The notes beneath the pieces were generated by a model, which was given only the letters and a program-made list of their open reading frames with translations, was not told the origin of the DNA and searched no databases. A stretch of DNA of 64,000 bases from Acrocarpospora catenulata (GTDB taxonomy: Bacteria; Actinomycetota; Actinomycetes; Streptosporangiales; Streptosporangiaceae), in assembly GCF_018476525.1 (NCBI RefSeq), contig NZ_JAHCST010000014.1, positions 1 through 64,000 of the forward strand. Reading direction: 5' to 3'. Below are positions 1 to 64,000 of the stretch, one piece after another; the stretch's first letter is position 1; every line of letters starts with the position of its first letter. The translations under genes and the position numbers were made by a program.

Positions 1-1
1 C

Positions 2-640
2 GACGGCGAGGCGGTGCGCCGCGCCGTCGCCGCCCTCGGGGACGCGCACGGCCGCCTGGACGCGGTGGTCAACTGCGCCGTGAACTTCCTGGCCCGCGGC
101 CTGACGGTGACCCAGGCCGACTGGGACCGGGTGCTCCGGGTCAACGTGCAGGGCATCGGCAACGTGGTGCAGGCCGCGCACCCGCTGCTGGCCCGCACCC
201 AGGGGGCCGCGGTGGTCAACACCGCGAGCATCTCCGCGCACGTCGCCCAGCCCGCGCGGTGGACCTACAACGCCACCAAGGGCGCCATCCTGACGCTGAC
301 CAAGTGCATGGCGATGGACCTCGCCCCGGACGGCATCCGGGTGAACGCGGTCAGCCCGGGCTGGATCTGGACCCCGGAGGTCAGCCGGGCCGCCGGCGGC
401 GACCGCGCCGCCTGGGAACCGGTCTGGGGCCGCTTCCACCTGCTGCGCCGCCTCGGCGAGCCGGACGAGGTGGCGAGCGCCATCGCCTTCCTCTGCTCCA
501 GCGACGCCAGCTTCATCACCGGAGTCGAGCTGCCCGTGGACGGCGGCTACCTGGCCATGGGCCCCGAGGGCCTGGGCGAGGACTCCAGCTTCGCCGGGTC
601 CGCCCCGGCCACCGACAGCGATTCGAGGAACCAGCGTTGA
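2..640 (+). CDS. SDR-family oxidoreductase, 5'-truncated by window edge
   Basis: The reading frame is already open at base 2, so the N-terminus with the TGxxxGxG nucleotide-binding motif lies outside the window. What remains shows the classical SDR core: NTASIS strand, catalytic YNATK (Tyr-x3-Lys), the PGWIWTP loop and the closing VDGGY motif. It should reduce or oxidise a hydroxyl/keto group with NAD(P)H. The stop overlaps the TTG start of the next gene (TTGA), and the two following genes are also dehydrogenases, so this is the upstream part of a catabolic operon. The ~25-residue tail after VDGGY is longer than usual and rich in Ser/Ala. The substrate is not evident. Confidence 0.9.
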   Translation, partial: DGEAVRRAVAALGDAHGRLDAVVNCAVNFLARGLTVTQADWDRVLRVNVQGIGNVVQAAHPLLARTQGAAVVNTASISAHVAQPARWTYNATKGAILTLTKCMAMDLAPDGIRVNAVSPGWIWTPEVSRAAGGDRAAWEPVWGRFHLLRRLGEPDEVASAIAFLCSSDASFITGVELPVDGGYLAMGPEGLGEDSSFAGSAPATDSDSRNQR

Positions 641-1563
641 ACACGCACATCGTCATCACCGACACCAACCTCGGGGACGGCTCCATCGAGCGCGGCGTCC
701 TGGTTCCCGCCTTCGAGGTGAGCCATCACGACGCCAGAACCGAGGAGGAGGTGCTCAGGGTCGGCGCCGACGCCGACGGCCTGCTCGTGCAGTGGGCCCC
801 GCTGACCGAGCGGGTCCTGTCCGGCCTGCCCCGGCTGCGGGCCGTCGTCCGGTACGGCATCGGCCTGGACAACATCGACCTGGCCGCCGCCGCCCGGCTC
901 GGCGTCGAGGTCCGCAACGTGGACGACTACTGCCTGGCCGAGGTGGCCGACCACGCCGTCGCGTCGGTGTACTCCCACAACCGCAGGCTCACCGCGGCGA
1001 GCCGGTCCTACGACACCCGGGGCTGGACCACCGAGGGCATCGCCGCGCCGCTGCCCCCCGGCGAGGATCCGGTCGGCGTCGCCGGGTTCGGGCGGATCGG
1101 GCGCGAGGTCGCCCGCCGCGCCGCCGCGCTCGGCTTCCCGGTGCACGTGTGGGATCCGTACGTCACCGACCTGCCCCCCGGCGTCACCGGCCACCCGACC
1201 CTGGCCGGGCTGGCCGAGGCCGTCAACCACCTCACCCTGCACATCCCCTCGACCGAGGCGACCCGGGGCATCGTCGACCGTACGGTGCTGGACGCACTCG
1301 GCCCGGCCGGGCACCTGGTCAACACCGCCAGGGGCGCCCTGGTGGCGGAGGAGGAACTGCTCGCCGCGCTGACCGCGGGCACCCTGGGCTTCGCCTCGCT
1401 GGACGTGCTGGCGGCCGAGCCACCGTCCGGGATCTCGGCGGAGCTGGCCGCGCACGAGCGGGTGCTGGTCACCCCGCACATCGCCTACCTGTCGACGCGG
1501 TCGCTGCCGATGCTCCAGCGGCGGGCCGCCGAGATCATGCGCGACCTGCTGACGGCGGGCTGA
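637..1563 (+). CDS. D-2-hydroxyacid dehydrogenase (CtBP/phosphoglycerate dehydrogenase-like)
   Basis: 308 residues. The start is TTG at 637, which overlaps the previous stop and has GAGGAA six bases upstream; the longer open frame upstream is only a shadow of the SDR gene. Family marks: GFGRIG dinucleotide-binding loop, NTARGAL (catalytic Arg), then a Glu, and TPHIAYLS with the catalytic His near the C-terminus. The reaction is NAD-dependent interconversion of a D-2-hydroxy acid and its 2-oxo acid. Translational coupling to the SDR and a 4-nt gap to the alcohol dehydrogenase indicate one operon. A sugar-acid or hydroxy-acid substrate fits the FAH-type hydrolase nearby, but this is inference. 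Confidence 0.88.
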   Translation: MNTHIVITDTNLGDGSIERGVLVPAFEVSHHDARTEEEVLRVGADADGLLVQWAPLTERVLSGLPRLRAVVRYGIGLDNIDLAAAARLGVEVRNVDDYCLAEVADHAVASVYSHNRRLTAASRSYDTRGWTTEGIAAPLPPGEDPVGVAGFGRIGREVARRAAALGFPVHVWDPYVTDLPPGVTGHPTLAGLAEAVNHLTLHIPSTEATRGIVDRTVLDALGPAGHLVNTARGALVAEEELLAALTAGTLGFASLDVLAAEPPSGISAELAAHERVLVTPHIAYLSTRSLPMLQRRAAEIMRDLLTAG

Positions 1564-1567
1564 GCCG

Positions 1568-2512
1568 ATGCGCGCTCTCGTCTTCACCCGGCCGAGCACC
1601 GTCGAACTGCTCGAGGTCGCCGACCCCCGGCCCGCCGACGGCGAGGTCCTGGTCAAGGTCCGCGCGGTCGGCATCTGCGGCAGCGAACTGCACGGCATCC
1701 GCGACAGCGGCTTCCGCCGCCCGCCCCTGGTGATGGGCCACGAGTTCGCCGGGACCACCCCCGACGGCCGCCGCGTCACCGCCAATCCGCTGCTCAGCTG
1801 CGGGGTGTGCGACCAGTGCCGGATCGGCCGCGACCATCTCTGCCGGGAGCGCGCCATCCTGGGCATCCACCGCCCCGGCGCGTTCGCCGAGTACGTCGCG
1901 GTGCCGGAACGTGCCCTGCACCCGCTGCCGCCGGCCATGTCGTTCGAGACGGCGGCGCTGATCGAGCCGCTGGCCAACGGCGTACACGCGCTGAATCTGG
2001 CCCGTCCGGCGCCCGGCGCCCGGATCGCCGTGCTGGGCGCCGGCACCATCGGCCTGGTCTGCCTGCTGGTGGCCCGGCAGCTCACCGACCAGGTCGTGGT
2101 CTGCGACCTGTCGGCGGAGCGGCTGGCGGTGGCCGAACGCCTGGGCGCCACCGCCGTCACCACCGAACTGCACGGCGAGTTCGACGTCGTGGTGGACGCG
2201 GTCGGCGCGGCGGCCACCCACCGCATGTCGGTGCAGCACCTGCGCCCCGGCGGCACGGCCGTCTGGGTGGGGCTGCTCAGCACCGACGCCGCCTTCGACG
2301 GGCAGCAGATCGTCCGCGAGGAGAAGCACGTCGTCGGCTCGTACTGCTACACGGCGGCCGAGTTCGCGCAGGCTGTGACCCTGGCCGGGGAGGTGGCGCT
2401 GGACTGGTCGACCACCTTCGACCTGGCCGACGGCGCGACCATTTTCGGCGAGCTGATGGCCGGCCGCCAGGATGTCGTCAAGGCGCTGCTGCGCCCCTGG
2501 GGAGAGGAGTGA
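1568..2512 (+). CDS. Zinc-dependent alcohol dehydrogenase (MDR family)
   Basis: 314 residues. The catalytic zinc site is visible as Cys in GICGSE and His in GHEFAG; the structural zinc lobe has four cysteines in CGVCDQC...C. The GAGTIG Rossmann motif follows around residue 155. It resembles sorbitol/threonine dehydrogenase-like MDR enzymes, slightly short for the family (usually 335-350). It starts 4 nt after the hydroxyacid dehydrogenase and is followed by a gene one base after its stop, so it is co-transcribed. The substrate is unknown; a polyol, sugar or sugar acid is plausible from context. Confidence 0.88.
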   Translation: MRALVFTRPSTVELLEVADPRPADGEVLVKVRAVGICGSELHGIRDSGFRRPPLVMGHEFAGTTPDGRRVTANPLLSCGVCDQCRIGRDHLCRERAILGIHRPGAFAEYVAVPERALHPLPPAMSFETAALIEPLANGVHALNLARPAPGARIAVLGAGTIGLVCLLVARQLTDQVVVCDLSAERLAVAERLGATAVTTELHGEFDVVVDAVGAAATHRMSVQHLRPGGTAVWVGLLSTDAAFDGQQIVREEKHVVGSYCYTAAEFAQAVTLAGEVALDWSTTFDLADGATIFGELMAGRQDVVKALLRPWGEE

Positions 2513-2513
2513 C

Positions 2514-3290
2514 ATGTACGGCGTACGCCTGCTGCATCTGGGCGACGGAGACGTGCCGGGGCCCGAGGTGTACTGGATGTCGGACTGGGACCAGTGGTAC
2601 CGGCTGGCCTTCCAGGCCGTGCTGATCCAGGGCCCCGGCGTCACCGCGCTCATCGGCACCGGACCGGCCGAGGATCTCGGGCCGATGAACGAGCGGTGGG
2701 CCGGATTCCTAGGCGAGCGCGCGGCGATGCGGCGTGAGCCCGGCCAGTGGCTGCCCGACCAGCTGGCCACGCTCGGCATCGCGCCGGAGGAGGTGACGCA
2801 CGTGCTGCTCACGCCGTTGCAGCTCTACACCACCTCCAACGTCCCGCACTTCCCGAACGCGAGGTTCTGCCTGACCGAGCGCGGCTGGACCCACTTCCAC
2901 CGCACCAAGAAGCATCCGCACGACGACCGCTGGACCTCCCTGCCGCCGGAGGTGCTGAGCTACCTCACCCACGACGCCTGGGACCGGGTCGACCTGCTCG
3001 CCGACGAGGACGAGGTGGCGCCCGGCATCCGCACCTGGTGGACCGGCTCGCACCACCGGGCCTCGATGGCCGTCGAGATCGACAGCACGGCGGGCGTGGT
3101 CACCGTGACCGACGCCTACTTCACCCGCCGCAACCTCGACACCGACCAGCCCATCGGCATCTGCGAGAACATCTACGAGGCGCTGGCCGCCCACGAGCGG
3201 GTACGCGGGGTGGCCGACGTGCCGCTCACCATCTACGACCCCGACCAGCTCACCCGCTACCCGGACGGCGTCGTCGCGGCGCTCCCGTGA
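2514..3290 (+). CDS. Metallo-beta-lactamase-fold protein lacking the metal-binding motif
   Basis: 258 residues; ATG at 2514, one base after the previous stop. The overall pattern is that of N-acyl-homoserine-lactonase-like MBL-fold hydrolases: a short strand, then VTHVLLT where the HxHxDH metal motif should follow, later a WWTGSHHRAS segment in place of the usual PGHTPGS, then a YEAL/Asp region. At residues 99-107 the text reads LTPLQLYTT: all of the His/Asp ligands are replaced. It is therefore unlikely to be a classical dinuclear hydrolase. It may bind a metabolite or have another catalytic mode. It is the last intact gene of the + operon. Confidence 0.7.
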   Translation: MYGVRLLHLGDGDVPGPEVYWMSDWDQWYRLAFQAVLIQGPGVTALIGTGPAEDLGPMNERWAGFLGERAAMRREPGQWLPDQLATLGIAPEEVTHVLLTPLQLYTTSNVPHFPNARFCLTERGWTHFHRTKKHPHDDRWTSLPPEVLSYLTHDAWDRVDLLADEDEVAPGIRTWWTGSHHRASMAVEIDSTAGVVTVTDAYFTRRNLDTDQPIGICENIYEALAAHERVRGVADVPLTIYDPDQLTRYPDGVVAALP

Positions 3291-3454
3291 CACGGCCGGT
3301 CGGCCCAACAGGCCTGGCCTACGCCCCGGCCTCGGATGTGATCATTTCCATCGTCGGGGCCGGGCGCCCCGCCGGCGTCGAAGCCGCCGTCCGGGGCGCC
3401 CGGCTCGTCCTGACCGAAGCGGAGCTGCGGTCGCTGGACGATCAAGGCTGGTAG
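3287..3454 (+). pseudogene. Aldo/keto reductase C-terminal remnant
   Basis: A 55-codon open frame beginning at a GTG that overlaps the previous stop. The protein text (VIISIVGAGRP...VEAAV...LVLTEAELRSLD) matches the last strand/helices of aldo/keto reductases, where the usual wording is SVIVGARxPEQV followed by LxxxELxxLD. The barrel and all catalytic residues are absent, so this is a 5'-deleted relic. Its end overlaps the stop of the convergent FAH gene by 13 bases. It could be expressed as a small peptide by translational coupling, but no function is expected. Confidence 0.55.
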
Positions 3455-4293
3455 TCCACCACCTTCTGCTCCTGCCGGCCGAGCCCGTCGATCTCCATGC
3501 TGACCACGTCACCGGCCTTCAGGTAGGGGAAACGGCCGGAGAGCGCCACCCCCTCGGGGGTGCCGGTGTTGATGACGTCGCCCGGCAGCAGCAGCATGTG
3601 GTGGCTGAGGTGCACGATGAGCTCCGGCACCGAGAAGACCATGTCGGCGGTGCTGGAGTCCTGCCGCGGCTCGCCGTTGACCCAGGAGCGCAGCCGCAGC
3701 CGGTCGGGCCGGATCTCGGCGGCGGGCCGCAGCACCGGGCCGAGCGGGTTGAAGGTCTCGGCGCACTTGCCCTTCGACCACTGCCCGCCGGACACCTCGA
3801 GCTGGAAGCGCCGCTCCGAGACGTCGTTGGAGAGCGCGTAACCCGCCACGTAGTCGAGGGCCTCGGCGGGGTCGCTGAGGTAGCGCGGCGTGCGCTTCAT
3901 CACCACGGCCAGCTCGACCTCCCAGTCGGTCTTGACCGAGCCGGGCGGCAGGATCACCTCGTCGTCCGGGCCGACCACACAGCCCGGGTGCTTCAGGAAG
4001 ACCACGGGGTACTCGGGCGGCGCCGCGCCGGACTCGGCCGCGTGGGCCGCGTAGTTCATGCCGATGCACACCACGGCCGCGGGGCGCGCGATCGGCGAGC
4101 CGATGCGCTGCCCGGCCGTGTCGGCCTCGGGCAGCTCACCCGCGGCCAGCGCGGCGGCCACCCGCTCGATGCCGTCGGCCGCGAAGAAGGCGCCGTCCAG
4201 GTCGGGGGTGAGCGGGGTCAGGTCGTGTTCGCGACCGTCGTGCCGTACGGCGGGGCGTTCCGCCCCTGGGGGGCCGTACCGGAAGAGTTCCAT
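3442..4293 (-). CDS. Fumarylacetoacetate hydrolase (FAH) family protein
   Basis: 283 residues; ATG at 4293 with AAGGA five bases before it. The family core is clear: GMNYAAHAAE, then DWEVELAVV (two metal-binding Glu), SNDVSERRFQ (metal-binding Asp), GTPEGVALS near the end. Such enzymes hydrolyse or decarboxylate 2,4-diketo acids or hydrate 2-keto-pentenoates with Mg. The wording is close to the 2,4-diketo-3-deoxy-fuconate hydrolase/ureidoglycolate lyase-like branch, which would suit the dehydrogenases on the other strand, but this is inference. The first 76 bases overlap the 3' end of the IclR gene, so the two are translationally linked. Confidence 0.88.
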   Translation of the reverse strand: MELFRYGPPGAERPAVRHDGREHDLTPLTPDLDGAFFAADGIERVAAALAAGELPEADTAGQRIGSPIARPAAVVCIGMNYAAHAAESGAAPPEYPVVFLKHPGCVVGPDDEVILPPGSVKTDWEVELAVVMKRTPRYLSDPAEALDYVAGYALSNDVSERRFQLEVSGGQWSKGKCAETFNPLGPVLRPAAEIRPDRLRLRSWVNGEPRQDSSTADMVFSVPELIVHLSHHMLLLPGDVINTGTPEGVALSGRFPYLKAGDVVSMEIDGLGRQEQKVVDYQP

Positions 4294-5072
4294 GTGAGTC
4301 CTTGTGCGGGTGCGTCCTGGTAACCCATGCGCAGCGAGAGCTGGTGGGCGGTCGAGCGGACGTTGTCGATGGTGGTGGCGATGAGCGCCGGGGTCTTGCG
4401 CATCTCCGGGATGGAGACGCTGAGCGCGGCACGGCTGCCGCCCCGGTGGCCGCTGACGGGCGCGGCGATGCAGAACACGCCCGGGGTGTACTCGGAGTTG
4501 TCGGTCGCGTAACCGCTCTCCCGCACCTCGCGCACGACGGCCAGCAGCTGCGGCAGCGAGGTGATGGTCTGCGGCGTGAACGGCACGAAGGGCACCTCGG
4601 CGAACCGTTCCCTGATCTCCTCGTCGCTGAGCTGGCTGAGCAGCGCCTTGCCGATCCCGGTGGCGTACGCCGGCAGCCGGACGCCGACCCTGGACGCCAG
4701 CCGGAGCTGGTGGTCGGGGTCGACCTTGGCGATGTAGACGTTGTCGGTGCCGTCCAGCGTGGCCAGCTGCACGGTCTCGTTCAGGGTGTCGCGCAGCGCC
4801 TCCATGTACGGCATCGCCGCCTTCTCCAGGTCGGAGACCGCGACGTAACTCTGCCCCGCCTGCCACAGCCGGATGCCGACCCGGAAGCGCCGGCTCTCGG
4901 TGTCCTGCTCCAGGAACCCCCGGGTGGTCATGGTGACCAGCAGCGTGTACGTGCTGCTCTTCGGGATCTCCAACCGGCGCTGGATCTCGGTCAGGGTCAG
5001 GCCGTCGCGATGCTCGGTCAGCAGGTCCAGAATGGCGAGGGTGCGGTCGGCCGACTTGACAAGTGAGTTCAT
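4218..5072 (-). CDS. IclR-family transcriptional regulator
   Basis: 284 residues from the ATG at 5072 (MNSLVKSADRTL, the normal beginning of the family). A longer start at 5108 is possible, but it would place coding over an operator-like site at 5086-5103. An N-terminal winged helix (LTLTEIQRRLEIPKSSTYTLL) is followed by the IclR effector domain with GVRLPAYATGIGKALL and SxEYTPGVFCIAAPV. Family members bind small metabolites and repress or activate adjacent catabolic genes. The last ~30 residues (after LRMGYQDAP) extend beyond the normal family end and are encoded inside the FAH gene. Probably controls itself, the FAH gene and the acyl-CoA ligase. Confidence 0.9.
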   Translation of the reverse strand: MNSLVKSADRTLAILDLLTEHRDGLTLTEIQRRLEIPKSSTYTLLVTMTTRGFLEQDTESRRFRVGIRLWQAGQSYVAVSDLEKAAMPYMEALRDTLNETVQLATLDGTDNVYIAKVDPDHQLRLASRVGVRLPAYATGIGKALLSQLSDEEIRERFAEVPFVPFTPQTITSLPQLLAVVREVRESGYATDNSEYTPGVFCIAAPVSGHRGGSRAALSVSIPEMRKTPALIATTIDNVRSTAHQLSLRMGYQDAPAQGLTWNSSGTAPQGRNAPPYGTTVANTT

Positions 5073-5085
5073 GACGATGGATGGC

Positions 5086-5103
5086 CGTTCATGTAGGTAA
5101 ACC
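5086..5103. promoter_or_regulatory. Probable IclR operator (imperfect palindrome)
   Basis: Read on the - strand the site is GGTTTACCTACATGAACG. It matches the perfect 18-bp palindrome before the acyl-CoA ligase gene (6811-6828) at 13 of 18 positions, keeping GGTT.AC and TGAAC. It sits just upstream of the preferred IclR start at 5072, next to a possible -10 (TAAGGT, 5121-5126), as expected for autoregulation. Confidence 0.55.
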
Positions 5104-5189
5104 GGCATTCGGCTAGTGGTACCTTACCCGGTTCGCTGACGCGCGAGGATCCCTCCCGCAAAGGGGGACCACGCCCCTGACCGGCGGGT

Positions 5190-6752
5190 TCATCCGCCAT
5201 TGGCCCGGGCCTTCAATGTCACTTTGCGAATCTTGCCGGACGACGTCTTGGGCAGCTCGCCCAGCTCGATCCGGTCCGGCGCTTTGAACGCGGCGAGCCG
5301 GGCGCGCACGTGCGCCCGCAGTTCCTCCGTGGTGGCCTGCGCGCCGGGGCGCAGCGTGACGAAGGCCATCGGCCGCTCTCCCCAGCGCTCGTCGGCGACG
5401 CCCACCACCGCGGCCTCCAGCACCGCCGGATGGCTGGCCAGGGCCGCCTCGACCTCGATCGAGGAGATGTTCTCCCCGCCGGAGATGATGATGTCCTTGG
5501 CCCGGTCGCGCAGCTCCAGGTAGCCGTCCGGATGCAGCACGCCCAGGTCGCCGGTGCGCAGCCAGCCGTCGGGCGCGGCGGCCCTGGTGGCCGCCGGGTC
5601 CCGGTAGTAGCCGAGCATCACCGTGTTGCCGCGCAGCGCCACCTCGCCGATCGTCTGTCCGTCCCGCGGCACGTCCCTGCCCTTGGCGTCCAGCACCCGC
5701 ATCGCGCAGGACACCAGGTTGGAGACGCCCTGCCTGGCCCGCAGCCGCGACTGCTCCTCCTCCGGCAGCGCCGACCACTCCGGCCGCCAGTCGCAGATGG
5801 CCGCCGGGCCGAACGTCTCGGTCAGGCCGTACAGGTGGGTGACGTCGAAGCCGATCCGCGCGCAGTCCCGCAGCAGGGTGGGGGAGGGCGGCGCGCCGCC
5901 GACCGCGACGGTCACCCTGCCGCCGTCGAGCGCGGCGGGCGCGGCGGCGACCAGGGAGATCAGCACCGTGGGCGCGGCGCAGAGCATGGTGACCCGCTCG
6001 GCGACGATCAGCGGCCACACCTGGGCCGGCTCGACCCTGCGCAGGCAGACGTGCGTGCCGCCGACGGCCGTGACCGCCCAGGGGAAGGCCCAGCCGTTGC
6101 AGTGGAACATCGGCAGCGTCCAGAGGTAGACGACCTCCGGGGTGAGGCGGAAGTGGCCGACCATGGCCAGCGCCTGGAGGTAGGCGCCTCGATGGTGGTA
6201 CATGACCCCTTTGGGGTGGCCGGTGGTGCCGCTGGTGTAGTTCAGCGCCATCAACGCCCGCTCGTCCGCCACCGGCACCCGGTACGGCGCCGCCTCGGCG
6301 CGCAGCCGCTCGTATTCTTCCGGGCCCACGATCCGCACGCCGTCCAGCGCTTCGGTGGCGGCTTCTGCCAGCTCGGCGAACTCGGGGTCGAACAGCAGCA
6401 GCCGGGCTCCCGAGTGCTCGACGATGTGCCGCAGCTCCTCGGCCGACAGCCGGATGTTGAGGGTGACCAGCACCGCTCCCGCGTAGAGCACCCCGAAATG
6501 CGACTCCAGCAGCAGCGGGCTGTTGGCGGCGAGCACGGCGACCCGGTCGCCCTGCGCCACCCCCAGCCCGGCCAGCGCCCCCGCCTGGCGCAGGCACCTG
6601 TCGTGCAGCTCGCGGTAGGTCAGCCGGAGCGGCCCATCGATCACCGCCGTGCGATCGGCATGCACCGCCGCCGCCCGATCGAGGAATCCCGTCGGAGTGA
6701 GCGCCTCGAAGCTCAGCCCGGCGAGGTCCGCCCCGGACGCCTGGTCGACCAC
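5190..6752 (-). CDS. AMP-forming acyl-CoA ligase (fatty/aryl acid-CoA synthetase)
   Basis: 520 residues from GTG at 6752, which has AGGAGAGG seven bases upstream; an ATG 78 bases further upstream falls in the operator/promoter and is rejected. Adenylate-forming enzyme motifs are complete: NYTSGTTGHPKG, YGLTETFGP, GWLRTGDLG, DRAKDIIISGGENIS and the C-terminal PKTSSGKIRK lysine. The reaction is carboxylate + ATP + CoA to acyl-CoA + AMP + PPi. The gene stands alone behind its own promoter with a strong palindromic operator, downstream of which the IclR gene follows after ~80 bases. The acid is probably medium-chain or aromatic; this cannot be read from sequence. Confidence 0.92.
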   Translation of the reverse strand: MVDQASGADLAGLSFEALTPTGFLDRAAAVHADRTAVIDGPLRLTYRELHDRCLRQAGALAGLGVAQGDRVAVLAANSPLLLESHFGVLYAGAVLVTLNIRLSAEELRHIVEHSGARLLLFDPEFAELAEAATEALDGVRIVGPEEYERLRAEAAPYRVPVADERALMALNYTSGTTGHPKGVMYHHRGAYLQALAMVGHFRLTPEVVYLWTLPMFHCNGWAFPWAVTAVGGTHVCLRRVEPAQVWPLIVAERVTMLCAAPTVLISLVAAAPAALDGGRVTVAVGGAPPSPTLLRDCARIGFDVTHLYGLTETFGPAAICDWRPEWSALPEEEQSRLRARQGVSNLVSCAMRVLDAKGRDVPRDGQTIGEVALRGNTVMLGYYRDPAATRAAAPDGWLRTGDLGVLHPDGYLELRDRAKDIIISGGENISSIEVEAALASHPAVLEAAVVGVADERWGERPMAFVTLRPGAQATTEELRAHVRARLAAFKAPDRIELGELPKTSSGKIRKVTLKARANGG

Positions 6753-6779
6753 AACTCCACCTCTCCTCACCGGAGCCTC

Positions 6780-6808
6780 ATTCTCGTCACTGTTCCGTAT
6801 ACTGTCAA
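6780..6808 (-). promoter_or_regulatory. Sigma70-type promoter of the acyl-CoA ligase gene
   Basis: On the - strand TTGACA (6803-6808) is followed after exactly 17 bases by GAGAAT (6780-6785). Transcription would start near 6773, giving a ~20-base leader with the AGGAGAGG ribosome site. The palindrome at 6811-6828 lies two bases upstream of the -35 box. Confidence 0.6.
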
Positions 6809-6810
6809 TC

Positions 6811-6828
6811 GGTTCACATATGTGAACC
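6811..6828. promoter_or_regulatory. Perfect 18-bp palindromic operator GGTTCACATATGTGAACC
   Basis: Both 9-bp arms are identical on the two strands. It abuts the -35 box of the acyl-CoA ligase promoter. Related wording occurs before the IclR gene at 5086-5103, so the IclR protein is the natural candidate binder. An upstream position next to the -35 allows activation as well as repression. Confidence 0.65.
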
Positions 6829-7067
6829 ACCCTGCTCTGAATGTTGCAGGGGGAGCGAGTGTCCCGAAACTTTCGGCGATCATGAGCCTGGCGAACGTCT
6901 CAGCTCGATGTACTGCGTGCCGGACGGTGGATGTCTTCCCTTGTCATTTCGGCGGAATTCCCCGATGACGGTTTCGGAATGACCGAAAGTTTCTGGAATT
7001 GACCGTCATCCAGGAAGGTGGCTGGATTCGCGGTGGACGAATGTCGCATCCGTCGGAAGGGACATCC
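6829..7067. promoter_or_regulatory. Intergenic region with GAAA/TTTC palindromes before the secreted-protein gene
   Basis: No gene is seen. There are two related near-palindromes, CCGAAACTTTCGG at 6864-6876 and CCGAAAGTTTC at 6983-6993. The second lies inside a 9-bp inverted repeat, GATGACGGT (6964-6972) and ACCGTCATC (7002-7010), which also encloses TTCGG/CCGAA. The CGAAA-TTTCG wording resembles operators described upstream of xylanase genes in Streptomyces; the match is from memory. The arrangement is consistent with a repressed, inducible promoter for the secreted protein at 7068. Confidence 0.45.
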
Positions 7068-7550
7068 ATGTTCGCTGGGAAACTAGTGCGGCGGGCCCTG
7101 GCGCTCGCTTCGGTGCTGGTCACAACCGGCGCGGCGATCGCCGCCATCCAGCAGCCGGCCGCCGCCGTCAACGTCACCCTGCAGGCCACGGTTGACTGCA
7201 CCGCATCCAACTACTCCGGGAACACCAGCGACTGGTACCCCAACACCTTGGCGGTCGTCACCTCACCGCCCACCACGTCCACGCCGGTCCCCGGCGGCAG
7301 CCTGGTCGCGAACCCGGCCAACCACTCCTACCAGTTCTCCCAGGCGCTGCCGAGCGGAGCCACCTCCGTGACGATCAACGCCAAGTGCAGCAGCGGCCAC
7401 CAGTACGACCTCTACGGCGTGTCGAACGGCAGCGCCGGCATCCCCGCCGGCTACACGACCGTCACCGCCAGCTGGGCCTGCGCCACCGCGCAGGTCTACC
7501 CCGGACCGTACGTCACCAACTGCAGCCTGCAGTCGGTCTCGTACAGCTGA
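7068..7550 (+). CDS. Secreted protein of unknown function
   Basis: 160 residues; ATG at 7068 with GGAAGGGA six bases upstream (an in-frame ATG at 7041 has no good site). The N-terminus is a Sec signal peptide: KLVRR, a hydrophobic stretch, then AAA cleavage near residue 33. The mature ~127 residues are rich in Ser, Thr, Ala and Tyr, with cysteines in VDCTAS, AKCSSG, WACATA and TNCSLQ that could form two disulfides. I do not recognise the family. It stands alone between a palindrome-rich promoter region and a strong terminator, so it is probably a separately regulated exoprotein. Confidence 0.75.
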   Translation: MFAGKLVRRALALASVLVTTGAAIAAIQQPAAAVNVTLQATVDCTASNYSGNTSDWYPNTLAVVTSPPTTSTPVPGGSLVANPANHSYQFSQALPSGATSVTINAKCSSGHQYDLYGVSNGSAGIPAGYTTVTASWACATAQVYPGPYVTNCSLQSVSYS

Positions 7551-7558
7551 CCACTCCG

Positions 7559-7588
7559 GCACGGCGCCGGCCTGTCCCGGCGCCGTGC
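7559..7588 (+). terminator. Intrinsic terminator after the secreted-protein gene
   Basis: A perfect 12-bp stem (GCACGGCGCCGG / CCGGCGCCGTGC) with a 6-base loop starts 9 bases after the stop and is followed by a short pyrimidine tail (TTCTCTCC). Confidence 0.8.
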
Positions 7589-7637
7589 TTCTCTCCTGCC
7601 GGTGAGACTGTCGGTGGAAGTCTCTAGCATCGAGCCC

Positions 7638-7841
7638 ATGACCACTCAGCCAGCAGACTGCGACCTGCCGCCCGCCATCGGCAAACCGGCGACCCGTGCA
7701 CTACTCGGGGCCGGCCTGACCACTCTCGCGCAGGTCGCCACCCGCACGGAGAAGGAACTGCTCGCCCTGCACGGAGTTGGCCCGCGGGCCGTGCGGATCC
7801 TGTCCGAGTCACTGACCCAGAAGGGCATGTCGCTGCGCTGA
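7638..7841 (+). CDS. Small helix-hairpin-helix protein
   Basis: 67 residues from ATG at 7638. The text PAIGKPATRALLGAGLTTLAQ followed by LLALHGVGPRAVRIL is two HhH-like motifs of the kind found in RNA polymerase alpha C-terminal domains and in small DUF-type DNA-binding proteins of actinomycetes. It likely binds nucleic acid without sequence specificity or contacts another protein. The last 33 bases overlap the 3' end of the convergent ssuD gene. Confidence 0.75.
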   Translation: MTTQPADCDLPPAIGKPATRALLGAGLTTLAQVATRTEKELLALHGVGPRAVRILSESLTQKGMSLR

Positions 7842-8921
7842 CGCCGAGGCGCTGTGCGCGGCCAGCCGAGGGATGACGTACTCGCCGACCCGGTAGGCCT
7901 CCTCCAGGTGGGGCCAGCCGGAGAGGATGAACTCGTCCACGCCCAGGGCGGCGTACTCGCGCAGCAGGGTGGCGACCTCGTCGTAAGAGCCGACCAGGGC
8001 GGTTCCGGCGCCCTCCCTGACCAGGCCGACACCGGCCCAGAGGCCCGGGTGGATCTCCAGGTCACGGGCTTGTCCCCGGTGGAGGTCGACCATGCGCCGC
8101 TGGCCGACGGAGTCGTAGCGGGCGAAGCGTCGCTGGGCTTCGGCGATGCGGTCCTGGCTCATGCCCGCGAGCAGCCGCTCGGCCTCGGCCCAGGCCGCCT
8201 CGGCGGTGTCGCGGGCGATGACGTGCACGCGCAGGCCGTACCGGAGTTCGCGGCCGGCCGCGGCGGCCGACGTGCGGAGCCGGGCGATCCGCGCCGCGAT
8301 GGCCGCCGGGGGCTCGCCCCACATCAGCGCCACGTCGGCGTGCCGGGCGGCGACCTGCTCGGCGGCGGGGGAGGCGCCGCCGAAGTAGACGTCGGGGATG
8401 TGGCCGAGCGGCTCGGCCAGCCCGCCCGCCTCGATGCGGTAGTGCGCGCCGTGGTGGTCGAAGGGCCCGCCCGCCCAGGCGCGGCGGAGCACCTGAAGGA
8501 ACTCGTCGGTTCTGGCGTAGCGGGCGTCGTGGTCGAGGAAGTCGCCGTACGCGCGCTGCTCGACCGGGTCGCCGCCGGTGACGACGTTCAGCAGCAGCCG
8601 CCCGCCGGAGACCTCCTGGAAGGCCTGGGCCTGCTGGGCCAGCAGGGTGGGCAGGGTGTAACCGGTGCGGAAGGCGACCAGGGTGCGCAGGCGCTCGGTG
8701 TGCTGGGTCAGCGCGGCGCACACGATCCACGGGTCGGGGCAGCCCGCGCCGACGGGGGTGAGGGCGGCCTCGAAGCCGGCCTGCTCGGCGGCCCTCGCCA
8801 CCTGGGTCAGGTACGCCAGCGTGGCCGGACGACCGGCCGGGCGGAAACTGTCGGTGGTGGTGATGGCGGAACGGACCTCGTGGCCGTCGCCGGTGGTCGG
8901 CAGGAACCAGTGGAAACGCAT
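7809..8921 (-). CDS. ssuD: FMNH2-dependent alkanesulfonate monooxygenase (SsuD-like)
   Basis: 370 residues; ATG at 8921 with GAGGTGA upstream. LLM (luciferase-like) fold: FHWFLPTTGDG start, TPVGAGCPDPWI, then GGRLLLNVVTGGDPVEQRAYGDFLDHDARYxR, the SsuD signature, and VYFGGASPAAEQ. It splits the C-S bond of alkanesulfonates to sulfite and an aldehyde using reduced flavin and O2. It is the last gene of the ssuC-A-B-D operon, 17 bases after ssuB. No NADPH:FMN reductase (ssuE) is adjacent; one must be supplied from elsewhere. Length matches the family (~380). Confidence 0.92.
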   Translation of the reverse strand: MRFHWFLPTTGDGHEVRSAITTTDSFRPAGRPATLAYLTQVARAAEQAGFEAALTPVGAGCPDPWIVCAALTQHTERLRTLVAFRTGYTLPTLLAQQAQAFQEVSGGRLLLNVVTGGDPVEQRAYGDFLDHDARYARTDEFLQVLRRAWAGGPFDHHGAHYRIEAGGLAEPLGHIPDVYFGGASPAAEQVAARHADVALMWGEPPAAIAARIARLRTSAAAAGRELRYGLRVHVIARDTAEAAWAEAERLLAGMSQDRIAEAQRRFARYDSVGQRRMVDLHRGQARDLEIHPGLWAGVGLVREGAGTALVGSYDEVATLLREYAALGVDEFILSGWPHLEEAYRVGEYVIPRLAAHSASASAQRHALLGQ

Positions 8922-8932
8922 CAGGTCACCTC

Positions 8933-9007
8933 GTCGTCTTATCCGGAGTCGTCTGATCCGGAGGCGTCTTGTCCGGAGTCGTCTTGTCCGGGGTCGTCGG
9001 ATGCGGA
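8933..9007. repeat. Five tandem 15-bp repeats at the end of ssuB
   Basis: Units of the form GTCGTCTTGTCCGGA run from 8933, 8948, 8963, 8978 and 8993, each with one to four changes. On the - strand they encode the Asp/Ser/Gly-rich tail of SsuB (DDSGQDASG-type wording) and run past its stop up to the ribosome site of ssuD. The period is a multiple of three, so copy-number change would lengthen or shorten the tail in frame. Confidence 0.85.
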
Positions 9008-9805
9008 CCGGCGCACGGCCGTCGCGATGGTCTCGCGCAGCGCGGGGTACCCGGGATGGGTGTGCGGGTCGGGGGCGAACGGCAGTTCGGAGGGCTGGTC
9101 CAGGACGATCCGGCCGGGCCGGCGGCTGAGCACGATCACCCGGGTGCCCAGGTAGACGGCCTCGTCCACGCTGTGCGTGACGAACAGGACCGTCTTGCCG
9201 GTGGCCTGCCAGATCCGGCGGAGCTCCTCCTGGAGCCGTTCCCTGGTGAGCGCGTCCAGCGCCGCGAAGGGCTCGTCCATCAGCAGGATCGCGGGGTCGG
9301 GCGCCAGCGCGCGGGCGATGGCGGCGCGCTGCTGCATGCCGCCGGACAGCTCGTACGGCCGCTGCCCGGCGACGTCGGCGAGCCCGACCAGGCCGAGCAG
9401 TTCCATGGCCCGCTCGCGGCGCCGCGCGGCCGGCAGACCGGCCATGCGCAGCCCGAACTCGACGTTGCGCCGGACACTGAGCCAGGGGAACAGCCGGGGC
9501 TGCTGGAACACCACGCCCCGGTCCGGCCCCGGCCCGGTCACCGGCGCCCCCGAGACGGCGATCTCCCCGGTGGTCGGGGGAGCGAAACCGGCGATCAGCC
9601 GGAGCAGGGTGCTCTTGCCGCACCCGGACGGCCCCACGATCACCAGGAACGCCCCGGCGCCGATCTCCAGGTCGATGTCGCGCAGCGCCGCGACCCGCGT
9701 GCCCCGTGGCCGGAGCAGACCGCCGCGGGCGCCGTACGTCAGGGAGACGCCGGTGAGCCGGACCGCGGCGGTCCGCACCGCGAGCACCTCATCCGGGGAA
9801 GGCAT
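8939..9805 (-). CDS. ssuB: Sulfonate ABC transporter ATP-binding protein
   Basis: 288 residues. Walker A GPSGCGKST, Q-loop QQPRLFPWLSV, signature LSGGMQQR, Walker B ILLMDEPFAALD and the H-loop THSVDEAV are intact. It energises uptake of alkanesulfonates through SsuC, with SsuA as receptor. Its start overlaps the ssuA stop by 17 bases. The C-terminal ~20 residues are a low-complexity acidic tail coded by the 15-bp tandem repeat and are not part of the family fold. Confidence 0.92.
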   Translation of the reverse strand: MPSPDEVLAVRTAAVRLTGVSLTYGARGGLLRPRGTRVAALRDIDLEIGAGAFLVIVGPSGCGKSTLLRLIAGFAPPTTGEIAVSGAPVTGPGPDRGVVFQQPRLFPWLSVRRNVEFGLRMAGLPAARRRERAMELLGLVGLADVAGQRPYELSGGMQQRAAIARALAPDPAILLMDEPFAALDALTRERLQEELRRIWQATGKTVLFVTHSVDEAVYLGTRVIVLSRRPGRIVLDQPSELPFAPDPHTHPGYPALRETIATAVRRSASDDPGQDDSGQDASGSDDSG

Positions 9806-10811
9806 CGTGCAGGTCCTTGGCGGCCAGCCCCTGCTGGAACACCGACAGCTCGGGGACGGCGGGCAGCTTGTTCTGCGCGTTCAGGAACTCGGCCGCGCTG
9901 CGCAGGTTCTCGGCCAGCGCGCCCGGCTGCTCCGGCGTGCCCAGGTAGTCGGCGCCGAGCTGCTCCTTGCCGTCCAGCAGCACGAGCTCGTCGATCTGGC
10001 GCCCCGCCTCGGCCGGGTCGAGGTTGAGCTGGCGGCCCACCGCGGCGGCGGCCGCCTGCTTGTCGGAGCGTACGAGCTTGACCGCGCGGTCCTGCTGGAC
10101 CAGCCAGGTGCGCAGGGCCTCGGGGTAGGCGGTGGCGAACTCGGTCCTGACGACCGCCAGGTCGGCGGTGAGCTTGCCCTGTGCGGCCAGCTCCTTGCTG
10201 GTGATCAGCACGGTGCCGGTCTTGCGGAGCTCGCCGAGCACGGGGGTCCACACGTAGGCGGCGTCGATGTCGCCGCGCGTCCAGGCGGCCTGGATGTCCG
10301 GCGGCTCCAGGTCGACGACGGTCACGTCGGACTCCGCGAGACCGGCCCCCTGAAGGGCGGCGAGCAGGCTGTAGTGGGAGGTCGAGGAGAAGGGCGTGGC
10401 GATCTTCTTCCCCTTCAGGTCGGCGATCGAGGTGGCCTGCCTGGCCACCAGCGCCTCGTTCTCCCCGATCACGTCGAAGATCCAGGCGACCTTGTAGGGG
10501 ATGTTCAACGGCGCGGACAGGCCCCTGGTGACGGGGGAGCTGCCGGCCAGCCCGATGTCGATGCTGCCCGCCACCATCGCGGTGTTGACGTCGCCGCCGG
10601 AGTCGAACTTGGTCCAGGTGATCGTGGTGTTCGGCAGCGCGGTCTCCAGCCACTTCTGGTCCTTGACGATGAGGTCGCCGTTGGGGATGAGCTGGTACCC
10701 GATCCGGATCTCCTTGGGCGCGCCGCCGGCCTCCTGGGCGGGACCGGTGTCCGAGCCGCAGGCGGTGAGGCTCAGGGCGAGCGCCAGCGCGGGGATGAGA
10801 CGGTATTTCAC
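9789..10811 (-). CDS. ssuA: Sulfonate-binding lipoprotein of ABC transporter
   Basis: 340 residues from GTG at 10811 (AAAGG seven bases upstream). Lipoprotein signal peptide with lipobox LTAC near residue 18. The rest is a type-2 periplasmic binding protein of the SsuA/TauA kind: IRIGYQLIPNGDL, DIGLAGSSPVTRGL, ADLKGKKIATPFSSTSHYSLL. It captures aliphatic sulfonates outside the membrane and passes them to SsuC. It sits between ssuC (14 bases upstream) and ssuB. Confidence 0.92.
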   Translation of the reverse strand: MKYRLIPALALALSLTACGSDTGPAQEAGGAPKEIRIGYQLIPNGDLIVKDQKWLETALPNTTITWTKFDSGGDVNTAMVAGSIDIGLAGSSPVTRGLSAPLNIPYKVAWIFDVIGENEALVARQATSIADLKGKKIATPFSSTSHYSLLAALQGAGLAESDVTVVDLEPPDIQAAWTRGDIDAAYVWTPVLGELRKTGTVLITSKELAAQGKLTADLAVVRTEFATAYPEALRTWLVQQDRAVKLVRSDKQAAAAAVGRQLNLDPAEAGRQIDELVLLDGKEQLGADYLGTPEQPGALAENLRSAAEFLNAQNKLPAVPELSVFQQGLAAKDLHDAFPG

Positions 10812-10825
10812 TGTGCTGCCTTTCG

Positions 10826-11605
10826 TCAGGCTCTGCCGCGCCAGGGCACGAGCAGGCGCTCGATGAACTGGAGGAAGGTGTCGATGAGCAGCCCGGAGGC
10901 CCCGATGACGAGCAGCCCGAGGATCACCACGTCGGTCTGGTTGTAGCGCTGGGCGTCGCGGATCATGCCGCCGATGCCCGGCACGCCGTTGACGGTCTCG
11001 GCGGCCACCACGGTCGTGTAGGCCACCCCGACGGCCACCCGGATGCCGGTGATCACCTCGGGCAGGGCGGAGGGCAGCACGATCCGGTACGGCAGCTGCC
11101 ACCGCCTGGCCCCGAGCGAGCGGGCCGCGTTCAGGTAGTCCTCGTGCACGCCGCGCACCGCCTCCGCGGTCGCCACTGCGACCGGGGGCATCGCGGCGAT
11201 GAACAGCAGCCAGATCTTCGGCGGCTCGTCGATGCCGAACCAGATGATCAGGAGGCTGAAGTACGCCAGCGGCGGGAGCGTCCGTACGAAGGTGACCAGC
11301 GGTCCGAGCAGCGTCCGTACCGTCGGCACCAGCCCGATCAGCAGTCCCGCGGCGATGCCGCCGATCACGCCGTAGAGGCTGCCGAGACCGATGCGCCCCA
11401 GGCTGACCAGCAGGTGCTCGTGGAGCAGGTAGCCGCTGTACCCGCGCCTGCCCTCATGGACCGAGGAGGTGAGCCACAACTGCTCCCACACCGCGCCGGG
11501 CGCGGGCACGAACACCTCCGGCCAGATGTGCGCCGCGGCGACCGCCCACCAGATCGCCAGCAGCAGGAGCACCGCCCCCGCTCGAAGCCCGACAGCACGT
11601 ATCAC
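10826..11605 (-). CDS. ssuC: Sulfonate ABC transporter permease
   Basis: 259 residues from GTG at 11605. Six hydrophobic helices; the EAA loop for contact with the ATPase is visible at EDYLNAARSLGARRWQ...VLPSALPEVITGIR. TauC/SsuC family. First gene of the ssuC-A-B-D operon. The promoter region upstream holds an inverted repeat (11617-11650), after the terminator of the neighbouring operon. Confidence 0.92.
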   Translation of the reverse strand: MIRAVGLRAGAVLLLLAIWWAVAAAHIWPEVFVPAPGAVWEQLWLTSSVHEGRRGYSGYLLHEHLLVSLGRIGLGSLYGVIGGIAAGLLIGLVPTVRTLLGPLVTFVRTLPPLAYFSLLIIWFGIDEPPKIWLLFIAAMPPVAVATAEAVRGVHEDYLNAARSLGARRWQLPYRIVLPSALPEVITGIRVAVGVAYTTVVAAETVNGVPGIGGMIRDAQRYNQTDVVILGLLVIGASGLLIDTFLQFIERLLVPWRGRA

Positions 11606-11616
11606 CTGGTTGTTCC

Positions 11617-11650
11617 AATTCCTGCTAACCAGACTTGTTTAGTAGGAAAT
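11617..11650. promoter_or_regulatory. Imperfect inverted repeat in the ssuCABD promoter region
   Basis: AATTCCTGCTAAC (11617-11629) faces GTTTAGTAGGAAAT (11637-11650). The right arm contains AGTAGGAAAT, which recurs as ATTTCCTACT at 55553-55562 between the divergent NmrA-like and rhodanese genes of the second sulfur block. A sulfur-responsive regulator site is a reasonable inference. Confidence 0.45.
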
Positions 11651-11680
11651 GTAGAGCCTGGCGACCTCCGGCGCAACCGA

Positions 11681-11717
11681 GCTCCTCGCCCGCGCACGGT
11701 CTTCGCGGGCGAGGAGC
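11681..11717 (-). terminator. Strong hairpin after the OsmC gene
   Basis: A perfect 14-bp stem (GCTCCTCGCCCGCG / CGCGGGCGAGGAGC) with a 9-base loop begins 8 bases beyond the OsmC stop. There is no T tract, as is common for actinomycete terminators. It should end the second sulfonate operon before ssuC. Confidence 0.7.
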
Positions 11718-11725
11718 GCGTTCCC

Positions 11726-12163
11726 TCAGCTCTCCCCGGCGCCGACCTCGATGGTGATGGGTGCGCCGCCGCGGACGAGCGTGTTGTAGATCGGGCAGCG
11801 GGCGGTGAAGTCGTCGACGTAGCGCCAGGACTGCTCCTCGGTGACGTCGGCGAACCGGAAGACGAGTTCGATCCGCTCGAAGCGGGTGCTGTCGTTCTCG
11901 TCGACGAGGTACGACCCGGTCACCTCCAGCCGCGGGTACGGCAACTCCCACTCCACCGAACGGGTCGCGATGATGTTCAGCGCGCATCCGGCGAGGCTCG
12001 CCAGAAAGTACTCCGCCGTGCCCGGGTGTTCGGCCGTCGCCAGGAGCTTGGCGTTGTCGACCGTGAATGTCACCGGGTCGCCGTCCGCGACGAAGCGCCC
12101 GGCCACCTCGGTGGTCCGCAGCGTCAGCGCGTAGGGCTTCCTGTCCGTGGCGGAACCGCTCAT
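11726..12163 (-). CDS. OsmC/Ohr-family protein
   Basis: 145 residues. The two redox cysteines of the family are present: LAGCALNII (peroxidatic) and TARCPIYNT. OsmC proteins reduce organic hydroperoxides or handle thiol/persulfide adducts. Overlaps the monooxygenase gene by 4 bases (ATGA), so it is co-translated with an organosulfur-cleaving enzyme. In this setting it may deal with peroxides or sulfite/persulfide products made by the flavoenzyme. Last gene of the five-gene operon. Confidence 0.85.
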   Translation of the reverse strand: MSGSATDRKPYALTLRTTEVAGRFVADGDPVTFTVDNAKLLATAEHPGTAEYFLASLAGCALNIIATRSVEWELPYPRLEVTGSYLVDENDSTRFERIELVFRFADVTEEQSWRYVDDFTARCPIYNTLVRGGAPITIEVGAGES

Positions 12164-13533
12164 GCTTCGCCACCGCCTGCCGCCAGCCGGTTCGGCGCGC
12201 TCTTGAGGCCGAGGTGCTCGCGCAGCGTCGAGGTCGTGTACTCGGTACGGAAGACGCCGCGCCGCTGGAGCTCCGGGACCACCAGGTCGACGAACGCCGC
12301 CGCCGGTCCTGGCCAGTAGGGCTGGCAGACCGCGACGCCGTCGAACGCGCGCTCGTGGAAGTTGGTCTCGACGAAGTCGGCGAGCTGTTTGGCGTCCCCC
12401 ACGATCGCGGGCTGCGAGATGGGGTTGTTGCCCATGTAGTGGGTCAGGTCTTCGAGGGTGATGTCCTCGTCGTCGAAGCTCGCGATCGCGTTGTCGATGA
12501 TCCAGGCCTTCTCCGGGATGAGCGTGCGGTCGATCGCCGCCAGCACCCGGTCCGCGCCGGTACGCCCGGCCAGGTCGAGCCCGAGCTGACCGGAGAGCAC
12601 CTCCGGCACGAAGACGTTGGTGTTCAGATCCTGCACCTCACGGAACTTCGCGTGCGCGTCGCGGGCGTTCTCGGCGACGTAGGGCGTGATTCCCGAGATG
12701 AGCAGGTGGTCGTCCTCGTCCCGCCCGTGGCGCAGGACCCGGGACTTGATGTCGGCGTAGTACGCCTTGTTCCACTCGGCGTTCCGCCAGTGGATGAACC
12801 GCATGTCGGCGTACTTGGCGCCGTACTCGAGCGAGCGGTCGGAGTATCCGGGGTGCAGGAAGGGGATGTGCCCCTGCGGCGGCCGGGGGAAGTTCAGGGG
12901 CCCGCGGATCGAGAAGAACTTGCCGGTGTGGTCGACTCGCCGGGCCTTGCCGACGTCGTGGTAGATCCCCGTCTCCTTGTCCGCGACCAGCCAGCCGTCC
13001 TCCCAGCTGTCCCACAGGTCCCAGAGCACCTCGGTGAACTCCTCGGCGCGGTGGTACTTGTCCTCGTTCTCCAGGTGTTGTTCCTTGCCGAAGTTGAGGG
13101 CGGCGGAGGTGTCGGAACCCGTGACGATGTTCAGGCCGAGCCGGCCGCGGGAGAGGTGGTCGAGGCTGGCGGTGATGCGCGCGATGTGGAAGGGATCGTT
13201 GTACGTCGTGTTGAAGGTCACCACCAGGCCGACCTTCTCGCTGAAGGCCGCGGCGTACGCCATGGTCGTGAAGCCCTCGATCGCGAAGAGGTGATCGTGG
13301 GAGACCTGGACGTTCTTGCCGGTGTAGGAGAAGTTCCCGCGGTGCGCGGAACTGGTCAGCGAGTTGCCGACGAAGAAGAAGTCCAGCTTTCCGCGCTCGG
13401 CGATCCTGACCCCTTCGGAGACCAGGACCGGATCCGTGTATCCGTCCGCCTGGGCCTCCGGCAGCCGCCAGGCGCTCGAATGGCGTCCGACCCCGCTGTA
13501 GATGAGCCCGAGTTTCACATGCTGATGGACCAT
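12160..13533 (-). CDS. FMN-dependent monooxygenase of the NtaA/SnaA/DszA family
   Basis: 457 residues, the usual length of the class. LLM fold: LGLIYSGVGRHSSAWRLPEA start, LDFFFVGNSL, ASLDHLSRGRLGLNIVTGSD, and FLHPGYSDRSLEYGAKYAD. Such two-component oxygenases use reduced FMN from a separate reductase to cleave C-S or C-N bonds (sulfones, dimethylsulfide, nitrilotriacetate). The operon partners are a sulfonate-type ABC importer and OsmC, so an organosulfur substrate is likely. Differs from SsuD in length and in motif wording, so substrate ranges are complementary. Confidence 0.88.
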   Translation of the reverse strand: MVHQHVKLGLIYSGVGRHSSAWRLPEAQADGYTDPVLVSEGVRIAERGKLDFFFVGNSLTSSAHRGNFSYTGKNVQVSHDHLFAIEGFTTMAYAAAFSEKVGLVVTFNTTYNDPFHIARITASLDHLSRGRLGLNIVTGSDTSAALNFGKEQHLENEDKYHRAEEFTEVLWDLWDSWEDGWLVADKETGIYHDVGKARRVDHTGKFFSIRGPLNFPRPPQGHIPFLHPGYSDRSLEYGAKYADMRFIHWRNAEWNKAYYADIKSRVLRHGRDEDDHLLISGITPYVAENARDAHAKFREVQDLNTNVFVPEVLSGQLGLDLAGRTGADRVLAAIDRTLIPEKAWIIDNAIASFDDEDITLEDLTHYMGNNPISQPAIVGDAKQLADFVETNFHERAFDGVAVCQPYWPGPAAAFVDLVVPELQRRGVFRTEYTTSTLREHLGLKSAPNRLAAGGGEA

Positions 13534-13559
13534 TTCGTTTCCTTCGAGTTCTCGGCGGG

Positions 13560-14324
13560 TCAGCGCCGGGGGTTCGGGATGGATCGCCCGGCTGTCGCCT
13601 CCGGGCGCGGCTTCCTGCGCAGGGCGCCCTGCTGCTCGACCCCCAGGTACGACAGGAGTTCGGCCCGGTAGGCGAGCAGCTCCGCGCCGGGAACCGAGCC
13701 GTCGTCGGCTCGCTCCACCTGGAGTTCGTGCGCGATCCGTCCGTCACGGAGCACCAGAACCCGGTCCGCCAGCACCACCGCCTCGTCGACGTCGTGGGTC
13801 ACCAGCACCACGGTCGTCGCGTGCCGCTCCCAGATCCTGACGACGAGTTGGTGCATGGAGATCCGGGTGAGGGCGTCGAGCGCGCCGAACGGCTCGTCGA
13901 ACAGCATGAGCCGGGGTTCCCGGACGAGGGCCCGGGCGAGGGCGACCCGCTGTGCCTCGCCGCCCGACAGGGTCAGCGGCCAGGCGCGCCTCTTGTCCGC
14001 GAGCCCGACCTCGGCGAGCGCGTCGAGCGCGGCCGGGGCCGACGTGCGCGGCAGCCCGATGGTCACGTTGTCGAGCACGCTGAGCCAGGGGAACAGCCGC
14101 GCCTCCTGGAAGACGACCGCGACCCCGTCCGGCACCTCGACGCGGCCCGCGTCAGGCTCGTCCAGCCCGGCGAGCAGGCGCAGGAGCGTGGACTTCCCCG
14201 AACCGGACCGGCCGAGCAGGGCGACGACCTCGCCCTCGCCGACCGTCAGGTCAAGGTCGTCGAGCACCAGTTGCTCGCCGAACCGGCGGGAGACCCGGCC
14301 GGCCAGTTCGAGCACCCTAGCCAA
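13560..14324 (-). CDS. ABC transporter ATP-binding protein (sulfonate/nitrate/taurine type), second set
   Basis: 254 residues. Walker A GRSGSGKST, Q-loop QEARLFPWLSV, signature LSGGEAQR, Walker B LMLFDEPFGALD, H-loop THDVDEAV. SsuB/TauB-like. Its start overlaps the stop of the binding-protein gene by 8 bases. It forms a separate transporter with the next two genes, not a spare part of the first ssu operon, since that one is complete. Confidence 0.9.
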   Translation of the reverse strand: MARVLELAGRVSRRFGEQLVLDDLDLTVGEGEVVALLGRSGSGKSTLLRLLAGLDEPDAGRVEVPDGVAVVFQEARLFPWLSVLDNVTIGLPRTSAPAALDALAEVGLADKRRAWPLTLSGGEAQRVALARALVREPRLMLFDEPFGALDALTRISMHQLVVRIWERHATTVVLVTHDVDEAVVLADRVLVLRDGRIAHELQVERADDGSVPGAELLAYRAELLSYLGVEQQGALRRKPRPEATAGRSIPNPRR

Positions 14325-15351
14325 GGGTGGTCACGTCCACGAAGTTCTTGGTGAGGTCGGGAACGCGGTCGCGGAAGCCGAAGCGCACGGTCTGCTCGCC
14401 GACCTCCTTGATCTGCGACAGGATCTCGCCGTTGATCGGAACCACCTGGACGGGGTCGAAGCCGAGGACGAGGTCGACCAGGTTGGCCGGCTGCCCGTCG
14501 GCCAGTCGCGCCTTCCGCTCGATCTCCCGGTCGGCCTGGATCTCCTTCGCCTGGGCGGCCAGCCCGTCGAACACGGCCTTGACGGCGGCGGGGTGCGCGT
14601 CGAGGAAGCTCCGGGTGACCACGAACAGGCTCCAGTTGCGCGCCTTCGTCTCGGCGTTGGTGGTCAGCACCGCGGTGTCCTTGATCAACTGCGCGGAGGC
14701 GAAGAAGTTGTCCCAGGTCGCCAGGGCCTTGACGTCGCCGCTGGCCAGCGCGGAGACGCCGTCGGCCGGGTTTGCGATGTAGACGATCTCGACATCGCCC
14801 GCCTTCAGGCCGGCCGACTCCAGCGCGGAGAGCAGCACGTACTCGCCGGTCGAACCGGGCGTGCTCACGGCCACCCGCTTGCCCGCGAGATCGGCGACGG
14901 TGGCGATGCCGGCGTCCTTGCGGACGACGATGCCCTGGTTGTTGCCGTTGTTGAGGCTGAGGGCGAAGGCCACCAGCGGTGACGCGGTGTCGGCCTCGTT
15001 GAAGAAGGTGGCCACCGAGTTCGAGGTGAAGTCGATCCGGCCTGCCTTGGCCGCTTCGGAGGCCTCCACCGGCGCGAGCGGTCCGCTCCACTCGACGGAT
15101 CCTCCGCCGGTCTTGAGGGTGTTCGCGATCGCGTTGCTGTCCTCCGCGAGCGTCCACAGGCTGGTGCCGCCGAAGTATCCGATCCGGGCGACGACCGGGT
15201 CACTCTTCGCCGTTTCCGCTGTTTCCGCCGTTTTCGCTGGAGCGGCCGAGGGGGCCGGGTCGCCGCCGCAGGCGCTTAAGACCAGTGCCGCTGCGAGGGT
15301 GAGGCCGCTGAATATCCGACTGCGATTGCGGAGTTGGGGCGAGGTGTTCAT
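14317..15351 (-). CDS. ABC transporter substrate-binding lipoprotein, second sulfonate-type set
   Basis: 344 residues. Lipobox LSAC near residue 28 after a basic, hydrophobic signal. Binding-protein fold marks: ARIGYFGGTSLW, RIDFTSNSVATFF, IVVRKDAGIATVADLAGKRVAVSTPGSTGEYVL. Low-complexity Ala/Thr/Glu linker after the lipobox. Related to SsuA/NrtT-type receptors, but the pocket region differs from the first SsuA, so it probably binds another organosulfur compound. Confidence 0.9.
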   Translation of the reverse strand: MNTSPQLRNRSRIFSGLTLAAALVLSACGGDPAPSAAPAKTAETAETAKSDPVVARIGYFGGTSLWTLAEDSNAIANTLKTGGGSVEWSGPLAPVEASEAAKAGRIDFTSNSVATFFNEADTASPLVAFALSLNNGNNQGIVVRKDAGIATVADLAGKRVAVSTPGSTGEYVLLSALESAGLKAGDVEIVYIANPADGVSALASGDVKALATWDNFFASAQLIKDTAVLTTNAETKARNWSLFVVTRSFLDAHPAAVKAVFDGLAAQAKEIQADREIERKARLADGQPANLVDLVLGFDPVQVVPINGEILSQIKEVGEQTVRFGFRDRVPDLTKNFVDVTTLG

Positions 15352-15403
15352 CTGGGACTTTCCTTACTTTTTGAACAACCGGACTCGAGCCGTCCGGTGG
15401 GGG

Positions 15404-16207
15404 CTAACTGCCGCTGTGGGCCTGCCGCCAGCGGAAGATCCTGCGCTCCAGCAGGGCGACCAGCGCGTCGGTCACGAGGCCCAGCACCGCGTACAGGACG
15501 ACGCAGAGGATGACGATCTCGCTCTGGCCGTACTGGCGGGCGTTGGTGAGGAGGAACCCGATGCCGGTTGTCGCGTTGAGGCTTTCGGCGAGTACGAGCA
15601 CCGCCCAGGTGATGCCGAGGGCGTACCGGATGCCGATGAACACCGAAGGCAGCGCGCCGCGCAGGAGCACCCGGGTGGCGAGCTGGTACGCGGTGAGGCC
15701 GTACACCTTGCCCGCTTCGACCAGTCGCCGGTCCACGTTGCGGATGCCGCCGAAGGTGTTGAAGTAGACGGGGATCGCCGTGGCCAGGATCACCAGGAGC
15801 ACCTTGGTCTCCTCGCCGATGCCCACCCAGAGAATGAGCAGGGGAAGCTTGGCCGTGAACGGGACCGCGCGGAGTATCTGGACCGGCTTGTCGAACACGA
15901 ACTCGGCCCAGCGCGAGAATCCCGCGAGCACGCCGAGCAGGATCCCCGCCGCGATGCCGATCGCCGCCCCGATCAGCCCACGGGCGACCGTCACTCCGAG
16001 GGACGACCACAGCGTGCCCGCCTCGGCGAGCTCCGCCGCGGAGCCGACGACCTGGGCCGGGGACGGCAGGAACTGGGCCGGCACAGAACCGGTCGCCGTG
16101 GTGACGGCCCAGATCACGACGATCGCGAACACACTCAGCCAAGGCGCGAGACGCACCCCCAGCCGCGGCCACGCGAACCCTGGGCGAGCGGCGACGGAAC
16201 TCATCAC
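15404..16207 (-). CDS. ABC transporter permease, second sulfonate-type set
   Basis: 267 residues with about six membrane helices and the EAA loop (EAGKVYGLTAYQLATRVLLRGALPSVFIGIR). SsuC/TauC family. First gene of a five-gene operon: permease, receptor, ATPase, monooxygenase, OsmC. The spacing to the receptor gene is 52 bases, the largest in the operon. Confidence 0.9.
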   Translation of the reverse strand: MMSSVAARPGFAWPRLGVRLAPWLSVFAIVVIWAVTTATGSVPAQFLPSPAQVVGSAAELAEAGTLWSSLGVTVARGLIGAAIGIAAGILLGVLAGFSRWAEFVFDKPVQILRAVPFTAKLPLLILWVGIGEETKVLLVILATAIPVYFNTFGGIRNVDRRLVEAGKVYGLTAYQLATRVLLRGALPSVFIGIRYALGITWAVLVLAESLNATTGIGFLLTNARQYGQSEIVILCVVLYAVLGLVTDALVALLERRIFRWRQAHSGS

Positions 16208-16350
16208 AATCCCTCAATTTCATGCAATCCATACCGGATATAAGGGGATATTACCCACACGCCTCCCTTGACCGAAACCCCGGGGTCTCCTGATTCACCC
16301 GCCATCGCTACCGGCGGTAGCCCCGGGCAAAGTCAGCGGTTGGACGGCCG
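16208..16350. promoter_or_regulatory. Promoter region of the second sulfonate operon
   Basis: AT-rich compared with its surroundings. It contains GGATAT twice, exactly 10 bases apart (16236-16241 and 16246-16251), one helix turn, as expected for a dimeric activator or repressor. No copy of the ssuC-type inverted repeat is present. Confidence 0.4.
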
Positions 16351-16584
16351 TCACCGGCTCGCTGGTGATCGGGCCAGGTGGTCGTGGAGTTCGGCGTGGC
16401 GGAACTGGTAGATCGGGCCCACGGTGCGCAGCAGACCCAGCCGGTGGGCGTCGTCCAAGGCCATGAGCCGCCAGGGCAGCCGCCCGGCAGATGCCAGCCG
16501 GGCGGTCGCGATCACGAAGACGAGCCAGGCGTGATGTTCTCCGAACACCAGCGCGGCCACGAGTCCTGATACGAGCCCGATCAA
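16351..16584 (-). pseudogene. C-terminal remnant of a NACHT/STAND-type membrane ATPase
   Basis: Only ~77 residues remain, beginning at a TTG within a hydrophobic stretch without ribosome site. The text GRLPWRLMALDDAHRLGLLRTVGPIYQFRHAELHDHLA is the characteristic tail of large actinomycete NACHT/STAND proteins that end with several membrane helices. No NTPase or effector domain is found upstream, where another small gene lies. A 5' deletion is the simplest reading. Confidence 0.6.
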
Positions 16585-16626
16585 GCCGTGTCCAAGTAGC
16601 GCGCTAGGGGTGGAGGTGGCGGGTGG

Positions 16627-16857
16627 TCAGGCCCAGAGGACCCAGGTCGGGGAGTTGGGGCCGAAGTACTGGTAGGCGCACCTGAAGGTGGTCCACCAGC
16701 CGGCCTGGATGCCGAAGTTGCCTCCGTAGTAGCAGTCGGACTGGTACCAGTAGACGTAACGGATGCTTTCGGCCTGGGCGGCGGGGGCCGTGGTGACGGA
16801 CAGCGTCAGGGTGGCGGCCAGGGCGGTCGAGATGGCCAGGGCTCGGGCTTTGCGCAT
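16627..16857 (-). CDS. Small secreted aromatic-rich peptide
   Basis: 76 residues with AGGAGG placed five bases before ATG at 16857. A clear signal peptide ends at AQA around residue 29. The mature ~47 residues contain seven Tyr, five Trp and two Cys (SDCYYGG, FRCAYQY) that could make one disulfide. I do not recognise the family. The strong ribosome site suggests substantial expression. It could be a surface or antimicrobial-type peptide; there is no processing or immunity gene beside it. Confidence 0.7.
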   Translation of the reverse strand: MRKARALAISTALAATLTLSVTTAPAAQAESIRYVYWYQSDCYYGGNFGIQAGWWTTFRCAYQYFGPNSPTWVLWA

Positions 16858-17068
16858 CGATCCTCCTGTAGGTGAACGGCATATTTCCGTACAAAACACA
16901 TGGATGGTTCGATTCGGGGCGGGCGACATCGGAAGCATGACATCGGCGGCCGGGCGAGGACAGCTCACCTTTGCCGCCGCGACCACTGCTGCCATGCGAC
17001 CTGGGCGGAGATCGCCAGGGGAGGGGCGACCGTGAAACATTCAAGGACAGCCTCCTCCGCCCAGGGCC

Positions 17069-17251
17069 TCAGGAAGGATCCCCGCGCAGGTAGTCCAGGA
17101 GTCGCCGGTCCGTGGAGGTGAAGCGTTCGATTTCCTCGCCGCCGTCGCAGCGGCAGAGGGCGATGGTGGCGGAGCCGTCGTGGTGGGCGATGACGCGCCA
17201 GGTGGCGCCCGCGTTCTCCCAGCGTTGGAGCATGGCCAGGTCGTCAGCCAT
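17069..17251 (-). CDS. Small conserved-looking protein of unknown function
   Basis: 60 residues. The wording MADDLAMLQRWENAGATWRV, CRCDGGEE and STDRRLLDYL is compact and soluble with one CxC pair. Its start overlaps the stop of the cupin gene by 8 bases, so it is coupled to it. No function can be assigned. Confidence 0.6.
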   Translation of the reverse strand: MADDLAMLQRWENAGATWRVIAHHDGSATIALCRCDGGEEIERFTSTDRRLLDYLRGDPS

Positions 17252-17591
17252 GGGTGGGCCCGGGCGGGGTCGCGACGGTCAGGAGGACGGCGGCGTCTTC
17301 CAGGGCGGCCAGGGCGTGGCGTTCTGGCGGGATTGTGAGGTGGTCGCCGCGGGTCGCCTCCCAGGCTTCGGTGCTGGTGGTCAGGCGGACGTGGCCGTGC
17401 AGGACGTGGAGGGTGGCCTCGCCGGGGCTGTCGTGTTCGGCCAGGTGGTGACCGGCGAGGAGGGCGAGGACGGTCTGGCGGAGAGTGTGGTCGTGGCCGC
17501 CGTGGATGGTGAGTGCCGCCCGGCCGCTGCGGGACCGGCGGGCGAGGGCGAGCTGTTCGTCGGCGACCGCGGTCAGGGAAGTGACTTCCAT
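17244..17591 (-). CDS. Cupin-domain protein
   Basis: 115 residues, one cupin barrel: motif 1 region LAEHDSPGEATLHVLHGHVRL, motif 2 region ATRGDHLTIPPERHALAALEDA. One or two metal-binding His remain. Probably a small-molecule sensor or detoxifying protein. Lies 13 bases after the membrane-protein gene, in a four-gene operon led by the HTH regulator. Confidence 0.75.
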   Translation of the reverse strand: MEVTSLTAVADEQLALARRSRSGRAALTIHGGHDHTLRQTVLALLAGHHLAEHDSPGEATLHVLHGHVRLTTSTEAWEATRGDHLTIPPERHALAALEDAAVLLTVATPPGPTHG

Positions 17592-17604
17592 TGGTGCCTC
17601 CCGG

Positions 17605-18030
17605 TTAGGTGGTCAGCAGCAGGATGCCGCCGGTGAGCAGGGCTGTTACCTTGATCACTTCGAGGGCGACGTAGGCGTGGTGGGCGCGGGAGCGGGGGAC
17701 GTCCTCACCCGCCAGGACCGCGTTGGAGCGGCGGGTCAGTCCGGGGCGTACGAACAGGAACTGGGCGGCGAGTGTCACGATGGCGACCGCGGGAGCGGCG
17801 ATGACGCCGATCGGTGGCGTGGCCACCAGCAGGGCGATCAGGACCACGACCGCCAGGACGGCTTCCGCGGTGTTGAGAGCGCGGAACACCAGACGGCCGA
17901 TCCCCAGCCCGACCCGCAGGGTGACGCCGGGGGCCCGGAACTTCAGCGGGGCCTCCAGGAACGAGATCGCCAGCACCAGGCCCAGCCAGACGAAGGTCGC
18001 CGCGACCGCGACCGAAGAACCCGCGCTCAT
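17605..18030 (-). CDS. Four-helix integral membrane protein
   Basis: 141 residues with about four hydrophobic segments (around residues 7-25, 56-70, 72-95 and 115-140). EAPLKFRAPG and FVRPGLTRRSN are loop features shared by small actinomycete membrane proteins of unknown function that accompany HTH regulators. Overlaps the regulator stop by 4 bases (ATGA). Confidence 0.7.
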   Translation of the reverse strand: MSAGSSVAVAATFVWLGLVLAISFLEAPLKFRAPGVTLRVGLGIGRLVFRALNTAEAVLAVVVLIALLVATPPIGVIAAPAVAIVTLAAQFLFVRPGLTRRSNAVLAGEDVPRSRAHHAYVALEVIKVTALLTGGILLLTT

Positions 18031-18689
18031 GACGCGCCTCCAGCAGGGGCGAGGCTGACCAGGCAGAGATCCGGCTCGGCGAAGGCTTCGAGCCGCTCAA
18101 CTGTCAGCGGGGCCTCCCACGCCTCCATGGCGCCCCGCATGAGCCCCAGATGAATCGGGCAGACGACCTGCTCCCGGGTTGCGGCAAGTTCGAGGAACGG
18201 GCAGTGACGCAGGCCGATCTGCCCGTCGGTGTCCCGGTATTCGGGGGCGAAGTCCAGATCATCGAGGAGCGCCATCAACCGCTCGACCGGCTGGCCGGCG
18301 CGCGCGTCACGGGCGGCGTTCCGGTGGCCCCAGGCGCGGCCGGTCTCGATCGCCTGAGTGACCGGATCGGAGCTGGTGGCGAGGCTTGCCGTGAGGATTT
18401 CGGCAAGCACCTGGTAGTGGCGGGGACCGGCTGGATCCATCCCGCCAACCGCCTGGAAGAGAAGCGGCGGGCGGCCGGGCCGGGACCGGCCGGGGCGGAC
18501 CTGTTCGGCCTGGCCGCGGTGGACGAGGGTGTCCAGGTGGAATCGGACGGTGTTCGGGTGCACGCCGAGCCGATCGGCGATGGCGGCGATGCTCAGGGGT
18601 TCGGCCGCGGCCTTGAGGGTTCGCAGCACGTCGAGCCGACGGCCGGTGGCGGGCACGTCCACCGGCTGCTGACTGATCGAATTCGTCAC
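18027..18689 (-). CDS. HTH transcriptional regulator with C-terminal cysteines (SufR-like architecture)
   Basis: 220 residues from GTG at 18689. N-terminal winged helix (PLSIAAIADRLGVHPNTVRFHLDTLV) followed by a basic RPGRSRPGRPP wing. The C-terminal domain has LRHCPFLELA, then 13 residues, VVCPIHLGLMRG, and later PDLC: an arrangement like Fe-S-sensing SufR/DeoR-type regulators. It probably represses its own operon (membrane protein, cupin, small protein). A -10 element (TATAAA, 18699-18704) lies only ~10 bases before the GTG, so the mRNA is probably leaderless; the TTG at 18707 is rejected because it lies within the promoter. Confidence 0.82.
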   Translation of the reverse strand: MTNSISQQPVDVPATGRRLDVLRTLKAAAEPLSIAAIADRLGVHPNTVRFHLDTLVHRGQAEQVRPGRSRPGRPPLLFQAVGGMDPAGPRHYQVLAEILTASLATSSDPVTQAIETGRAWGHRNAARDARAGQPVERLMALLDDLDFAPEYRDTDGQIGLRHCPFLELAATREQVVCPIHLGLMRGAMEAWEAPLTVERLEAFAEPDLCLVSLAPAGGAS

Positions 18690-18698
18690 ATCCCCGAG

Positions 18699-18719
18699 TT
18701 TATACAAGAGTCACTTGTA
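18699..18719 (-). promoter_or_regulatory. Promoter -10 with overlapping inverted-repeat operator
   Basis: TACAAG-5-CTTGTA (18703-18719) is a perfect 6-bp-arm inverted repeat overlapping the -10 box TATAAA (18699-18704 on the - strand) of the HTH regulator gene. Binding there would block RNA polymerase, a classic autorepression layout. Confidence 0.6.
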
Positions 18720-19277
18720 AAAACGCGAGCGCTTTGGCCGCAGCGGGGGCCATACCCCGTGTCACTGCTGGGCCGACCGCGGGCTCCGGGCCGCGTCGAG
18801 GTGTGTTCGAGAGAGGAGGGGTTCGACCTCACCGAGGCCGACGACGCCTACCCCGAGGGCACCCCTACGCCGACCCCCAGTGACGGTCCGCCCTTGGTTC
18901 GAGGGCTGTCACTCAAGAAGTCGACAGGCATGCCACCCACTGGCCGGACGTGGAAATCTACGCTGTAAAGGGGGCGGCTCCGGCGCTGGAGTGGTCACGA
19001 GGGAGGAGGCGGGTGGATCGGCGTTCGGCTGGGAGATGGGCTGGGTCGGTCGTACAGCGTTGGTGTAAAGGTGGGCGACCAGGTGGGGCGTCGGGTTCGA
19101 GTGGGCGTGGAGGCGGGAAGGATCCATAGCCTGGGAGGACGAAGCGGGATAAATGGTGACAAACATGTTAAGTTGGCAAAAAAGGTGATATTTCTTCAGC
19201 CTCGTTCGGCCTGACGTACAACAGGGCGTCGCGCTGAGCTTCCTGCCGTGCTCGACAGCACCAAAGGGGTGATGAGG
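18720..19277. other. Gene-free stretch of about 560 bases
   Basis: No convincing gene. A + frame from about 18800 to 18968 reads EEGFDLTEADDAYPEGTPTPTPS and could be a scrap of a lost protein, but has no start or partner. The last 120 bases are AT-rich (around 19150-19200) and should hold the promoter of the DUF4118-like gene; no consensus -35/-10 pair is clear. Confidence 0.4.
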
Positions 19278-20027
19278 ATGCCTCTCTTCTCCATCAGGGA
19301 CGTGATCGCGGTCGGCGCCGCGGTGTTGGGTCCGCTCATCGTCGCGGCGGTGATAGTGCCGTTCCGGGGAGCGATCACGAACACGAACCTGGCACTCGTC
19401 CTGGTCGTCGTCGTGGTGGCCGTCGCCGCCATGGGAAACCGCTTCGCCGGAGCGGTCGCGGCGCTCTCGTCCGCCGTCTGGTTCGCCTTTCTCTACACCC
19501 AGCCGTACGAGCAGTTCACCATCTTCAAAGGTGTCGACCTTGAGACCACGGTCCTGCTGATCATTGTTGGGCTGGTGACCTCCCAGCTGGCGATCAAAGC
19601 CCGCCGGGTCAAGGTGCTGGCCGTCACCGACGCCGACTATCTCACCCGCGTCCACGACGTCACCGCGCTGGTCCAGTCCGCCGCCCCGCCGACTGTGGTG
19701 ATCGACCAGGTCCAGAATCACATCACCGAGATCCTGTTCCTGCACGGCTGCCGTTTCGAGAGCGGACCCGCGTCCGGCAATCTTCCCCGCCTGGAACAGG
19801 ACGGGACCATCATGATGAGCCACTGGCACTGGGATGTGGAGCGATACGGCTTCCCCGAGCGTGAGATCGAGTTGCGTGTTTTCGGGGACGGCAGCTGCCA
19901 GGGCCGCTTCCTTCTCGCCCCCACCCCTGGCACCAGCCCGTCCCGTCAGGCCCGCCTGACCGCGGTGACCCTGGCCGGCCAGGCCGGTCAGGTCCTCGCC
20001 GCCGCGTCCGCCCACCAGACGGGGTGA
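19278..20027 (+). CDS. DUF4118/KdpD-like membrane sensor domain protein
   Basis: 249 residues from ATG at 19278 (GGGG eight bases upstream; ATG at 19272 is too close). Four membrane helices in the first ~110 residues, with the KdpD-type wording ANRFAGAVAALSSAVWFAFLYTQPYEQFTI. A soluble C-terminal part follows with VLFLHGCRFESG. No histidine kinase domain is attached. Its stop codon directly abuts the stop of the convergent histidine kinase gene, with no base between them. Confidence 0.75.
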   Translation: MPLFSIRDVIAVGAAVLGPLIVAAVIVPFRGAITNTNLALVLVVVVVAVAAMGNRFAGAVAALSSAVWFAFLYTQPYEQFTIFKGVDLETTVLLIIVGLVTSQLAIKARRVKVLAVTDADYLTRVHDVTALVQSAAPPTVVIDQVQNHITEILFLHGCRFESGPASGNLPRLEQDGTIMMSHWHWDVERYGFPEREIELRVFGDGSCQGRFLLAPTPGTSPSRQARLTAVTLAGQAGQVLAAASAHQTG

Positions 20028-21425
20028 TCAGGTCGCCGGGGCTGTCCCCTCCGAGCGCGGGCGGAGATCGTGTTCCGCGGTGGGTACGGCCCGGCCGGGA
20101 ATGCGCAGGACGAAGCGTGCGCCGCGGGGGCTGTCTTCGAGGGTGAGGGTGCCGCCGTGGCCTTCGGCGAGCTGCCGGGCGATCGGCAGGCCGAGTCCGG
20201 TGCCGCCCGCGTCCTTTCTCCGGGAGGCCTCCAGGCGGGTGAACCGCTGGAAGATGACCTCTCGCTTGTCGGGAGGGACGCCTTCACCGTCGTCGCACAC
20301 CGCCAGCACGGCTGTGCCGGAATCGAGGGCCAGGGTGACGTCGATGGCGGACTCGGCGTGGCGTTCGGCGTTGTCCAGCAGGTTGTTCAGCAGCCGGGTC
20401 AGCCCGATCCGGTCGCCGTCGACCAGCACGCCGGGGGTGAGGCGGGGGAAGATCGGGACCCTGCGTGGGCGCCGGCCCAGTTCACCCGCCACCAGGCCGG
20501 TCAGGTCGATCGTCTCGCGGTGGCCGGTGGCGCCGGCGTCCAGCCGGGCGATCTGCAGCAGGTCGGTGACGAGGGCTTGCAGGCGTTCCACGCTGTCCAG
20601 CAGCTTCTCCGCCGTCAGCGCCCAGTCGGCCTCCCGGGGGTCCATGAGAGCCTCTTCGATCTGGGTGCGCATCGCGGTCAGGGGGTTGCGCAGGTCGTGG
20701 GAGGCGTCGGAGGCGAAGCGGAGTTGCCGCACGACGGCCGACTCTGCCCGGTCCAGGGTGCGGTTGGCGGTCTCGGCCAGCTCCCGCAGTTCGTCCTGGT
20801 ATTTCGGCACCGGCACTCGATGGCTGAGGTCGCTTGAGGTGATCTGGGCGAGCTTGCCGCTGATGGCGCTCACCGGGGCGAGGGTCTGGCCTACGGTCCG
20901 GAAGACGCCCGCCGCGGTTGTGCCGACCAGCAGCAGCCAGCCGGCGGCCAGTGGGATCAGCAGTTGCGGGCCCACGTACCAGGGGACGTCGGGTACGGCC
21001 ATGTCGACCTGCCACACGCCGTCGGGGCGGTGGAAGGGGTTGACGACTATGATCTTGCATTTGCCGGGGATCGCGGGCACGTGGCATGACCTGGTGGTGG
21101 CGTACGCGTCGACGTCCGACCGCAGGGTGGTCATCGGTGGTTTGCCCGCTATGTCCGGCGAAGTGGCGACTACGGCGCCGGTCGAGTTGAACACCTGGAA
21201 TGACCCGTGTGTCGGGATCTCCACCAACAGGGGGGACATCCCGCCGCGCATCTGCCTGGCCGCGTTCACCGCTTCGGCGACGAGGTCTCCAGTGCGGTAG
21301 TCGATGGCGGCCTGGCGTCCCGCCATCAGGATGAATACCGCGGCGACGGTGCAGATCAGTGCCATGACGGCGGTGGCCACCGCGGTCAGACGGGTCCGGA
21401 TCGACAAGCGATGCCACGCGCTCAC
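20028..21425 (-). CDS. Sensor histidine kinase (orphan)
   Basis: 465 residues from GTG at 21425, which has GAGGGG about ten bases upstream; the GTG at 21434 would touch the ribosome site. Two membrane helices flank an extracellular domain with two Cys (RSCHV, GKCKI). HAMP, then H-box FASDASHDLRNPLTAMR, N-box NNLLDNAERHA, G1 DDGEGVPP and G2 GTGLGL are all intact. No response regulator is adjacent, so its partner is elsewhere. The extracellular Cys pair may sense redox state or cell-wall conditions; this is inference. Confidence 0.88.
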   Translation of the reverse strand: MSAWHRLSIRTRLTAVATAVMALICTVAAVFILMAGRQAAIDYRTGDLVAEAVNAARQMRGGMSPLLVEIPTHGSFQVFNSTGAVVATSPDIAGKPPMTTLRSDVDAYATTRSCHVPAIPGKCKIIVVNPFHRPDGVWQVDMAVPDVPWYVGPQLLIPLAAGWLLLVGTTAAGVFRTVGQTLAPVSAISGKLAQITSSDLSHRVPVPKYQDELRELAETANRTLDRAESAVVRQLRFASDASHDLRNPLTAMRTQIEEALMDPREADWALTAEKLLDSVERLQALVTDLLQIARLDAGATGHRETIDLTGLVAGELGRRPRRVPIFPRLTPGVLVDGDRIGLTRLLNNLLDNAERHAESAIDVTLALDSGTAVLAVCDDGEGVPPDKREVIFQRFTRLEASRRKDAGGTGLGLPIARQLAEGHGGTLTLEDSPRGARFVLRIPGRAVPTAEHDLRPRSEGTAPAT

Positions 21426-21573
21426 GCTGACCACCCCCCTCGTGATCAGACTCAGCCTCGAGAACCGGCTTACCGAATCCCTTACCAGTCGGGGGGAGAC
21501 TCACCGCCAAATGTCGGCAAACGTCAGCACCTATAGCAGGGGCAGGGCCTGCCGGCCGAGGGAGGAGGGTGTT

Positions 21574-21611
21574 GCCGCGGCCAGGGCCGTACCGGCGATC
21601 CTGGCCGCGGC
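21574..21611 (-). terminator. Hairpin terminator after the sigma-factor operon
   Basis: A perfect 12-bp stem (GCCGCGGCCAGG / CCTGGCCGCGGC) with a 14-base loop lies 13 bases beyond the stop of the anti-sigma-like gene at 21624. Confidence 0.65.
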
Positions 21612-21623
21612 TCCACGCGCGGG

Positions 21624-22358
21624 TCAGCTGCCCGGGGGCGGGAACGCTTCGGGGTTCTTCTCGGGGTCGCCGATGTCGCCCCACCCGGGGTTGTCGGTGA
21701 GTACGCACTCGCCGACCGGCCCGTTCGCGAGCTGGAAGGAGAACGACCAGAGGACCTGCGGTTTCGCGGGGCCCGAGGTCTGGCCGGAGGCCTCTATGAA
21801 CTCCATGACCGCCGTCTGTCCCTGCTTGATGCGGTCGGGGAAGATGCGGACGCCTCCTTTCGGCTCCATAGTGAACGCCTGCCTGGAGGGGGAGTTGGCA
21901 AGCTTCTGTCGTGCCGCGGCCAGGACCTCCGGGTCTGGGCTGTTGAGCTCTTCCAAGGCGACGTCCGGATCGGCGCTGGTGAAGTTTCTTGAGCACATTT
22001 TGCCGGGAGGGGTGAACCAGATCTGGGCCTTGACTCCGAGTTCGGCCAGGTCCCGCTCCAGTGATTCCGGATCGCGGAACTCGTTGATCTTGACGTGGAT
22101 GGACCCGTCCGGTTGCCTGGTCACGGCGTAGGCCGGGTTCTCCGCCCCGGTGGCCAGCGGGATGATGATCAGCGCCGCCGCGGCGGTCCCGGTGACCGCG
22201 GCGCCCGCCAGCAGGCGTCGCCGCAGCGGGGAACGACCGCGCTGCGGCTGCGTCGCCACGATCTCCTCAAGCAGGTCGTGGACTCCCCGGCTCACCGCGG
22301 GCTCGGCGGATCCGGCGGCCGGATCGATGGCGGACACCATGCGGTCGATCTTGCTCAT
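21624..22358 (-). CDS. Membrane-anchored partner of the ECF sigma factor
   Basis: 244 residues from ATG at 22358. Cytoplasmic N-terminus of ~50 residues (SRGVHDLLEEIV...), one membrane helix (LLAGAAVTGTAAAALIIIPLA), then an extracellular part with AYAVTRQPDGSIHVKINEFRDPESLERDLAELG, typical of actinomycete proteins coded after a sigma factor. It probably acts as an anti-sigma or signal-input protein, though a ZAS zinc motif is absent. Overlaps the sigma gene by 4 bases (ATGA). Confidence 0.7.
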   Translation of the reverse strand: MSKIDRMVSAIDPAAGSAEPAVSRGVHDLLEEIVATQPQRGRSPLRRRLLAGAAVTGTAAAALIIIPLATGAENPAYAVTRQPDGSIHVKINEFRDPESLERDLAELGVKAQIWFTPPGKMCSRNFTSADPDVALEELNSPDPEVLAAARQKLANSPSRQAFTMEPKGGVRIFPDRIKQGQTAVMEFIEASGQTSGPAKPQVLWSFSFQLANGPVGECVLTDNPGWGDIGDPEKNPEAFPPPGS

Positions 22359-22906
22359 CGGTGCTCTCCGCTCAGTACGGTCATCACGGGGAGTTCGTCT
22401 GTCGTGTCGAGCAGCCGGGCCAGGCGCTTCCTGGCCCGATGCAGGCGTAGCCGGGCGGCGGTACTGCTGCAGCCGAGCACCGTGGCGATCTGCGGTCCGG
22501 TCAGTTCCTCCCAGCAGGCCAGGGCGAGGACCTCCCGGTCGGCGGGGGGCAGGGTGGCGAAGGCGGCGCGGACGGCGTCGGTCCGGGGATCGGCGGGCGC
22601 CGTCTCCTGGCCGGCGGCCAGTTCGTCGCGGAGCCGTGAGGCCAGTGCGGTGCGGCGTGTTTGCCCGCGCCGGTGGTTGGCCAGGACGCGGCGTGCCGTG
22701 CCGTAGAGCCAGAGCACGGTGGCGTCCCCGTCGGGGACGTCGTCCAGTCGCCGCCAGGCGGTGAGGAAGGTTTCGGCGATCACGTCTGCGACGTCGTCGA
22801 CCGAGTCGGTACGGCGTAACGCGTAGCGATGGACGGCCGGATAGCAGGCGAGGTAGAGCGCCTCGAAACGGTCGCGCGCGCCGGGGGGCACGCGTGGATC
22901 CTGCAC
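22355..22906 (-). CDS. ECF-family RNA polymerase sigma factor
   Basis: 183 residues. Region 2 (FEALYLACYPAVHRYALRRT, VADVIAETFLTAWRRLDD) and region 4 (LPPADREVLALACWEELTGPQIATVLGCSSTAARLRLHRARKRL) are complete. It directs polymerase to a small stress- or envelope-type regulon, usually including its own promoter. The following gene is its probable membrane partner. Direct repeats upstream (22936-22968) may be part of its control region. Confidence 0.9.
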   Translation of the reverse strand: MQDPRVPPGARDRFEALYLACYPAVHRYALRRTDSVDDVADVIAETFLTAWRRLDDVPDGDATVLWLYGTARRVLANHRRGQTRRTALASRLRDELAAGQETAPADPRTDAVRAAFATLPPADREVLALACWEELTGPQIATVLGCSSTAARLRLHRARKRLARLLDTTDELPVMTVLSGEHR

Positions 22907-22935
22907 GTTGTCTCCTAACCAAGAAGGTGCCAGAA

Positions 22936-22968
22936 CACCTCAGTAGATGTCCGGCACCTCAGGAGGTG
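22936..22968. promoter_or_regulatory. Direct repeats and palindrome upstream of the ECF sigma gene
   Basis: CACCTCAG occurs at 22936-22943 and again at 22955-22962, 19 bases apart; the second copy is half of the palindrome CACCTC-AG-GAGGTG (22955-22968). It could be a regulator site or part of an ECF-type promoter. Confidence 0.4.
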
Positions 22969-23285
22969 TTTCCTCCCTTGATCAGGTGAGCCGGGTGTCA
23001 AGGGGCCCCCGTAGCAATCGCGGAAAATCCAAGGAGCCTACCTCTGACCTGCTATTACTTGCCGCCGCCGCGGTGGTCATGCATCTGGTCAAGCTTGTGG
23101 TTTTCGGCGCGGCCGCAGTCTTGACCGCCACCAGTGCGTTGACCGGCGTGGCGCTCGCCCCGGCCTCAGCCATGGGAGCCTGGGCAGGGAAGAAGATCGT
23201 CGACCGGCTGCCGGTCGGTGTGTTCGTCGTTCTGATCGAGGTGGGCCTGGTCATATCAGGGCTTCTCCTTGTTGTGGGCGGATGA
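22947..23285 (+). pseudogene. TauE/SafE sulfite-exporter C-terminal remnant
   Basis: The open frame starts at 22947, but similarity to a membrane transporter begins only around 23050 (VVMHLVKLVVFGAAAVL, MGAWAGKKIVDRLPVGVFVVLIEVGLVISGLLLV). This matches the last three or four helices of TauE/SafE-type anion exporters, whose full length is ~250-270 residues. No start, ribosome site or first half is present. It is taken as a decayed gene and may have served the sulfur loci nearby. Confidence 0.5.
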
Positions 23286-23331
23286 GCGCCGCTCCCCAAC
23301 GATCGCGTGAGGATGTCTCGGCGGGGGTGGT

Positions 23332-23748
23332 GTGCGCCCCGCGGTGACCGGAGGCGGCGGCCTCATCACAGCCCGCGAGCACCGCGCCGCCGCTGTCGAG
23401 GCCGCCGAGGAGCTCGGCGACCCCGACCTCACCGCGCGGGTGATCGGCGCCTACGACGTCCCGGCGAACTGGACCCGCTCCGACGACCCGGAGCAGGCTG
23501 GCCGGGTGGTGGCGGCCGCTCAAGCCCTGTGGCTGGCGCCCGACCCTCCGCATGACCTGCTCGCCGAGGCCTTGTGGGCGCTCCTGGCCCAGGCCGCGCT
23601 GGTGCTGTCGGACCGCCCCACGCTGGAGCGGGCACGGGCGGCTCTGCTCCCGGCCGGCGACGAGCTGGCGGGCGCGGCGAGCGGCCTGATCAGCCTTGGC
23701 CCGGTGACGGACATCCTCGCCGCTCTGCCAGCCGCGCCCGCCTTCTGA
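23332..23748 (+). pseudogene. Internally deleted fragment of a BTAD/SARP-type regulator
   Basis: 138-codon frame without a proper ribosome site. The first half (HRAAAVEAAEELGDPDLTARVIGAYDVP...RSDDPEQA) is the repeat region typical of actinomycete BTAD regulators; the second half (AALLPAGDELAGAASGLISLGPV) is the normal tail of the same proteins. The long stretch that should separate them is missing. I read this as an internal deletion relic. Confidence 0.5.
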
Positions 23749-23906
23749 AGAGCGACCGGCCTCCTTCGCGCGGCCCAAACAGCCGGGCAGGCCCGCAATC
23801 GTCAGCCGTCCCGGAACTCAAATAACAGCAGTTCAGAGGTAGGTTCGTTGGGTTTTCCGCGATTGCTGCGGGGACCCCGTCAAAGGGAGAAAGCTCCCGT
23901 GAGCCC

Positions 23907-23935
23907 TTGACGTTCTTGTCTCAAGTATACAGAAT
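23907..23935 (+). promoter_or_regulatory. Promoter of the P450 operon with operator copy A
   Basis: TTGACG (23907-23912) is followed after 17 bases by CAGAAT (23930-23935). The motif TGTCTCAAGTATACA (23917-23931) fills the spacer and enters the -10. It is a variant of the TGTATTCAAGATACA element seen at 26596, 31478 and near 41762. Binding would exclude polymerase. Confidence 0.6.
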
Positions 23936-23963
23936 TCAAAGCGCACGCCGGGAAAGGAACACT

Positions 23964-25205
23964 ATGTCTACTGAGACCGTGCCGGCCGCCGGGACCTACC
24001 CCAGCCCAAGGGACGCCCGTTGTCCCTATGAGCCGCCGAAGGCTTACACCGGCGGGCCCGAACAGCAGCCCGTACGGAAAATGCGGCTGTGGAACGGCGA
24101 CGAGGCGTGGGTGGTGGCCGGATACGAGGAGGGGCGCATGCTGCTCGGGGATCCCCGGGTGAGCGCGCGGCCCGACCTGCCTGGGTATCCGCACGTCAGC
24201 CCGGCTCTGGCCGGGTACCGCAAGAGCGGCCTGCAGACGTTCAACAACAAGGACAACCCAGAGCACAACGTCGAGCGACGCATGTTCACCAAGTGGTTCA
24301 CGGTGAAGCGGATGGAACGGCTGCGCCCGCGCATCCAGGACCTGGTGGACCAGGCGGTCGACCGGTTGGTGGCCATGGGCTCACCGGTGGACCTCGTCGA
24401 GCACTTCGCGCTGCCCATCCCCTCTCAGGTGATCTTCGAGCTGCTCAACGCGCCGTACCGGGACCACGAGATCGTCGAGCACGAGACGCACACGATGTTG
24501 TCGTGGCGCTCCTCGGCCGAGGAGTCACGGGCCGCCTCGCAGCGTCTTCTCGACTACTGCTACGGCCTCATCCGGGAACGCGCGGAGAACCCGCGGGCCG
24601 ACGACGTGCTGTCGCTGGCCATCTCCGAGCACGTCACGACCGGTCTGTGCACCATGGAGCAGCTGGCGGAGGGCACCCGCCTGCTGTTCCTGGCGGGTCA
24701 CGAGACGACGGCGAACTCGATCGCGATGTCGGTCCTGGCGCTCATCGACCACCCCGCCCAGCTCGCGGCGTTCCGCGACGCGCAGGACCCCAGGCAGGTC
24801 GCGCTGGCCGTCGACGAGCTGCTCCGCTTCGCGACGATCGCCCAGGCCGGCCGGTGCCGGGTCGCCCTCGACGACATCGAGGTCGGCGGCACGACGATCC
24901 GGGCGGGGGAGGGCATCGTGGTCTCCAGCGAGGCCGCCAACTGGGACCCCCGGGTCTTCGAGCGACCGGCCGAACTCCGCCTTGACCGGCCCAATGCCAG
25001 GGATCACGCCGGCTTCGGCCACGGCACCCACCGGTGCATCGGGGAGACCCTGGCGGAGATCGAGCTGCAGATCGTCCTCACCACCCTGTTCAGCCGGCTG
25101 CCTGACCTGCGCGTGGCCGTCCCGCGCGACCAACTGCGCTACAAGACCGACCACACGATCTTCGGCCTGTACGAGCTGCCGGTGACCTGGGGTGATCCGA
25201 AGTGA
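23964..25205 (+). CDS. Cytochrome P450 (bacterial class I)
   Basis: 413 residues from ATG at 23964 (GGAAAGGA upstream). Key motifs: I-helix LFLAGHETT (residues 242-249), ExxR at 285-288 and the heme loop FGHGTHRCIG with Cys358. A soluble monooxygenase that needs ferredoxin and reductase; the ferredoxin is the next gene (4-nt GTGA overlap), while no ferredoxin reductase is in the window. First gene of the P450-ferredoxin-acyl-CoA dehydrogenase unit and under operator copy A. The substrate is unknown; the context suggests hydroxylation of a branched or cyclic acid before CoA-dependent breakdown. Confidence 0.95.
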   Translation: MSTETVPAAGTYPSPRDARCPYEPPKAYTGGPEQQPVRKMRLWNGDEAWVVAGYEEGRMLLGDPRVSARPDLPGYPHVSPALAGYRKSGLQTFNNKDNPEHNVERRMFTKWFTVKRMERLRPRIQDLVDQAVDRLVAMGSPVDLVEHFALPIPSQVIFELLNAPYRDHEIVEHETHTMLSWRSSAEESRAASQRLLDYCYGLIRERAENPRADDVLSLAISEHVTTGLCTMEQLAEGTRLLFLAGHETTANSIAMSVLALIDHPAQLAAFRDAQDPRQVALAVDELLRFATIAQAGRCRVALDDIEVGGTTIRAGEGIVVSSEAANWDPRVFERPAELRLDRPNARDHAGFGHGTHRCIGETLAEIELQIVLTTLFSRLPDLRVAVPRDQLRYKTDHTIFGLYELPVTWGDPK

Positions 25206-25423
25206 GGTTCCAGCTCGGCACCGCCGGGGAGCTGACCGTCGACCGGTCCCTGTGCATCGGCAGCGGCCTGTGCGTCCTCACCGCCGGCGACGTCTTCGGC
25301 CAGGACGACGATGACGGCCTGGTGGAGGTGGCCGTCTCCGTGATCGATCCCGCGACCGCCGACGACGTGATCAAGGCAGCGGACGGTTGCCCGTCCCAGG
25401 CCCTGCGGTTCCTGGCGTCCTGA
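25202..25423 (+). CDS. [3Fe-4S]/[4Fe-4S] ferredoxin for the P450
   Basis: 73 residues, GTG start overlapping the P450 stop. Cysteine pattern C-x5-C (CIGSGLC at 18-24) and a third Cys in DGCPSQAL, with the usual second Cys of a 4Fe cluster missing, fits the 3Fe-4S ferredoxins that feed actinomycete P450s. Transfers electrons one at a time to the heme. Confidence 0.92.
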   Translation: MRFQLGTAGELTVDRSLCIGSGLCVLTAGDVFGQDDDDGLVEVAVSVIDPATADDVIKAADGCPSQALRFLAS

Positions 25424-25425
25424 CG

Positions 25426-26571
25426 ATGAGACGTACGATCTTCGGCACCGACCACGACGACTTCCGCGACATGGTCCGCTCCTTCGTCGCCACGTCCGTC
25501 GCCCCCCGGGTCGACGAGTTCGTCCAGGCCGGTGCCATCGCCCGCGAGGTGTGGCTGCGGGCGGGTGAGCTCGGGCTGCTCGGCCTGCACGTTCCCGAGC
25601 GGTACGGCGGGTCCGACGCGCCGGACTACCGGTTCATGGCCGTGGTCCTGGAAGAACTGTCCCGCGTGACGGTGGCCCTGGGTTCGGCGTACTCGATCCA
25701 CGCCGACATCGTGGCCCCCTACCTGCTGCACCTGACCACGCAGGAGCAGCGGGAGCGATGGCTGCCGGGTTTCTGCTCGGGCGAGATCCTGACCGCCATC
25801 GGGATGACCGAGCCGTCCGGCGGCTCCGACCTCGCGGCCCTGCGCACGCGTGCGGTCCGGGACGGGGACGGCTGGCGGCTCAACGGCTCGAAGACGTTCA
25901 TCACGAACGGGACGACCGCCGACCTGGTCGTGATCGCGGCCAGGACCAACCCGGCCGAGCGCAGCCGGGGCATCACGCTCTTCGGGGTCGAGGCCGCCAC
26001 TCCCGGCTTCACCCGGGGCCGGAAGCTGGACAAGGTCGGGCAGTCCGAGGCGGACACGGCCGAGCTCTACCTTCAGGACGCCTGGGTGCCGGACGGCAAC
26101 GTGATCGGCGCCGTCGACTCCGGCTTCCAGAGCATGATGGCCTGGCTGCCGCAGGAGCGGTTGTCGGCGGCGGTCGCCAACGTCGCCCATGCCGCGCAGC
26201 TGTTGGAGGAGACGATCGCCTATGTCAAGAACCGCCGGGCCTTCGGCCAGAGCGTCGGGTCCTTCCAGCACAACAAGTTCCTGATCGCCGACCTGGTCAC
26301 CCGGGTCGAGGCCACCCAGGCGTTCGTGGACCAGGCGATCATGGCCCACGTCCACGGCGAGCTGACGGCGGTGGCCGCGGCGAAGGTCAAATGGTGGTCG
26401 GCCCAGGTGCAGAACGAGGTACTCGACCATTGCCTCCAGCTGCACGGCGGGTACGGGTTCATGAACGAGTACCGCGTGGGACGCGCCTGGCGCGACGCGC
26501 GGGTGACCAAGATCTGGGCGGGCTCGAACGAGATCATGAAGGAAATCATCGGGCGAGACCTGGGTCTCTGA
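25426..26571 (+). CDS. Acyl-CoA dehydrogenase (LCAD-like)
   Basis: 381 residues, two bases after the ferredoxin stop. FAD-binding wording (AIGMTEPSGGSDLAA, GSKTFITNG) and C-terminal domain (RRAFGQSVGSFQHNKF, LQLHGGYGFMNEY) are intact. The end reads IWAGSNEIMKEII, without the YEG glutamate of MCAD, and a Glu pair occurs in LLEETIAYV as in long-chain/isovaleryl-type enzymes, where the base lies on that helix. It makes an alpha,beta-double bond in an acyl-CoA. Which acid it serves is not evident. Confidence 0.92.
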   Translation: MRRTIFGTDHDDFRDMVRSFVATSVAPRVDEFVQAGAIAREVWLRAGELGLLGLHVPERYGGSDAPDYRFMAVVLEELSRVTVALGSAYSIHADIVAPYLLHLTTQEQRERWLPGFCSGEILTAIGMTEPSGGSDLAALRTRAVRDGDGWRLNGSKTFITNGTTADLVVIAARTNPAERSRGITLFGVEAATPGFTRGRKLDKVGQSEADTAELYLQDAWVPDGNVIGAVDSGFQSMMAWLPQERLSAAVANVAHAAQLLEETIAYVKNRRAFGQSVGSFQHNKFLIADLVTRVEATQAFVDQAIMAHVHGELTAVAAAKVKWWSAQVQNEVLDHCLQLHGGYGFMNEYRVGRAWRDARVTKIWAGSNEIMKEIIGRDLGL

Positions 26572-26595
26572 GCGCCGTCCTTCACACACATGGTC

Positions 26596-26610
26596 TGTAT
26601 TCAAGATACA
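26596..26610. promoter_or_regulatory. Operator copy B, TGTATTCAAGATACA
   Basis: Arms TGTAT and ATACA are perfectly symmetric about TCAAG. It lies 35 bases before the GTG of the mutase S subunit gene, in the 59-base gap after the acyl-CoA dehydrogenase, so the mutase genes have their own regulated promoter. The TTGTATAC-like core is typical for FadR/FCD-type GntR regulators. Confidence 0.65.
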
Positions 26611-26630
26611 AGGCTTCGGAGGGAGTTGAA

Positions 26631-27098
26631 GTGGTGACAAGCGTCCTGAGGGGCGTCCGCGTGGTCGTCGGCTCGATCGGCGACGACATCCACGTCGTGG
26701 GCATCACGCTGCTGGGGCACGCCCTGCGCAACGCGGGCGCCGAGGTGATCCAGATGGGGATCCAGACCTCTCCCGAGGAGTTCGTCGCGGCCGCCGTGAC
26801 CGAGGACGCCGACGCCGTGTTCGTCTCCTCCAGCAACGGGCACGCGGGAATCTTCTGCCCCGAACTGGTGGCAGGACTCCGCCAGGCGCAGGCCGACCCG
26901 ATCCTGTACGTCGGCGGCAACCTGTCGGTCAGCGCCGCCACGCCCTGGCACGAGGTGCGCCAACGCTTCGAGGAGATGGGCTTCGACCGGGTCTATCCGC
27001 CACGCACGCTCCCCGACCAGGCCGTCCAGGATCTGGCGGCCGACCTGCGGGCACGCGGGAACGCCGGCCTGCCGGAGCCGGGGAGCCAGGATGCCTGA
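26631..27098 (+). CDS. Cobalamin-binding mutase S subunit (glutamate-mutase-like)
   Basis: 155 residues from GTG at 26631 with GGAGGGAG five bases upstream. The B12-binding signature DxHxxG is present (residues 19-24, DIHVVG), with the later VSSSNGHAG, YVGGN and FDRVYPP motifs of the glutamate mutase sigma subunit. It carries adenosylcobalamin with the His replacing the dimethylbenzimidazole ligand. Overlaps the E subunit gene by 8 bases. No reactivating protein (MutL-like) is nearby. Confidence 0.92.
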   Translation: MVTSVLRGVRVVVGSIGDDIHVVGITLLGHALRNAGAEVIQMGIQTSPEEFVAAAVTEDADAVFVSSSNGHAGIFCPELVAGLRQAQADPILYVGGNLSVSAATPWHEVRQRFEEMGFDRVYPPRTLPDQAVQDLAADLRARGNAGLPEPGSQDA

Positions 27099-28566
27099 CC
27101 AGCCCTCCAACGACATGCTCGACCTGGAGGAGTTCCAGGCGCAGCGCGCGTCCCTGTTCCGCCGCCAGCTCGGCCGCGAGCCGTACGACCTGGCGGAGGC
27201 CTGGGAGTTCGCGCGGCCCAACGCCGAGCGCCGCGGCATGGCCGCGACCCTCGCCCGGGCCAAGTCCGCGGGGGAGACGGTGGTCATCCCCCGCGCGGGT
27301 GTCGCCCACTGGGACGCCCAGCTTGAGCTGATGCGCACGCTGTCGGCGGCGGGCGCGGGCGTCGTCCCGATCACGGTCGACAGCCTGACCCGCTCCCTGA
27401 GGTTCGAGGACGCGGCCAAGGCCCTGGCCCAGAGCACGCCCGACCGCTCCGTCCTCAACGGATATCCGCTCGTGGCCCACGGAGTCGAACGGACGCGGGA
27501 GCTGATCTCCGCCGTCGATCGGCCGGTCATCGTACGCGCCAACGCCATCGACCTGCGGATCGTGGCCGAGACCGCGTTCGCCTCGGGGGCGACGGGATTC
27601 GTGTCCGGCCCGATGTACGCGACCCTGGAGTACTCCAAGCTGGGCTCCCTCGCGGAGTCCATCCCGAACTGGCAGTTCATCTTCCGGCTGATGGGCGAGT
27701 ACGCCGCCCACGGCGTCCCCATCGTCGAGGACGCGATCGGTTTCGCGCAGAGCGGGACCTGCTCGGTGCCCGCCCTGATGCACGTCGGAGTCGTCCTGGA
27801 CGCGCTGATCATGGCCGGGCAGGGCGTGAAGCACATCGTCCCGTACCAGATGCTCCAGGGCCATGTGGCCCAGGACGTGGCCGGCTGCATCGCGGTGGGC
27901 ACGCTGACCGACGAGTACCTGGCGAAGCTGGGCTTCGGGGACGTGCGGACCTACGTGGCCAGCAGCGACTGGAACGGTGCCTTCCCCGCCCGCGAGCCCG
28001 ACGCCTACGGCCTGCTCGCGGCCAACGTGTTCGCCTGCGCGATCGCCCGCACGCCCGTCAACTACGTGAAGACGATCGAGGAGGGCATCGGCGTGCCGAC
28101 CGCGGCGGCCAACGCCGCCAGCATCCGGTTCACCCGTTACCTGTCCCACCTGATCTCCCGGCAGGCCGCCTCGCTGATCTCCCCTGAGGTCGAGTTCGAG
28201 CTCGAACTGAATCTGATGGAGGCGCGCGCGATCCTGGACGCGGTCCTGGACATGGGGGACGGCGACCCGGTCCGCGGGTCGATCTCCGCCCTGGCGGCCG
28301 GCGTGCTGGACATTCCGTTCTCGCCGAACGTGCACGTGCGCGGGAACGTCCTGCCCGTCCGCGACGCCGACGGCGCGGTGCGTTTCCTCGATCGCGGCGC
28401 GCTCCCGCTGCCCGCCGCCGCGCTGCGGCTGGAAGCCGAGCGGCTCGCCTCCCGCCGCGCGCGCAGCGGCTCCGGCGAGCTGTCCTACCAAGACGTGATC
28501 GACGACCTGTCCTTCCTCGAATTCGAGGAGCCGACCCTGCCAGAAGGCGGTGACCCCCATTCCTGA
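27091..28566 (+). CDS. Glutamate-mutase-like catalytic E subunit
   Basis: 491 residues, close to the 483 of the clostridial enzyme. TIM-barrel wording matches through the length: VIPRAGVA, LNGYP, IVEDAIGF, GIGVPTAAANAA, VLDIPFSPN, VLPVRDxxGxVRFLxRGxLPL, VIDDLSF. The three arginines that grip dicarboxylate substrates appear kept (Arg68, Arg101, Arg149). The residue aligned with Glu171, which in the clostridial enzyme pairs with the substrate amino group, is Val171, and the His after Arg149 is Ala. The likely reaction is a radical carbon-skeleton rearrangement of a dicarboxylate that is not an amino acid. The alignment is from memory. Confidence 0.88.
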   Translation: MPDQPSNDMLDLEEFQAQRASLFRRQLGREPYDLAEAWEFARPNAERRGMAATLARAKSAGETVVIPRAGVAHWDAQLELMRTLSAAGAGVVPITVDSLTRSLRFEDAAKALAQSTPDRSVLNGYPLVAHGVERTRELISAVDRPVIVRANAIDLRIVAETAFASGATGFVSGPMYATLEYSKLGSLAESIPNWQFIFRLMGEYAAHGVPIVEDAIGFAQSGTCSVPALMHVGVVLDALIMAGQGVKHIVPYQMLQGHVAQDVAGCIAVGTLTDEYLAKLGFGDVRTYVASSDWNGAFPAREPDAYGLLAANVFACAIARTPVNYVKTIEEGIGVPTAAANAASIRFTRYLSHLISRQAASLISPEVEFELELNLMEARAILDAVLDMGDGDPVRGSISALAAGVLDIPFSPNVHVRGNVLPVRDADGAVRFLDRGALPLPAAALRLEAERLASRRARSGSGELSYQDVIDDLSFLEFEEPTLPEGGDPHS

Positions 28567-29320
28567 CCTGAGTTCCTGGTCGACCTCGATCACCGACGTC
28601 GAGAACAGTTCGATTCGCTACCGCGGTGTCCCCATCGAGGAACTGATCGACGACGGTGACCTGGCGGCCACACTGTGGCTGGTGCTGTTCGGGGGAACGC
28701 CCGACACCGGCTCCGCCGACGCGCTCCGCCGCGCCCTCATCGCGGCCCTGGACCACGGGGTCTCGGCCCCGTCCACGCTGGTCGCGCGGGTGACCGCCTC
28801 GACCAGGTCGGCGGTGCCTTTCGCGGTGGCCGGCGGCCTGATGGCCTTCGGCGGTCCTGCGCACGGCGGCGCGGCCGAAGGGGCGGCCAACCTGTTCGCC
28901 GAGATCGCGGCCTTGGACGACCACGAGGCCGGCGCCCGCGGTGTGGTGCGGCGGCTGCTGGAGCGCGGGGAGCGCTTTCCCGGGTACGGGCACCCCTACC
29001 ACTCGCGGGACCCGCGGGTTCCCGGCCTGCTGGGCGGCGTGACCGAGGACCGGACCCACCGGCGGATCGCCCGGCTCTGCGAGACGGCGCTGCGCGAGCA
29101 GTCGGGGCGTGACCTGCGGATGAACGCCGACGCGGCGGTGGCCGCGCTGCTGCTGGACGCCGGGCTCGGCACCGCCGACATCACCCTGGTCACCGGGCTG
29201 GGCCGGGCCTTCGGGCTGGCCGCGCACGCCCGGGAGGAGCTGATGGGGGAGAAGCCCTTCCGCGCCCCGTCCCTGGACACGGTCCGTTTCGTGTCACCCG
29301 CCAAGCAAGAGGAAGCGTAG
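28550..29320 (+). CDS. Citryl-CoA lyase-like protein (citrate synthase superfamily)
   Basis: 256 residues, GTG start inside the mutase gene (17-base overlap). This is the short form of the citrate synthase fold, the size of citryl-CoA lyase and of the C-terminal ATP-citrate lyase module; true citrate synthases are ~370-430. The catalytic triad is in place: His105 (GGPAHGGA), His148 (GYGHPYH) and Asp194 (RMNADAAVA). It should cleave a 3-hydroxyacyl-CoA of the citryl/malyl/citramalyl kind to an acyl-CoA and an oxo acid. Paired with the synthetase subunits that follow. Confidence 0.85.
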   Translation: MTPIPDLSSWSTSITDVENSSIRYRGVPIEELIDDGDLAATLWLVLFGGTPDTGSADALRRALIAALDHGVSAPSTLVARVTASTRSAVPFAVAGGLMAFGGPAHGGAAEGAANLFAEIAALDDHEAGARGVVRRLLERGERFPGYGHPYHSRDPRVPGLLGGVTEDRTHRRIARLCETALREQSGRDLRMNADAAVAALLLDAGLGTADITLVTGLGRAFGLAAHAREELMGEKPFRAPSLDTVRFVSPAKQEEA

Positions 29321-29322
29321 CG

Positions 29323-30522
29323 ATGACGAAGTTGCTCGAATACCAGGTGAAGGAGATCCTCCGCGAGGAAGGGATCGCGACGCCACCCGGGCTGTTGTGC
29401 CGTTCGGCGGCCGAGGCCCGGGAGGCGGCGGCGCAGCTGGGCGGCCGGGTGTTCGTGAAGGCGCAGGTCGCGGCCGGGGACCGGGCGGCGGCGGGCGGGG
29501 TGCGGTCGGGCGCGGACCCGGCGCAGGCCGAGGCGATCGCCGCCGAGCTGCTGGCGGCCACCATCCAGGGGATGCCGGTCGAGGCCGTGCTGGTGGAGGC
29601 CGGCATCCAGGCCGAGTGGGAGGGGTACGCGAGCGTCTCGATCGTGGAGGGCCCTGCGCGCCGGGTGCTGCGCTTCTCCCGCTCGGGCGGGACCGGGTTC
29701 GACCCGGCGCGGGCGGCCTTCCAGCTGGAGTTCGACGCGCATCTCGAACCTCATGTGATCCGGCGGGAGCTGCGGCGTACCGGCCTGGCCTCGCAGGAGC
29801 TGCTGGAGGTGACGCGGACGCTGTCGGCGATGGTCCGGTGCGTGGCGCGCTGGTCGGCCTATGTCCTGGAGCTGAACCCGATCGCGCTGACCGCGCAGGG
29901 CCTGGTGGCGCTGGACGGCAAGGCCGACATCGACGACTACTCCAAGGCGCTGATCCCGGACGCGGCCTACCTGGAGGCGGTGGAGACCGACCCGCGCGAG
30001 CGCCTGGCCCGGGAGTTCCAGTCCCGTGACCACCGGGGCAGCTTCCGCTACGTACAGTTGCTACCCGAAGGGGCGACGGCCGCGGGTCGGCCCCGGGTCG
30101 GCTCGCATTCGGTCGGCGGGGGCGAGTCGATGGTCGTTCTGGACGCCCTGGCCGCGGTGGAGCTCGCGCCCACCAACTACTGCGACACCTCGGGATCCCC
30201 GTCCGCCGAGAAGGTCGCGGCGGCGGCCGAGCTGGTGGCGGGCCAGCCGCACATCGAGGGCGTGCTGTTCTCGACCTGCATCGCCAACCAGCCGCTGGCG
30301 ACGACGGCGCACGGGCTGGTCGACGGCTGGGAACGCGCCGGTTGGCGAGGGCCCAGCGTGGTGCGCTTCGCGGGCAACCAGTCGGAACAGGCGCGGGAGA
30401 TCGTCGCGCGGTGGGGCGAGGGCCGCGTGGACCGGCTCCGCGTCGTCGGTGAGGAAACCGACGAATGGACGGCGGCGCGGATGCTGCGTGACCTGATCGA
30501 AAGCGAGGAGCAGGGCCGATGA
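29323..30522 (+). CDS. Acyl-CoA synthetase beta subunit, citryl-CoA synthetase/ATP-citrate lyase-like
   Basis: 399 residues. ATP-grasp domain (LLEYQVKEILREEGI, VFVKAQV, LELNPIAL with Asn185, LDGKADIDD with Asp198) then a CoA-ligase domain. At residues 284-294 it reads TNYCDTSGSPS and at 320-322 IAN followed by TTAHG. These resemble the ATP-citrate lyase/citryl-CoA synthetase wording (NYxEYSGxPS; IANFxxVAxTxxG) more than the NIFGGI loop of succinyl-CoA synthetase. It forms a CoA ester of a di- or tricarboxylic acid together with the next gene. Starts two bases after the lyase stop. Confidence 0.85.
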   Translation: MTKLLEYQVKEILREEGIATPPGLLCRSAAEAREAAAQLGGRVFVKAQVAAGDRAAAGGVRSGADPAQAEAIAAELLAATIQGMPVEAVLVEAGIQAEWEGYASVSIVEGPARRVLRFSRSGGTGFDPARAAFQLEFDAHLEPHVIRRELRRTGLASQELLEVTRTLSAMVRCVARWSAYVLELNPIALTAQGLVALDGKADIDDYSKALIPDAAYLEAVETDPRERLAREFQSRDHRGSFRYVQLLPEGATAAGRPRVGSHSVGGGESMVVLDALAAVELAPTNYCDTSGSPSAEKVAAAAELVAGQPHIEGVLFSTCIANQPLATTAHGLVDGWERAGWRGPSVVRFAGNQSEQAREIVARWGEGRVDRLRVVGEETDEWTAARMLRDLIESEEQGR

Positions 30523-31391
30523 GTTTCTTGGTGGACCGGGGCACGCGTGTTCTCATCCAGGGGGTAACCGGCCAGCTCGGCGGCTACGTCCTGGAGTTGA
30601 TGGCGCGGGCCGGCTACCGGGCGGTGGCCGGGGTCACGCCCGGCCGAGGTGGCACCTCGGTCGGCGGGGTCCCGGTGTTCGACACCGTCGCCGAGGCGGC
30701 CGACCAGACGGGGTGCACCGCGTCCCTGGTGCTGGTTCCCCCGGCCGGGCTGCGGGACGCGGCGCTTGAGGCGATCCACGAGCGGATGGACCCCATCGTG
30801 CTCATGGTCGACGGGGTCCCGCTCAACCTGTCGATCGAACTGCTGAGCCGGGCGCGCGAGAGCGCGGTGACGCTGATCGGACCCAACAGCCCGGGAATCA
30901 TCAGCCCGGGCCAGTGTCTGCTCGGGGCCCTTGATCCCAGCAGGTTCGCCCCGGGTGAGGTCGCCGTCATCTCGCGCAGCGGCGGGATGATGTCGACGAT
31001 CGCCGACAACCTGGCGCGTTCCGGCATCGGCACCTCCACCTGCATCGGCATCGGCGGCGACAGCGTGATCGGCATCGACATGCCCACGGCGGTCACCCTG
31101 GCGGAGAAGGACCCGGACACCCGGGCGATCGTGATCTTCGGCGAGATCGGGACCACCCAGGAGGAACGGCTCGCCGAGCTGATCCGCAAGGGCCAGGTCG
31201 GCAAGCCGGTCGTCGCCTACATCGCGGGCGCGGCGGCCCCGGCGGGCATCCGCTACAGCCATGCCGGCGCGCAGGCCGACGGACAGGCGGGAACCGCCGT
31301 GGCCAAGATGGCGACGCTCGCCGAGGCGGGGGCCCACGTGGTCGAGCGGTACGTCAGCATGGGGCAGCTGACCAGGGAATTGTTGAAGTGA
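30519..31391 (+). CDS. Acyl-CoA synthetase alpha subunit (SucD/CcsB-like)
   Basis: 290 residues; ATGA overlap with the beta subunit. CoA-binding Rossmann domain (VLIQGVTGQLGG, VTPGRGG), then IGPNSPGIISPG, VISRSGGMMSTI, IGIGGDSVIG. The phosphohistidine is His248 in RYSHAGAQ, matching His246 of E. coli SucD, and the conserved GEIG glutamate is present. So the enzyme transfers phosphate from ATP via His to make an acyl phosphate and then the CoA ester. Last gene of the mutase-lyase-ligase unit. Confidence 0.9.
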   Translation: MSFLVDRGTRVLIQGVTGQLGGYVLELMARAGYRAVAGVTPGRGGTSVGGVPVFDTVAEAADQTGCTASLVLVPPAGLRDAALEAIHERMDPIVLMVDGVPLNLSIELLSRARESAVTLIGPNSPGIISPGQCLLGALDPSRFAPGEVAVISRSGGMMSTIADNLARSGIGTSTCIGIGGDSVIGIDMPTAVTLAEKDPDTRAIVIFGEIGTTQEERLAELIRKGQVGKPVVAYIAGAAAPAGIRYSHAGAQADGQAGTAVAKMATLAEAGAHVVERYVSMGQLTRELLK

Positions 31392-31476
31392 CGCACGGGC
31401 GGTGAGGTCCCGCCCATCGGCCGCATCGGCCTCACGGGTCTCCGAACGGGCAAGTGAAACCCTCGGTCCGTGACTA

Positions 31477-31505
31477 TTGTATTCAAGATACTGAATCCGT
31501 ATATT
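31477..31505 (+). promoter_or_regulatory. Promoter of the ABC-transporter operon with operator copy C
   Basis: TTGTAT (31477-31482), 17 bases, TATATT (31500-31505). The operator TGTATTCAAGATACT (31478-31492) shares 14 of 15 bases with copy B and covers the -35 box. The preceding 31392-31470 holds GC-rich inverted repeats that may end the upstream operon. Confidence 0.65.
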
Positions 31506-31563
31506 CCTGATTGGCTGACTACGGTCACTCCACATCCCGGGCAGGACGAGGAAAGGGGTGGGC

Positions 31564-33513
31564 ATGGATCTCCTCATGCAACACCTGTTCAACGGCGTGG
31601 TCGCCAGCTCCGTATACATGCTCATCGCGGTCGGCATCACGCTGGTGTTCGGGCTGACGCGGCTGATCAACTTCGCGCACGGTCAGTTCCTCGTCATCGC
31701 CGTCTTCGTGGCACTCGACCTGATCACCGCCGGAGTGCCGTTCGTCTTCGCCGCCGCGGCCGCCGTGGTGGCCGCCGGTGTGATCGGCTGGCTCAGTGAA
31801 CGGCTGCTGTTCCGCTTCACGATGGACAACCCCTACAACGGACTGATCATCGGCCTGGGGCTGCTGCTGGTGCTGGAGTCGGCGGCCTTCAAGATCTGGG
31901 GCGGCTTCCAGGTCGGCGTCCCCGCCGCGGTCACCGGCGGCGCCGGCCTCGGCGACACCTACTTCGCCTGGAACCGGGTGCTGGTGCTCGTCGTGGCGGG
32001 CCTGGTCACGGCAGGCCTGTTCCTGCTGCTGGCCAGGACCAGGCTCGGCGCGCAGCTGCGGGCCGCGCACGAGAACCCGGTCGCGGCCGCACACGTCGGC
32101 GTGAACGTCGGGCGCATGGTCACCGTCGCCTTCGTGGCCGGCTCCGCGCTGGCCGGGCTGGGCGGGGTGTTCTACGGGACGCTCCAGCCCGTGGGCGCCT
32201 TCGACGGCGCGCACCTGATCCTCAAGGGATTCGCGGTCGCCCTGCTGGGCGGGCTGGGGAACGTGTCGGGGCTGGCCAAGGCCAGCGTGCTCTACGGCAT
32301 CGGCGAGACGCTGGTCGCGGGTTACGGCCGCGCCGAATACGTCCCGTTCTTCACCTACGGAGTGATCATCATCGTGCTGCTCGTGCGGCCCGGTGGTCTC
32401 TTCGAGAAGCACCCGCCCAGCGACTCCACCTTCGCCCGCTCCTCCCGGGGCGTGGCCAGGGCCGAGCGGCACAGCCGGGTGGAGCGGCTGCTGGGCGGCG
32501 CGGCCTTCGTGCTGCTGCCGATCGTGGTCTTCGAGGCGGTGGGCACCTCCAGGCTCCAGTCACTCGTCCTGCTCAGCGTCCTGTACGCCATCCAGGTCTA
32601 CGCGCTGGCGTACGTGTACGAGACCACCGGCGTGCTGTCGATCGCGCAGGGCGGCCTGATGGCCGTGGGGGCCTACTCGGCCGGGGTCATCGCCGTCCAC
32701 CTGGGGCTCGGCTTCTGGTGGGCGCTGCTGGTCGCGGTGCCGCTGACGGTGGCGGCCGGCGCGCTCCTCGGGCTGGTCGTCTCCCGATGTACCGGCCACT
32801 ATCTGCTGCTGGTCACGCTGGCCTTCTCCGCGCTCGTCACCCAGCTGACGCTGACCGCCATCGACCTGACCAACGGCGACAACGGGCTGATCCTGCCGGA
32901 GAAACTGCCCGAGATCGGCCCCCTCACCTTCACCGACCTCCGGTCGCAGTTCTACCTGGTGTTCCTGGTGGCGCTGCTGGCCGCCTTCGGCCTGCGCCGG
33001 TTCAAGTCGACCCGGTTCGGCCTGCAGCTGTCGGGCGTCCGGGAGAACGAGAGCCTGGCCCGCTCCATCGGCCTGCGGGTGGGCAGGGCCAAGGTCGGCG
33101 CCTTCGCGCTGAGCGGAGCCGTGTCGGCCGTGGGGGGCGTGCTCTACCTCTACACGCAGACCGTGATCGTCCCCACCTCGTTCGACGCCGTCTTCAGCAT
33201 CAAGATCGTCATCATCCTGGTCCTGGGCGGGGTCGCACTGGCCGGCCCGCTGGTCGCCTCGATGGTCTTCGTGCTGCTGCCCGAGCTCCTCCAGCTCGAT
33301 CCGGTGGACCAGCAGTTCCTGTTCGGGGTGCTGCTCATCATGATCATTCTGCTGCTGCCGCGCGGCCTGGTCCCGGCGCTGATCACCGGCTACTCGGCGC
33401 TCCGGTCCCGGCTGCTTCCCGCCCGCCACCCGGCCACGGCCACCGGCCGGCCCGAAACCGGCGGCGACGCTGTCCGGTCCCCGTCCGAGCTGGTGCGAGA
33501 GGAGATCTCATGA
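31564..33513 (+). CDS. Branched-chain-type ABC permease, LivH-LivM fusion
   Basis: 649 residues from ATG at 31564 (GTG at 31558 is also possible). Residues ~1-285 are a LivH-type permease (VGITLVFGLTRLINFAHGQF; AALLGGLGNVSG-like GFAVALLGGLGN) and ~310-610 a LivM-type permease (YVYETTGVLSIAQGGLMAVGAY; VRENESLARSIGL). In most bacteria these are two genes. Both halves should pair to form one channel. The 45-residue C-terminal tail is polar and low in complexity. It is followed by livG with an ATGA overlap. Confidence 0.92.
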   Translation: MDLLMQHLFNGVVASSVYMLIAVGITLVFGLTRLINFAHGQFLVIAVFVALDLITAGVPFVFAAAAAVVAAGVIGWLSERLLFRFTMDNPYNGLIIGLGLLLVLESAAFKIWGGFQVGVPAAVTGGAGLGDTYFAWNRVLVLVVAGLVTAGLFLLLARTRLGAQLRAAHENPVAAAHVGVNVGRMVTVAFVAGSALAGLGGVFYGTLQPVGAFDGAHLILKGFAVALLGGLGNVSGLAKASVLYGIGETLVAGYGRAEYVPFFTYGVIIIVLLVRPGGLFEKHPPSDSTFARSSRGVARAERHSRVERLLGGAAFVLLPIVVFEAVGTSRLQSLVLLSVLYAIQVYALAYVYETTGVLSIAQGGLMAVGAYSAGVIAVHLGLGFWWALLVAVPLTVAAGALLGLVVSRCTGHYLLLVTLAFSALVTQLTLTAIDLTNGDNGLILPEKLPEIGPLTFTDLRSQFYLVFLVALLAAFGLRRFKSTRFGLQLSGVRENESLARSIGLRVGRAKVGAFALSGAVSAVGGVLYLYTQTVIVPTSFDAVFSIKIVIILVLGGVALAGPLVASMVFVLLPELLQLDPVDQQFLFGVLLIMIILLLPRGLVPALITGYSALRSRLLPARHPATATGRPETGGDAVRSPSELVREEIS

Positions 33514-34256
33514 CGACCCTGCTGCGCGGCGCCGGGGTGACCGTCCGGTTCGGGGCGCTGGTCGCCTGCGACGCGGTGGACATCGACATCGTGGCCGGGG
33601 AGATCCTCGGCATCATCGGCCCCAACGGCTCGGGGAAGAGCACCCTGCTGCGCGCGCTCTCCTCGGTCCACCCGCCCACCCAGGGCAGCGTCTTCTGGCA
33701 CGGCCGGGAGGTCACCGGCTGGAAGGTCGACAAGCTGGCCCGGCACGGGCTGGTCATGGCCTCGCAGAACCAGATGGTCTTCGGCGGGGTCACCGTGCGG
33801 GAGGCGCTCGCCATCGCGCACAGCTGCCGCCCGAAGGGCAAGCGGATCGACGAGGCGCTCGCCGGGGACAGACTCGTCGCGCTCGTGGGCCTGGAGGCGG
33901 TCCTGGACGCGCTCGCCTCCGATCTTCCCCTGGGCTACCTGCGCCGGCTCGGGATCGGCATCGCGCTGGCGGCGCAGCCGGAACTGCTGCTGCTCGACGA
34001 GCCGGGGGCCGGGCTCAACGACTTCGAGACCCGCGAGCTCAAGTCCCTGCTGCTGACGCTGCGGGACCTGGGCGTCACCGTCGGCATCGTCGACCACGAC
34101 ATGACCCTGATGGTGTCCATGTGCGACCGGGTGGTGGTCCTGGACGCAGGAAAGAAGCTGGTCGAGGGCCCTCCGCAGGAGGTCATGAAGGATCCGCGGG
34201 TCATCGAGGCCTACCTCGGCACCCCGATGGAGATCGCGATGGAGGACAGGTCGTGA
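33510..34256 (+). CDS. livG: Branched-chain-type ABC transporter ATPase (LivG-like)
   Basis: 248 residues. Walker A GPNGSGKST (37-45) and Walker B ELLLLDEPGAGLN are intact, H-loop VDHDMTLM present. The signature motif, normally LSYGQQRRLE or LSGGQ, reads LPLGYLRRLG at residues 139-148, without the glutamine. The partner LivF has a normal LSGGQ, so one composite ATP site of the pair may be weak. Confidence 0.88.
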   Translation: MTTLLRGAGVTVRFGALVACDAVDIDIVAGEILGIIGPNGSGKSTLLRALSSVHPPTQGSVFWHGREVTGWKVDKLARHGLVMASQNQMVFGGVTVREALAIAHSCRPKGKRIDEALAGDRLVALVGLEAVLDALASDLPLGYLRRLGIGIALAAQPELLLLDEPGAGLNDFETRELKSLLLTLRDLGVTVGIVDHDMTLMVSMCDRVVVLDAGKKLVEGPPQEVMKDPRVIEAYLGTPMEIAMEDRS

Positions 34257-34975
34257 GCACCGCCGAACTGGAGATCTCGGGACTCACCGCGGGGTACGGC
34301 GGCGTCGTCGCCGTCAAGGACGTCAGCCTGTCGGTACCCGCGGGCACGACCGTCGCCCTGCTCGGAGCCAACGGCGCGGGCAAGAGCACCATCCTGCGCA
34401 GCGTCTCCGGCCAGGTGAAACCGCGCTCCGGCGACATCCGGCTCAACGGGGAGTCGCTGGTGGGGCTGCGCCCCGACCAGACCCTCGCCCGCGGGGTGGC
34501 CCACGTGCTCGAAGGCCGGCAGGTGTTCGCGCAGATGACGGTGGTGGAGAACCTCCGTCTTGGTTCCGTCCGGCGCGGGCGCGACACCCACGAGGAGACC
34601 ATCGCGCTGCTGCTGGACCACTTCCCGGTGCTCGCGGAGAAGGCCAGGCAGCCGGCGGGCCAGCTGTCCGGCGGACAGCAGCAGATGCTCGCCATCTCGC
34701 GCGCGCTCATGTCGCGCCCGCGGATGCTGCTGCTCGACGAGCCGTCGCTGGGCCTGGCGCCGGTGATGCTCCCGACGATCGTGGAGCTGATCCGCTGGGC
34801 GCAGACCACGTTCGGGGCCGCGGTCCTGATCGTGGAACAGTACAGCGCGCTGGCCCTGCAGGTCTCGACCTGGGGTTACGTGCTGCGCAACGGGCGGCTC
34901 GTCGCCTCCGCGCCCAGTGCGGAACTGGCGGAGGGCGACGCCATCAATACCGCCTACTTCGGTGTCGACCCCTGA
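34253..34975 (+). CDS. livF: Branched-chain-type ABC transporter ATPase (LivF-like)
   Basis: 240 residues from GTG at 34253, overlapping livG by 4 bases. GANGAGKST, LEGRQVFAQMTVVENL, LSGGQQQMLAISRAL and LLLDEPSLGLAP mark the LivF family. Acts with LivG at the fused permease. Confidence 0.92.
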   Translation: MSTAELEISGLTAGYGGVVAVKDVSLSVPAGTTVALLGANGAGKSTILRSVSGQVKPRSGDIRLNGESLVGLRPDQTLARGVAHVLEGRQVFAQMTVVENLRLGSVRRGRDTHEETIALLLDHFPVLAEKARQPAGQLSGGQQQMLAISRALMSRPRMLLLDEPSLGLAPVMLPTIVELIRWAQTTFGAAVLIVEQYSALALQVSTWGYVLRNGRLVASAPSAELAEGDAINTAYFGVDP

Positions 34976-35051
34976 CCGCGGCGCTCGAATCGATCTTTCG
35001 GGGAAAGGCACGGGCTCGGACGCCCACGTCCGGGAGAACCAAAGGAGAGTC

Positions 35052-36257
35052 ATGCGTAGGAAGTTCGCGGTTGTGGCCGCCGTCCTCTCAGTGTCGACGG
35101 CCGCCGCCTGTGGCTCGGACGGGGGAACGAGCGCCGGCGACGATCATGTGATCGAAATCGGGGCGGTGCTGTCCCTGACCGGCCCCTTCGCCGCCCAGGG
35201 CGAGGCCCACCTGGGCAGCATCAAGCTGGGGATCGACCAGGTGACCAAGGCCGGTGGCATCACCGTCAACGGCCAGAAGTACACCTTCACCGTGACGGCC
35301 AAGGACTCGGCCAGCGACCCCGCCAAGGCGACCGCGGGCGTCCTGGGCATGATCCGCGACGAGGGCGTCAAGTTCCTGATCGGCCCGGCCGACACCCCGT
35401 CGGTGGTCGCGGCGGAGTCCGTGGTCACCAAGCAGAACGTGCTGTGGCTGGCCGGGTCCACCTTCATCTCCGGCCGGCTGGAGGAGAAGGCCGGGGACCC
35501 GGCCTTCGCCAAGGTCTTCGGTACGAACCCGAGCGCGGCCACGGTGTTCCCGGCGGCCGTGAACGGGGCGATGCAGTACCAGCCCGACACCAAGACGGCC
35601 GCGATCGTGTGGCCGTCCGGGGCCGCCTCCGACCCCTACGTCGAGCTGATCGAGAAGGCCTTCACCGCCAAGGGGGTGCAGGTGGTGGAGAAGCTGCGGT
35701 TCGACATCGCCAGCACCGACTTCTCCGGCATCCTCACCAAGCTCAAGTCGTCCAAGCCGGACATCGTGTTCACCGGCACCACCAGCGGGGCCGTCCAGGC
35801 CTTCGCCTCCCAGGCCGTGCAGCTCGGCAGCCCGTTCGGGAGCATGATCGTCCTGGGGGCGACCGCCGGGACCGGGCTGACCGGCGACAACGGCAAACCG
35901 CTGCCCTTCCCGTACATGTACATCATGAACCGCGGCCTGGACCCGTACACCGGCAACCCGGACGTCGCCCAGCTGTTCCAGCAGTACGAGCAGGTCAACG
36001 GCAAGCAGCCGGCCCTGGACGCGCAGCTGTACGCGACGGAGTTCACCTCCTCGATCAACGCGCTGGCCAAGGCCATCGAGCAGGCGGGGACCGTCGACGA
36101 CCCCGACGCGGTGGCCAAGGCGCTCAAGACGGTCAGCGTCAACGCCGGAAACGGCGAGGTCTCCTTCGCCCAGAACGGGGTCCTGCAGGCGCCCATCGCG
36201 GTCTGCGAACTCCGCGCCGGCAACGGGACCTGCAAGCTGGTCACGCCCGGACAATGA
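35052..36257 (+). CDS. ABC transporter substrate-binding lipoprotein (Leu/Ile/Val-binding type)
   Basis: 401 residues; AAAGGAGAG before ATG at 35052. Signal with lipobox-like AAAC near residue 20, then VIEIGAVLSLTGPFAAQGEAH, the entry motif of LivJ/amide-binding receptors, and GPADTPSVVAAESV. Family ligands range from amino acids to amides, aromatic acids and dicarboxylates. The neighbours make a carboxylic acid more likely than an amino acid. A 76-base gap separates it from livF. Confidence 0.9.
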   Translation: MRRKFAVVAAVLSVSTAAACGSDGGTSAGDDHVIEIGAVLSLTGPFAAQGEAHLGSIKLGIDQVTKAGGITVNGQKYTFTVTAKDSASDPAKATAGVLGMIRDEGVKFLIGPADTPSVVAAESVVTKQNVLWLAGSTFISGRLEEKAGDPAFAKVFGTNPSAATVFPAAVNGAMQYQPDTKTAAIVWPSGAASDPYVELIEKAFTAKGVQVVEKLRFDIASTDFSGILTKLKSSKPDIVFTGTTSGAVQAFASQAVQLGSPFGSMIVLGATAGTGLTGDNGKPLPFPYMYIMNRGLDPYTGNPDVAQLFQQYEQVNGKQPALDAQLYATEFTSSINALAKAIEQAGTVDDPDAVAKALKTVSVNAGNGEVSFAQNGVLQAPIAVCELRAGNGTCKLVTPGQ

Positions 36258-36273
36258 ATCGGCAGGAGCGGAG

Positions 36274-37086
36274 ATGAGGTTCGAGCCCAAGGTGGACGGC
36301 GTCGCGATCGTGACCGGCGCGGGGTCCAGCGGACCGGGCTTCGGCACCGGCAAGGCCAGCGCGGTGCTGCTGGCCAGGTCCGGGTGCGGTGTGGTCGTGC
36401 TGGACAGTGTGGCGGAGCGGGCCAGGGAGACGGTCGAGCTCATCGAGTCTGAGGGCGGTCGCGCGGTCGGCTGTGTGGGCGATGTCCGCGACCCGGCCCT
36501 CGCCCAGCGTGCCGTCGACGCCGCGGTGGACACGTTCGGGAAGCTCACGACCCTGGTCAACAACGTCGGCGTCTTCCGTTCCGGCACGCTCGCGGCCATG
36601 ACCGACGAGGACCTGGAGCTTCAGCTGGGCGTCAACCTCAAGGGGATGCTCTTCCTGACCCGGGCCGCGGTGCCGGCCATGGCCGCCGCGGGCGGCGGCT
36701 CGGTGGTGAACATCAGCTCGATCGCCGCCCATCGCGGGGTCTCGAGTTCGGGCACCGTCGCCTACACCGCCTCCAAGGGCGCCATCGAGGCGGTGGCCAC
36801 CGTCCTGGCCGCCGAGCTCGGGCCCCAGGGCATCCGGGTCAACACCGTGGTGCCGGGTACGCTCAACACTCCGCTGCTGCAGCTGACCCTCACCCCGGAG
36901 CAGATCGCCGATCGCCAGCGCACCGCCCCGCTGGGGCCGGGCGGCGACGCCTGGGACGTGGCCAGGGCCGTGGTCTTCCTCGCCAGCCCGTGGGCCCGCT
37001 GGGTCTCGGGCGCGGTCATCCCGGTGGACGGCGGATTCCTGACGACCTCACCGGCGATGTTCACCGGCGCGGTCGACACGAATTGA
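36274..37086 (+). CDS. SDR-family oxidoreductase
   Basis: 270 residues. Cofactor loop VTGAGSSGPGFGTGKA is longer than the usual TGxxxGIG by a few residues. Catalytic Ser in ISSIAAHRG and YTASKGA (Tyr-x3-Lys) present; VDGGF at the end. Probably oxidises a secondary alcohol made by the P450 or from the substrate. Sixteen bases after the receptor gene, so in the same operon. Confidence 0.9.
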   Translation: MRFEPKVDGVAIVTGAGSSGPGFGTGKASAVLLARSGCGVVVLDSVAERARETVELIESEGGRAVGCVGDVRDPALAQRAVDAAVDTFGKLTTLVNNVGVFRSGTLAAMTDEDLELQLGVNLKGMLFLTRAAVPAMAAAGGGSVVNISSIAAHRGVSSSGTVAYTASKGAIEAVATVLAAELGPQGIRVNTVVPGTLNTPLLQLTLTPEQIADRQRTAPLGPGGDAWDVARAVVFLASPWARWVSGAVIPVDGGFLTTSPAMFTGAVDTN

Positions 37087-37112
37087 GCCCCTTGACGAAG
37101 AAAGGCTTCGAG

Positions 37113-38195
37113 ATGAAGTTCGCATTGTTCCAATCGCCGCACACGCCGCCCGAGCGCACGCCCCGCGAGGTGTACGACTGGGTCGTCGGCCAGGCCATCG
37201 TGGCCGACCAGGCCGGCCTCACCGAGTACTGGGTGGGTGAACACGCGACGGTGGCCTGGGAGCCGGTGCCGAACCCGGAGATCGTCCTGGCCGCCGCCGC
37301 GGCGCAGACCGAGCGCATCAAGCTCTGCCCGGGAGCCCACCTGCTGCCCTACCACCACCCCGCGTCCCTGGCCGTGCAGGTGGCGTGGCTGACGCACCTG
37401 GCCGAGGGCCGCTACATCCTCGGGGTCGGCGCCGGCGCCTACCCGTCGGACGCCGCGCTGCGCGGCATCACCGACATGCGGGGCAACCACGAGATGGTGG
37501 TGGAGGCTCTGGAGATCATGGAAAAGGTGTGGGCGTCCGAGCCGTTCCACCACGAGGGCAGGTTCTGGAAGGCGGGCTATCCGGAGACCAAGGAGGGACA
37601 GCTCCCGCTCCGCGACGTCCGGCCGTACGGCGGCAAGGTCGAGATCGCGATGGCCGGCACGAGCTCGCCGTCCAAGTCCCTGGCGTTCGCGGGCTCGCGC
37701 GGCTACATCCCGCTGTCGGTCTTCTCCGGCAACGAGCGGGTCGCGCAGCACTGGGCCACCTTCTCCGAGGCCGCCGAGGCGGCCGGTCACCCGGTCGACC
37801 GGTCCATGCTGCGGGTGCAGCGCGACGTCTTCGTGGCCGAGACGGACAAGGAGGCGCGCAAGTGGGCCATCGAGGGCGGCCTGGGCTACGCGTGGAGCCA
37901 GATCCTCCTTCCGCACTTCAAGCGGCTGGGGCTGCTGGAGGGCCTGGTGCCGGGCGTGGCCGACCCCCTCAGCGTGGACCTGGACTACCTCGCCGACCAC
38001 GTCTGGATCGTCGGATCCCCCGACACCGTGGCCGAGAAGCTGGCCGCCTGCCTGGAGGAGAGCGGCGGGTGGGGCACCACCCTCGTCCCCGGGCACAACT
38101 ACGCCGCCAACCCGGAGCCCTGGAACGAGTCGCTCCGGCTGATGGCCGCGGAGGTGGCCCCGAGGCTGAAGAAGCTCGCCCCGGCCGCCGACTGA
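37113..38195 (+). CDS. LLM-class flavin-dependent oxidoreductase
   Basis: 360 residues from ATG at 37113 (AAAGG eight bases upstream). MKFALFQSPHTPPERTPREVYDW, EYWVGEHATVAWEPVPNPEI, YILGVGAGAYPSDAALRG and AMAGTSSPSKSLAFAGSRG show the luciferase/limonene-monooxygenase-like class. A flavin reductase-like gene follows two genes later, so this may be the oxygenase of a two-component Baeyer-Villiger or dealkylating system. Confidence 0.88.
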   Translation: MKFALFQSPHTPPERTPREVYDWVVGQAIVADQAGLTEYWVGEHATVAWEPVPNPEIVLAAAAAQTERIKLCPGAHLLPYHHPASLAVQVAWLTHLAEGRYILGVGAGAYPSDAALRGITDMRGNHEMVVEALEIMEKVWASEPFHHEGRFWKAGYPETKEGQLPLRDVRPYGGKVEIAMAGTSSPSKSLAFAGSRGYIPLSVFSGNERVAQHWATFSEAAEAAGHPVDRSMLRVQRDVFVAETDKEARKWAIEGGLGYAWSQILLPHFKRLGLLEGLVPGVADPLSVDLDYLADHVWIVGSPDTVAEKLAACLEESGGWGTTLVPGHNYAANPEPWNESLRLMAAEVAPRLKKLAPAAD

Positions 38196-38228
38196 TCGTC
38201 CGTTCCCACCACCGTCAGAGGAGTTCAT

Positions 38229-38606
38229 ATGACCCAAGAGGAACTGTTGGCCGTGGCCGACGCGTACGTGGAGTGCTACAACTCCGACGACCTCGTCACG
38301 ATGAAGACGCTGATGAGCGAGGACGTCGAGGTCACCCACCACAACCGGGGGGTGCACCGGATCGGCAGGGACATCGTCTTCGCCGGCAAGGCGGGCGCCG
38401 CGGCCGTCATCCCCGACAAGCACTTCCGCGATCGCCGGCGCATCGTCGCCTTCGACGACGTGGTCCTCATCGAACACACCTGGGCGGCCACCGCCAAGGC
38501 TGACATGCCCGGCTTCGCCAAGGCGGGCGAGTCGATCGAGCTCGAACTCTGCACCGTCATGACCATCCGGGACGGCAAGATCGTCAAGTACGACGACTAC
38601 GGGTGA
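38229..38606 (+). CDS. SnoaL-like (NTF2-fold) protein
   Basis: 125 residues. VADAYVECYNSDDLVTMKTLMSEDVEVTHHNR is the standard opening of the NTF2/SnoaL fold and VMTIRDGKIVKYDDYG its end. Members act as small isomerases, cyclases or hydrolases, or are catalytically silent. Thirty-three bases after the LLM gene. A terminator hairpin follows. Confidence 0.85.
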   Translation: MTQEELLAVADAYVECYNSDDLVTMKTLMSEDVEVTHHNRGVHRIGRDIVFAGKAGAAAVIPDKHFRDRRRIVAFDDVVLIEHTWAATAKADMPGFAKAGESIELELCTVMTIRDGKIVKYDDYG

Positions 38607-38637
38607 GCACCACGAGGTCCCCGGTGACTCCCGATGA

Positions 38638-38676
38638 GCACGTGACGTCACTCTCCGTTGCGGTGACGTCACGTGC
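38638..38676 (+). terminator. Long hairpin after the SnoaL-like gene
   Basis: A perfect 14-bp stem, GCACGTGACGTCAC (38638-38651) with GTGACGTCACGTGC (38663-38676), loop of 11. Each arm contains the 8-bp palindrome TGACGTCA, so it could also serve as a double operator for the next gene. Confidence 0.6.
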
Positions 38677-38709
38677 GCGAAAGCGTGGTCAGTGAGGAGA
38701 GGTGCAACG

Positions 38710-39894
38710 ATGACCATCGATGGTCCCGCATACCGGCGGGCGCTGGGGCGGCACCCGACCGGAGTGGCCCTGGTGACGGCCCTGGACGCCGCCGGAGACC
38801 CGGTCGGCATGATCGTCGGGACGTTCTCGTCGGTCTCCCTGGATCCGCCGCTGGTGAGCTTCATGCCCGACCGCTCGTCCACCAGCTTCCCGAAGATCAG
38901 GGAGGCGGCGCGTTTCGCGGTCAACGTGCTGAGCTCCGAGCAGGCCGAGGTGTGCCGCTCCTTCGCGGCCCGGCACCCGGACCGCTGGGATCGCATCGCC
39001 TGGCGGCCCACGCCGGGCGGCGCCCCGTCGCTTCCCGACGCGCTGCTCTGGGTCGAGTGCGAGCCGCACGCGATCCACGAGGCGGGGGACCACTACATCG
39101 TGATCGGCCGGGTCACGGCGCTGGGCGAGGGCATCGACGCTCCGCCCCTGGTGTTCTTCCGCGGCGGCTACGGGCAGTTCACCCCGGCCTCCCTCGTGCT
39201 CGCCCCCGAGATCGACCTGCTGCCCCAGATTCGGCTCGCCGACCTGGCCAGGGCGGAGATGGAACAGATCGCGCAGCGCACGGGCCTGGAGTGTGTCGCG
39301 CAGGCGCTGCTGGGCGACGAGCTTGTCTTCATCGCCAGCGCGGGCGTCAGCCCGCACGGCCACGCGCCCACCCGGGTGGGGTTGCGCATCCCGCTGATCC
39401 CGCCGCGAGGAGGTCTGTTCGCCGCCTGGCAACCTCCGGAGCACGTGCGGTGGAGTCGCAGGTTCCGGCACGTGGGCGAGACACCGGCAGGCTGGTCCCG
39501 CATGCTCCACCGCATCAGGGAGCGCGGCTGGTCGATCTGGCTGGCCGACGACTCGGCCGAGCTCGACCGGCTGTTCGACGCGGCCTCCGGCGGCGAGATC
39601 ACGACCGATCTGGTGGAGCGGGTGTCCCAGGCGATCGACAAGCTCGCGGCGTCCGTCGAACCGGCCGACCTCGACCCCGGGGAACGGTGCGCGGTGCGCT
39701 TCCTCGGCGCCCCGGTCTTCGGGACCGACGGCAGGGTCCAGCTCGCCCTCCGGCTCCTGGGTCTGCCGCCCGAGATGTCCTGGGCGCACATGCGGGACCT
39801 GGCCGCGCAGCTGGTGGCGGGCGCCGATCGTGTCACGCGGCTGCTGGGCGTCGATCCGGATGCCTGCCGTGCGCGCGACGCCGTCTCGGCCTGA
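38710..39894 (+). CDS. Flavin reductase domain fused to an IclR-type effector domain
   Basis: 394 residues; GAGGAGAGG upstream of ATG at 38710. Residues ~8-160 are a flavin reductase-like FMN-binding split barrel (HPTGVALVTAL, GMIVGTFSSVSLDPPLVSFMPDRSSTSFPKIR, FAVNVLS). Residues ~190-390 read GLECVAQALLGDELVFIASAG, RVGLRIPLIPPRGGLFAAWQPPE, the wording of an IclR ligand-binding domain, without any DNA-binding helix. It may supply reduced flavin to the LLM enzyme and be gated by a metabolite. Confidence 0.8.
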   Translation: MTIDGPAYRRALGRHPTGVALVTALDAAGDPVGMIVGTFSSVSLDPPLVSFMPDRSSTSFPKIREAARFAVNVLSSEQAEVCRSFAARHPDRWDRIAWRPTPGGAPSLPDALLWVECEPHAIHEAGDHYIVIGRVTALGEGIDAPPLVFFRGGYGQFTPASLVLAPEIDLLPQIRLADLARAEMEQIAQRTGLECVAQALLGDELVFIASAGVSPHGHAPTRVGLRIPLIPPRGGLFAAWQPPEHVRWSRRFRHVGETPAGWSRMLHRIRERGWSIWLADDSAELDRLFDAASGGEITTDLVERVSQAIDKLAASVEPADLDPGERCAVRFLGAPVFGTDGRVQLALRLLGLPPEMSWAHMRDLAAQLVAGADRVTRLLGVDPDACRARDAVSA

Positions 39895-39897
39895 CCG

Positions 39898-41028
39898 ATG
39901 CGGCGCGCCTGCGGGGTCGCCGTCCTCGTCGTCGCCGCGATCGCCGTCGACATCGCGACGGTCCTGCTGGTCGCGCTGCTGGGGGTCGTCGGGCATGAGC
40001 TGGGCTGGCTGGTCGGCGTGGCCGTGGCCGTGTACTTCCTGGGCGGGAGTCTCGCCGCGGCCGTGCTGGGCAGGCGGCTGGAGGCCCTCGGGCCGCGCCG
40101 GGTCGCGTCGGCGGCCGCCACCGGCAGCGCGGTGGCACTGCTCGCCGTCGCGCTGGCCGGCCAGTGGCCGCCCGTCCTGCTGCTGGCCAGCGGCTTTTCG
40201 GGAGCCGCCTTCGGGCTCACGCTCCCCTCGACCAACGCGGTCCTGGACGGGGTGGTCGCCCCCCGGCGGCTGGTGGTGGTGCTCTGCGTCAAGCAGGCCG
40301 CCATCCCGATCGGGCTCATGACCTCGGCCTATCTGGGCACCGCCGCGAGCGGAATCAGCTGGCGGGTCCCTTTCGCCGTCGCCGCGGCGGGGGCACTGGC
40401 CGCCGTCGCAGGCTTCCGCGCCGCGCTCCGGCGACCGGTGCCACATTCCCACACGGCCGGGGCCGGGCCGCCGGCCGGGCCCTTGCGACCCGGCCTGGCC
40501 ACGCTCGGCTGGCTGACGCTGCTGGCGTCGTTCCTGCCCGGAGCGCTGACCGGGTACGCCTTCGCCGCGCTCGTGGCCGCCGGCTTCGCGGCCCAGCACG
40601 CGGCACACCTGCTCATCGCGGCCAACCTTCTCGGCATCGCCTCGCGGATCGTCTCCGGGCTCTTGGCGCAGACGCGCCCGGAGCGTACGGACCTGGTGAT
40701 GGCCGGCATGATCCTGACCGGGGGAGGGGGCGCCTTGCTCCTGGCCGTGGGGCAGGCGGCCACCTCGGCGCTGGGGATCCTGGTCGCCTTCACCTTCGGC
40801 TGGGGATGGTCGGGGCTGATGTTCGCCGGCGCGATCCGCAGAGGACTCGGGCGTCCGGCCCGGGCGGGCGCGGTCGTCCAGTCCGGCGGGATGCTCGGCT
40901 CCGCCGCCGGGCCGCTGGTGATGGCCGCCGCCGGCAGTGTCGACGAGCCGCGGCTCGGGTGGCTGCTGGTCGGCGGCCTGGCCGTCGCCGCCGGAGGCGT
41001 GCTCTGCTGGAGCCTGCGTGCCCGGTGA
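39898..41028 (+). CDS. MFS transporter
   Basis: 376 residues with 10-12 hydrophobic helices. GLTLPSTNAVLDGVVAPRRL and GSAAGPLVMAA are MFS-like. Starts 3 bases after the flavin reductase gene. Could export an end product or import the substrate. Its stop lies three bases from the end of the convergent GntR gene. Confidence 0.85.
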   Translation: MRRACGVAVLVVAAIAVDIATVLLVALLGVVGHELGWLVGVAVAVYFLGGSLAAAVLGRRLEALGPRRVASAAATGSAVALLAVALAGQWPPVLLLASGFSGAAFGLTLPSTNAVLDGVVAPRRLVVVLCVKQAAIPIGLMTSAYLGTAASGISWRVPFAVAAAGALAAVAGFRAALRRPVPHSHTAGAGPPAGPLRPGLATLGWLTLLASFLPGALTGYAFAALVAAGFAAQHAAHLLIAANLLGIASRIVSGLLAQTRPERTDLVMAGMILTGGGGALLLAVGQAATSALGILVAFTFGWGWSGLMFAGAIRRGLGRPARAGAVVQSGGMLGSAAGPLVMAAAGSVDEPRLGWLLVGGLAVAAGGVLCWSLRAR

Positions 41029-41031
41029 CGG

Positions 41032-41709
41032 TCAGGACGCCTTGGTGTCCTCAAGCAGGTCGATTCCCCTGAGGATGGAGTCGAGGGACGCGTTGATCAT
41101 TTTTCGGGTCAGTTTCAGGACATGCTCGGTGTCGCGGTCCCGGATGGCGGCGAGCAACTGTTCGTGGTTGGCGAGGGAGTTGGTGAGATGCGCGGCGTTC
41201 TGTACGGCGATGTACCTGAAGCGAAGGGTGCGCCGCCAGAGGCCTTCCACGAGTTCGACCAGCACCTTGTTGGGGCAGGCCCGGTCGATGACGCCGCGGA
41301 ACTCGCCCACCAGTTGCAGGTAGGCGTAGGTGTCCGCCTCGGCGGCCGCGGCCCGCATCTGCCGGAGGACCTCCGCCAGCCGGAGGGTGTCGGCCTCGGT
41401 GATCTGCGGCATGGCCAGCCTGACGCACTCGATCTGGACGAGTTCCCGGCAGGCGTACAGGGCGGCCGCGTCCGTTTTGCTGGGCGGGGCGACCGCGGCC
41501 CCTCGGCGGGGCTCGATGTGCAGCAGCCCGTCGGCCGCGAGTTTCCGGATCGCCTCACGGAGCGGGGACCGGCTGACGCCCAGCCGTTCGCAGAGTTCGA
41601 TCTCGTACAGGCGTTGCCCGGGCCGCAGCTCGCCTCGCACGATCATTTCGACCAGCCGGTCCATCACGGCGGCGTGCAGCAGCGGAACGTTGAGCGCGTT
41701 CGCTCCCAT
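41032..41709 (-). CDS. GntR-family regulator, FCD effector type
   Basis: 225 residues. N-terminal winged helix (IVRGELRPGQRLYEIELCERLGVSRSPLREAIRKLAADGLL) and FCD domain (YACRELVQIECVRLA, ...EFRGVIDRA, NHEQLLAAI with metal-binding His). Such proteins are carboxylate-responsive repressors. It sits at the end of the region-5 cluster, divergent from the quinone-oxidoreductase-like gene, with a partial operator copy in between. It is the best candidate for the factor that binds copies A-D. Confidence 0.92.
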   Translation of the reverse strand: MGANALNVPLLHAAVMDRLVEMIVRGELRPGQRLYEIELCERLGVSRSPLREAIRKLAADGLLHIEPRRGAAVAPPSKTDAAALYACRELVQIECVRLAMPQITEADTLRLAEVLRQMRAAAAEADTYAYLQLVGEFRGVIDRACPNKVLVELVEGLWRRTLRFRYIAVQNAAHLTNSLANHEQLLAAIRDRDTEHVLKLTRKMINASLDSILRGIDLLEDTKAS

Positions 41710-41754
41710 GGGTCGCTCTCCTGTCGAACATCGACGCGTATATGCTTTGATTAT

Positions 41755-41776
41755 TGTATACTGAGTTCAAGATAGT
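41755..41776. promoter_or_regulatory. Operator copy D between the GntR gene and its divergent neighbour
   Basis: TGTATAC (41755-41761) followed by TGAGTTCAAGATAGT (41762-41776). The second part matches copy B at 11 of 15 bases, including TTCAAGATA; the first supplies another TGTAT half-site. TTGATT (41747-41752) with GATAGT (41771-41776) could be the + promoter, which would put transcription start almost at the ATG at 41786. Confidence 0.55.
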
Positions 41777-41785
41777 GGCGGGACG

Positions 41786-42823
41786 ATGGATCGAATTCCC
41801 GATGGCCAGAGCGAAGCGACCGAGCTACGGCTGCGTGCCTACCCGAGGGACACTCTCCATGAGGAAGACTTCGAGTTCCATCGTGCGCCGGTGCCTCGCT
41901 CCCTGGAAGCCGGGGAACTCCTGCTGGCCAACTCATGGCTGTCCCTCGACGCGTCGGCTCGCCTTCGCATGCGCGAGTCGGACTCGCCGTACATGCCGAG
42001 GATCACACTGGGCGCGCCGATCAGTGGTTTCGCCCTGGGGCGCGTCCTGTCGTCGCGCCGCCCGGGCTTCGCCGAGGGCGATCTGGTGCTGCACAGCTCC
42101 GGATGGCGCACGCACGCGGTGATCCGGGCCGACGAGACCGGCTGGCGGGGCCCGCACCGGATCGCCGAGGAGCCGGGCCTGCCCGAGGCCGCCTACCTCA
42201 CCGCTCTGGGTCCCGCCGGGCTGACGGCGTACGTCGGGATGGTCAAACTCCTGGATCCGCGCCCCGGCGAGGTCGTCTACGTCTCCGCCGCCGGAGGCGG
42301 TATCGGCAGCCTCGCGGTGCAACTCGCGAAGTTCGCGGGCGCGCGGGTGGTGGCCAGCGCGGGCAGCGCCGAGAAGCGGGACTTCGTCCTGGGGCTGGGG
42401 GCGGACGTGGCACTCGACAGACGCGCTCCCGACCTGTCCGCGGCGCTCAAGGCCGCGGCTCCCGACGGCATCCACGGATACTTCGACTGCGTGGGAGGAC
42501 CGGAACTCGAAGCGGCGATCGACAACGCCCGGCCCCGCGCCCGCATCGTCATGTGCGGAACGGTGTCGAACTACGACACCCAGTCGGCTTCGGCCCCGCG
42601 CAACCTGTTCGACATCGTCGCCAAGGAACTGTCCGTGCAGGGTTACCTGACCAGGTCCTACGCCGAACTCCTGCCCACCGTCCAGGCGGAGATGGCCAAA
42701 CTGGTCCGCGACGGACGCCTGCGGGATCGGGTCACCATCCTGATGGGCATCGACAGTGTGCCTCGCGCCTTCGTGAGCCTGTTCCGGGGGGAACACATCG
42801 GGAAGCTGTTGATCCAAGTCTGA
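41786..42823 (+). CDS. NADPH-dependent MDR oxidoreductase (CurA/quinone oxidoreductase-like)
   Basis: 345 residues. Zinc-free MDR: YVSAAGGGIGSLAVQLAKFAGARVVASAGSAEK is the NADPH-binding core, GPAGLTAYVGM the substrate-side loop, and GYFDCVGGPELEAAI follows. Members reduce double bonds of enones or 2-alkenals. The N-terminus (RLRAYPRDTLHEEDFEF) is typical for this branch. Single gene under operator copy D, ended by a strong bidirectional terminator. Confidence 0.88.
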   Translation: MDRIPDGQSEATELRLRAYPRDTLHEEDFEFHRAPVPRSLEAGELLLANSWLSLDASARLRMRESDSPYMPRITLGAPISGFALGRVLSSRRPGFAEGDLVLHSSGWRTHAVIRADETGWRGPHRIAEEPGLPEAAYLTALGPAGLTAYVGMVKLLDPRPGEVVYVSAAGGGIGSLAVQLAKFAGARVVASAGSAEKRDFVLGLGADVALDRRAPDLSAALKAAAPDGIHGYFDCVGGPELEAAIDNARPRARIVMCGTVSNYDTQSASAPRNLFDIVAKELSVQGYLTRSYAELLPTVQAEMAKLVRDGRLRDRVTILMGIDSVPRAFVSLFRGEHIGKLLIQV

Positions 42824-42843
42824 ACCAGTCCTTACCCCGGTGC

Positions 42844-42875
42844 GGGCTGTCGCGACCGGTTGCTCGCGACAGCCC
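42844..42875. terminator. Bidirectional terminator between convergent genes
   Basis: Perfect 11-bp stem GGGCTGTCGCG / CGCGACAGCCC with a 10-base loop, 20 bases after the + gene stop and 7 bases from the - gene stop. Confidence 0.8.
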
Positions 42876-42882
42876 GTTCACC

Positions 42883-43524
42883 TCAGGAGCCGGGCAGCGT
42901 CGCCGGGCCGTAACGGGCGGCCGATGCGCCGGTGACGCAGGCCCAGTAGCGGTCGCCGTACGACCAGTGCCACCACTCGGTGGGGTAGTTGACCAGGTCC
43001 ACCGCGATCAGGGCCGCGCTGAGGATGCGGCGTCGCGCGGCGGCCTCGGCGGAGATCTCGGTGCTGGCGGTGTGGCAGGCCTCGGTGTCGGTGTCGTTGA
43101 CCTCGGTGCCCAGCCACAGCTCGGTCCCGTCCGCATCGCACAGGGTCAGGTCGACGGCGGCTCCGGCGACGTGCGGGGCGACCTCGGGCGGCGAGATGTA
43201 GCGGCTGGCGCGTCGGTGGTACCAGTCGTGGTCCTGGCCCGGGTGAGTGACGCGGAGCCGGTCGACGTGGGCGTCGAAGTACCGCGCCTGCAGTTCGATC
43301 GGCCGGAAGCCTTCGACGATCAGGAAATGCAGTCCCGGCGGCAGCAGGGACTGCGCGGTGACCAGACGATCCACGACGCTGACGCGGAGGTGGGCGTAGG
43401 CGGTTCCGGTGTCGGCCATTCGCGAATCCACGCGTAGCGCCTGAACGGTGCGGAGATCAATCAGTACTTCGCCGGACTCCTCGATCGGCATCCGACTGAT
43501 CGCGGGATCGGAGAGCAGGATCAT
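42883..43524 (-). CDS. VanX-type D-Ala-D-Ala dipeptidase (M15 family)
   Basis: 213 residues. Zinc site HVAGAAVD (His-x6-Asp) and the catalytic EWWHW (Glu-x2-His); VEGFRP is the conserved Arg loop. It hydrolyses D-Ala-D-Ala in cell-wall turnover, peptide recycling or, with VanHA, glycopeptide resistance. No vanH, vanA or vanRS is present, so a housekeeping or scavenging role is more likely. No signal peptide, so cytoplasmic. Confidence 0.88.
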   Translation of the reverse strand: MILLSDPAISRMPIEESGEVLIDLRTVQALRVDSRMADTGTAYAHLRVSVVDRLVTAQSLLPPGLHFLIVEGFRPIELQARYFDAHVDRLRVTHPGQDHDWYHRRASRYISPPEVAPHVAGAAVDLTLCDADGTELWLGTEVNDTDTEACHTASTEISAEAAARRRILSAALIAVDLVNYPTEWWHWSYGDRYWACVTGASAARYGPATLPGS

Positions 43525-43648
43525 GCTTGTCCTTTCGGTGGTCGCGCCTGGATAGCCCGGTAGGCCGCCCGGTCAAAGATCGGACGGCCTACCGAGCTGG
43601 TTGGGGGGTGAAGATCATTCACTCCACGAGTGGGAGGAGATGCGCCGG

Positions 43649-45361
43649 CTAGATGGTCTTGGTGCGGATGTGCTCCCAGGTGCCGGGTCCGGAGTCCCAG
43701 ACCATGCCGGGGGTGTTGAAGCCGCCGCTGGTTTTGGCGGTCCAGGTGAACAGTCCGGTGCGGGCGCCGGGGTAGTCGTAGAAGGCGGCGATGTCGGTCA
43801 GGCCGTCGCGGTTGAAGTCGCCGGTGGCGAGTTTGGTGCGGGGCTGTTCCCAGGTGCCGGTGCCGGAGTCCCAGACCATGCCGGGGGCGTTGAAGCCGCC
43901 ACCCGACTTGCCGGACCAGATGAACAGGCCGGTGCGGCCGTTGGAGTAGTCGTAGAAGGCGCCGACGTCGCCGTAGCCGTCGCCGTTGAAGTCGCCGCTG
44001 ACGGCCTTGAGACGGGCCTGTTCCCAGGCACCCGGTCCGGAGTCCCAGACCATGGTCGGGGCATTGAACCCGCCGCTGGTCTTGGCGGTCCAGGTGAACA
44101 GTCCGGTGCGGGCGCCCGGGTAGTCGTAGAAGGCGGCGATGTCGGTCAGGCCGTCGCGGTTGAAGTCGCCGGTGGCCATCTTGGTGCGGGGCTGTTCCCA
44201 GGTGCCGGTGCCGGAGTCCCAGACCATGCCGGGGGCGTTGAAGCCGCCACCCGACTTGCCGGACCAGATGAACAGGCCGGTGCGGCCGTTGGAGTAGTCG
44301 TAGAAGGCGCCGACGTCGCCGTAGCCGTCGCCGTTGAAGTCGCCGCTGACGGCCTTGAGGCGGGCCTGTTCCCAGGCGCCGGGGCCGGAGTCCCAGACCA
44401 TGGTCGGGGCGTTGAACCCGCCGCCCGTCTTGGCGGTCCAGGTGAACAGTGCGGTGCGGGCGCCGGGATAGTCGTAGAAGGCGCCGATGTCGGTCAGGCC
44501 GTCACCGTTGAAATCGCCACTGACCGGCTTGGTGCGTGAATGCTCCCAGGTGCCGGGTCCGGAGTCCCAGAGCATGCTCGGCCAGTTGAACCCGCCACCG
44601 GCCTTGGCCGACCAGACGAACAGGGCGGTACGGCCCCCGCCGTAGTCGTAGAACGCGGCCACATCGTCAAAGCCGTCGCCGTTGTAGTCGGCTGGTATCC
44701 CCGTGCCGTCCGTAGGCGGAGACGACGGTGCGACCGTGTCGTCGACGATGTTCTTGTAGCGGATCGGCCGGTAGTTCTGCATGCTCGACCATGACTCGTC
44801 GCCCTTTTGGCCATGAGAGTTCGCGTTGGGACCCTTGGCCCAGTCGTCCTGCCAGCCGTCGCCGTCGGGGTCGGGCCCGCCGTTGAGGGAGTAGGTCCAC
44901 GCGCCCTGGGTGTGGTCGCTGGAGTTCTTCCACCCGGCGAACAGCTCGATGTGGCCGGACTTGAGGATCGCGTCCCCGGGCAGCAGATCGTGCAGACTGG
45001 CCAGGTACGTCTTCCCGGACCAGCCCTCGAAGTCGGTGGTGCTGTTGCCGCCCTTGCCGGCGTTGGCGGTGATGTGCCAGGCCATGGAGACCAGCCCGGA
45101 ACAGTCGGGACCGTATTTGTTGTCGCCTTCGACGTCGGTGTAAAGCGTGTTCGAGGCCCGCGTGAGGTTGTATCGTACCCCGCGGTCGACCCAGTTCTGG
45201 GCCCGGGCGAGCACCTCGGAGCGGGTGATCGTGCCGTCGGGCGAGGAGGCGGCGTGCGCCGGTATGGCGAGCGCGACCGTGGTCACCGTGACGCCCGCGA
45301 AGCCGAGGGTGGCGGCGAGCATGGAGCCGAGGGCGCCGGAGATCAGGCGGTTCAGTTTCAT
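43649..45361 (-). CDS. Secreted NlpC-like protein with six VCBS/FG-GAP repeats
   Basis: 570 residues. Signal peptide ends near AHA (residue ~37). Residues ~40-200 look like a cell-wall amidase/NlpC-type domain: YGPDCSGLVSMAWH (Cys), then LLPGDAILKSGHIELFAGW (His). The rest is six repeats of 58 residues, each with a calcium-type DxNxDGxxD loop (GDFNGDGYGD and alike) and FYDYxxGRTxLFxW. The repeats form a beta-propeller-like binding surface in related proteins. It acts outside the cell on peptidoglycan or a polymer. The mRNA leader can hide the ribosome site (see hairpin). Confidence 0.85.
   Translation of the reverse strand: MKLNRLISGALGSMLAATLGFAGVTVTTVALAIPAHAASSPDGTITRSEVLARAQNWVDRGVRYNLTRASNTLYTDVEGDNKYGPDCSGLVSMAWHITANAGKGGNSTTDFEGWSGKTYLASLHDLLPGDAILKSGHIELFAGWKNSSDHTQGAWTYSLNGGPDPDGDGWQDDWAKGPNANSHGQKGDESWSSMQNYRPIRYKNIVDDTVAPSSPPTDGTGIPADYNGDGFDDVAAFYDYGGGRTALFVWSAKAGGGFNWPSMLWDSGPGTWEHSRTKPVSGDFNGDGLTDIGAFYDYPGARTALFTWTAKTGGGFNAPTMVWDSGPGAWEQARLKAVSGDFNGDGYGDVGAFYDYSNGRTGLFIWSGKSGGGFNAPGMVWDSGTGTWEQPRTKMATGDFNRDGLTDIAAFYDYPGARTGLFTWTAKTSGGFNAPTMVWDSGPGAWEQARLKAVSGDFNGDGYGDVGAFYDYSNGRTGLFIWSGKSGGGFNAPGMVWDSGTGTWEQPRTKLATGDFNRDGLTDIAAFYDYPGARTGLFTWTAKTSGGFNTPGMVWDSGPGTWEHIRTKTI
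43652..44692. repeat. Six tandem 174-bp coding repeats
   Basis: The units code the 58-residue VCBS modules. Modules 3+4 and 5+6 are nearly identical at DNA level, giving a 348-bp higher-order duplication (for example the text around 43830-44000 recurs around 44180-44350). This argues for recent unequal crossing-over and makes assembly errors possible here. Confidence 0.88.
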
Positions 45362-45365
45362 CCGT

Positions 45366-45410
45366 ACCTTCCGGTGTGGAGAGTGTTGCTTCGTGCTGAC
45401 ACCGGAAGGT
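45366..45410 (-). promoter_or_regulatory. Leader hairpin covering the ribosome site of the NlpC/VCBS gene
   Basis: On the mRNA, ACCTTCCGGTGT and ACACCGGAAGGT (12 bp, perfect, 21-base loop) pair just before the ATG at 45361. The 3' arm contains GGAAGG, the ribosome site, five bases from the ATG. Translation would need the hairpin to open. Confidence 0.6.
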
Positions 45411-45478
45411 TCGAACGGGGTGCTGAAACTTCGTTGAAAATCCGTGGAGGGCGGCTTTCAGCGGATGGCCAAGGGCTT

Positions 45479-48400
45479 TCAGAGCGTGGCCGCACCCCTG
45501 GTGAGCTCGCCGTATTCGCGGGCGCCGTACAGGTGGAAGACCTTGACCGCCCGCTCCCTGAGCACCGCCGCCGTCTCGGCGTCGCCCCGCGCCTCGTGCA
45601 GCAGCGCCAGGTCGCGTTCGGTGCGGGCCCGCCAGAGCGGGGCGTCCATGCCCTCCCACACCTCCATCGCCGCGGTCAGGCAGGCGGCCGCGTCCCTCAG
45701 GTGGCCGTCGGCCAGATGAAGTTCGCCGAGGGTGCGCAGGGTGACCCCCAGCCCCCAGCGGTCACCCATGGCCTGGCAGATCGCCACCACCCCCTCCAGC
45801 GGGCCGAGGGCCACGTCGGTCCGGCCCTGGCGCAGGTGGGCCTTGGCCCAGGCACGGACCGAATAGGCCTCCAGCAGCTTGTCGCCGAGCTGGGCGAAGA
45901 CGGCCCTTGCGGCTTCCGCGGTTTCGATGGCGGGGCCGTACTGGCCGTTGGCGCGGTGGAACAGGCTCATGGTGCGCAGGGTCACCGCCTCGCCGCGGCG
46001 GCTGCCGGTGCGGCGGTAGCCGGCCAGGCACTCCTCCAGGGCGGACCAGGCGGCCGGGTAGTCGCCGCGCTCCAGCCGTACCGAGGCGGCCAGCCGCTGC
46101 GGGTATCCGACGTCCGCGCCGAGCTCCCTGAGCAGCGCACTGGCCTGGTCCAGGAAGTGCAGCGCCTCGACCAGGCGGCCCGCCTCGCGGCAGATCACGC
46201 CCAGTCCGGACAGCACCACCGCCTGGCCATGCGGGTCGCCGAGTCCGCGGAAGGCGCCGAGCGCCTCGTCCAGGACCCGGCGCGCCTCGGGGAAGCGGTC
46301 CTGGTCGTAGCGGAGCTGCCCCAGTTCGGCCAGCATGGTCGCCTCGCCGTGCCGGTCACCGGCGCGGCGGGCCGCGGCCAGCGCGGCCTGGGTGATCCGC
46401 TCCCGGGACTCGAACCTGTTGACGCCCAGGAACGACGGCCCCAGCCGGGCCGAGGCGAACTGGCAGACCAGCTCGTGCAGGCCCAGCGCGGCGGCCCGCT
46501 CCAGGCCGACCACCAGCGCGGGCTGCTCGATGTCGAACCAGTCGTGCGGGGCCGCCAGCACCCGCGCGATCAGCTCGCCCGAGACCGGGGACGCCGCCGT
46601 GGCGGGGCGCGGCCAGCCGATCTCGTCGGACGGAGCGTCGGCGGTCATCTGGTCCGCCAGGGTCAGCCAGCCGCCGAGCACCCGGCCCACGCCCGCCGCC
46701 AGCGCCTCGGCCGGTTCCTCCGCCTCGGCCCGCTCCCGCCCGTAGATGCGTACCAGGTCGTGGACGCGGTAGCGGGGAGTGCCCAGTTCGTCGACCCGGC
46801 TGAAGTCCACCACCTGTGCGTCGACCAGCCGCTCCACCGTGTCTTCCGCCTGCGACTCGGGCATGCCGGTCAGCCAGGCGACGATCCACGGGGCGAATTC
46901 CGGAACCCCCAGATGGCCCAGCCGCCGCAGCGCCTGGCTCGCGTCGGCGTCCAGCCCTCGGTAGCTGAGCTCGAAACCGGCCCGCACCTCCAGGTCGGCG
47001 ATGGCCAGCTCGTCCAGCCGGCGGCGTTCGTCGGTCAGCCGGTCGGCCAGCAGCCGCAGCGGCCAGCGCTGGCGGGTGGCCAGCCGGGCCCCGGCGATCC
47101 GGATCGCCAGCGGCAGCCGGCCGCACAGTTCGACGATCTCCCGGGCCACGGGTTCCTCCGCGGCCACCCGGTCGGCCCCGACGATCCGTACCAGCAGCTC
47201 GACCGCCTCGTCGGGCTCCAGCACGTCCAGGTCGGTACGGCGGACGCCGGCCAGCCCGCCGAGCCGGTTGCGCGAGGTGATCAGCACGGCGCAGCCGCCA
47301 CCGCCCAGCAGCAGCGGGCGCACCTGTCGCTCGTCGGCGGCGTCGTCCAGCAACACCAGCACCCGGCGCCCGGCCAGCAGACGGCGGTAGAGCTCGGCCC
47401 GCTCCGCGGTGGCGGCCGGGATGGCGGACGCCTCAACGCCGAGCGCCTGGAGGAACCGTCCCAGCACCTCACCGGCGTCGGCGGGGGTCTCGCTCATCCC
47501 ACGCAGCTCCGCGTACAGCTGCCCGTCGGGAAAGGCCGCCGCGGCCTGGTGGGCGACGTGCGCGGCCAGCGCGGACTTGCCGCTGCCGCCGCGCCCCGCG
47601 ATGACCTGGATGGTCGAGGCGGGTCCCGCCGTCAGCGCCGTGACCAGGGCGGAGGTCTGGAGAGCGCGGCCGGTGAAGTCCGCGGGCACCAGCGGAAGCT
47701 GGGCCGGTACGGCGACCTGGGGCGTCCGGTCCGACGACTGCGCCAGCAGGGTCTGGTCACCCCGGAGGATCGCCTGATAGAGCGAGGTCAGCTCGGGTCC
47801 CGGGTCCACCCCGAGCTCCTCGACCAGCACCTGGCGTCCTTCCCGGAAGCTGGCCAGGGCGTCGGACTGGCGGCCGAGCCGGTAGAGCGCGGTCATGTAC
47901 TGGCCGCGCAGCCGCTCGTTGGCGGGATGGTGGCCGACCAGCGCGGCCAGTTCGGCCACCAGCTGGCCGTGCCTGCCCAGCGCCAGGTCGGCGGCCACGC
48001 GCTCCTCGGTGGCGGTCAGCCGCAGCTGCTCCAGCCTGGCGGCCTCCCCGGCCAGCAGGGAGCCGTGCAGTCCTCCCAGGGCCGGCCCCCGCCACAGCGC
48101 CAGCGCGCCGCTGAGTAACTCGGAGGTCTCCTGGGGCGTGGCCGCCCGGCGGGCCATGGTCAGCAGTTGGTCGAAGAGGTCCACATCCAGCGACCCGGCA
48201 GGGAGCTGCGCCAGATATCCGGGCGCGCGGGTCTGGATCACATCCGCGACGCCGTGCCGGGCCAGCGTCTGCCGCAACGTCTTGACGTACGTCTGGATCG
48301 CCGCCTTGGCGGTTTCCGGAGGATCGTCCGGCCAGATGATGTCGATCAGCCGGGCGATCGGCACGATGTGCCCGTGCTCCAGCAGCAGCGCCGCCAGCAA

Positions 48401-48481
48401 CGTCTGAGGCTTGGTCCCGCCCAACGGGACCGCCACCCCTCCGGCCATCACCTCAACCGGCCCGAGCAGCCGAAACTCCAC
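45479..48481 (-). CDS. SARP/AfsR-type regulator with BTAD, NB-ARC and TPR domains
   Basis: 1000 residues from GTG at 48481 (MEFRLLGPVEV-type start; AGGGAG five bases upstream; the GTG at 48487 is too close to the ribosome site). Order: OmpR-like winged helix (1-95), BTAD (95-250, LFDQLLTMARRA...LYRLGRQSDALASFREGRQVLVEELGVDPGPEL), NB-ARC NTPase with Walker A GRGGSGKSA (~295), then TPR repeats to the end. Such proteins switch on secondary-metabolite or development genes. No biosynthetic cluster is in the window, so it probably acts at a distance or on nearby exoproteins. Confidence 0.92.
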   Translation of the reverse strand: MEFRLLGPVEVMAGGVAVPLGGTKPQTLLAALLLEHGHIVPIARLIDIIWPDDPPETAKAAIQTYVKTLRQTLARHGVADVIQTRAPGYLAQLPAGSLDVDLFDQLLTMARRAATPQETSELLSGALALWRGPALGGLHGSLLAGEAARLEQLRLTATEERVAADLALGRHGQLVAELAALVGHHPANERLRGQYMTALYRLGRQSDALASFREGRQVLVEELGVDPGPELTSLYQAILRGDQTLLAQSSDRTPQVAVPAQLPLVPADFTGRALQTSALVTALTAGPASTIQVIAGRGGSGKSALAAHVAHQAAAAFPDGQLYAELRGMSETPADAGEVLGRFLQALGVEASAIPAATAERAELYRRLLAGRRVLVLLDDAADERQVRPLLLGGGGCAVLITSRNRLGGLAGVRRTDLDVLEPDEAVELLVRIVGADRVAAEEPVAREIVELCGRLPLAIRIAGARLATRQRWPLRLLADRLTDERRRLDELAIADLEVRAGFELSYRGLDADASQALRRLGHLGVPEFAPWIVAWLTGMPESQAEDTVERLVDAQVVDFSRVDELGTPRYRVHDLVRIYGRERAEAEEPAEALAAGVGRVLGGWLTLADQMTADAPSDEIGWPRPATAASPVSGELIARVLAAPHDWFDIEQPALVVGLERAAALGLHELVCQFASARLGPSFLGVNRFESRERITQAALAAARRAGDRHGEATMLAELGQLRYDQDRFPEARRVLDEALGAFRGLGDPHGQAVVLSGLGVICREAGRLVEALHFLDQASALLRELGADVGYPQRLAASVRLERGDYPAAWSALEECLAGYRRTGSRRGEAVTLRTMSLFHRANGQYGPAIETAEAARAVFAQLGDKLLEAYSVRAWAKAHLRQGRTDVALGPLEGVVAICQAMGDRWGLGVTLRTLGELHLADGHLRDAAACLTAAMEVWEGMDAPLWRARTERDLALLHEARGDAETAAVLRERAVKVFHLYGAREYGELTRGAATL

Positions 48482-48984
48482 CGCCACTCCCTGTCACATC
48501 AGCTGGACGACGGCCCAGCCAGATCCGGCCGCCGTCGGGTCAGTGGTGCAGTTGGTACAGCTGATCATCCCGCACCCCGCTATAGGCGCGGTATATGCCC
48601 TGGAAGAAGCCCCTTTGCGGCTGCGGTGTCCGCTGTCGCTCACAGCTGGTCAATAGAGCTGCTCCGCCCCGATTCGGCGCCCGCCGACGACGAAGAAACG
48701 GATATAACGGACACGCCTGACATGCCGGCCGCGTTGGATCAGGAGCGTGCGCCGCCGGGAAGGTCTGTCCCGGCTCTACCCGGAATCGATCGGCGCGGCC
48801 GCGTACGGCGACCACGGGACCGCCATCCACCCAGTTCAAACTGGATTCGGCAGGCACGATCCACCAGGCCGCACGCGATATCAACATCCACGCCGCGAGC
48901 TACGAAGAGCCTCCCCAGCCGATCCCGTTCACCGAGGAGGAACTCGCCCGCCTCGATCCCGGCTACATCGTCGAAACCGAGACC
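48482..48984. other. Intergenic region and open upstream frame before the STAND-like gene
   Basis: Divergent promoter space up to ~48720. From 48721 the frame of the next gene is open with no ATG, GTG or TTG. From 48841 it reads LDSAGTIHQAARDINIH, a wording that commonly precedes the ATPase domain in actinomycete STAND proteins. A GTG in another frame at 48747 could supply an N-terminus if there were a frameshift near 48830. Confidence 0.4.
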
Positions 48985-50415
48985 TTGCCGGCCCTCGTCC
49001 AGGCCCTCGCACCCGGCCGGGTCCTGACCCTGGTCGGTTCGTCCGGCACCGGCCGGACCACGCTGGCTGGTGCCGCGCTGGCCCGTTTCCACCATGAGCG
49101 GCGAGCGCGGATAGCCGTGTTCCCCAGAGGAATCGATCCGCGCCGGTTGCGGCGGACGGACCTCACCGACCGTTCGGGATACCTCATCGACGCCGGGGAC
49201 GCCGACTGGACGCGCACGGTGAACGAACCCGTGTTCCGGTATCTGCGTCATCTGGCCGCACGGTCCAGATGCGCCTTCATCGTGCTCATGAACGAACGGG
49301 CCCACCTCACCGAGGTCCAGCGGACGTCGAACGTCTTCACCCATGTTCCGCCGCCCGCGATCCAGGTATCCGAGCGATGCCTGGCATTCGGTCTCCGCGA
49401 TCAAGGAAGCGAGACAGCCGACAAGGATGCCGGTCGGCTCGCCCAGCATGAGCGGATCCGTGAGGAACTGGCCAATGGCACCCGCCCCGCGGAAGCACAC
49501 GCGCTGGCCGCGTCGATTCTCTGGCGTCACCGGCAGGGCGGGGCGCTGGACGAGGTCGTCACCGAGGTCTGCGACGAGCGGCCGGAACGGCTGCGTGAAC
49601 GCGCTCGTGAACTGCTGGCCCGCCGCGACGAGCCGGACGGGAGGGACAGGACGCACCGGCAGGGGAAGGAACCGTGGATCGAGGACAAGGCAGCCAGGGA
49701 GTCGCTGCACCGCCGGAGTTTCCTGCTGGCCCTCGCGGTCCTGGACGGAAAGCCGATGGTCACCGTCACCTCGGCGGCCCTGAAACTCGTCGAAGAGGTC
49801 GACGCCGTCCGCGATGATTCGACCACCCCGGAATCAACGTGGTCGGCCTTCGACGAATCCCTGGCAGGCTGGCTCACGTACGCGCAGGCGGAGGACGAGA
49901 ACCACGGCGACACCCCCGGGACCTGCCCGGAGACCACGCTGATGGAGGCGATCGAGAGATGCCGGCCGCGATTCCAGCGAGTGATCGAGGACAAGGTCCG
50001 GGAGGTGGCCAGGGACTTCGAGCCCCAGCACGCCAGGCACGCGGAGACCGAAGCCAACAGGCAGGTCCAGAGCGTCCGGGTCGTCCAGGACGACGTCCAG
50101 TTGGAGTGCGCGGCCGTGGTCCTCGTCGCCCGCGAACAGCCTGTCGTGCGGCGTCGTCCGCGCTTCATCCCCAGAATCACCGTCTCCCGCAGGACGGTGG
50201 CGCTCGTTACCGGTACCCTCCTGGTGGCGGTGACGGGGCTGGGCCTCCGCGGAGCCCCGGACGCGCCGGATTCGCGGGAGATCCGTGCCCAGGCAGAAGC
50301 CGTCGGCCAAGTACTGGGCGCCGACCAGGCGAACATGGCCGGTCGCGAGACGGCGCTCGGCGAGGAGCTATGGAACCCGATCGCGTCCGCCTACGGGTTG
50401 CGGCTCAGGGATTGA
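48985..50415 (+). CDS. STAND-like ATP-binding membrane protein, N-terminus uncertain
   Basis: 476 residues counted from TTG at 48985, but coding probably begins earlier (see preceding entry). The P-loop region reads LVGSSGTGRTT, with Arg in place of the Walker A Lys, which is frequent in this actinomycete family. A long, charged middle part follows and one membrane helix lies near residue 405 (RTVALVTGTLLVAVTGLGL). Function unknown; likely a signalling or conflict-type ATPase relative. Divergent from the SARP gene. Confidence 0.6.
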   Translation: MPALVQALAPGRVLTLVGSSGTGRTTLAGAALARFHHERRARIAVFPRGIDPRRLRRTDLTDRSGYLIDAGDADWTRTVNEPVFRYLRHLAARSRCAFIVLMNERAHLTEVQRTSNVFTHVPPPAIQVSERCLAFGLRDQGSETADKDAGRLAQHERIREELANGTRPAEAHALAASILWRHRQGGALDEVVTEVCDERPERLRERARELLARRDEPDGRDRTHRQGKEPWIEDKAARESLHRRSFLLALAVLDGKPMVTVTSAALKLVEEVDAVRDDSTTPESTWSAFDESLAGWLTYAQAEDENHGDTPGTCPETTLMEAIERCRPRFQRVIEDKVREVARDFEPQHARHAETEANRQVQSVRVVQDDVQLECAAVVLVAREQPVVRRRPRFIPRITVSRRTVALVTGTLLVAVTGLGLRGAPDAPDSREIRAQAEAVGQVLGADQANMAGRETALGEELWNPIASAYGLRLRD

Positions 50416-50580
50416 GCAATCCGACCGCATTCCCCACTGCGCCAAGGGGACAGTAATCATGGCAATGCTCGCATGGCGAAGGCGTGGCCATCGTGTCCTA
50501 CACGCGCTTCCAATCGCGACGGAGGATCCGTCGCTTCCCTTCGCCAGTTGCCGTGCCTGGCGCCGCCGGCGCGGCGTGCC

Positions 50581-51825
50581 TCAGAAGAGGATGGTTGGTG
50601 GCACCTCGTCGGCCAGGAAGTAACCTCCCGCGACTCCTGCCTTCCAGTCGCGGGAGTTGTGGTTCGCGACAGTGCGCGCATTGCGCCAGTGCCGGTCGAA
50701 GCCCAGCGTCCGGCTGGTGATGGAGCCGCCGGCGACGTCGAAGATCAGCTCACTGGCTCGGAGCGCGGACTCGATCGCTATGACGCCGGCCTGGGCGATG
50801 AGAATCGCGGACTCCGCACCCGCGGTGTGGGCCTCTGCTCCGGCAAGGCGCCACGACGCCTCCCAGTTCTCCGCAGCCAGCAGGACGACCGAGCGGGCCG
50901 CGAACGCGCGCGCGCCGATCTCGCCGACCGTGCGGCGGACGTAGTGATCGTCGATGCTCTTGTCCGCGGTGCTGTGCCTGATCGGACGAGCCTTCTCGCG
51001 AACGTACCAGACCGCGTCGTCGAACACACGTGCGGCGATACCGGCCTCCACGGCGGTCAGGTAGAGCTGTGCGCCGGAACCGTCCCGCCAGGGGTTGTCC
51101 TGAGCTGTCGTGTCGGTACTGGTGAGCTCTTCCTCGAAGACGCGGACGTTGGTGAGCCGGGTGGTGCCGCTTGCCGTGAGCCGTTGCCCGATGCCGTCGA
51201 AGTCGTCGATCCGTTCCACGCCCTCCCGGTCGACGGGAACGCGGAAGTACACGACATTGCCGTGCTCGTCCCTGGCGGTTCCACCGAACCAGGTCGCGTA
51301 CAGCGCACCGGTGGAGTAGTACTTCTCACCGTTGAGCAGGTAGCTGTCCCCGTCTCGTCGCAGCGTGGTGTTGATCGTGCCGGTCGGTCCTCCGGTGCGT
51401 TCGTTGTTGGTTCCGGAGAACAGGTGGCCGGCGCGAACCTGCTCCAGCAGTTCGGCTCGACCCGGGAAGTCGGTCCTGGCCGACAGCCGGCTGCCGGCCA
51501 GGAAGCTGCCCCTGAGCGCCTGCGCCAGGGCGGAGTCGGCGCGCGCGAGGTCGATGACGAAGTCGAAGAGGTCGCGTTGCGACCCGCCGGCTCCGCCGTC
51601 GGCGGCGGGAACCGCCAGGAGGAGGATGCCGGTGTCGATGAGCCGCCGCACCTCGTCGAACGCGAAGTCGTGGCTCTCCTCGCGCTCGCGGGCAGTCGCA
51701 CCGAGCCGGGCCAGCACGGGAGCGGCGGCGGCGCGGAGGCCGCTGACGGTCGGCACTCCGGTCAGTCTCGATTCGGCCGGGCGCGAACCATTGACGGCAG
51801 GGGGATCTACGGACTCGGTGGTCAT
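50581..51825 (-). CDS. Acyl-CoA dehydrogenase-fold flavin monooxygenase (DszC/SfnB-like)
   Basis: 414 residues from ATG at 51825 (AAGGAAG upstream). The acyl-CoA dehydrogenase fold is recognisable (LIDTGILLLAVPAADGGAGGSQRDLFD, LLNGEKYYSTGALYATWF, SITSRTLGFDRHWRNARTV). The HRHWRN-like end and the absence of a catalytic Glu pattern are typical of FMNH2-dependent oxygenases such as DszC or SfnB, which oxidise thiophenes or sulfones. Lies 90 bases from the aldo/keto reductase gene on the same strand, in a sulfur-scavenging block. Confidence 0.85.
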   Translation of the reverse strand: MTTESVDPPAVNGSRPAESRLTGVPTVSGLRAAAAPVLARLGATAREREESHDFAFDEVRRLIDTGILLLAVPAADGGAGGSQRDLFDFVIDLARADSALAQALRGSFLAGSRLSARTDFPGRAELLEQVRAGHLFSGTNNERTGGPTGTINTTLRRDGDSYLLNGEKYYSTGALYATWFGGTARDEHGNVVYFRVPVDREGVERIDDFDGIGQRLTASGTTRLTNVRVFEEELTSTDTTAQDNPWRDGSGAQLYLTAVEAGIAARVFDDAVWYVREKARPIRHSTADKSIDDHYVRRTVGEIGARAFAARSVVLLAAENWEASWRLAGAEAHTAGAESAILIAQAGVIAIESALRASELIFDVAGGSITSRTLGFDRHWRNARTVANHNSRDWKAGVAGGYFLADEVPPTILF

Positions 51826-51915
51826 CGGCTTCCTTCTGCGGATTTGGAACATTTTCTCGATCGACCGTGCCGGGGCGGCGCGCCGACAGTCACTGACCTC
51901 GGCGCGCCTCCCGGG

Positions 51916-52854
51916 CTACGTCCCGGCCGTGAATCCCGCCGCGCCAATCCGCCGCCAAGCCTCCGCCTGGATGTCCTGCGGCAGCGGCCCGCGCCGCACG
52001 GCTCGCGCGTTCGAACGGATGTGGTCGGGATTCGCGGATCCCGCGATCACCGAGCTGATGTGCGTGTTCCCCAGCAGGAGACGGAGCAGGAAGCCCGGAA
52101 CGGTGTCCCCGTCGGACAGATCCTCCAGCGGGACCGAGGAGGGGGCGACTTCGGCTCCAGCGGCCGTCGGCTTGGGCCGGCTCAACCCCTGAGCTACTCC
52201 CCCACGAACAATCACTCCCGCGGAACGCTCCCCGGCAATGCCGAGGTACGGCTCGAGCGCCCGCTCGAACGGAGAATACGGAAGCTGGTAGGCCTGGAAC
52301 TCCTTGATCTTGAGATGCGCGGGAAAGTGCGGAAGGACCGACGAGATGCCAATGGCCCGGACCTTCCCTTCGTCTCGCAACCGAATCAGTGCGTCCAACG
52401 TCCCCTGCGACTCCAGGATCTCCGGCGAGGGGCTGGCATGAAGCTGCAGGAGGTCCAGATGATCGGTCCTCAGCCGGGTAAGACTCTGCTCCACTCCCCG
52501 GCGGATGTGCTCCGGGCTGAAGTCGTGAGGGAGGAGCCCCGGCGGGGCGGTGGGCTGGTGCTCCAGCGGGCATCCCGCTTTCGTGGCCAGCAGAAATTCA
52601 TCCCGCCGACCGGAGATCGCCTCGCCGATGATCTCCTCGGAGAGCCCGTAGTCGATGGAGGTGTCGATGAAGGTGATCCCTTCATCGAGCACCGTGTTGA
52701 GTACTTCATGCGCGACCTCCCGGGAAAGCGGGCGGGGGCGCCGGTGCACATCGGCGCCACCACGCAACTCCATCGCGCCATAGCCGAGAAAGGTGACCAA
52801 CGGTCCTGCCGCCCAAAGAGGGCGCAGCGGCAGCGTGTCACTCGATGCGTTCAC
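51916..52854 (-). CDS. Aldo/keto reductase
   Basis: 312 residues. Catalytic tetrad visible: Asp and Tyr in FIDTSIDYG, Lys in LATKAG, His in LLQLHAS. The NADPH-binding end (SVIAGSANPDHI) is present. Reduces aldehydes or ketones, perhaps the aldehyde freed when the C-S bond of a sulfonate is cut. Co-directional with the DszC-like gene. Confidence 0.88.
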   Translation of the reverse strand: MNASSDTLPLRPLWAAGPLVTFLGYGAMELRGGADVHRRPRPLSREVAHEVLNTVLDEGITFIDTSIDYGLSEEIIGEAISGRRDEFLLATKAGCPLEHQPTAPPGLLPHDFSPEHIRRGVEQSLTRLRTDHLDLLQLHASPSPEILESQGTLDALIRLRDEGKVRAIGISSVLPHFPAHLKIKEFQAYQLPYSPFERALEPYLGIAGERSAGVIVRGGVAQGLSRPKPTAAGAEVAPSSVPLEDLSDGDTVPGFLLRLLLGNTHISSVIAGSANPDHIRSNARAVRRGPLPQDIQAEAWRRIGAAGFTAGT

Positions 52855-52988
52855 AAACTTCTCCGTCTCACCGACAACGACGACGTGGCCGTCAGGGCCA
52901 CCATCGCCCAGTTGGAGTGGCGGCGATCACTGGGGTTGGATCGCCGTTTGAATAATCCGGTGCCCGCGGGCCTGGCTCTCGTACTGAT

Positions 52989-53039
52989 GTGAAGGTTCGT
53001 GAGCGGCTCCTGGACGTGGCCGAGGAGTTGTCCGCTCAA
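52989..53039 (+). pseudogene. TetR-family N-terminal scrap
   Basis: From GTG at 52989 the text is MKVRERLLDVAEELSAQ, the usual first helix of TetR regulators. After 17 residues the resemblance ends abruptly where the convergent gene begins (53036). Only the start of the gene seems to survive a deletion. Short, so moderate confidence. Confidence 0.4.
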
Positions 53040-53719
53040 ACAAGGGTCTGGGACCGGCCACCGCGCGGATCACGGTCGAGCGGGATCAGGTCATCGGCGT
53101 GGAAGGTCACTGCGGCCAGCGTGACCACCCATGCGTGGCTGGTCTCCGCATCGTCAGCGGCCGGCTGCCAGCTGACGCCCTGGCGGTGGGTCGGGATCGC
53201 GATCAGCCCGCCAATATCTGGGTCCCAGGCGAGGACAGTGGTATAGAAGCCGGGAAAGTGGCCGACCTCGATCTCGCCGTGGGCACGTCGCAGCGGCTGC
53301 TCCGGACCGGGAGCCGCGCCGTCACCCCAGCTCCACGCTCGGACGCCGGAAGCGAAGGTCACCAGATCGCCACGGCCGATGTCCCCGAGCACAGCGTTTC
53401 TGGCACGGCCCGGCTCAAGGGTCGGCAGGAACTCCACTGCCGTGACGTGCTCGCGGAGCACGGCCGCGAGTTCGGAGTCAAGGGCCTCCAGGGACGTCAG
53501 CAATCGGCTACCGGCCCCGGGCGACCCGCCTGCCACGGCTCCAGCACGAAGCGTCACCAGGTGGTCGAGTGCCTCACGAAGCCGTGCTATCCGTATTCCG
53601 TCGGGCCCCTCAGCCGTAGTACCGACAGGGAGAGAGGGGTCGTCGAGAATCTCGCGTAGTGCCGCGACCGACTTCTCGTCGAGGGCGGCGGTGGACGCGA
53701 CATCCGGGATTCCAGTCAT
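53036..53719 (-). CDS. Unrecognised protein in the sulfur block
   Basis: 227 residues from ATG at 53719 (an ATG at 53794 would lie inside the DyP-like gene). An N-terminal helical part (LREILDDPSLPVGTTAEGPDGIRIARLREALDHL) is followed by a beta-rich part: RAWSWGDG, LRRAHGEIEVGHFPGFYTTVLAWDP, GGLIAIPTHRQGVSWQPA. The second part has a faint resemblance to the middle domain of acyl-CoA dehydrogenase-fold oxygenases; no catalytic residue can be named. Follows the DyP-like gene with a gap of four bases. Confidence 0.6.
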   Translation of the reverse strand: MTGIPDVASTAALDEKSVAALREILDDPSLPVGTTAEGPDGIRIARLREALDHLVTLRAGAVAGGSPGAGSRLLTSLEALDSELAAVLREHVTAVEFLPTLEPGRARNAVLGDIGRGDLVTFASGVRAWSWGDGAAPGPEQPLRRAHGEIEVGHFPGFYTTVLAWDPDIGGLIAIPTHRQGVSWQPAADDAETSHAWVVTLAAVTFHADDLIPLDRDPRGGRSQTLV

Positions 53720-53723
53720 GGTC

Positions 53724-54782
53724 TCAATTCCGGTGATGCGGGTAGGCGCGCGATTCGCGGGGCGGAATCCCGGCCGTCGCGCGGTGCGTGACATCGAAGA
53801 ACGCGTTGATGCCGTTGCGCCGGCGGGCCCCGACCGAGTGGTGATAGCCCGTGCCGTCCGCGGCGTTCATGGTCGCGCGTGTGTTGTTGAAGTCGCGGAG
53901 TTCGCGCTGCAACGAGACGAAGTGCGTGCCCGGCTTGCCGTCCTCGACCGTGGCGAAGTCACGGCGATTGATCACCGGCACGTTGTCGACCCTCGCCCGG
54001 GCGGCCGCTTGCGCGTGCCCCACGATCCCGTGCTCGCGGACCGTCCGCTCGTACGACTCGTAGTCGCTCGGAGCGTCGTCGGAGAATCCATCCGCTTCGG
54101 CCGCCGTCACTGTCGGTGCGTAGAGGAGCGCCGCCTGCTCGTCACGGTCCTTGGCGTGCCATCGGTCCACATCGAGTTCGATCCGGCTGACGTGTTGCGT
54201 GGTGCCTCCGGCCAGCGGACCAGACAAGATCGTGATCGACTCTTCGGTGGCCTGATTACCGCGGAGCACGGAATGGAAACCGAGCAGGAGTGGCGCTGTC
54301 TTCGGCACGTTGAGATGGGGCAATGCCTCGCTCGCGAGCCCCGCGCCGACGAAGCCGGTGCGGAACTCGCGGACCTTCAGGTGCTCGCCCACGCCGTCAT
54401 TCCCGAAGAGGATCTCGGTGGCCGACTCGATCACGTCCTGGTGGTCACTGGCGAGGTGGAAGATCGCGTGGGGTGTCTCCAGGACGGGGTCCTCCCAACG
54501 TGACATCTTGGACGGGACGGCGATCAGGCCGACGTGGTCCGTGCGCTCGTCCCACCAGGCCGGGCCCCAGCCGAGGGTGGTCAGCAGACCGTCCGGACCA
54601 TAGGCGTAGCGCTCCTCAAGCGAACCCAGCCGCGACTCCAGCAGTCGCGCGGCGTCCTCGTCGGGGCTCTCGACCAGGTCGAGGAGGATCAGGCGGTGAT
54701 GACGAGGCGGCACCGGGCGTCCCAGCTCGTCGCGTCCGAACGTCGCCTCCCACTCGTGCTGGCCTGCGGGCAGGTTGCTCAT
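53724..54782 (-). CDS. DyP-type peroxidase-like protein
   Basis: 352 residues. LILLDLVESPDEDAARLLESRLGSLEERY, GLLTTLGWGPAWWDE, LGFHSVLRGNQA, GGTTQHVSRIELDVDRWHAKDRDEQ and HGIVGHAQAA...NRRDFA follow the order of dye-decolourising peroxidases and their DUF7405 relatives. The His in VGHAQ would be the heme ligand; the GxxDG catalytic Asp motif is not obvious. No Tat signal. It may degrade or bind heme, or have moved to another role in sulfur metabolism. Overlaps the NmrA-like gene by 4 bases. Confidence 0.6.
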   Translation of the reverse strand: MSNLPAGQHEWEATFGRDELGRPVPPRHHRLILLDLVESPDEDAARLLESRLGSLEERYAYGPDGLLTTLGWGPAWWDERTDHVGLIAVPSKMSRWEDPVLETPHAIFHLASDHQDVIESATEILFGNDGVGEHLKVREFRTGFVGAGLASEALPHLNVPKTAPLLLGFHSVLRGNQATEESITILSGPLAGGTTQHVSRIELDVDRWHAKDRDEQAALLYAPTVTAAEADGFSDDAPSDYESYERTVREHGIVGHAQAAARARVDNVPVINRRDFATVEDGKPGTHFVSLQRELRDFNNTRATMNAADGTGYHHSVGARRRNGINAFFDVTHRATAGIPPRESRAYPHHRN

Positions 54783-55501
54783 CCCGCCACCAACTCCCGG
54801 GCGAACTGCGCCTCGAAGTCGGGCACGAGCTTCGCGAACTGGCCGGCGATGTCGCTGCTCTCGGCGCCGGGGATGCTGAGGTTGTAGACCGCCGCGGTGC
54901 GCCCGATCGACACCTCGGGACTCTCGATGGCGGCCAGCGCGGCACGGGCCAGCGACTCGGTGCTGACCAGCCCGTCGGCATACTGATCCTGGGTCAGCCG
55001 GATCTGGTACGACGGATCATGGATCGCGGAGAGCCACGTGGCGCGAAGGATGGTCCAGGGATTGCGCCCGGCGCGAAGATGCGCCTCCAGTGCGCGCAGC
55101 GCGAGTGCGTGGACCCGGTAGTTGCGGTGGTTGACACCGTGGCCGGTGAGGAAGTGCGACAGCAACACGACATGAACGTCGGGCCGGTCGGTGCTGAGCC
55201 GGTCCAGCACCCGGTGGCCGATCGTGCGTCCAGCGGTGGGCCCGTCCTCGGGCTGCGCCATCACTCCCGAGCCACCGTTCAGCGAAGGAGAGAGGATCAG
55301 CGCGTTCGCTCCGGCAAGGAGGCGGTCCAGTTCGGCCTCGGTCACACCGCCGTCGGCGGGACGGGTGTAGCGGTGCCCGCGATCGCGCGCCAGCCGTTCG
55401 GCGATCTCGCGCGCGCCCCAGCCGCCGGCACGGTTGATCAGATGGAACTCGGTGGTGGTGGCCTCGGCGTACACCGGGCCCAGTTCGACGATGTTGACCA
55501 T
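54779..55501 (-). CDS. NmrA/atypical SDR-like protein
   Basis: 240 residues from ATG at 55501. YRVHALALRALEAHLRAGRNPWTILRATWLS is the NmrA/atypical-SDR wording, and QDQYADGLVSTESLARAALAAIESPE continues it. The N-terminal GxxGxxG loop is missing, so cofactor binding is doubtful. First gene of a three-gene - operon with the DyP-like protein. Confidence 0.6.
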   Translation of the reverse strand: MVNIVELGPVYAEATTTEFHLINRAGGWGAREIAERLARDRGHRYTRPADGGVTEAELDRLLAGANALILSPSLNGGSGVMAQPEDGPTAGRTIGHRVLDRLSTDRPDVHVVLLSHFLTGHGVNHRNYRVHALALRALEAHLRAGRNPWTILRATWLSAIHDPSYQIRLTQDQYADGLVSTESLARAALAAIESPEVSIGRTAAVYNLSIPGAESSDIAGQFAKLVPDFEAQFARELVAG

Positions 55502-55540
55502 TGATACCGACTTTCTCGCTGGATGGCCCATCTTGGGGTA

Positions 55541-55580
55541 GTTTATCTATATATTTCCTACTTGAATACCATAGATTGAA
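55541..55580. promoter_or_regulatory. AT-rich divergent promoter region with a shared sulfur-locus motif
   Basis: ATTTCCTACT at 55553-55562 is identical (reverse strand) to 11641-11650 before ssuC. It is followed by TTGAATACC, loosely like the region-5 operator. The segment GTTTATCTATATATTT supplies -10-like sequences for either direction. Confidence 0.4.
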
Positions 55581-55612
55581 ACCCGCGTCCGATCGTCCCA
55601 TGGGGGAAATCC

Positions 55613-56458
55613 GTGTCCAGCACCAGTAGCGCCGTCGACACCAGCGACGTCGTCATCACCGCCGAGCAGCTGCGAGATCAGCTGCACTCCGGGCGACCCG
55701 TGGTGATCCTGGAGGTGCGCCGCGAACCGTCCGACGAGGAGGAGTCGTCCGAGAGTCGCCTGCCAGGAGCACAGCTGGTGACGCTGACGACCGAACTGGT
55801 GGGGCCGAGAACGGCAGACTCGGGCGATTTCCCGCTGCCGACCGAGGACCAGATCCAGGACGCGGTGCGCCGCTGGGGTATCGACGACGACACCCTCGTG
55901 GTGGTCTACAGCCGCGAGGCTCCGGCGCTGGCCTCGCGAGCATGGTGGACACTGCGCTGGGCGGGCGTCCCTGACGTACGCTACCTCGACGGCGGCCTCC
56001 CTGCCTGGATCGCCATCGGTGGCGAGGTGAGCAGCGAAGTTCCCGCCATCCGGAAGGGCTCCTTCACGGTCGCTCCCGGGTCGCTCCCCGTCCTCAGCAC
56101 CGAGGCGGCTGGCGCGCTGGCACGGTCGGGCGTGCTGCTCGACGCGCGTGACGACGCGAGGTACTCCGGCCATCCCGAGGGAGGCCACATCCCGGGTGCG
56201 CGGAGTCTTCCCGCTTCGCGCAATCTCGGCGCCGACGGTCTGCTCAAGAGCGAGGAAGAGCTGCGAACGGCGTACGAGGCGGCGGGGCTGAACGAACAGG
56301 CGCAATGGGGTGCCTACTGCGGCGGCGGCACGGCGGCGACGCTCAATGTGCTCGCGCTGGCAAGGCTCGGCATCACGGCCGCGCTCTATCCGGGCTCGTT
56401 CTCGGCGTGGAGTTCCGACCCGTCACGTCCGGTGGCGAAAGGAAACGAACCAGGCTGA
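55613..56458 (+). CDS. Thiosulfate/3-mercaptopyruvate sulfurtransferase (two rhodanese domains)
   Basis: 281 residues; GTG start with GGGGGAAA upstream. Two rhodanese domains; the active Cys is in WGAYCGGGTAAT near residue 241, and the first domain lacks one, as normal. Transfers sulfane sulfur from thiosulfate or mercaptopyruvate to an acceptor. First gene of the + sulfur operon of region 7. Confidence 0.92.
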   Translation: MSSTSSAVDTSDVVITAEQLRDQLHSGRPVVILEVRREPSDEEESSESRLPGAQLVTLTTELVGPRTADSGDFPLPTEDQIQDAVRRWGIDDDTLVVVYSREAPALASRAWWTLRWAGVPDVRYLDGGLPAWIAIGGEVSSEVPAIRKGSFTVAPGSLPVLSTEAAGALARSGVLLDARDDARYSGHPEGGHIPGARSLPASRNLGADGLLKSEEELRTAYEAAGLNEQAQWGAYCGGGTAATLNVLALARLGITAALYPGSFSAWSSDPSRPVAKGNEPG

Positions 56459-56497
56459 CACCGCGCCGACGGGGCCCGCGATGCCCCGGTTGGCGAC

Positions 56498-57988
56498 ATG
56501 AGCCACGCGGTTCCGAGTTGGTCGAAAGAGATGAGTTGTCTTGCCGTGGATCGAAACACCGCTGCCGATGAGCACGCCGTACGCGTGCTGCGTCATTTCG
56601 GTCCGGACCCAGCCAACTGGGTCCGCCCGAGCGAGGCAGATCACGACGTCGTGGTGGTCGGCGCAGGACAATCCGGCCTTGGGATCGGCTTCGCTCTCCG
56701 CCGCGCCGGCATCGGCCGAGTCTCCGTCATCGACGCCGCCCCACCTGGCCAGACCGGGGTGTGGACCACGACCGCCCGAATGGCGAGTCTGCGCACTCCG
56801 AAGAACTGGCCGGAGCCGGAGTTCGGCTTTCCGGAGCTCAGCTTCCAGGCCTGGTACGAGCTGACCCACGGGGAGCGTGCCTACCAGGACCTGACGCGCA
56901 TTCCCCGGCTCGACTGGGCGCGGTACATCGACTGGATCGAGCGCCACATCGGCGTCCCGGTCCGCCACCACACCCGTCTGACCGGCATCAGGCCCGTCAC
57001 GGACCGCCTGGAGTTGTCCCTTGCCATCCGGCATTCGGACGGCACCGAGACAACGGTCGCCGAGACCGCCAGAAAGCTGGTGCTGGCCAACGGCGTTGAG
57101 GGGACCGGCGGCCCCTACCTGCCCCCCGAACTCGACGGTCTGCCCCAGCGGCTGCTCGCCCACACCGGCCATCACATCGACTTCACGGCCCTCGTGGGGA
57201 AGACGATCGGTGTGCTGGGCGCCGCCGCGTCGGCCATGGACGCCGCGGGAACGGCCCTGGAGGCCGGCGCCAGGGAAGTGCATCTGTTCACCCGCCGCCC
57301 CGACCTGCTCATCCAGAAGGAAGCCGCCTCGCCGTTCGCCGACGCCGGGGCCCGGGACAACTACCATCGCCGTGGCGACGCCGCGCGTTGGCGGGATCGG
57401 GTGCTCGCCAGTCGGCGCGGCCGAAGCGCCCCGCTGGAGTCGGTCATCCGCGCGGCCGCCTTCCCGGGATTGCGCGTACACCTGAGCGCACCCTGGCTTT
57501 CTGCGCGGGCAGAGGGCGACGGGGTACGCGTCGAGGCGGCCGACGGCTCGCACCGGTTCGACTTCGTGATAGCCGGGACGGGCTACCGGTACGACCCGGC
57601 CACCCGCGAGGAACTGCGCGGGATCGCGGGCGAGATCGCGCTGTGGGCCGATCGCCATCAGCCGCCGGCCGACCTCCACGACGAGGCACTGGCGCGGACG
57701 CCGTACCTCAGCGACGGCTTCCACCTCGTGGAGAAAACGCCAGGCACGGCGCCGTGGATCAGCCGGATCCACGTGTTCTCGGCAGCCGCGCACCTGAGCT
57801 TCGGCTACCCGATCGGTGACGTGCAGAGCCTCGCGCCCGGCATCCCCCGCCTGGTCGACGCTCTCGGTCGCGACCTGTTCTTCGAAGACCAGCGGTCCCC
57901 CGCGGCGCCGGCGCCGGCCCAGAAGCCGGAGTCACTCAGGGATCACTACGCGCACGCGATCTGGTCGCCTGAGCCCAGCGGGCACTGA
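56498..57988 (+). CDS. FAD/NAD(P)-binding monooxygenase-like protein
   Basis: 496 residues. First Rossmann motif VVVGAGQSGLGIGFAL (~52-67), second IGVLGAAASAMDAAGTAL (~243-260), and VIAGTGYRYDPATREEL. Similar in layout to flavin-containing or N-hydroxylating monooxygenases. MASLRTPKNWPEPEFG is typical of a branch found with rhodaneses and sulfur genes. Could oxidise a thiol or thioether. 39 bases after the rhodanese. Confidence 0.82.
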   Translation: MSHAVPSWSKEMSCLAVDRNTAADEHAVRVLRHFGPDPANWVRPSEADHDVVVVGAGQSGLGIGFALRRAGIGRVSVIDAAPPGQTGVWTTTARMASLRTPKNWPEPEFGFPELSFQAWYELTHGERAYQDLTRIPRLDWARYIDWIERHIGVPVRHHTRLTGIRPVTDRLELSLAIRHSDGTETTVAETARKLVLANGVEGTGGPYLPPELDGLPQRLLAHTGHHIDFTALVGKTIGVLGAAASAMDAAGTALEAGAREVHLFTRRPDLLIQKEAASPFADAGARDNYHRRGDAARWRDRVLASRRGRSAPLESVIRAAAFPGLRVHLSAPWLSARAEGDGVRVEAADGSHRFDFVIAGTGYRYDPATREELRGIAGEIALWADRHQPPADLHDEALARTPYLSDGFHLVEKTPGTAPWISRIHVFSAAAHLSFGYPIGDVQSLAPGIPRLVDALGRDLFFEDQRSPAAPAPAQKPESLRDHYAHAIWSPEPSGH

Positions 57989-58096
57989 CCCGGCGCCCCT
58001 CCTGACTTCCCTGGCGAAATTAAAGATCCGGAACGAGAAGGCCAGTCCGCACGGTCGGCCAGTTGCGGGATCGACGGACAACCAAAGGAGACGATC

Positions 58097-59209
58097 ATGA
58101 ACGCCAGCCCCGGCTGGTTCCGCTCGCTCGGCCGTACCGGCGTCAAAGTCAGCCCGCTGACCTTGGGCGCCATGAACTTCGGAGCTATCTACAATCCCGA
58201 TCGCGACGAGGCCGCGCGGGTCATCGCGGCCGCCCTCGACGCGGGGATCAACATCATCGACACCGCCGATGTCTACTCCGAGGGCGAGTCGGAGGAGATC
58301 GTCGGCAAGGCCCTGCGGGGAAAGCGCGACAATGTCGTGCTCGCGTCCAAGTTCCATGGCCAGATCGGGACCGAGGTCAACCAGCGCGGCAACTCGCGCC
58401 GGTGGATCCTCCGGGCCGTCGAGGACAGCCTGCGCCGGCTCGGTACCGACTACCTCGACCTCTACCAGGTCCACCGGCCGGACCCCGACACCGACCTCGA
58501 CGACACTCTCGGTGCGCTCTCGGACCTGGTACGCCAAGGCAAGATCCGCTACTACGGGACCACCACCTTCGAGCCGCACCAGGTGTTGGAGGCCCAGTAC
58601 CTGGCGCGTGCGCGTGGCTACGCCCGGCCCGCCACCGAGCAGCCGCCGTATTCCATCCTGGCGCGCGGGATCGAGCGCGCGCTGCTGCCGGTGGCCGAGC
58701 AGTTCGGGCTGGGCACGCTGACGTGGAGCCCGCTGGCGGGCGGCTGGCTGTCGGGTCGCTGGAAGCGCGGTGAGCAGGTGGAGACATCGGCACGCGCCGT
58801 CCGCAACGCCCCCAGGCACGACCCGGAACTGCCCGTGAACAGGGTGAAGCGGGAAGCGGCCGAGAAGCTGCTCGATCTCGCCGACGCCTCGGGCGTGACT
58901 CTGGCCGGCCTGTCGGTCGCGTGGGTGCTCCGCCACCCCGCGGTGACCTCCGTGATCATCGGTCCGCGCACCCTCGCCCAGCTGACCCCGCTGCTCGACG
59001 CGCCGTCGCTCGTGCTCGACGACGACCTGCTCGACGCCATCGATGCGATCGTGCCGCCGGGCGTGACCCTGAACCCCGCGGATGAGGGCTATGCGCCGCC
59101 TTCTCTCACCGACAAGGCCAGGCGACGCCTGGTGGTGCCGGCCGGCACGCCGACGGTCGGGGCCGGTGTCGCCCCGGCCGACGCCGATCGACAGGACGTG
59201 TCGCGGTGA
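58097..59209 (+). CDS. Aldo/keto reductase
   Basis: 370 residues. IIDTADVYSEG (Asp, Tyr), LASKFHG (Lys), LYQVHRPDP (His) and SVIIGPRTLAQL. Tail of ~40 residues beyond the barrel, variable. A second AKR in this sulfur block. GTGA overlap with the next gene. Confidence 0.88.
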   Translation: MNASPGWFRSLGRTGVKVSPLTLGAMNFGAIYNPDRDEAARVIAAALDAGINIIDTADVYSEGESEEIVGKALRGKRDNVVLASKFHGQIGTEVNQRGNSRRWILRAVEDSLRRLGTDYLDLYQVHRPDPDTDLDDTLGALSDLVRQGKIRYYGTTTFEPHQVLEAQYLARARGYARPATEQPPYSILARGIERALLPVAEQFGLGTLTWSPLAGGWLSGRWKRGEQVETSARAVRNAPRHDPELPVNRVKREAAEKLLDLADASGVTLAGLSVAWVLRHPAVTSVIIGPRTLAQLTPLLDAPSLVLDDDLLDAIDAIVPPGVTLNPADEGYAPPSLTDKARRRLVVPAGTPTVGAGVAPADADRQDVSR

Positions 59210-60273
59210 GCGTCGGGCAGGTGGCGGCGGCCGACCCTACCGAGCACCCGGCCTACCGGGAGTTCACCCGGCTCGTCGAGGAGGTCATCGCCCCACGGGC
59301 GGTTGAGGTCGACGCCACCGAGGTGCCTCGCTCGCACATTGAGGCGCTGCGCGAGGTGGGCTACTTCTCGTGGACCGTCCCGAGGGAGTACGGCGGCGCG
59401 CCCATCCCGCCGACGGTGAAGAATGCCGTCGACGACGTGCTGTTCGGCGCGGACCCCTCGACGGCGCTCGCGGTGGTCCATCACGGGGGCCAGGTCGCCC
59501 AGGCGCTGAGCGCCAGGACGCCCCCGGCCCTGGCCCTGTTGCCGAAGCTGGCCACGGGCGAACGGATCGGTGGCGCCGGCATGTCCCAGATCCGCGCCTG
59601 GCCGAAGCGGCCCAGCCTCTTGGCCACCAGGACACCCGGCGGCTACCACTTCGACGGCGCGGTGCGGTGGATCTCCGGCTGGGGCTTGGTCGACACCGCC
59701 TGGATCGGCGCGGTCGACGAGCAGAGCTCGACGTACGTCTTCGGCATCGCGGACCTGACCAGGCCCGGGATAACCGCCACTCGACTGCGCCTGGCCGCCG
59801 TGCACGGCTCGCGCACCGCCTCGCTCAAGCTGGACCGCTACTTCGTCCCCGACGAGTTCATCACCCAGGTGGTGGACATCACCGAGTGGAACAAGACAGA
59901 CGGGCAGATGTGGCCGAGCACGCGCCAGGCACTCGCCGCCGAGGGCCCCGCGCTGCCGACGGCCGGTCCGATCGGACTGGGCCGGGCCGCGCTGGCCGAC
60001 GCGCTCGCGGCCTACCCCGGCCAGCCATCGCTGCTGCGGCTGTCGGAGGAGCTTGAGCGAGCCGCCGTCACGCCCATCGCGGAGCCACACTGGCGTGTCC
60101 AGCTCGACGCGCTCGCCGTGCGCGGCACGGCGGCCGGCCTCATCGCCAGCGGAGGCGAAGGGCTGCTCACAGACAACATCGCCCAGGTCCGCGCCCGTGC
60201 GGCGCTGTTCCTCCAGGTCCGCGCCCTCTCCGAGCGCGTCCGCCCCGCCCGCCTCGAGCAGTTCGCCAACTGA
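59206..60273 (+). CDS. Acyl-CoA dehydrogenase-fold oxidoreductase (DszC-like)
   Basis: 355 residues, GTG start. AVEVDATEVPRSHIEALREVGYFSWTVPREYGGAP and GGAGMSQIRAWPKRPS, WISGWGLVDTAWIGAVDE, YFVPDEFI. Short compared with family members (~390-410), with the C-terminal helical domain reduced. Probably an FMNH2-using sulfur oxygenase or an inactive partner. Coupled to the AKR and followed by the DszA-like gene. Confidence 0.8.
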   Translation: MSVGQVAAADPTEHPAYREFTRLVEEVIAPRAVEVDATEVPRSHIEALREVGYFSWTVPREYGGAPIPPTVKNAVDDVLFGADPSTALAVVHHGGQVAQALSARTPPALALLPKLATGERIGGAGMSQIRAWPKRPSLLATRTPGGYHFDGAVRWISGWGLVDTAWIGAVDEQSSTYVFGIADLTRPGITATRLRLAAVHGSRTASLKLDRYFVPDEFITQVVDITEWNKTDGQMWPSTRQALAAEGPALPTAGPIGLGRAALADALAAYPGQPSLLRLSEELERAAVTPIAEPHWRVQLDALAVRGTAAGLIASGGEGLLTDNIAQVRARAALFLQVRALSERVRPARLEQFAN

Positions 60274-60284
60274 GGTCGATCACC

Positions 60285-61592
60285 ATGTCCAAGCGCACCC
60301 TTCACCTGAACGTCAACGTGATCTCCGCTGGCGCCCACCCGGCCGCTTGGCGGATTCCCGAGGCCAACCCTCGGGCCTTCTTCGATCCGGCCCACTACGC
60401 CGACGTCGCCAAGATCGCCGAGGCCGGGCTCTTCGACACGGCCTTCATGGCCGACAACTCCTTCCTGCATCCCGAGGGTTACCCCAACTCCGGGCTCGAT
60501 CCGATCGTGACCCTGTCGGCGATGGCCGCCGCGACATCCAAGATCGGCCTGGTCGGCTCGTACTCGACCACCTTCCATCACCCGTACGGCATTGCGCGCT
60601 CCTTCGCCTCACTGGACCACCTCTCCGGCGGACGAGTGGGCTGGAACGTCGTGACCAGCCGCAACAAGCCGGAGGGCTTGAACTACGGCTTCACCGACCT
60701 GCCGGACCGCCAGACCCGGTACGCGCGAGCCGCCGAGGCCGTCGAGGTGGTCACCGCGCTCTGGGACAGCTGGAAGCCGGGTGCGCTCGTGCTCGACACC
60801 AAGTCCGGGGTCGCGGTCGACCGGAGCCTGATAAAGCCGATCGACCATGCCGGGGAGCACTACTCCGTCGCCGGGCCGCTGCAGCTCCCTCCCTCACCTC
60901 AGGGCCGTCCCCTGATCACGCAGGCCGGTGGTTCGGCGAGCGGCATCGAACTGGCCGCGCGGTTCGCCGACGCCGTCTTCACCTCCGCGCTCTTCATCGA
61001 GCCGGCCCGGGACTCCTACCGGAAGCTCAAGCAGGCCGCCGCCCGCTACGGGCGTCCGCCGGAGAGCATCGCGGTCCTGCCGGGGATCAACCCCGTCGTC
61101 GGCTCGACCGAGGAAGAGGCACGACGCCGCATCGCCGAGCACAACGAGATCGCCGGGCAGCCGGGCGATCCGATCGAGAGGTTCGCCAAGTGGGTCGGAG
61201 TGGACCCCGATGGGCTGGACCCGGACAAGCCGTTCCCGCTGGAACTGCTGAAGTCCACCGGAGACACCTACAGCTCGGTGGGCTTCGACACCGCGACACG
61301 GCTCTACCTGGAGCGCAACCAGCACCGCACCGTACGGGAGCTGGCCGCCGACGGAAGGCAGGGGCACCGCAATCTGGTGGGCAGCGCGGAACAGATCGCC
61401 AACGACCTTGAGGAATGGTTCCTGACGGGCGCGGCCGATGGCTTCGTCATCCAGTTCGACACGCTACCGGGTGGCCTGGAACTCTTCATCGAGCACGTCG
61501 TGCCGCTGCTGCAGAAGAAGGGGATCTTCCGGCGGGAGTACGGTGAGAACACGCTGCGCGAGCGGTTCGGGGCACCGTACCCCCGAGGGTGA
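60285..61592 (+). CDS. FMN-dependent monooxygenase of the NtaA/SnaA/DszA family
   Basis: 435 residues. LNVNVISAGAHPAAWRIPEANP start, LFDTAFMADNSFLHPEG, SLDHLSGGRVGWNVVTSRN, LITQAGGSASGIELAARFADAVFT. Uses reduced FMN and O2 to cut C-S bonds of sulfones or similar. Third such enzyme type in the window and last gene of the + operon; ended by a bidirectional terminator. Confidence 0.9.
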   Translation: MSKRTLHLNVNVISAGAHPAAWRIPEANPRAFFDPAHYADVAKIAEAGLFDTAFMADNSFLHPEGYPNSGLDPIVTLSAMAAATSKIGLVGSYSTTFHHPYGIARSFASLDHLSGGRVGWNVVTSRNKPEGLNYGFTDLPDRQTRYARAAEAVEVVTALWDSWKPGALVLDTKSGVAVDRSLIKPIDHAGEHYSVAGPLQLPPSPQGRPLITQAGGSASGIELAARFADAVFTSALFIEPARDSYRKLKQAAARYGRPPESIAVLPGINPVVGSTEEEARRRIAEHNEIAGQPGDPIERFAKWVGVDPDGLDPDKPFPLELLKSTGDTYSSVGFDTATRLYLERNQHRTVRELAADGRQGHRNLVGSAEQIANDLEEWFLTGAADGFVIQFDTLPGGLELFIEHVVPLLQKKGIFRREYGENTLRERFGAPYPRG

Positions 61593-61599
61593 CGCGGGC

Positions 61600-61629
61600 C
61601 CGGGAGGTCCGCGTTCGCGGGCCTCCCGG
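61600..61629. terminator. Bidirectional terminator
   Basis: CCGGGAGGTCCGCG / CGCGGGCCTCCCGG, 14 pairs with a single G-T pair and a tight loop, between the convergent DszA-like and SsuD-like genes. Confidence 0.75.
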
Positions 61630-61631
61630 TG

Positions 61632-62723
61632 CTAGCCGCCGTTCGTCCGCCCTGCGCCGAGAAGTGGCAGGAGCTGCGTCCCCTGGCGCTCGATTTCCGG
61701 CAGGTAGGGCGTGTCCGAGAGCACGAAATGAGTGATCCCCAGGTCGGCGTACCTGCGCAGCGATCGCGCGACATCCTGGGCAGAGCCGACCAGCCAGGTC
61801 GTGCCTGCCCCACCGCCGCCGTACTTGCCCGGGGCGGTGTAGAGGTTCTCATCGAGAACTTCGCCGCGCGCCTGAAGATCGAGCAACCGCTGCTGACCAA
61901 CCGCGACCGTTCGACTGCGGTCCCGGGGTAGTGTGCCCTGGCGCGCGGCCAGCTCAGCCACCTTGGCCTCGGCGTCGGCCCACGCCCGCGCCGTCGTTTC
62001 CCGGACGAAGGTCGTGATCCTCAACCCGAACTCCAGCGGGGGATGCTCACGTCCCAGCTTGTCGCTCAGCGCTTTGAGTCGCTCGATACGCTCCCGGATA
62101 CCTTCCAACGGCTCACCCCAGAAGAGCTGGACGTCCGCCTCGGTGGCGGACACCCGCTCCGCCGCCTCCGACGCTCCGCCGAAGTAGATCTTGGGGTGCC
62201 TCCGGCCGTCACGGGGCGCGATCCTCGGAACGACCGTGGACCCGGTGACCTGGAAGTACTCCCCGGTGAAAGTCACGTTCTCCTCGGTCCACAACTTGCG
62301 AACCAGCCGCATGAACTCCTTGGTACGCCCATATCGCGCCGCTTGGTTCTCCTCGCTGTCGCCGTACGCTTCGAGGTGGTCCTGGCCCGACACGATGTTG
62401 ACGCGGACCCGCCCACCGGAGAGGTGATCGAGCGTGGCAGCCGCGGAGGCGAAGTTCGCTGGTCTCCAATAACCCGGCCGGATGGCGATGAGCGGCTCGA
62501 ACCTCGTGGTCCGCGCCGCCAGCGCCGTCGCGACCGTGAAGGTGTCGGGCCGGCCCCAGCTGGTCCCCAGGAGCGCGCCCTTCCAGCCGTGCTTCTCCAG
62601 CGCGAGCGCATGCGTGGCCAGCGTGCTGAGACTGTTGTGGCCGTCGGTGGCGTTGTCGCCACGGTGACCAGGGTTGGTTTCGTTTGGGATGTACCAGAGG
62701 AACTCGGGCGTGGTCACCCGCAA
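61632..62723 (-). CDS. SsuD-like LLM flavin-dependent sulfonate monooxygenase
   Basis: 363 residues. FLWYIPNETNPGHRGD, SAAATLDHLSGGRVRVNIVSGQDHLEAYGD, KIYFGGASEAAERVSATEADVQLFWGEP: SsuD-type wording but clearly different from the ssuD at 7.8 kb, especially in the first 60 residues. Splits C-S bonds with FMNH2. It follows the dipeptide-type ABC ATPase gene by 34 bases, so that importer may bring its substrate. Confidence 0.88.
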   Translation of the reverse strand: MRVTTPEFLWYIPNETNPGHRGDNATDGHNSLSTLATHALALEKHGWKGALLGTSWGRPDTFTVATALAARTTRFEPLIAIRPGYWRPANFASAAATLDHLSGGRVRVNIVSGQDHLEAYGDSEENQAARYGRTKEFMRLVRKLWTEENVTFTGEYFQVTGSTVVPRIAPRDGRRHPKIYFGGASEAAERVSATEADVQLFWGEPLEGIRERIERLKALSDKLGREHPPLEFGLRITTFVRETTARAWADAEAKVAELAARQGTLPRDRSRTVAVGQQRLLDLQARGEVLDENLYTAPGKYGGGGAGTTWLVGSAQDVARSLRRYADLGITHFVLSDTPYLPEIERQGTQLLPLLGAGRTNGG

Positions 62724-62757
62724 CCACCTACTCCATATCGTGGGGACGCTCGTTCGG

Positions 62758-64000
<1,243 letters not shown>

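Follow-up and report, generated by a model that had tools for sequence, protein, structure and literature searches.

In Acrocarpospora catenulata, a soil actinomycete, a B12 mutase related to glutamate mutase is encoded in one co-regulated gene set with a carbon-carbon lyase and a CoA ligase driven by ATP, a combination that suggests a route for the breakdown of branched acids that contain no nitrogen. The stretch of DNA analysed, here called the window, comprises 64,000 nucleotides (assembly GCF_018476525.1, contig NZ_JAHCST010000014.1, positions 1-64,000); coordinates are window positions, and features lie on the plus strand unless stated otherwise. The core of the set is six genes (25426-31391), which encode an acyl-CoA dehydrogenase, MutS, MutE, a lyase similar to citryl-CoA lyase and both subunits, beta and alpha, of a CoA ligase. 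Judged from sequence, the best explanation as a whole is that they act as one module in the catabolism of a dicarboxylate bearing a hydroxyl and lacking an amino group, a reading that we hold with moderate confidence. No account of such a module or pathway was found in the literature searched.

The genes named in an earlier note on this DNA are all present with open frames and match the families it had assigned. A CYP105-like cytochrome P450 (23964..25205; best PDB match CYP105Q4, 336 bits), for which ATG 23964 is a likelier start than the TTG at 23907 chosen previously, is followed by a single-cluster ferredoxin (25202..25423; PF13370). The core begins with the acyl-CoA dehydrogenase (25426..26571; identified by family match, likely start ATG 25426), whose catalytic Glu, located by eye, is presumably placed as in the LCAD/IVD type. 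Next come the MutS-like B12-binding sigma subunit (26634..27098; PF02310; GTG start at 26634 or 26631), the MutE-like epsilon subunit (27091..28566; PF06368), the citryl-CoA-lyase-like protein with a citrate-synthase C-terminal domain (28550..29320; PF00285), and the beta (29323..30522) and alpha (30519..31391) subunits of an ATP-grasp CoA ligase (ATP-grasp_2/CoA_binding, SucC/SucD types). The note had described one regulated block coupled by overlaps of 4 to 17 bases. Overlaps are found at several junctions (P450/ferredoxin 4, MutS/MutE 8, MutE/lyase 17, ligase beta/alpha 4, LivHM/LivG 4 and LivG/LivF 4 bases), but there are breaks at others, with gaps of about 60 bases 5' of MutS and 166 bases 5' of LivHM that hold an identical 14-base site. 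Because the breaks carry this repeated site, the block is to be read as several promoter regions with related sites and not as a single transcript.

The first of these operator-like sites, GTATACAGAATTCAA, lies 5' of the P450 gene (23925..23939); it is identical in A. macrocephala and differs at the last base in A. pleiomorpha. The 14-base TGTATTCAAGATAC precedes both mutS (26596..26609) and the importer operon (31478..31491), its only two positions in the available genome sequence at two or fewer mismatches; one more match, with three mismatches, lies outside the locus at 21984. Between gntR and the MDR gene, GTATACTGAGTTCAA (41756..41770) has one mismatch to the P450 site, whose own zero mismatches are by construction, the search pattern having been derived from it. 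A similar site thus precedes each of four units (P450, mutase, importer and regulator), the patterns being built from the very sites that they describe, which counts against the reading. The GntR/FCD regulator (41032..41709, minus strand) is the likely reader of these sites, its binding being predicted.

The order MutS, MutE, lyase, ligase beta, ligase alpha is identical in all five genomes whose MutE is more than 60% identical: three of Acrocarpospora and one from each of two other actinomycete orders (G972 and G1239). The arrangement is thus conserved across three actinomycete orders, with proteins 58-70% identical, and this synteny, with Ka/Ks values of 0.12-0.31 for the five genes between Acrocarpospora species, places the gene set beyond chance. 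The acyl-CoA dehydrogenase gene lies 5' of the module in 4/4 genomes whose contig extends that far; an orthologue (63%) holds this position in G972, and the copy in A. macrocephala is truncated. Co-occurrence of the five genes had been set in advance as a test, with rarity as the ground for refutation. The genes do occur together outside the genus, but the set is rare: in draws that overlap one another, a MutE more than 60% identical is scarce throughout, with 2/297 genomes in the window's order (its own and one congener), 1/396 in the phylum (its own), 2/394 in the class (its own and G972), and 1/166 and 1/267 in two other orders.

The nature of the substrate is suggested by the mutase. MutS has the B12-binding motif DxHxxG (GDDIHVVG) and scores 143.6 bits against NF002612, above the cut-off of 110, which is a point against the best explanation; against TIGR01501 it scores 127.6 bits, below the cut-off of 135.8. 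MutE reaches 324.2 bits with the NCBIfam equivalog for subunit E, under its cut-off of 390.1. The arginine claw of glutamate mutase (R66, R100 and R149) is present in 5/5 module rows, and so are Y181, G68, N123, K326 and E330, the last two of which we take to be adenosyl-site residues. In glutamate mutase, according to the available text of the source, G68 and N123 belong to the adenosyl site, R66 and R149 grip the glycyl half of the substrate, R100 and Y177 the acrylate half, and E171 the amine (PMC10947579). The module enzyme has V171, A177, A150, N151 and N294; E171V, Y177A, H150A and M294N are fixed in 5/5 module rows, three of which come from one genus, and occur in 0/57 canonical rows, where 171 and 177 are E and Y without exception. 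Since the amine ligand is lost and the carboxylate claw retained, the substrate is probably a dicarboxylate that lacks an amino group. The interpretation given in the note is partly supported, and for its B12 rearrangement of a dicarboxylate the support is this residue pattern. The smaller pocket side chains suggest that the substrate is larger or tertiary. A point against the best explanation is that the lost Y177 contacts the acrylate half, so that an acyl product other than propionyl-CoA is conceivable. Methylaspartate ammonia-lyase is over the cut-off of 27 bits in neither G000 (21.9 bits) nor G217 (no match). A. pleiomorpha (G692) has this enzyme on another contig (319 bits), which counts against the reading; the 17.9 of 25.5 kb of that contig that were read hold no MutE match.

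The assignment of the ligase and lyase to the citryl-CoA type is borne out at the level of motifs and catalytic residues. The lyase has the His, His and Asp that we take to be the citrate synthase triad, and two Arg presumably at the carboxylate sites. Its best PDB match is a citryl-CoA lyase, the majority of its PDB matches are citrate synthases, and its best curated NCBIfam score is 146.2 bits, short of the cut-off of 245. Ligase beta has in common with citryl-CoA synthetase a DHRG insertion and the GGGxS, GxPxA and xAN motifs, which were not seen in two succinyl-CoA synthetases, the comparison set being one partial CcsA and two SucC sequences. Ligase alpha contains the phospho-His motif. 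Both ligase subunits and the lyase score too low for the curated cut-off of any NCBIfam model listed for them.

A three-step scheme would account for these enzymes. Adenosylcobalamin-dependent MutS/MutE, as its active site suggests, would apply glutamate-mutase chemistry to a 2-hydroxy-2-X-glutarate, shifting C(OH)(X)COO- to the neighbouring carbon to give a 3-methyl-2-X-malate and so moving the hydroxyl from gamma to beta relative to the other carboxylate. The two-subunit ligase would then form the CoA thioester with ATP, and the citryl-CoA-lyase-like enzyme would split this thioester at its C-C bond, releasing an acyl-CoA, which is propionyl-CoA when X is H, together with the 2-oxo acid X-CO-COO-. 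The favoured substrate would be a tertiary hydroxy acid such as 2-hydroxy-2-methylglutarate, yielding propionyl-CoA and pyruvate; for such an acid the mutase is chemically needed, because oxidation of a tertiary alcohol is not possible. The acyl-CoA dehydrogenase probably acts on the acyl-CoA product or a precursor. That the propionyl-CoA scheme leaves this gene, truncated in A. macrocephala, without an explained role counts against it.

In Acrocarpospora, one GntR-type regulator probably ties the module to an upper pathway. The importer genes, a fused LivH-LivM permease (31558..33513), LivG (33510..34256) and LivF (34253..34975) ATPases and a LivK-type binding protein (35049..36257), are followed by an SDR-family dehydrogenase (36274..37086), an LLM monooxygenase (37110..38195; PF00296), a SnoaL/NTF2-like protein (38229..38606), a flavin reductase (38692..39894; PF01613) near the LLM gene, with an extra C-terminal region (weak IclR_C match), an MFS transporter (39898..41028) and, beyond the regulator, an MDR-type reductase (41786..42823; nearest NCBIfam model curcumin reductase, score under cut-off). 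The nearest PDB entry to the LLM protein is the Baeyer-Villiger-type 3,6-diketocamphane 1,6-monooxygenase (4uwm; 354 bits, next best 70 bits). The upper pathway resembles bicyclic-terpenoid oxidation in its predicted enzymes, and P450, SDR, LLM monooxygenase and flavin reductase may act on a cyclic terpenoid or alicyclic ketone. A role for the Liv-type importer in terpenoid uptake is hard to place, a point against the terpenoid reading. P450, ferredoxin and importer have no counterpart in the regions flanking the core that were read in G972 and G1239, where there are only distant LLM, SnoaL-type and SDR genes; the terpenoid link is therefore limited to one genus. These two genomes instead have an aldehyde dehydrogenase and an SDR in common near the core. 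In G972 the module and a TetR gene are followed by a gene for a MeaB-type mutase chaperone, a point in favour of the best explanation. G972 also has acetone-carboxylase-like genes close to the core, a point against it, since the product released could be a ketone and not a 2-oxo acid.

Among other explanations, the one that survives best is the X = H sub-case of the scheme, in which 2-hydroxyglutarate, the note's example, passes through 3-methylmalate to glyoxylate and propionyl-CoA. It would fit a retained claw and a lost amine ligand, L-2-hydroxyglutarate is a slow substrate of glutamate mutase, which converts it to threo-3-methylmalate, and methylaspartate-type operons finish with a comparable lyase step. 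We nevertheless consider it unlikely: Y177A and H150A suggest more space than a hydroxyl needs, and the route has little point because 2-hydroxyglutarate is readily oxidised to 2-oxoglutarate. It is distinctly improbable that the mutase interconverts homocitrate and 2-methylcitrate by the identical 1,2-shift, with ligase and lyase yielding propionyl-CoA and oxaloacetate. The best PDB match of the lyase, its presumed oxaloacetate-holding arginines and the ligase motifs agree with this, but at none of the 18 positions where the module clade differs from canonical mutases is an arginine or lysine gained, and general inspection of the locus brought no homocitrate-forming gene to notice. An equally low probability attaches to the reverse direction, with lyase and ligase assembling a branched hydroxy acid that the mutase linearises. 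All three reactions are reversible in principle and most PDB matches of the lyase are citrate synthases; the context looks catabolic, however, with its importer, FCD regulator, monooxygenases and ATP-dependent ligase, and with aldehyde dehydrogenase and SDR in other lineages. Dimethylcarbinols can form during terpenoid breakdown, and a tertiary acid such as 4-hydroxy-4-methylpentanoate could be rearranged and cleaved to acetone and propionyl-CoA, in line with the acetone-carboxylase-like genes of G972; this is very improbable, as those genes have no counterpart among the reading frames of either the window or the G1239 contig, and both arginines of the upper claw (R66 and R149), which bind the migrating group's carboxylate, are retained in 5/5 rows; the lyase arginines are retained too. 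Least probable of all is an ordinary glutamate mutase supplying 3-methylaspartate for macrolactam antibiotic biosynthesis or glutamate catabolism, which has in its favour family membership, the NF002612 score of MutS and the occurrence of such mutases in actinomycetes (PMC11284099, in its available text), and against it V for E at 171, the low MutE score, the absence of an adjacent ammonia-lyase, and a ligase and lyase left without a role.

The tertiary hydroxy acid reading can be extended, tentatively, to a larger claim: a new adenosylcobalamin carbon-skeleton mutase for tertiary hydroxy-dicarboxylates (converting, for instance, 2-hydroxy-2-methylglutarate to 2,3-dimethylmalate) may, with its dedicated citryl-CoA-type ligase and lyase, provide a general means of bypassing tertiary alcohols where these halt beta-oxidation, and some actinomycetes may use it as the lower part of a pathway that degrades cyclic terpenoids. 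To our knowledge, the B12 carbon-skeleton mutases fall into few kinds, namely glutamate, 2-methyleneglutarate and several acyl-CoA mutases. If true, a natural glutamate-mutase branch with a replaced amine ligand would represent a new reaction and offer a view of how radical mutase specificity evolves, and it would give a chemical answer to how bacteria pass the tertiary hydroxyls that arise when branched cyclic compounds are broken down.

The methylaspartate pathway comprises glutamate mutase, methylaspartate ammonia-lyase, mesaconase and either citramalate lyase or a CoA-transferase with a CoA-ester lyase. It is like the module in that a B12 mutase yields a branched dicarboxylate that is then cleaved. 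In contrast, the module locus has no ammonia-lyase and its mutase no amine ligand, activation is by an ATP-dependent ligase and not a CoA-transferase, and the lyase belongs to the citrate-synthase family and not to the CoA-ester-lyase family, which we take to be CitE. Mutase genes of that pathway stand beside CoA-transferase and lyase genes (PMC4682846, in its available text). The canonical mutase genes of Rhizobium sullae and Gemmobacter fulvus lie with those for ammonia-lyase, CoA-transferase and CoA-ester lyase, so that the logic is that of the module and the genes differ. Citryl-CoA synthetase and citryl-CoA lyase of the Hydrogenobacter type, which serve the reductive TCA cycle, share with the module a two-subunit ligase, a separate citrate-synthase-family lyase, motifs and triad; the module adds a B12 mutase and an acyl-CoA dehydrogenase, has an actinomycete host and scores under the curated cut-offs. 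PRK06224-type citryl-CoA-lyase-like genes of Proteobacteria belong to the same lyase family (30-39% identity in the four regions read of 40 plasmid records matched), with a transporter near and an adjacent CoA-transferase where the module has a ligase, and those four regions have no mutase of the module kind annotated. Camphor and cineole upper pathways have P450, alcohol dehydrogenase, LLM Baeyer-Villiger monooxygenase and flavin reductase in common with the Acrocarpospora locus (PMC4097962, in its available text), whereas in Acrocarpospora the upper genes and the mutase module carry common operator-like sites.

The core of the locus (25426-31391) encodes an acyl-CoA dehydrogenase, the MutS and MutE subunits of a B12 mutase, a citryl-CoA-lyase-like lyase, and the beta and alpha subunits of a CoA ligase. 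The genome around it is 10.29 Mb in size and 98% complete. All genes named in the earlier note were confirmed in the window, and that observation stands; the P450 gene probably starts at 23964 and the acyl-CoA dehydrogenase gene probably at 25426. MutE proteins more than 60% identical were found in five genomes, namely the window's own, Acrocarpospora macrocephala, A. pleiomorpha, and two members of other actinomycete orders (G972 and G1239). The identities to the window are 68 and 68% for MutS, about 65-66 and 70% for MutE, 64 and 58% for the lyase, 58 and 58% for ligase beta, and 67 and 67% for ligase alpha in G972 and G1239, respectively. The co-occurrence that the earlier note had proposed for MutS, MutE, lyase, ligase beta and ligase alpha holds as a matter of gene order, which is identical in 5/5 genomes from three actinomycete orders, although the module is rare: across overlapping draws, such a MutE occurred in 2/297, 1/396, 2/394, 1/166, and 1/267 genomes, with the window's own genome among the positives of the first three. 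Within the genus the set, as detected by its lyase gene, is present in three of five genomes, and the remaining two (G063 and G145) have no MutE match either. For the five genes from MutS to ligase alpha, Ka/Ks between Acrocarpospora species is 0.12-0.31, consistent with purifying selection on the coding sequences. The acyl-CoA dehydrogenase gene lies directly upstream in all four genomes whose contigs extend that far. Its A. macrocephala copy (L031/L035) is missing residues 153-339 and is shifted in frame, by either decay or an assembly fault. The plasmid collection searched contains no close copy of the module, since the best matches there reach only 34.8% (MutE) and 32.3% (ligase beta). Among named genomes, a scan with short exact peptide patterns picked up no relatives besides the two other Acrocarpospora; such patterns may overlook sequences that are 66-70% identical, among them the two recovered by the whole-genome searches.

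Directly 3' of the G972 module lie TetR and MeaB genes. MeaB assists the loading of the B12 cofactor into methylmalonyl-CoA mutase (PMC10481361). Also common to the G972 and G1239 contigs are genes for an aldehyde dehydrogenase (59%), an SDR (62%), and an enoyl-CoA-hydratase-like protein (46%). At 1e-15 the window has no match to the first or the last of these, and to the SDR only matches of 34-37%. Near the G972 core (L103, about 18431-22736, minus strand) there is a hydantoinase-B-like gene with an acetone-carboxylase gamma match, adjoined by a long frame that looks hydantoinase-A-like by eye.

The MutE active site was compared in 57 canonical sequences, including that of the glutamate mutase crystal structure (used from its residue 10 onward), and five module sequences. 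The alignment covers genome-draw matches with an assigned locus and eight of 29 matched plasmid records; L002, L033, and L035, second copies of loci already included, were left out. Two homologues, L040 and L053, were set apart from both groups because their arginine claw is changed. Neither retains E171 or Y177, and by their sequences they belong to other mutase variants; L053, from a Fusobacterium vincentii record, carries Y66, K149, D171, and H177, unlike canonical glutamate mutase. The module proteins retain the claw (R66, R100, and R149) and the compared adenosyl-site residues G68, N123, K326, and E330, the last two of which we take to belong to that site. Nine positions (150, 171, 172, 177, 180, 214, 223, 225, and 294) are uniform in 57/57 canonical rows and different in 5/5 module rows, and these include E171, replaced by V, and Y177, replaced by A. 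In glutamate mutase, the glycyl half of the substrate is bound by R66 and R149, the acrylate half by R100 and Y177, and the amine by E171 (PMC10947579). An ordinary glutamate mutase serving antibiotic biosynthesis is rejected, since none of the module sequences retains E171 or Y177. Read most simply, the residues point to a dicarboxylate that lacks an amine and carries a substituent either larger or less polar. The five module sequences group in one clade on a long branch (support 1.0) when 64 MutE sequences are placed in a FastTree tree. There is a fair chance that the module catalyzes a new B12 mutase reaction.

Other unusual mutase genes were seen. The MutE/MutS-like pair of G660, a genome from another family of the phylum (L091:7531-8949 and 9056-9451, both on the plus strand), has both claw and amine site changed (Q66, N149, N171, and E177) with K326/E330 retained, and its sequence possibly marks a further mutase specificity. 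A Roseibium aggregatum plasmid (L051:4518-6512) carries an unusually long MutE gene of about 660 residues, which adjoins genes for an aromatic amino acid lyase and a racemase; an amino-acid-adenylation gene is also nearby.

The lyase aligns with citryl-CoA lyase at 102 bits, over residues 10-246 of 256. Both the window's copy and that of G972 retain the catalytic residues of citrate synthase (His, His, and Asp) along with the DPR and GR arginines. Ligase beta is nearest overall to a succinyl-CoA synthetase (123 bits); citryl-CoA synthetase scores 87 bits and a second succinyl-CoA synthetase 83 bits. With citryl-CoA synthetase it shares a DHRG insertion, GGGxS, GxPxA followed by E/K and K, and xAN, stretches that we assume line the acid site; the two succinyl-CoA synthetases compared are without these features. 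Related lyases of this family in Proteobacteria adjoin a CoA-transferase gene, with a transporter nearby, in the four regions read of 40 matched plasmid records; from this gene arrangement, activation followed by cleavage may therefore be the usual setting of this lyase family.

By glutamate-mutase chemistry, the mutase would convert HOOC-C(OH)(X)-CH2-CH2-COOH to HOOC-C(OH)(X)-CH(CH3)-COOH. Rearrangement would thus bring the hydroxyl from the gamma to the beta position relative to the second carboxylate, as a citrate-type retro-Claisen lyase would require once the acid is activated with CoA. The general idea of the earlier note, a B12 rearrangement followed by CoA activation and cleavage, gains strength from the gene order shared across orders, from the changes in the mutase active site, and from the relatedness of the operator-like sites. 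Its example (2-hydroxyglutarate to 3-methylmalate, then propionyl-CoA and glyoxylate) fares less well: with X = H the mutase step would be unnecessary because 2-hydroxyglutarate can be oxidized. With X = alkyl the step would solve a real problem, so we favor a tertiary hydroxy acid as the candidate substrate. Without Y177, the acrylate half could bear a substituent and the acyl-CoA product could be longer, in which case the acyl-CoA dehydrogenase would have a role.

Both mutS and the importer operon are preceded by the 14-mer TGTATTCAAGATAC, which has no other occurrence in the genome sequence searched when up to two mismatches are allowed. Related sites lie upstream of the P450 gene and between gntR and an MDR gene. 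If up to three mismatches are allowed, the window has four matches to the 14-mer where 0.25 would be expected, and the match at 21984 falls outside the locus; both operator patterns were composed after the sites had been seen. All four operator-like sites were seen in A. macrocephala; in A. pleiomorpha those upstream of the P450 gene (one base changed), mutS, and the importer were seen, and the fourth lies beyond the locus read. The GntR/FCD regulator (41032-41709) is the natural candidate for their binder. Downstream of the locus, a large regulator with BTAD, NB-ARC, and TPR domains is encoded at 45479-48487 (minus strand).

Among solved structures, the LLM protein matches 3,6-diketocamphane 1,6-monooxygenase at 354 bits and any other at 70 bits or less. 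It is 58% identical to a protein in a Rhodococcus pyridinivorans cluster that also holds P450, FAD-dependent oxidoreductase, flavodoxin, NTF2-like, and flavin reductase genes. By these similarities, the upper genes look like ones for the oxidation of a cyclic terpenoid or alicyclic ketone; camphor, cineole, and 2-methylisoborneol are our guesses for a terpenoid substrate. Next to the core in G972 (31 kb read) or G1239 (15 kb contig) there is no match to the P450, the ferredoxin, or the importer, so the P450 is rejected as a member of the conserved core and the terpenoid or alicyclic ketone reading is weakened. For the upper pathway, these contigs hold only LLM, SnoaL-type, and SDR genes, distant from or unmatched to those of the window. 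Oxidation routes of this kind are described for camphor and cineole (PMC4097962). Three further diketocamphane-type LLM monooxygenases, 54-57% identical to the window's, are encoded elsewhere in the genome (L100, L101, and L102 on contigs C171 and C13). The flavin reductase (38692-39894) has 400 residues, and its C-terminal region, which weakly matches IclR_C (20.4 bits, below the cut-off), is perhaps an effector-sensing domain.

A literature search, with subscription journals mostly outside its reach, returned no paper naming glutamate or methylaspartate mutase together with citryl-CoA lyase. Within the same scope, no pathway of this kind was recognized in a wider search or in work on methyleneglutarate mutase or dimethylmalate, as judged by title and start of abstract among the matches listed. 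A known system to compare is the methylaspartate pathway. Downstream of canonical MutS and MutE, Rhizobium sullae and Gemmobacter fulvus encode methylaspartate ammonia-lyase, a CoA-transferase, and a CoA-ester lyase; related clusters have been described (PMC4682846). Methylaspartate ammonia-lyase has no match above the cut-off in the genomes of A. catenulata or A. macrocephala. A. pleiomorpha has a strong match (319 bits; G692:C108, L088/L090) on a contig other than that of the module; a canonical mutase beside it was dismissed, with no MutE match in the 17.9 of 25.5 kb of that contig read. The module of the window follows the same logic as the methylaspartate pathway, but it does so without the ammonia step and with its last two functions filled by other protein families.
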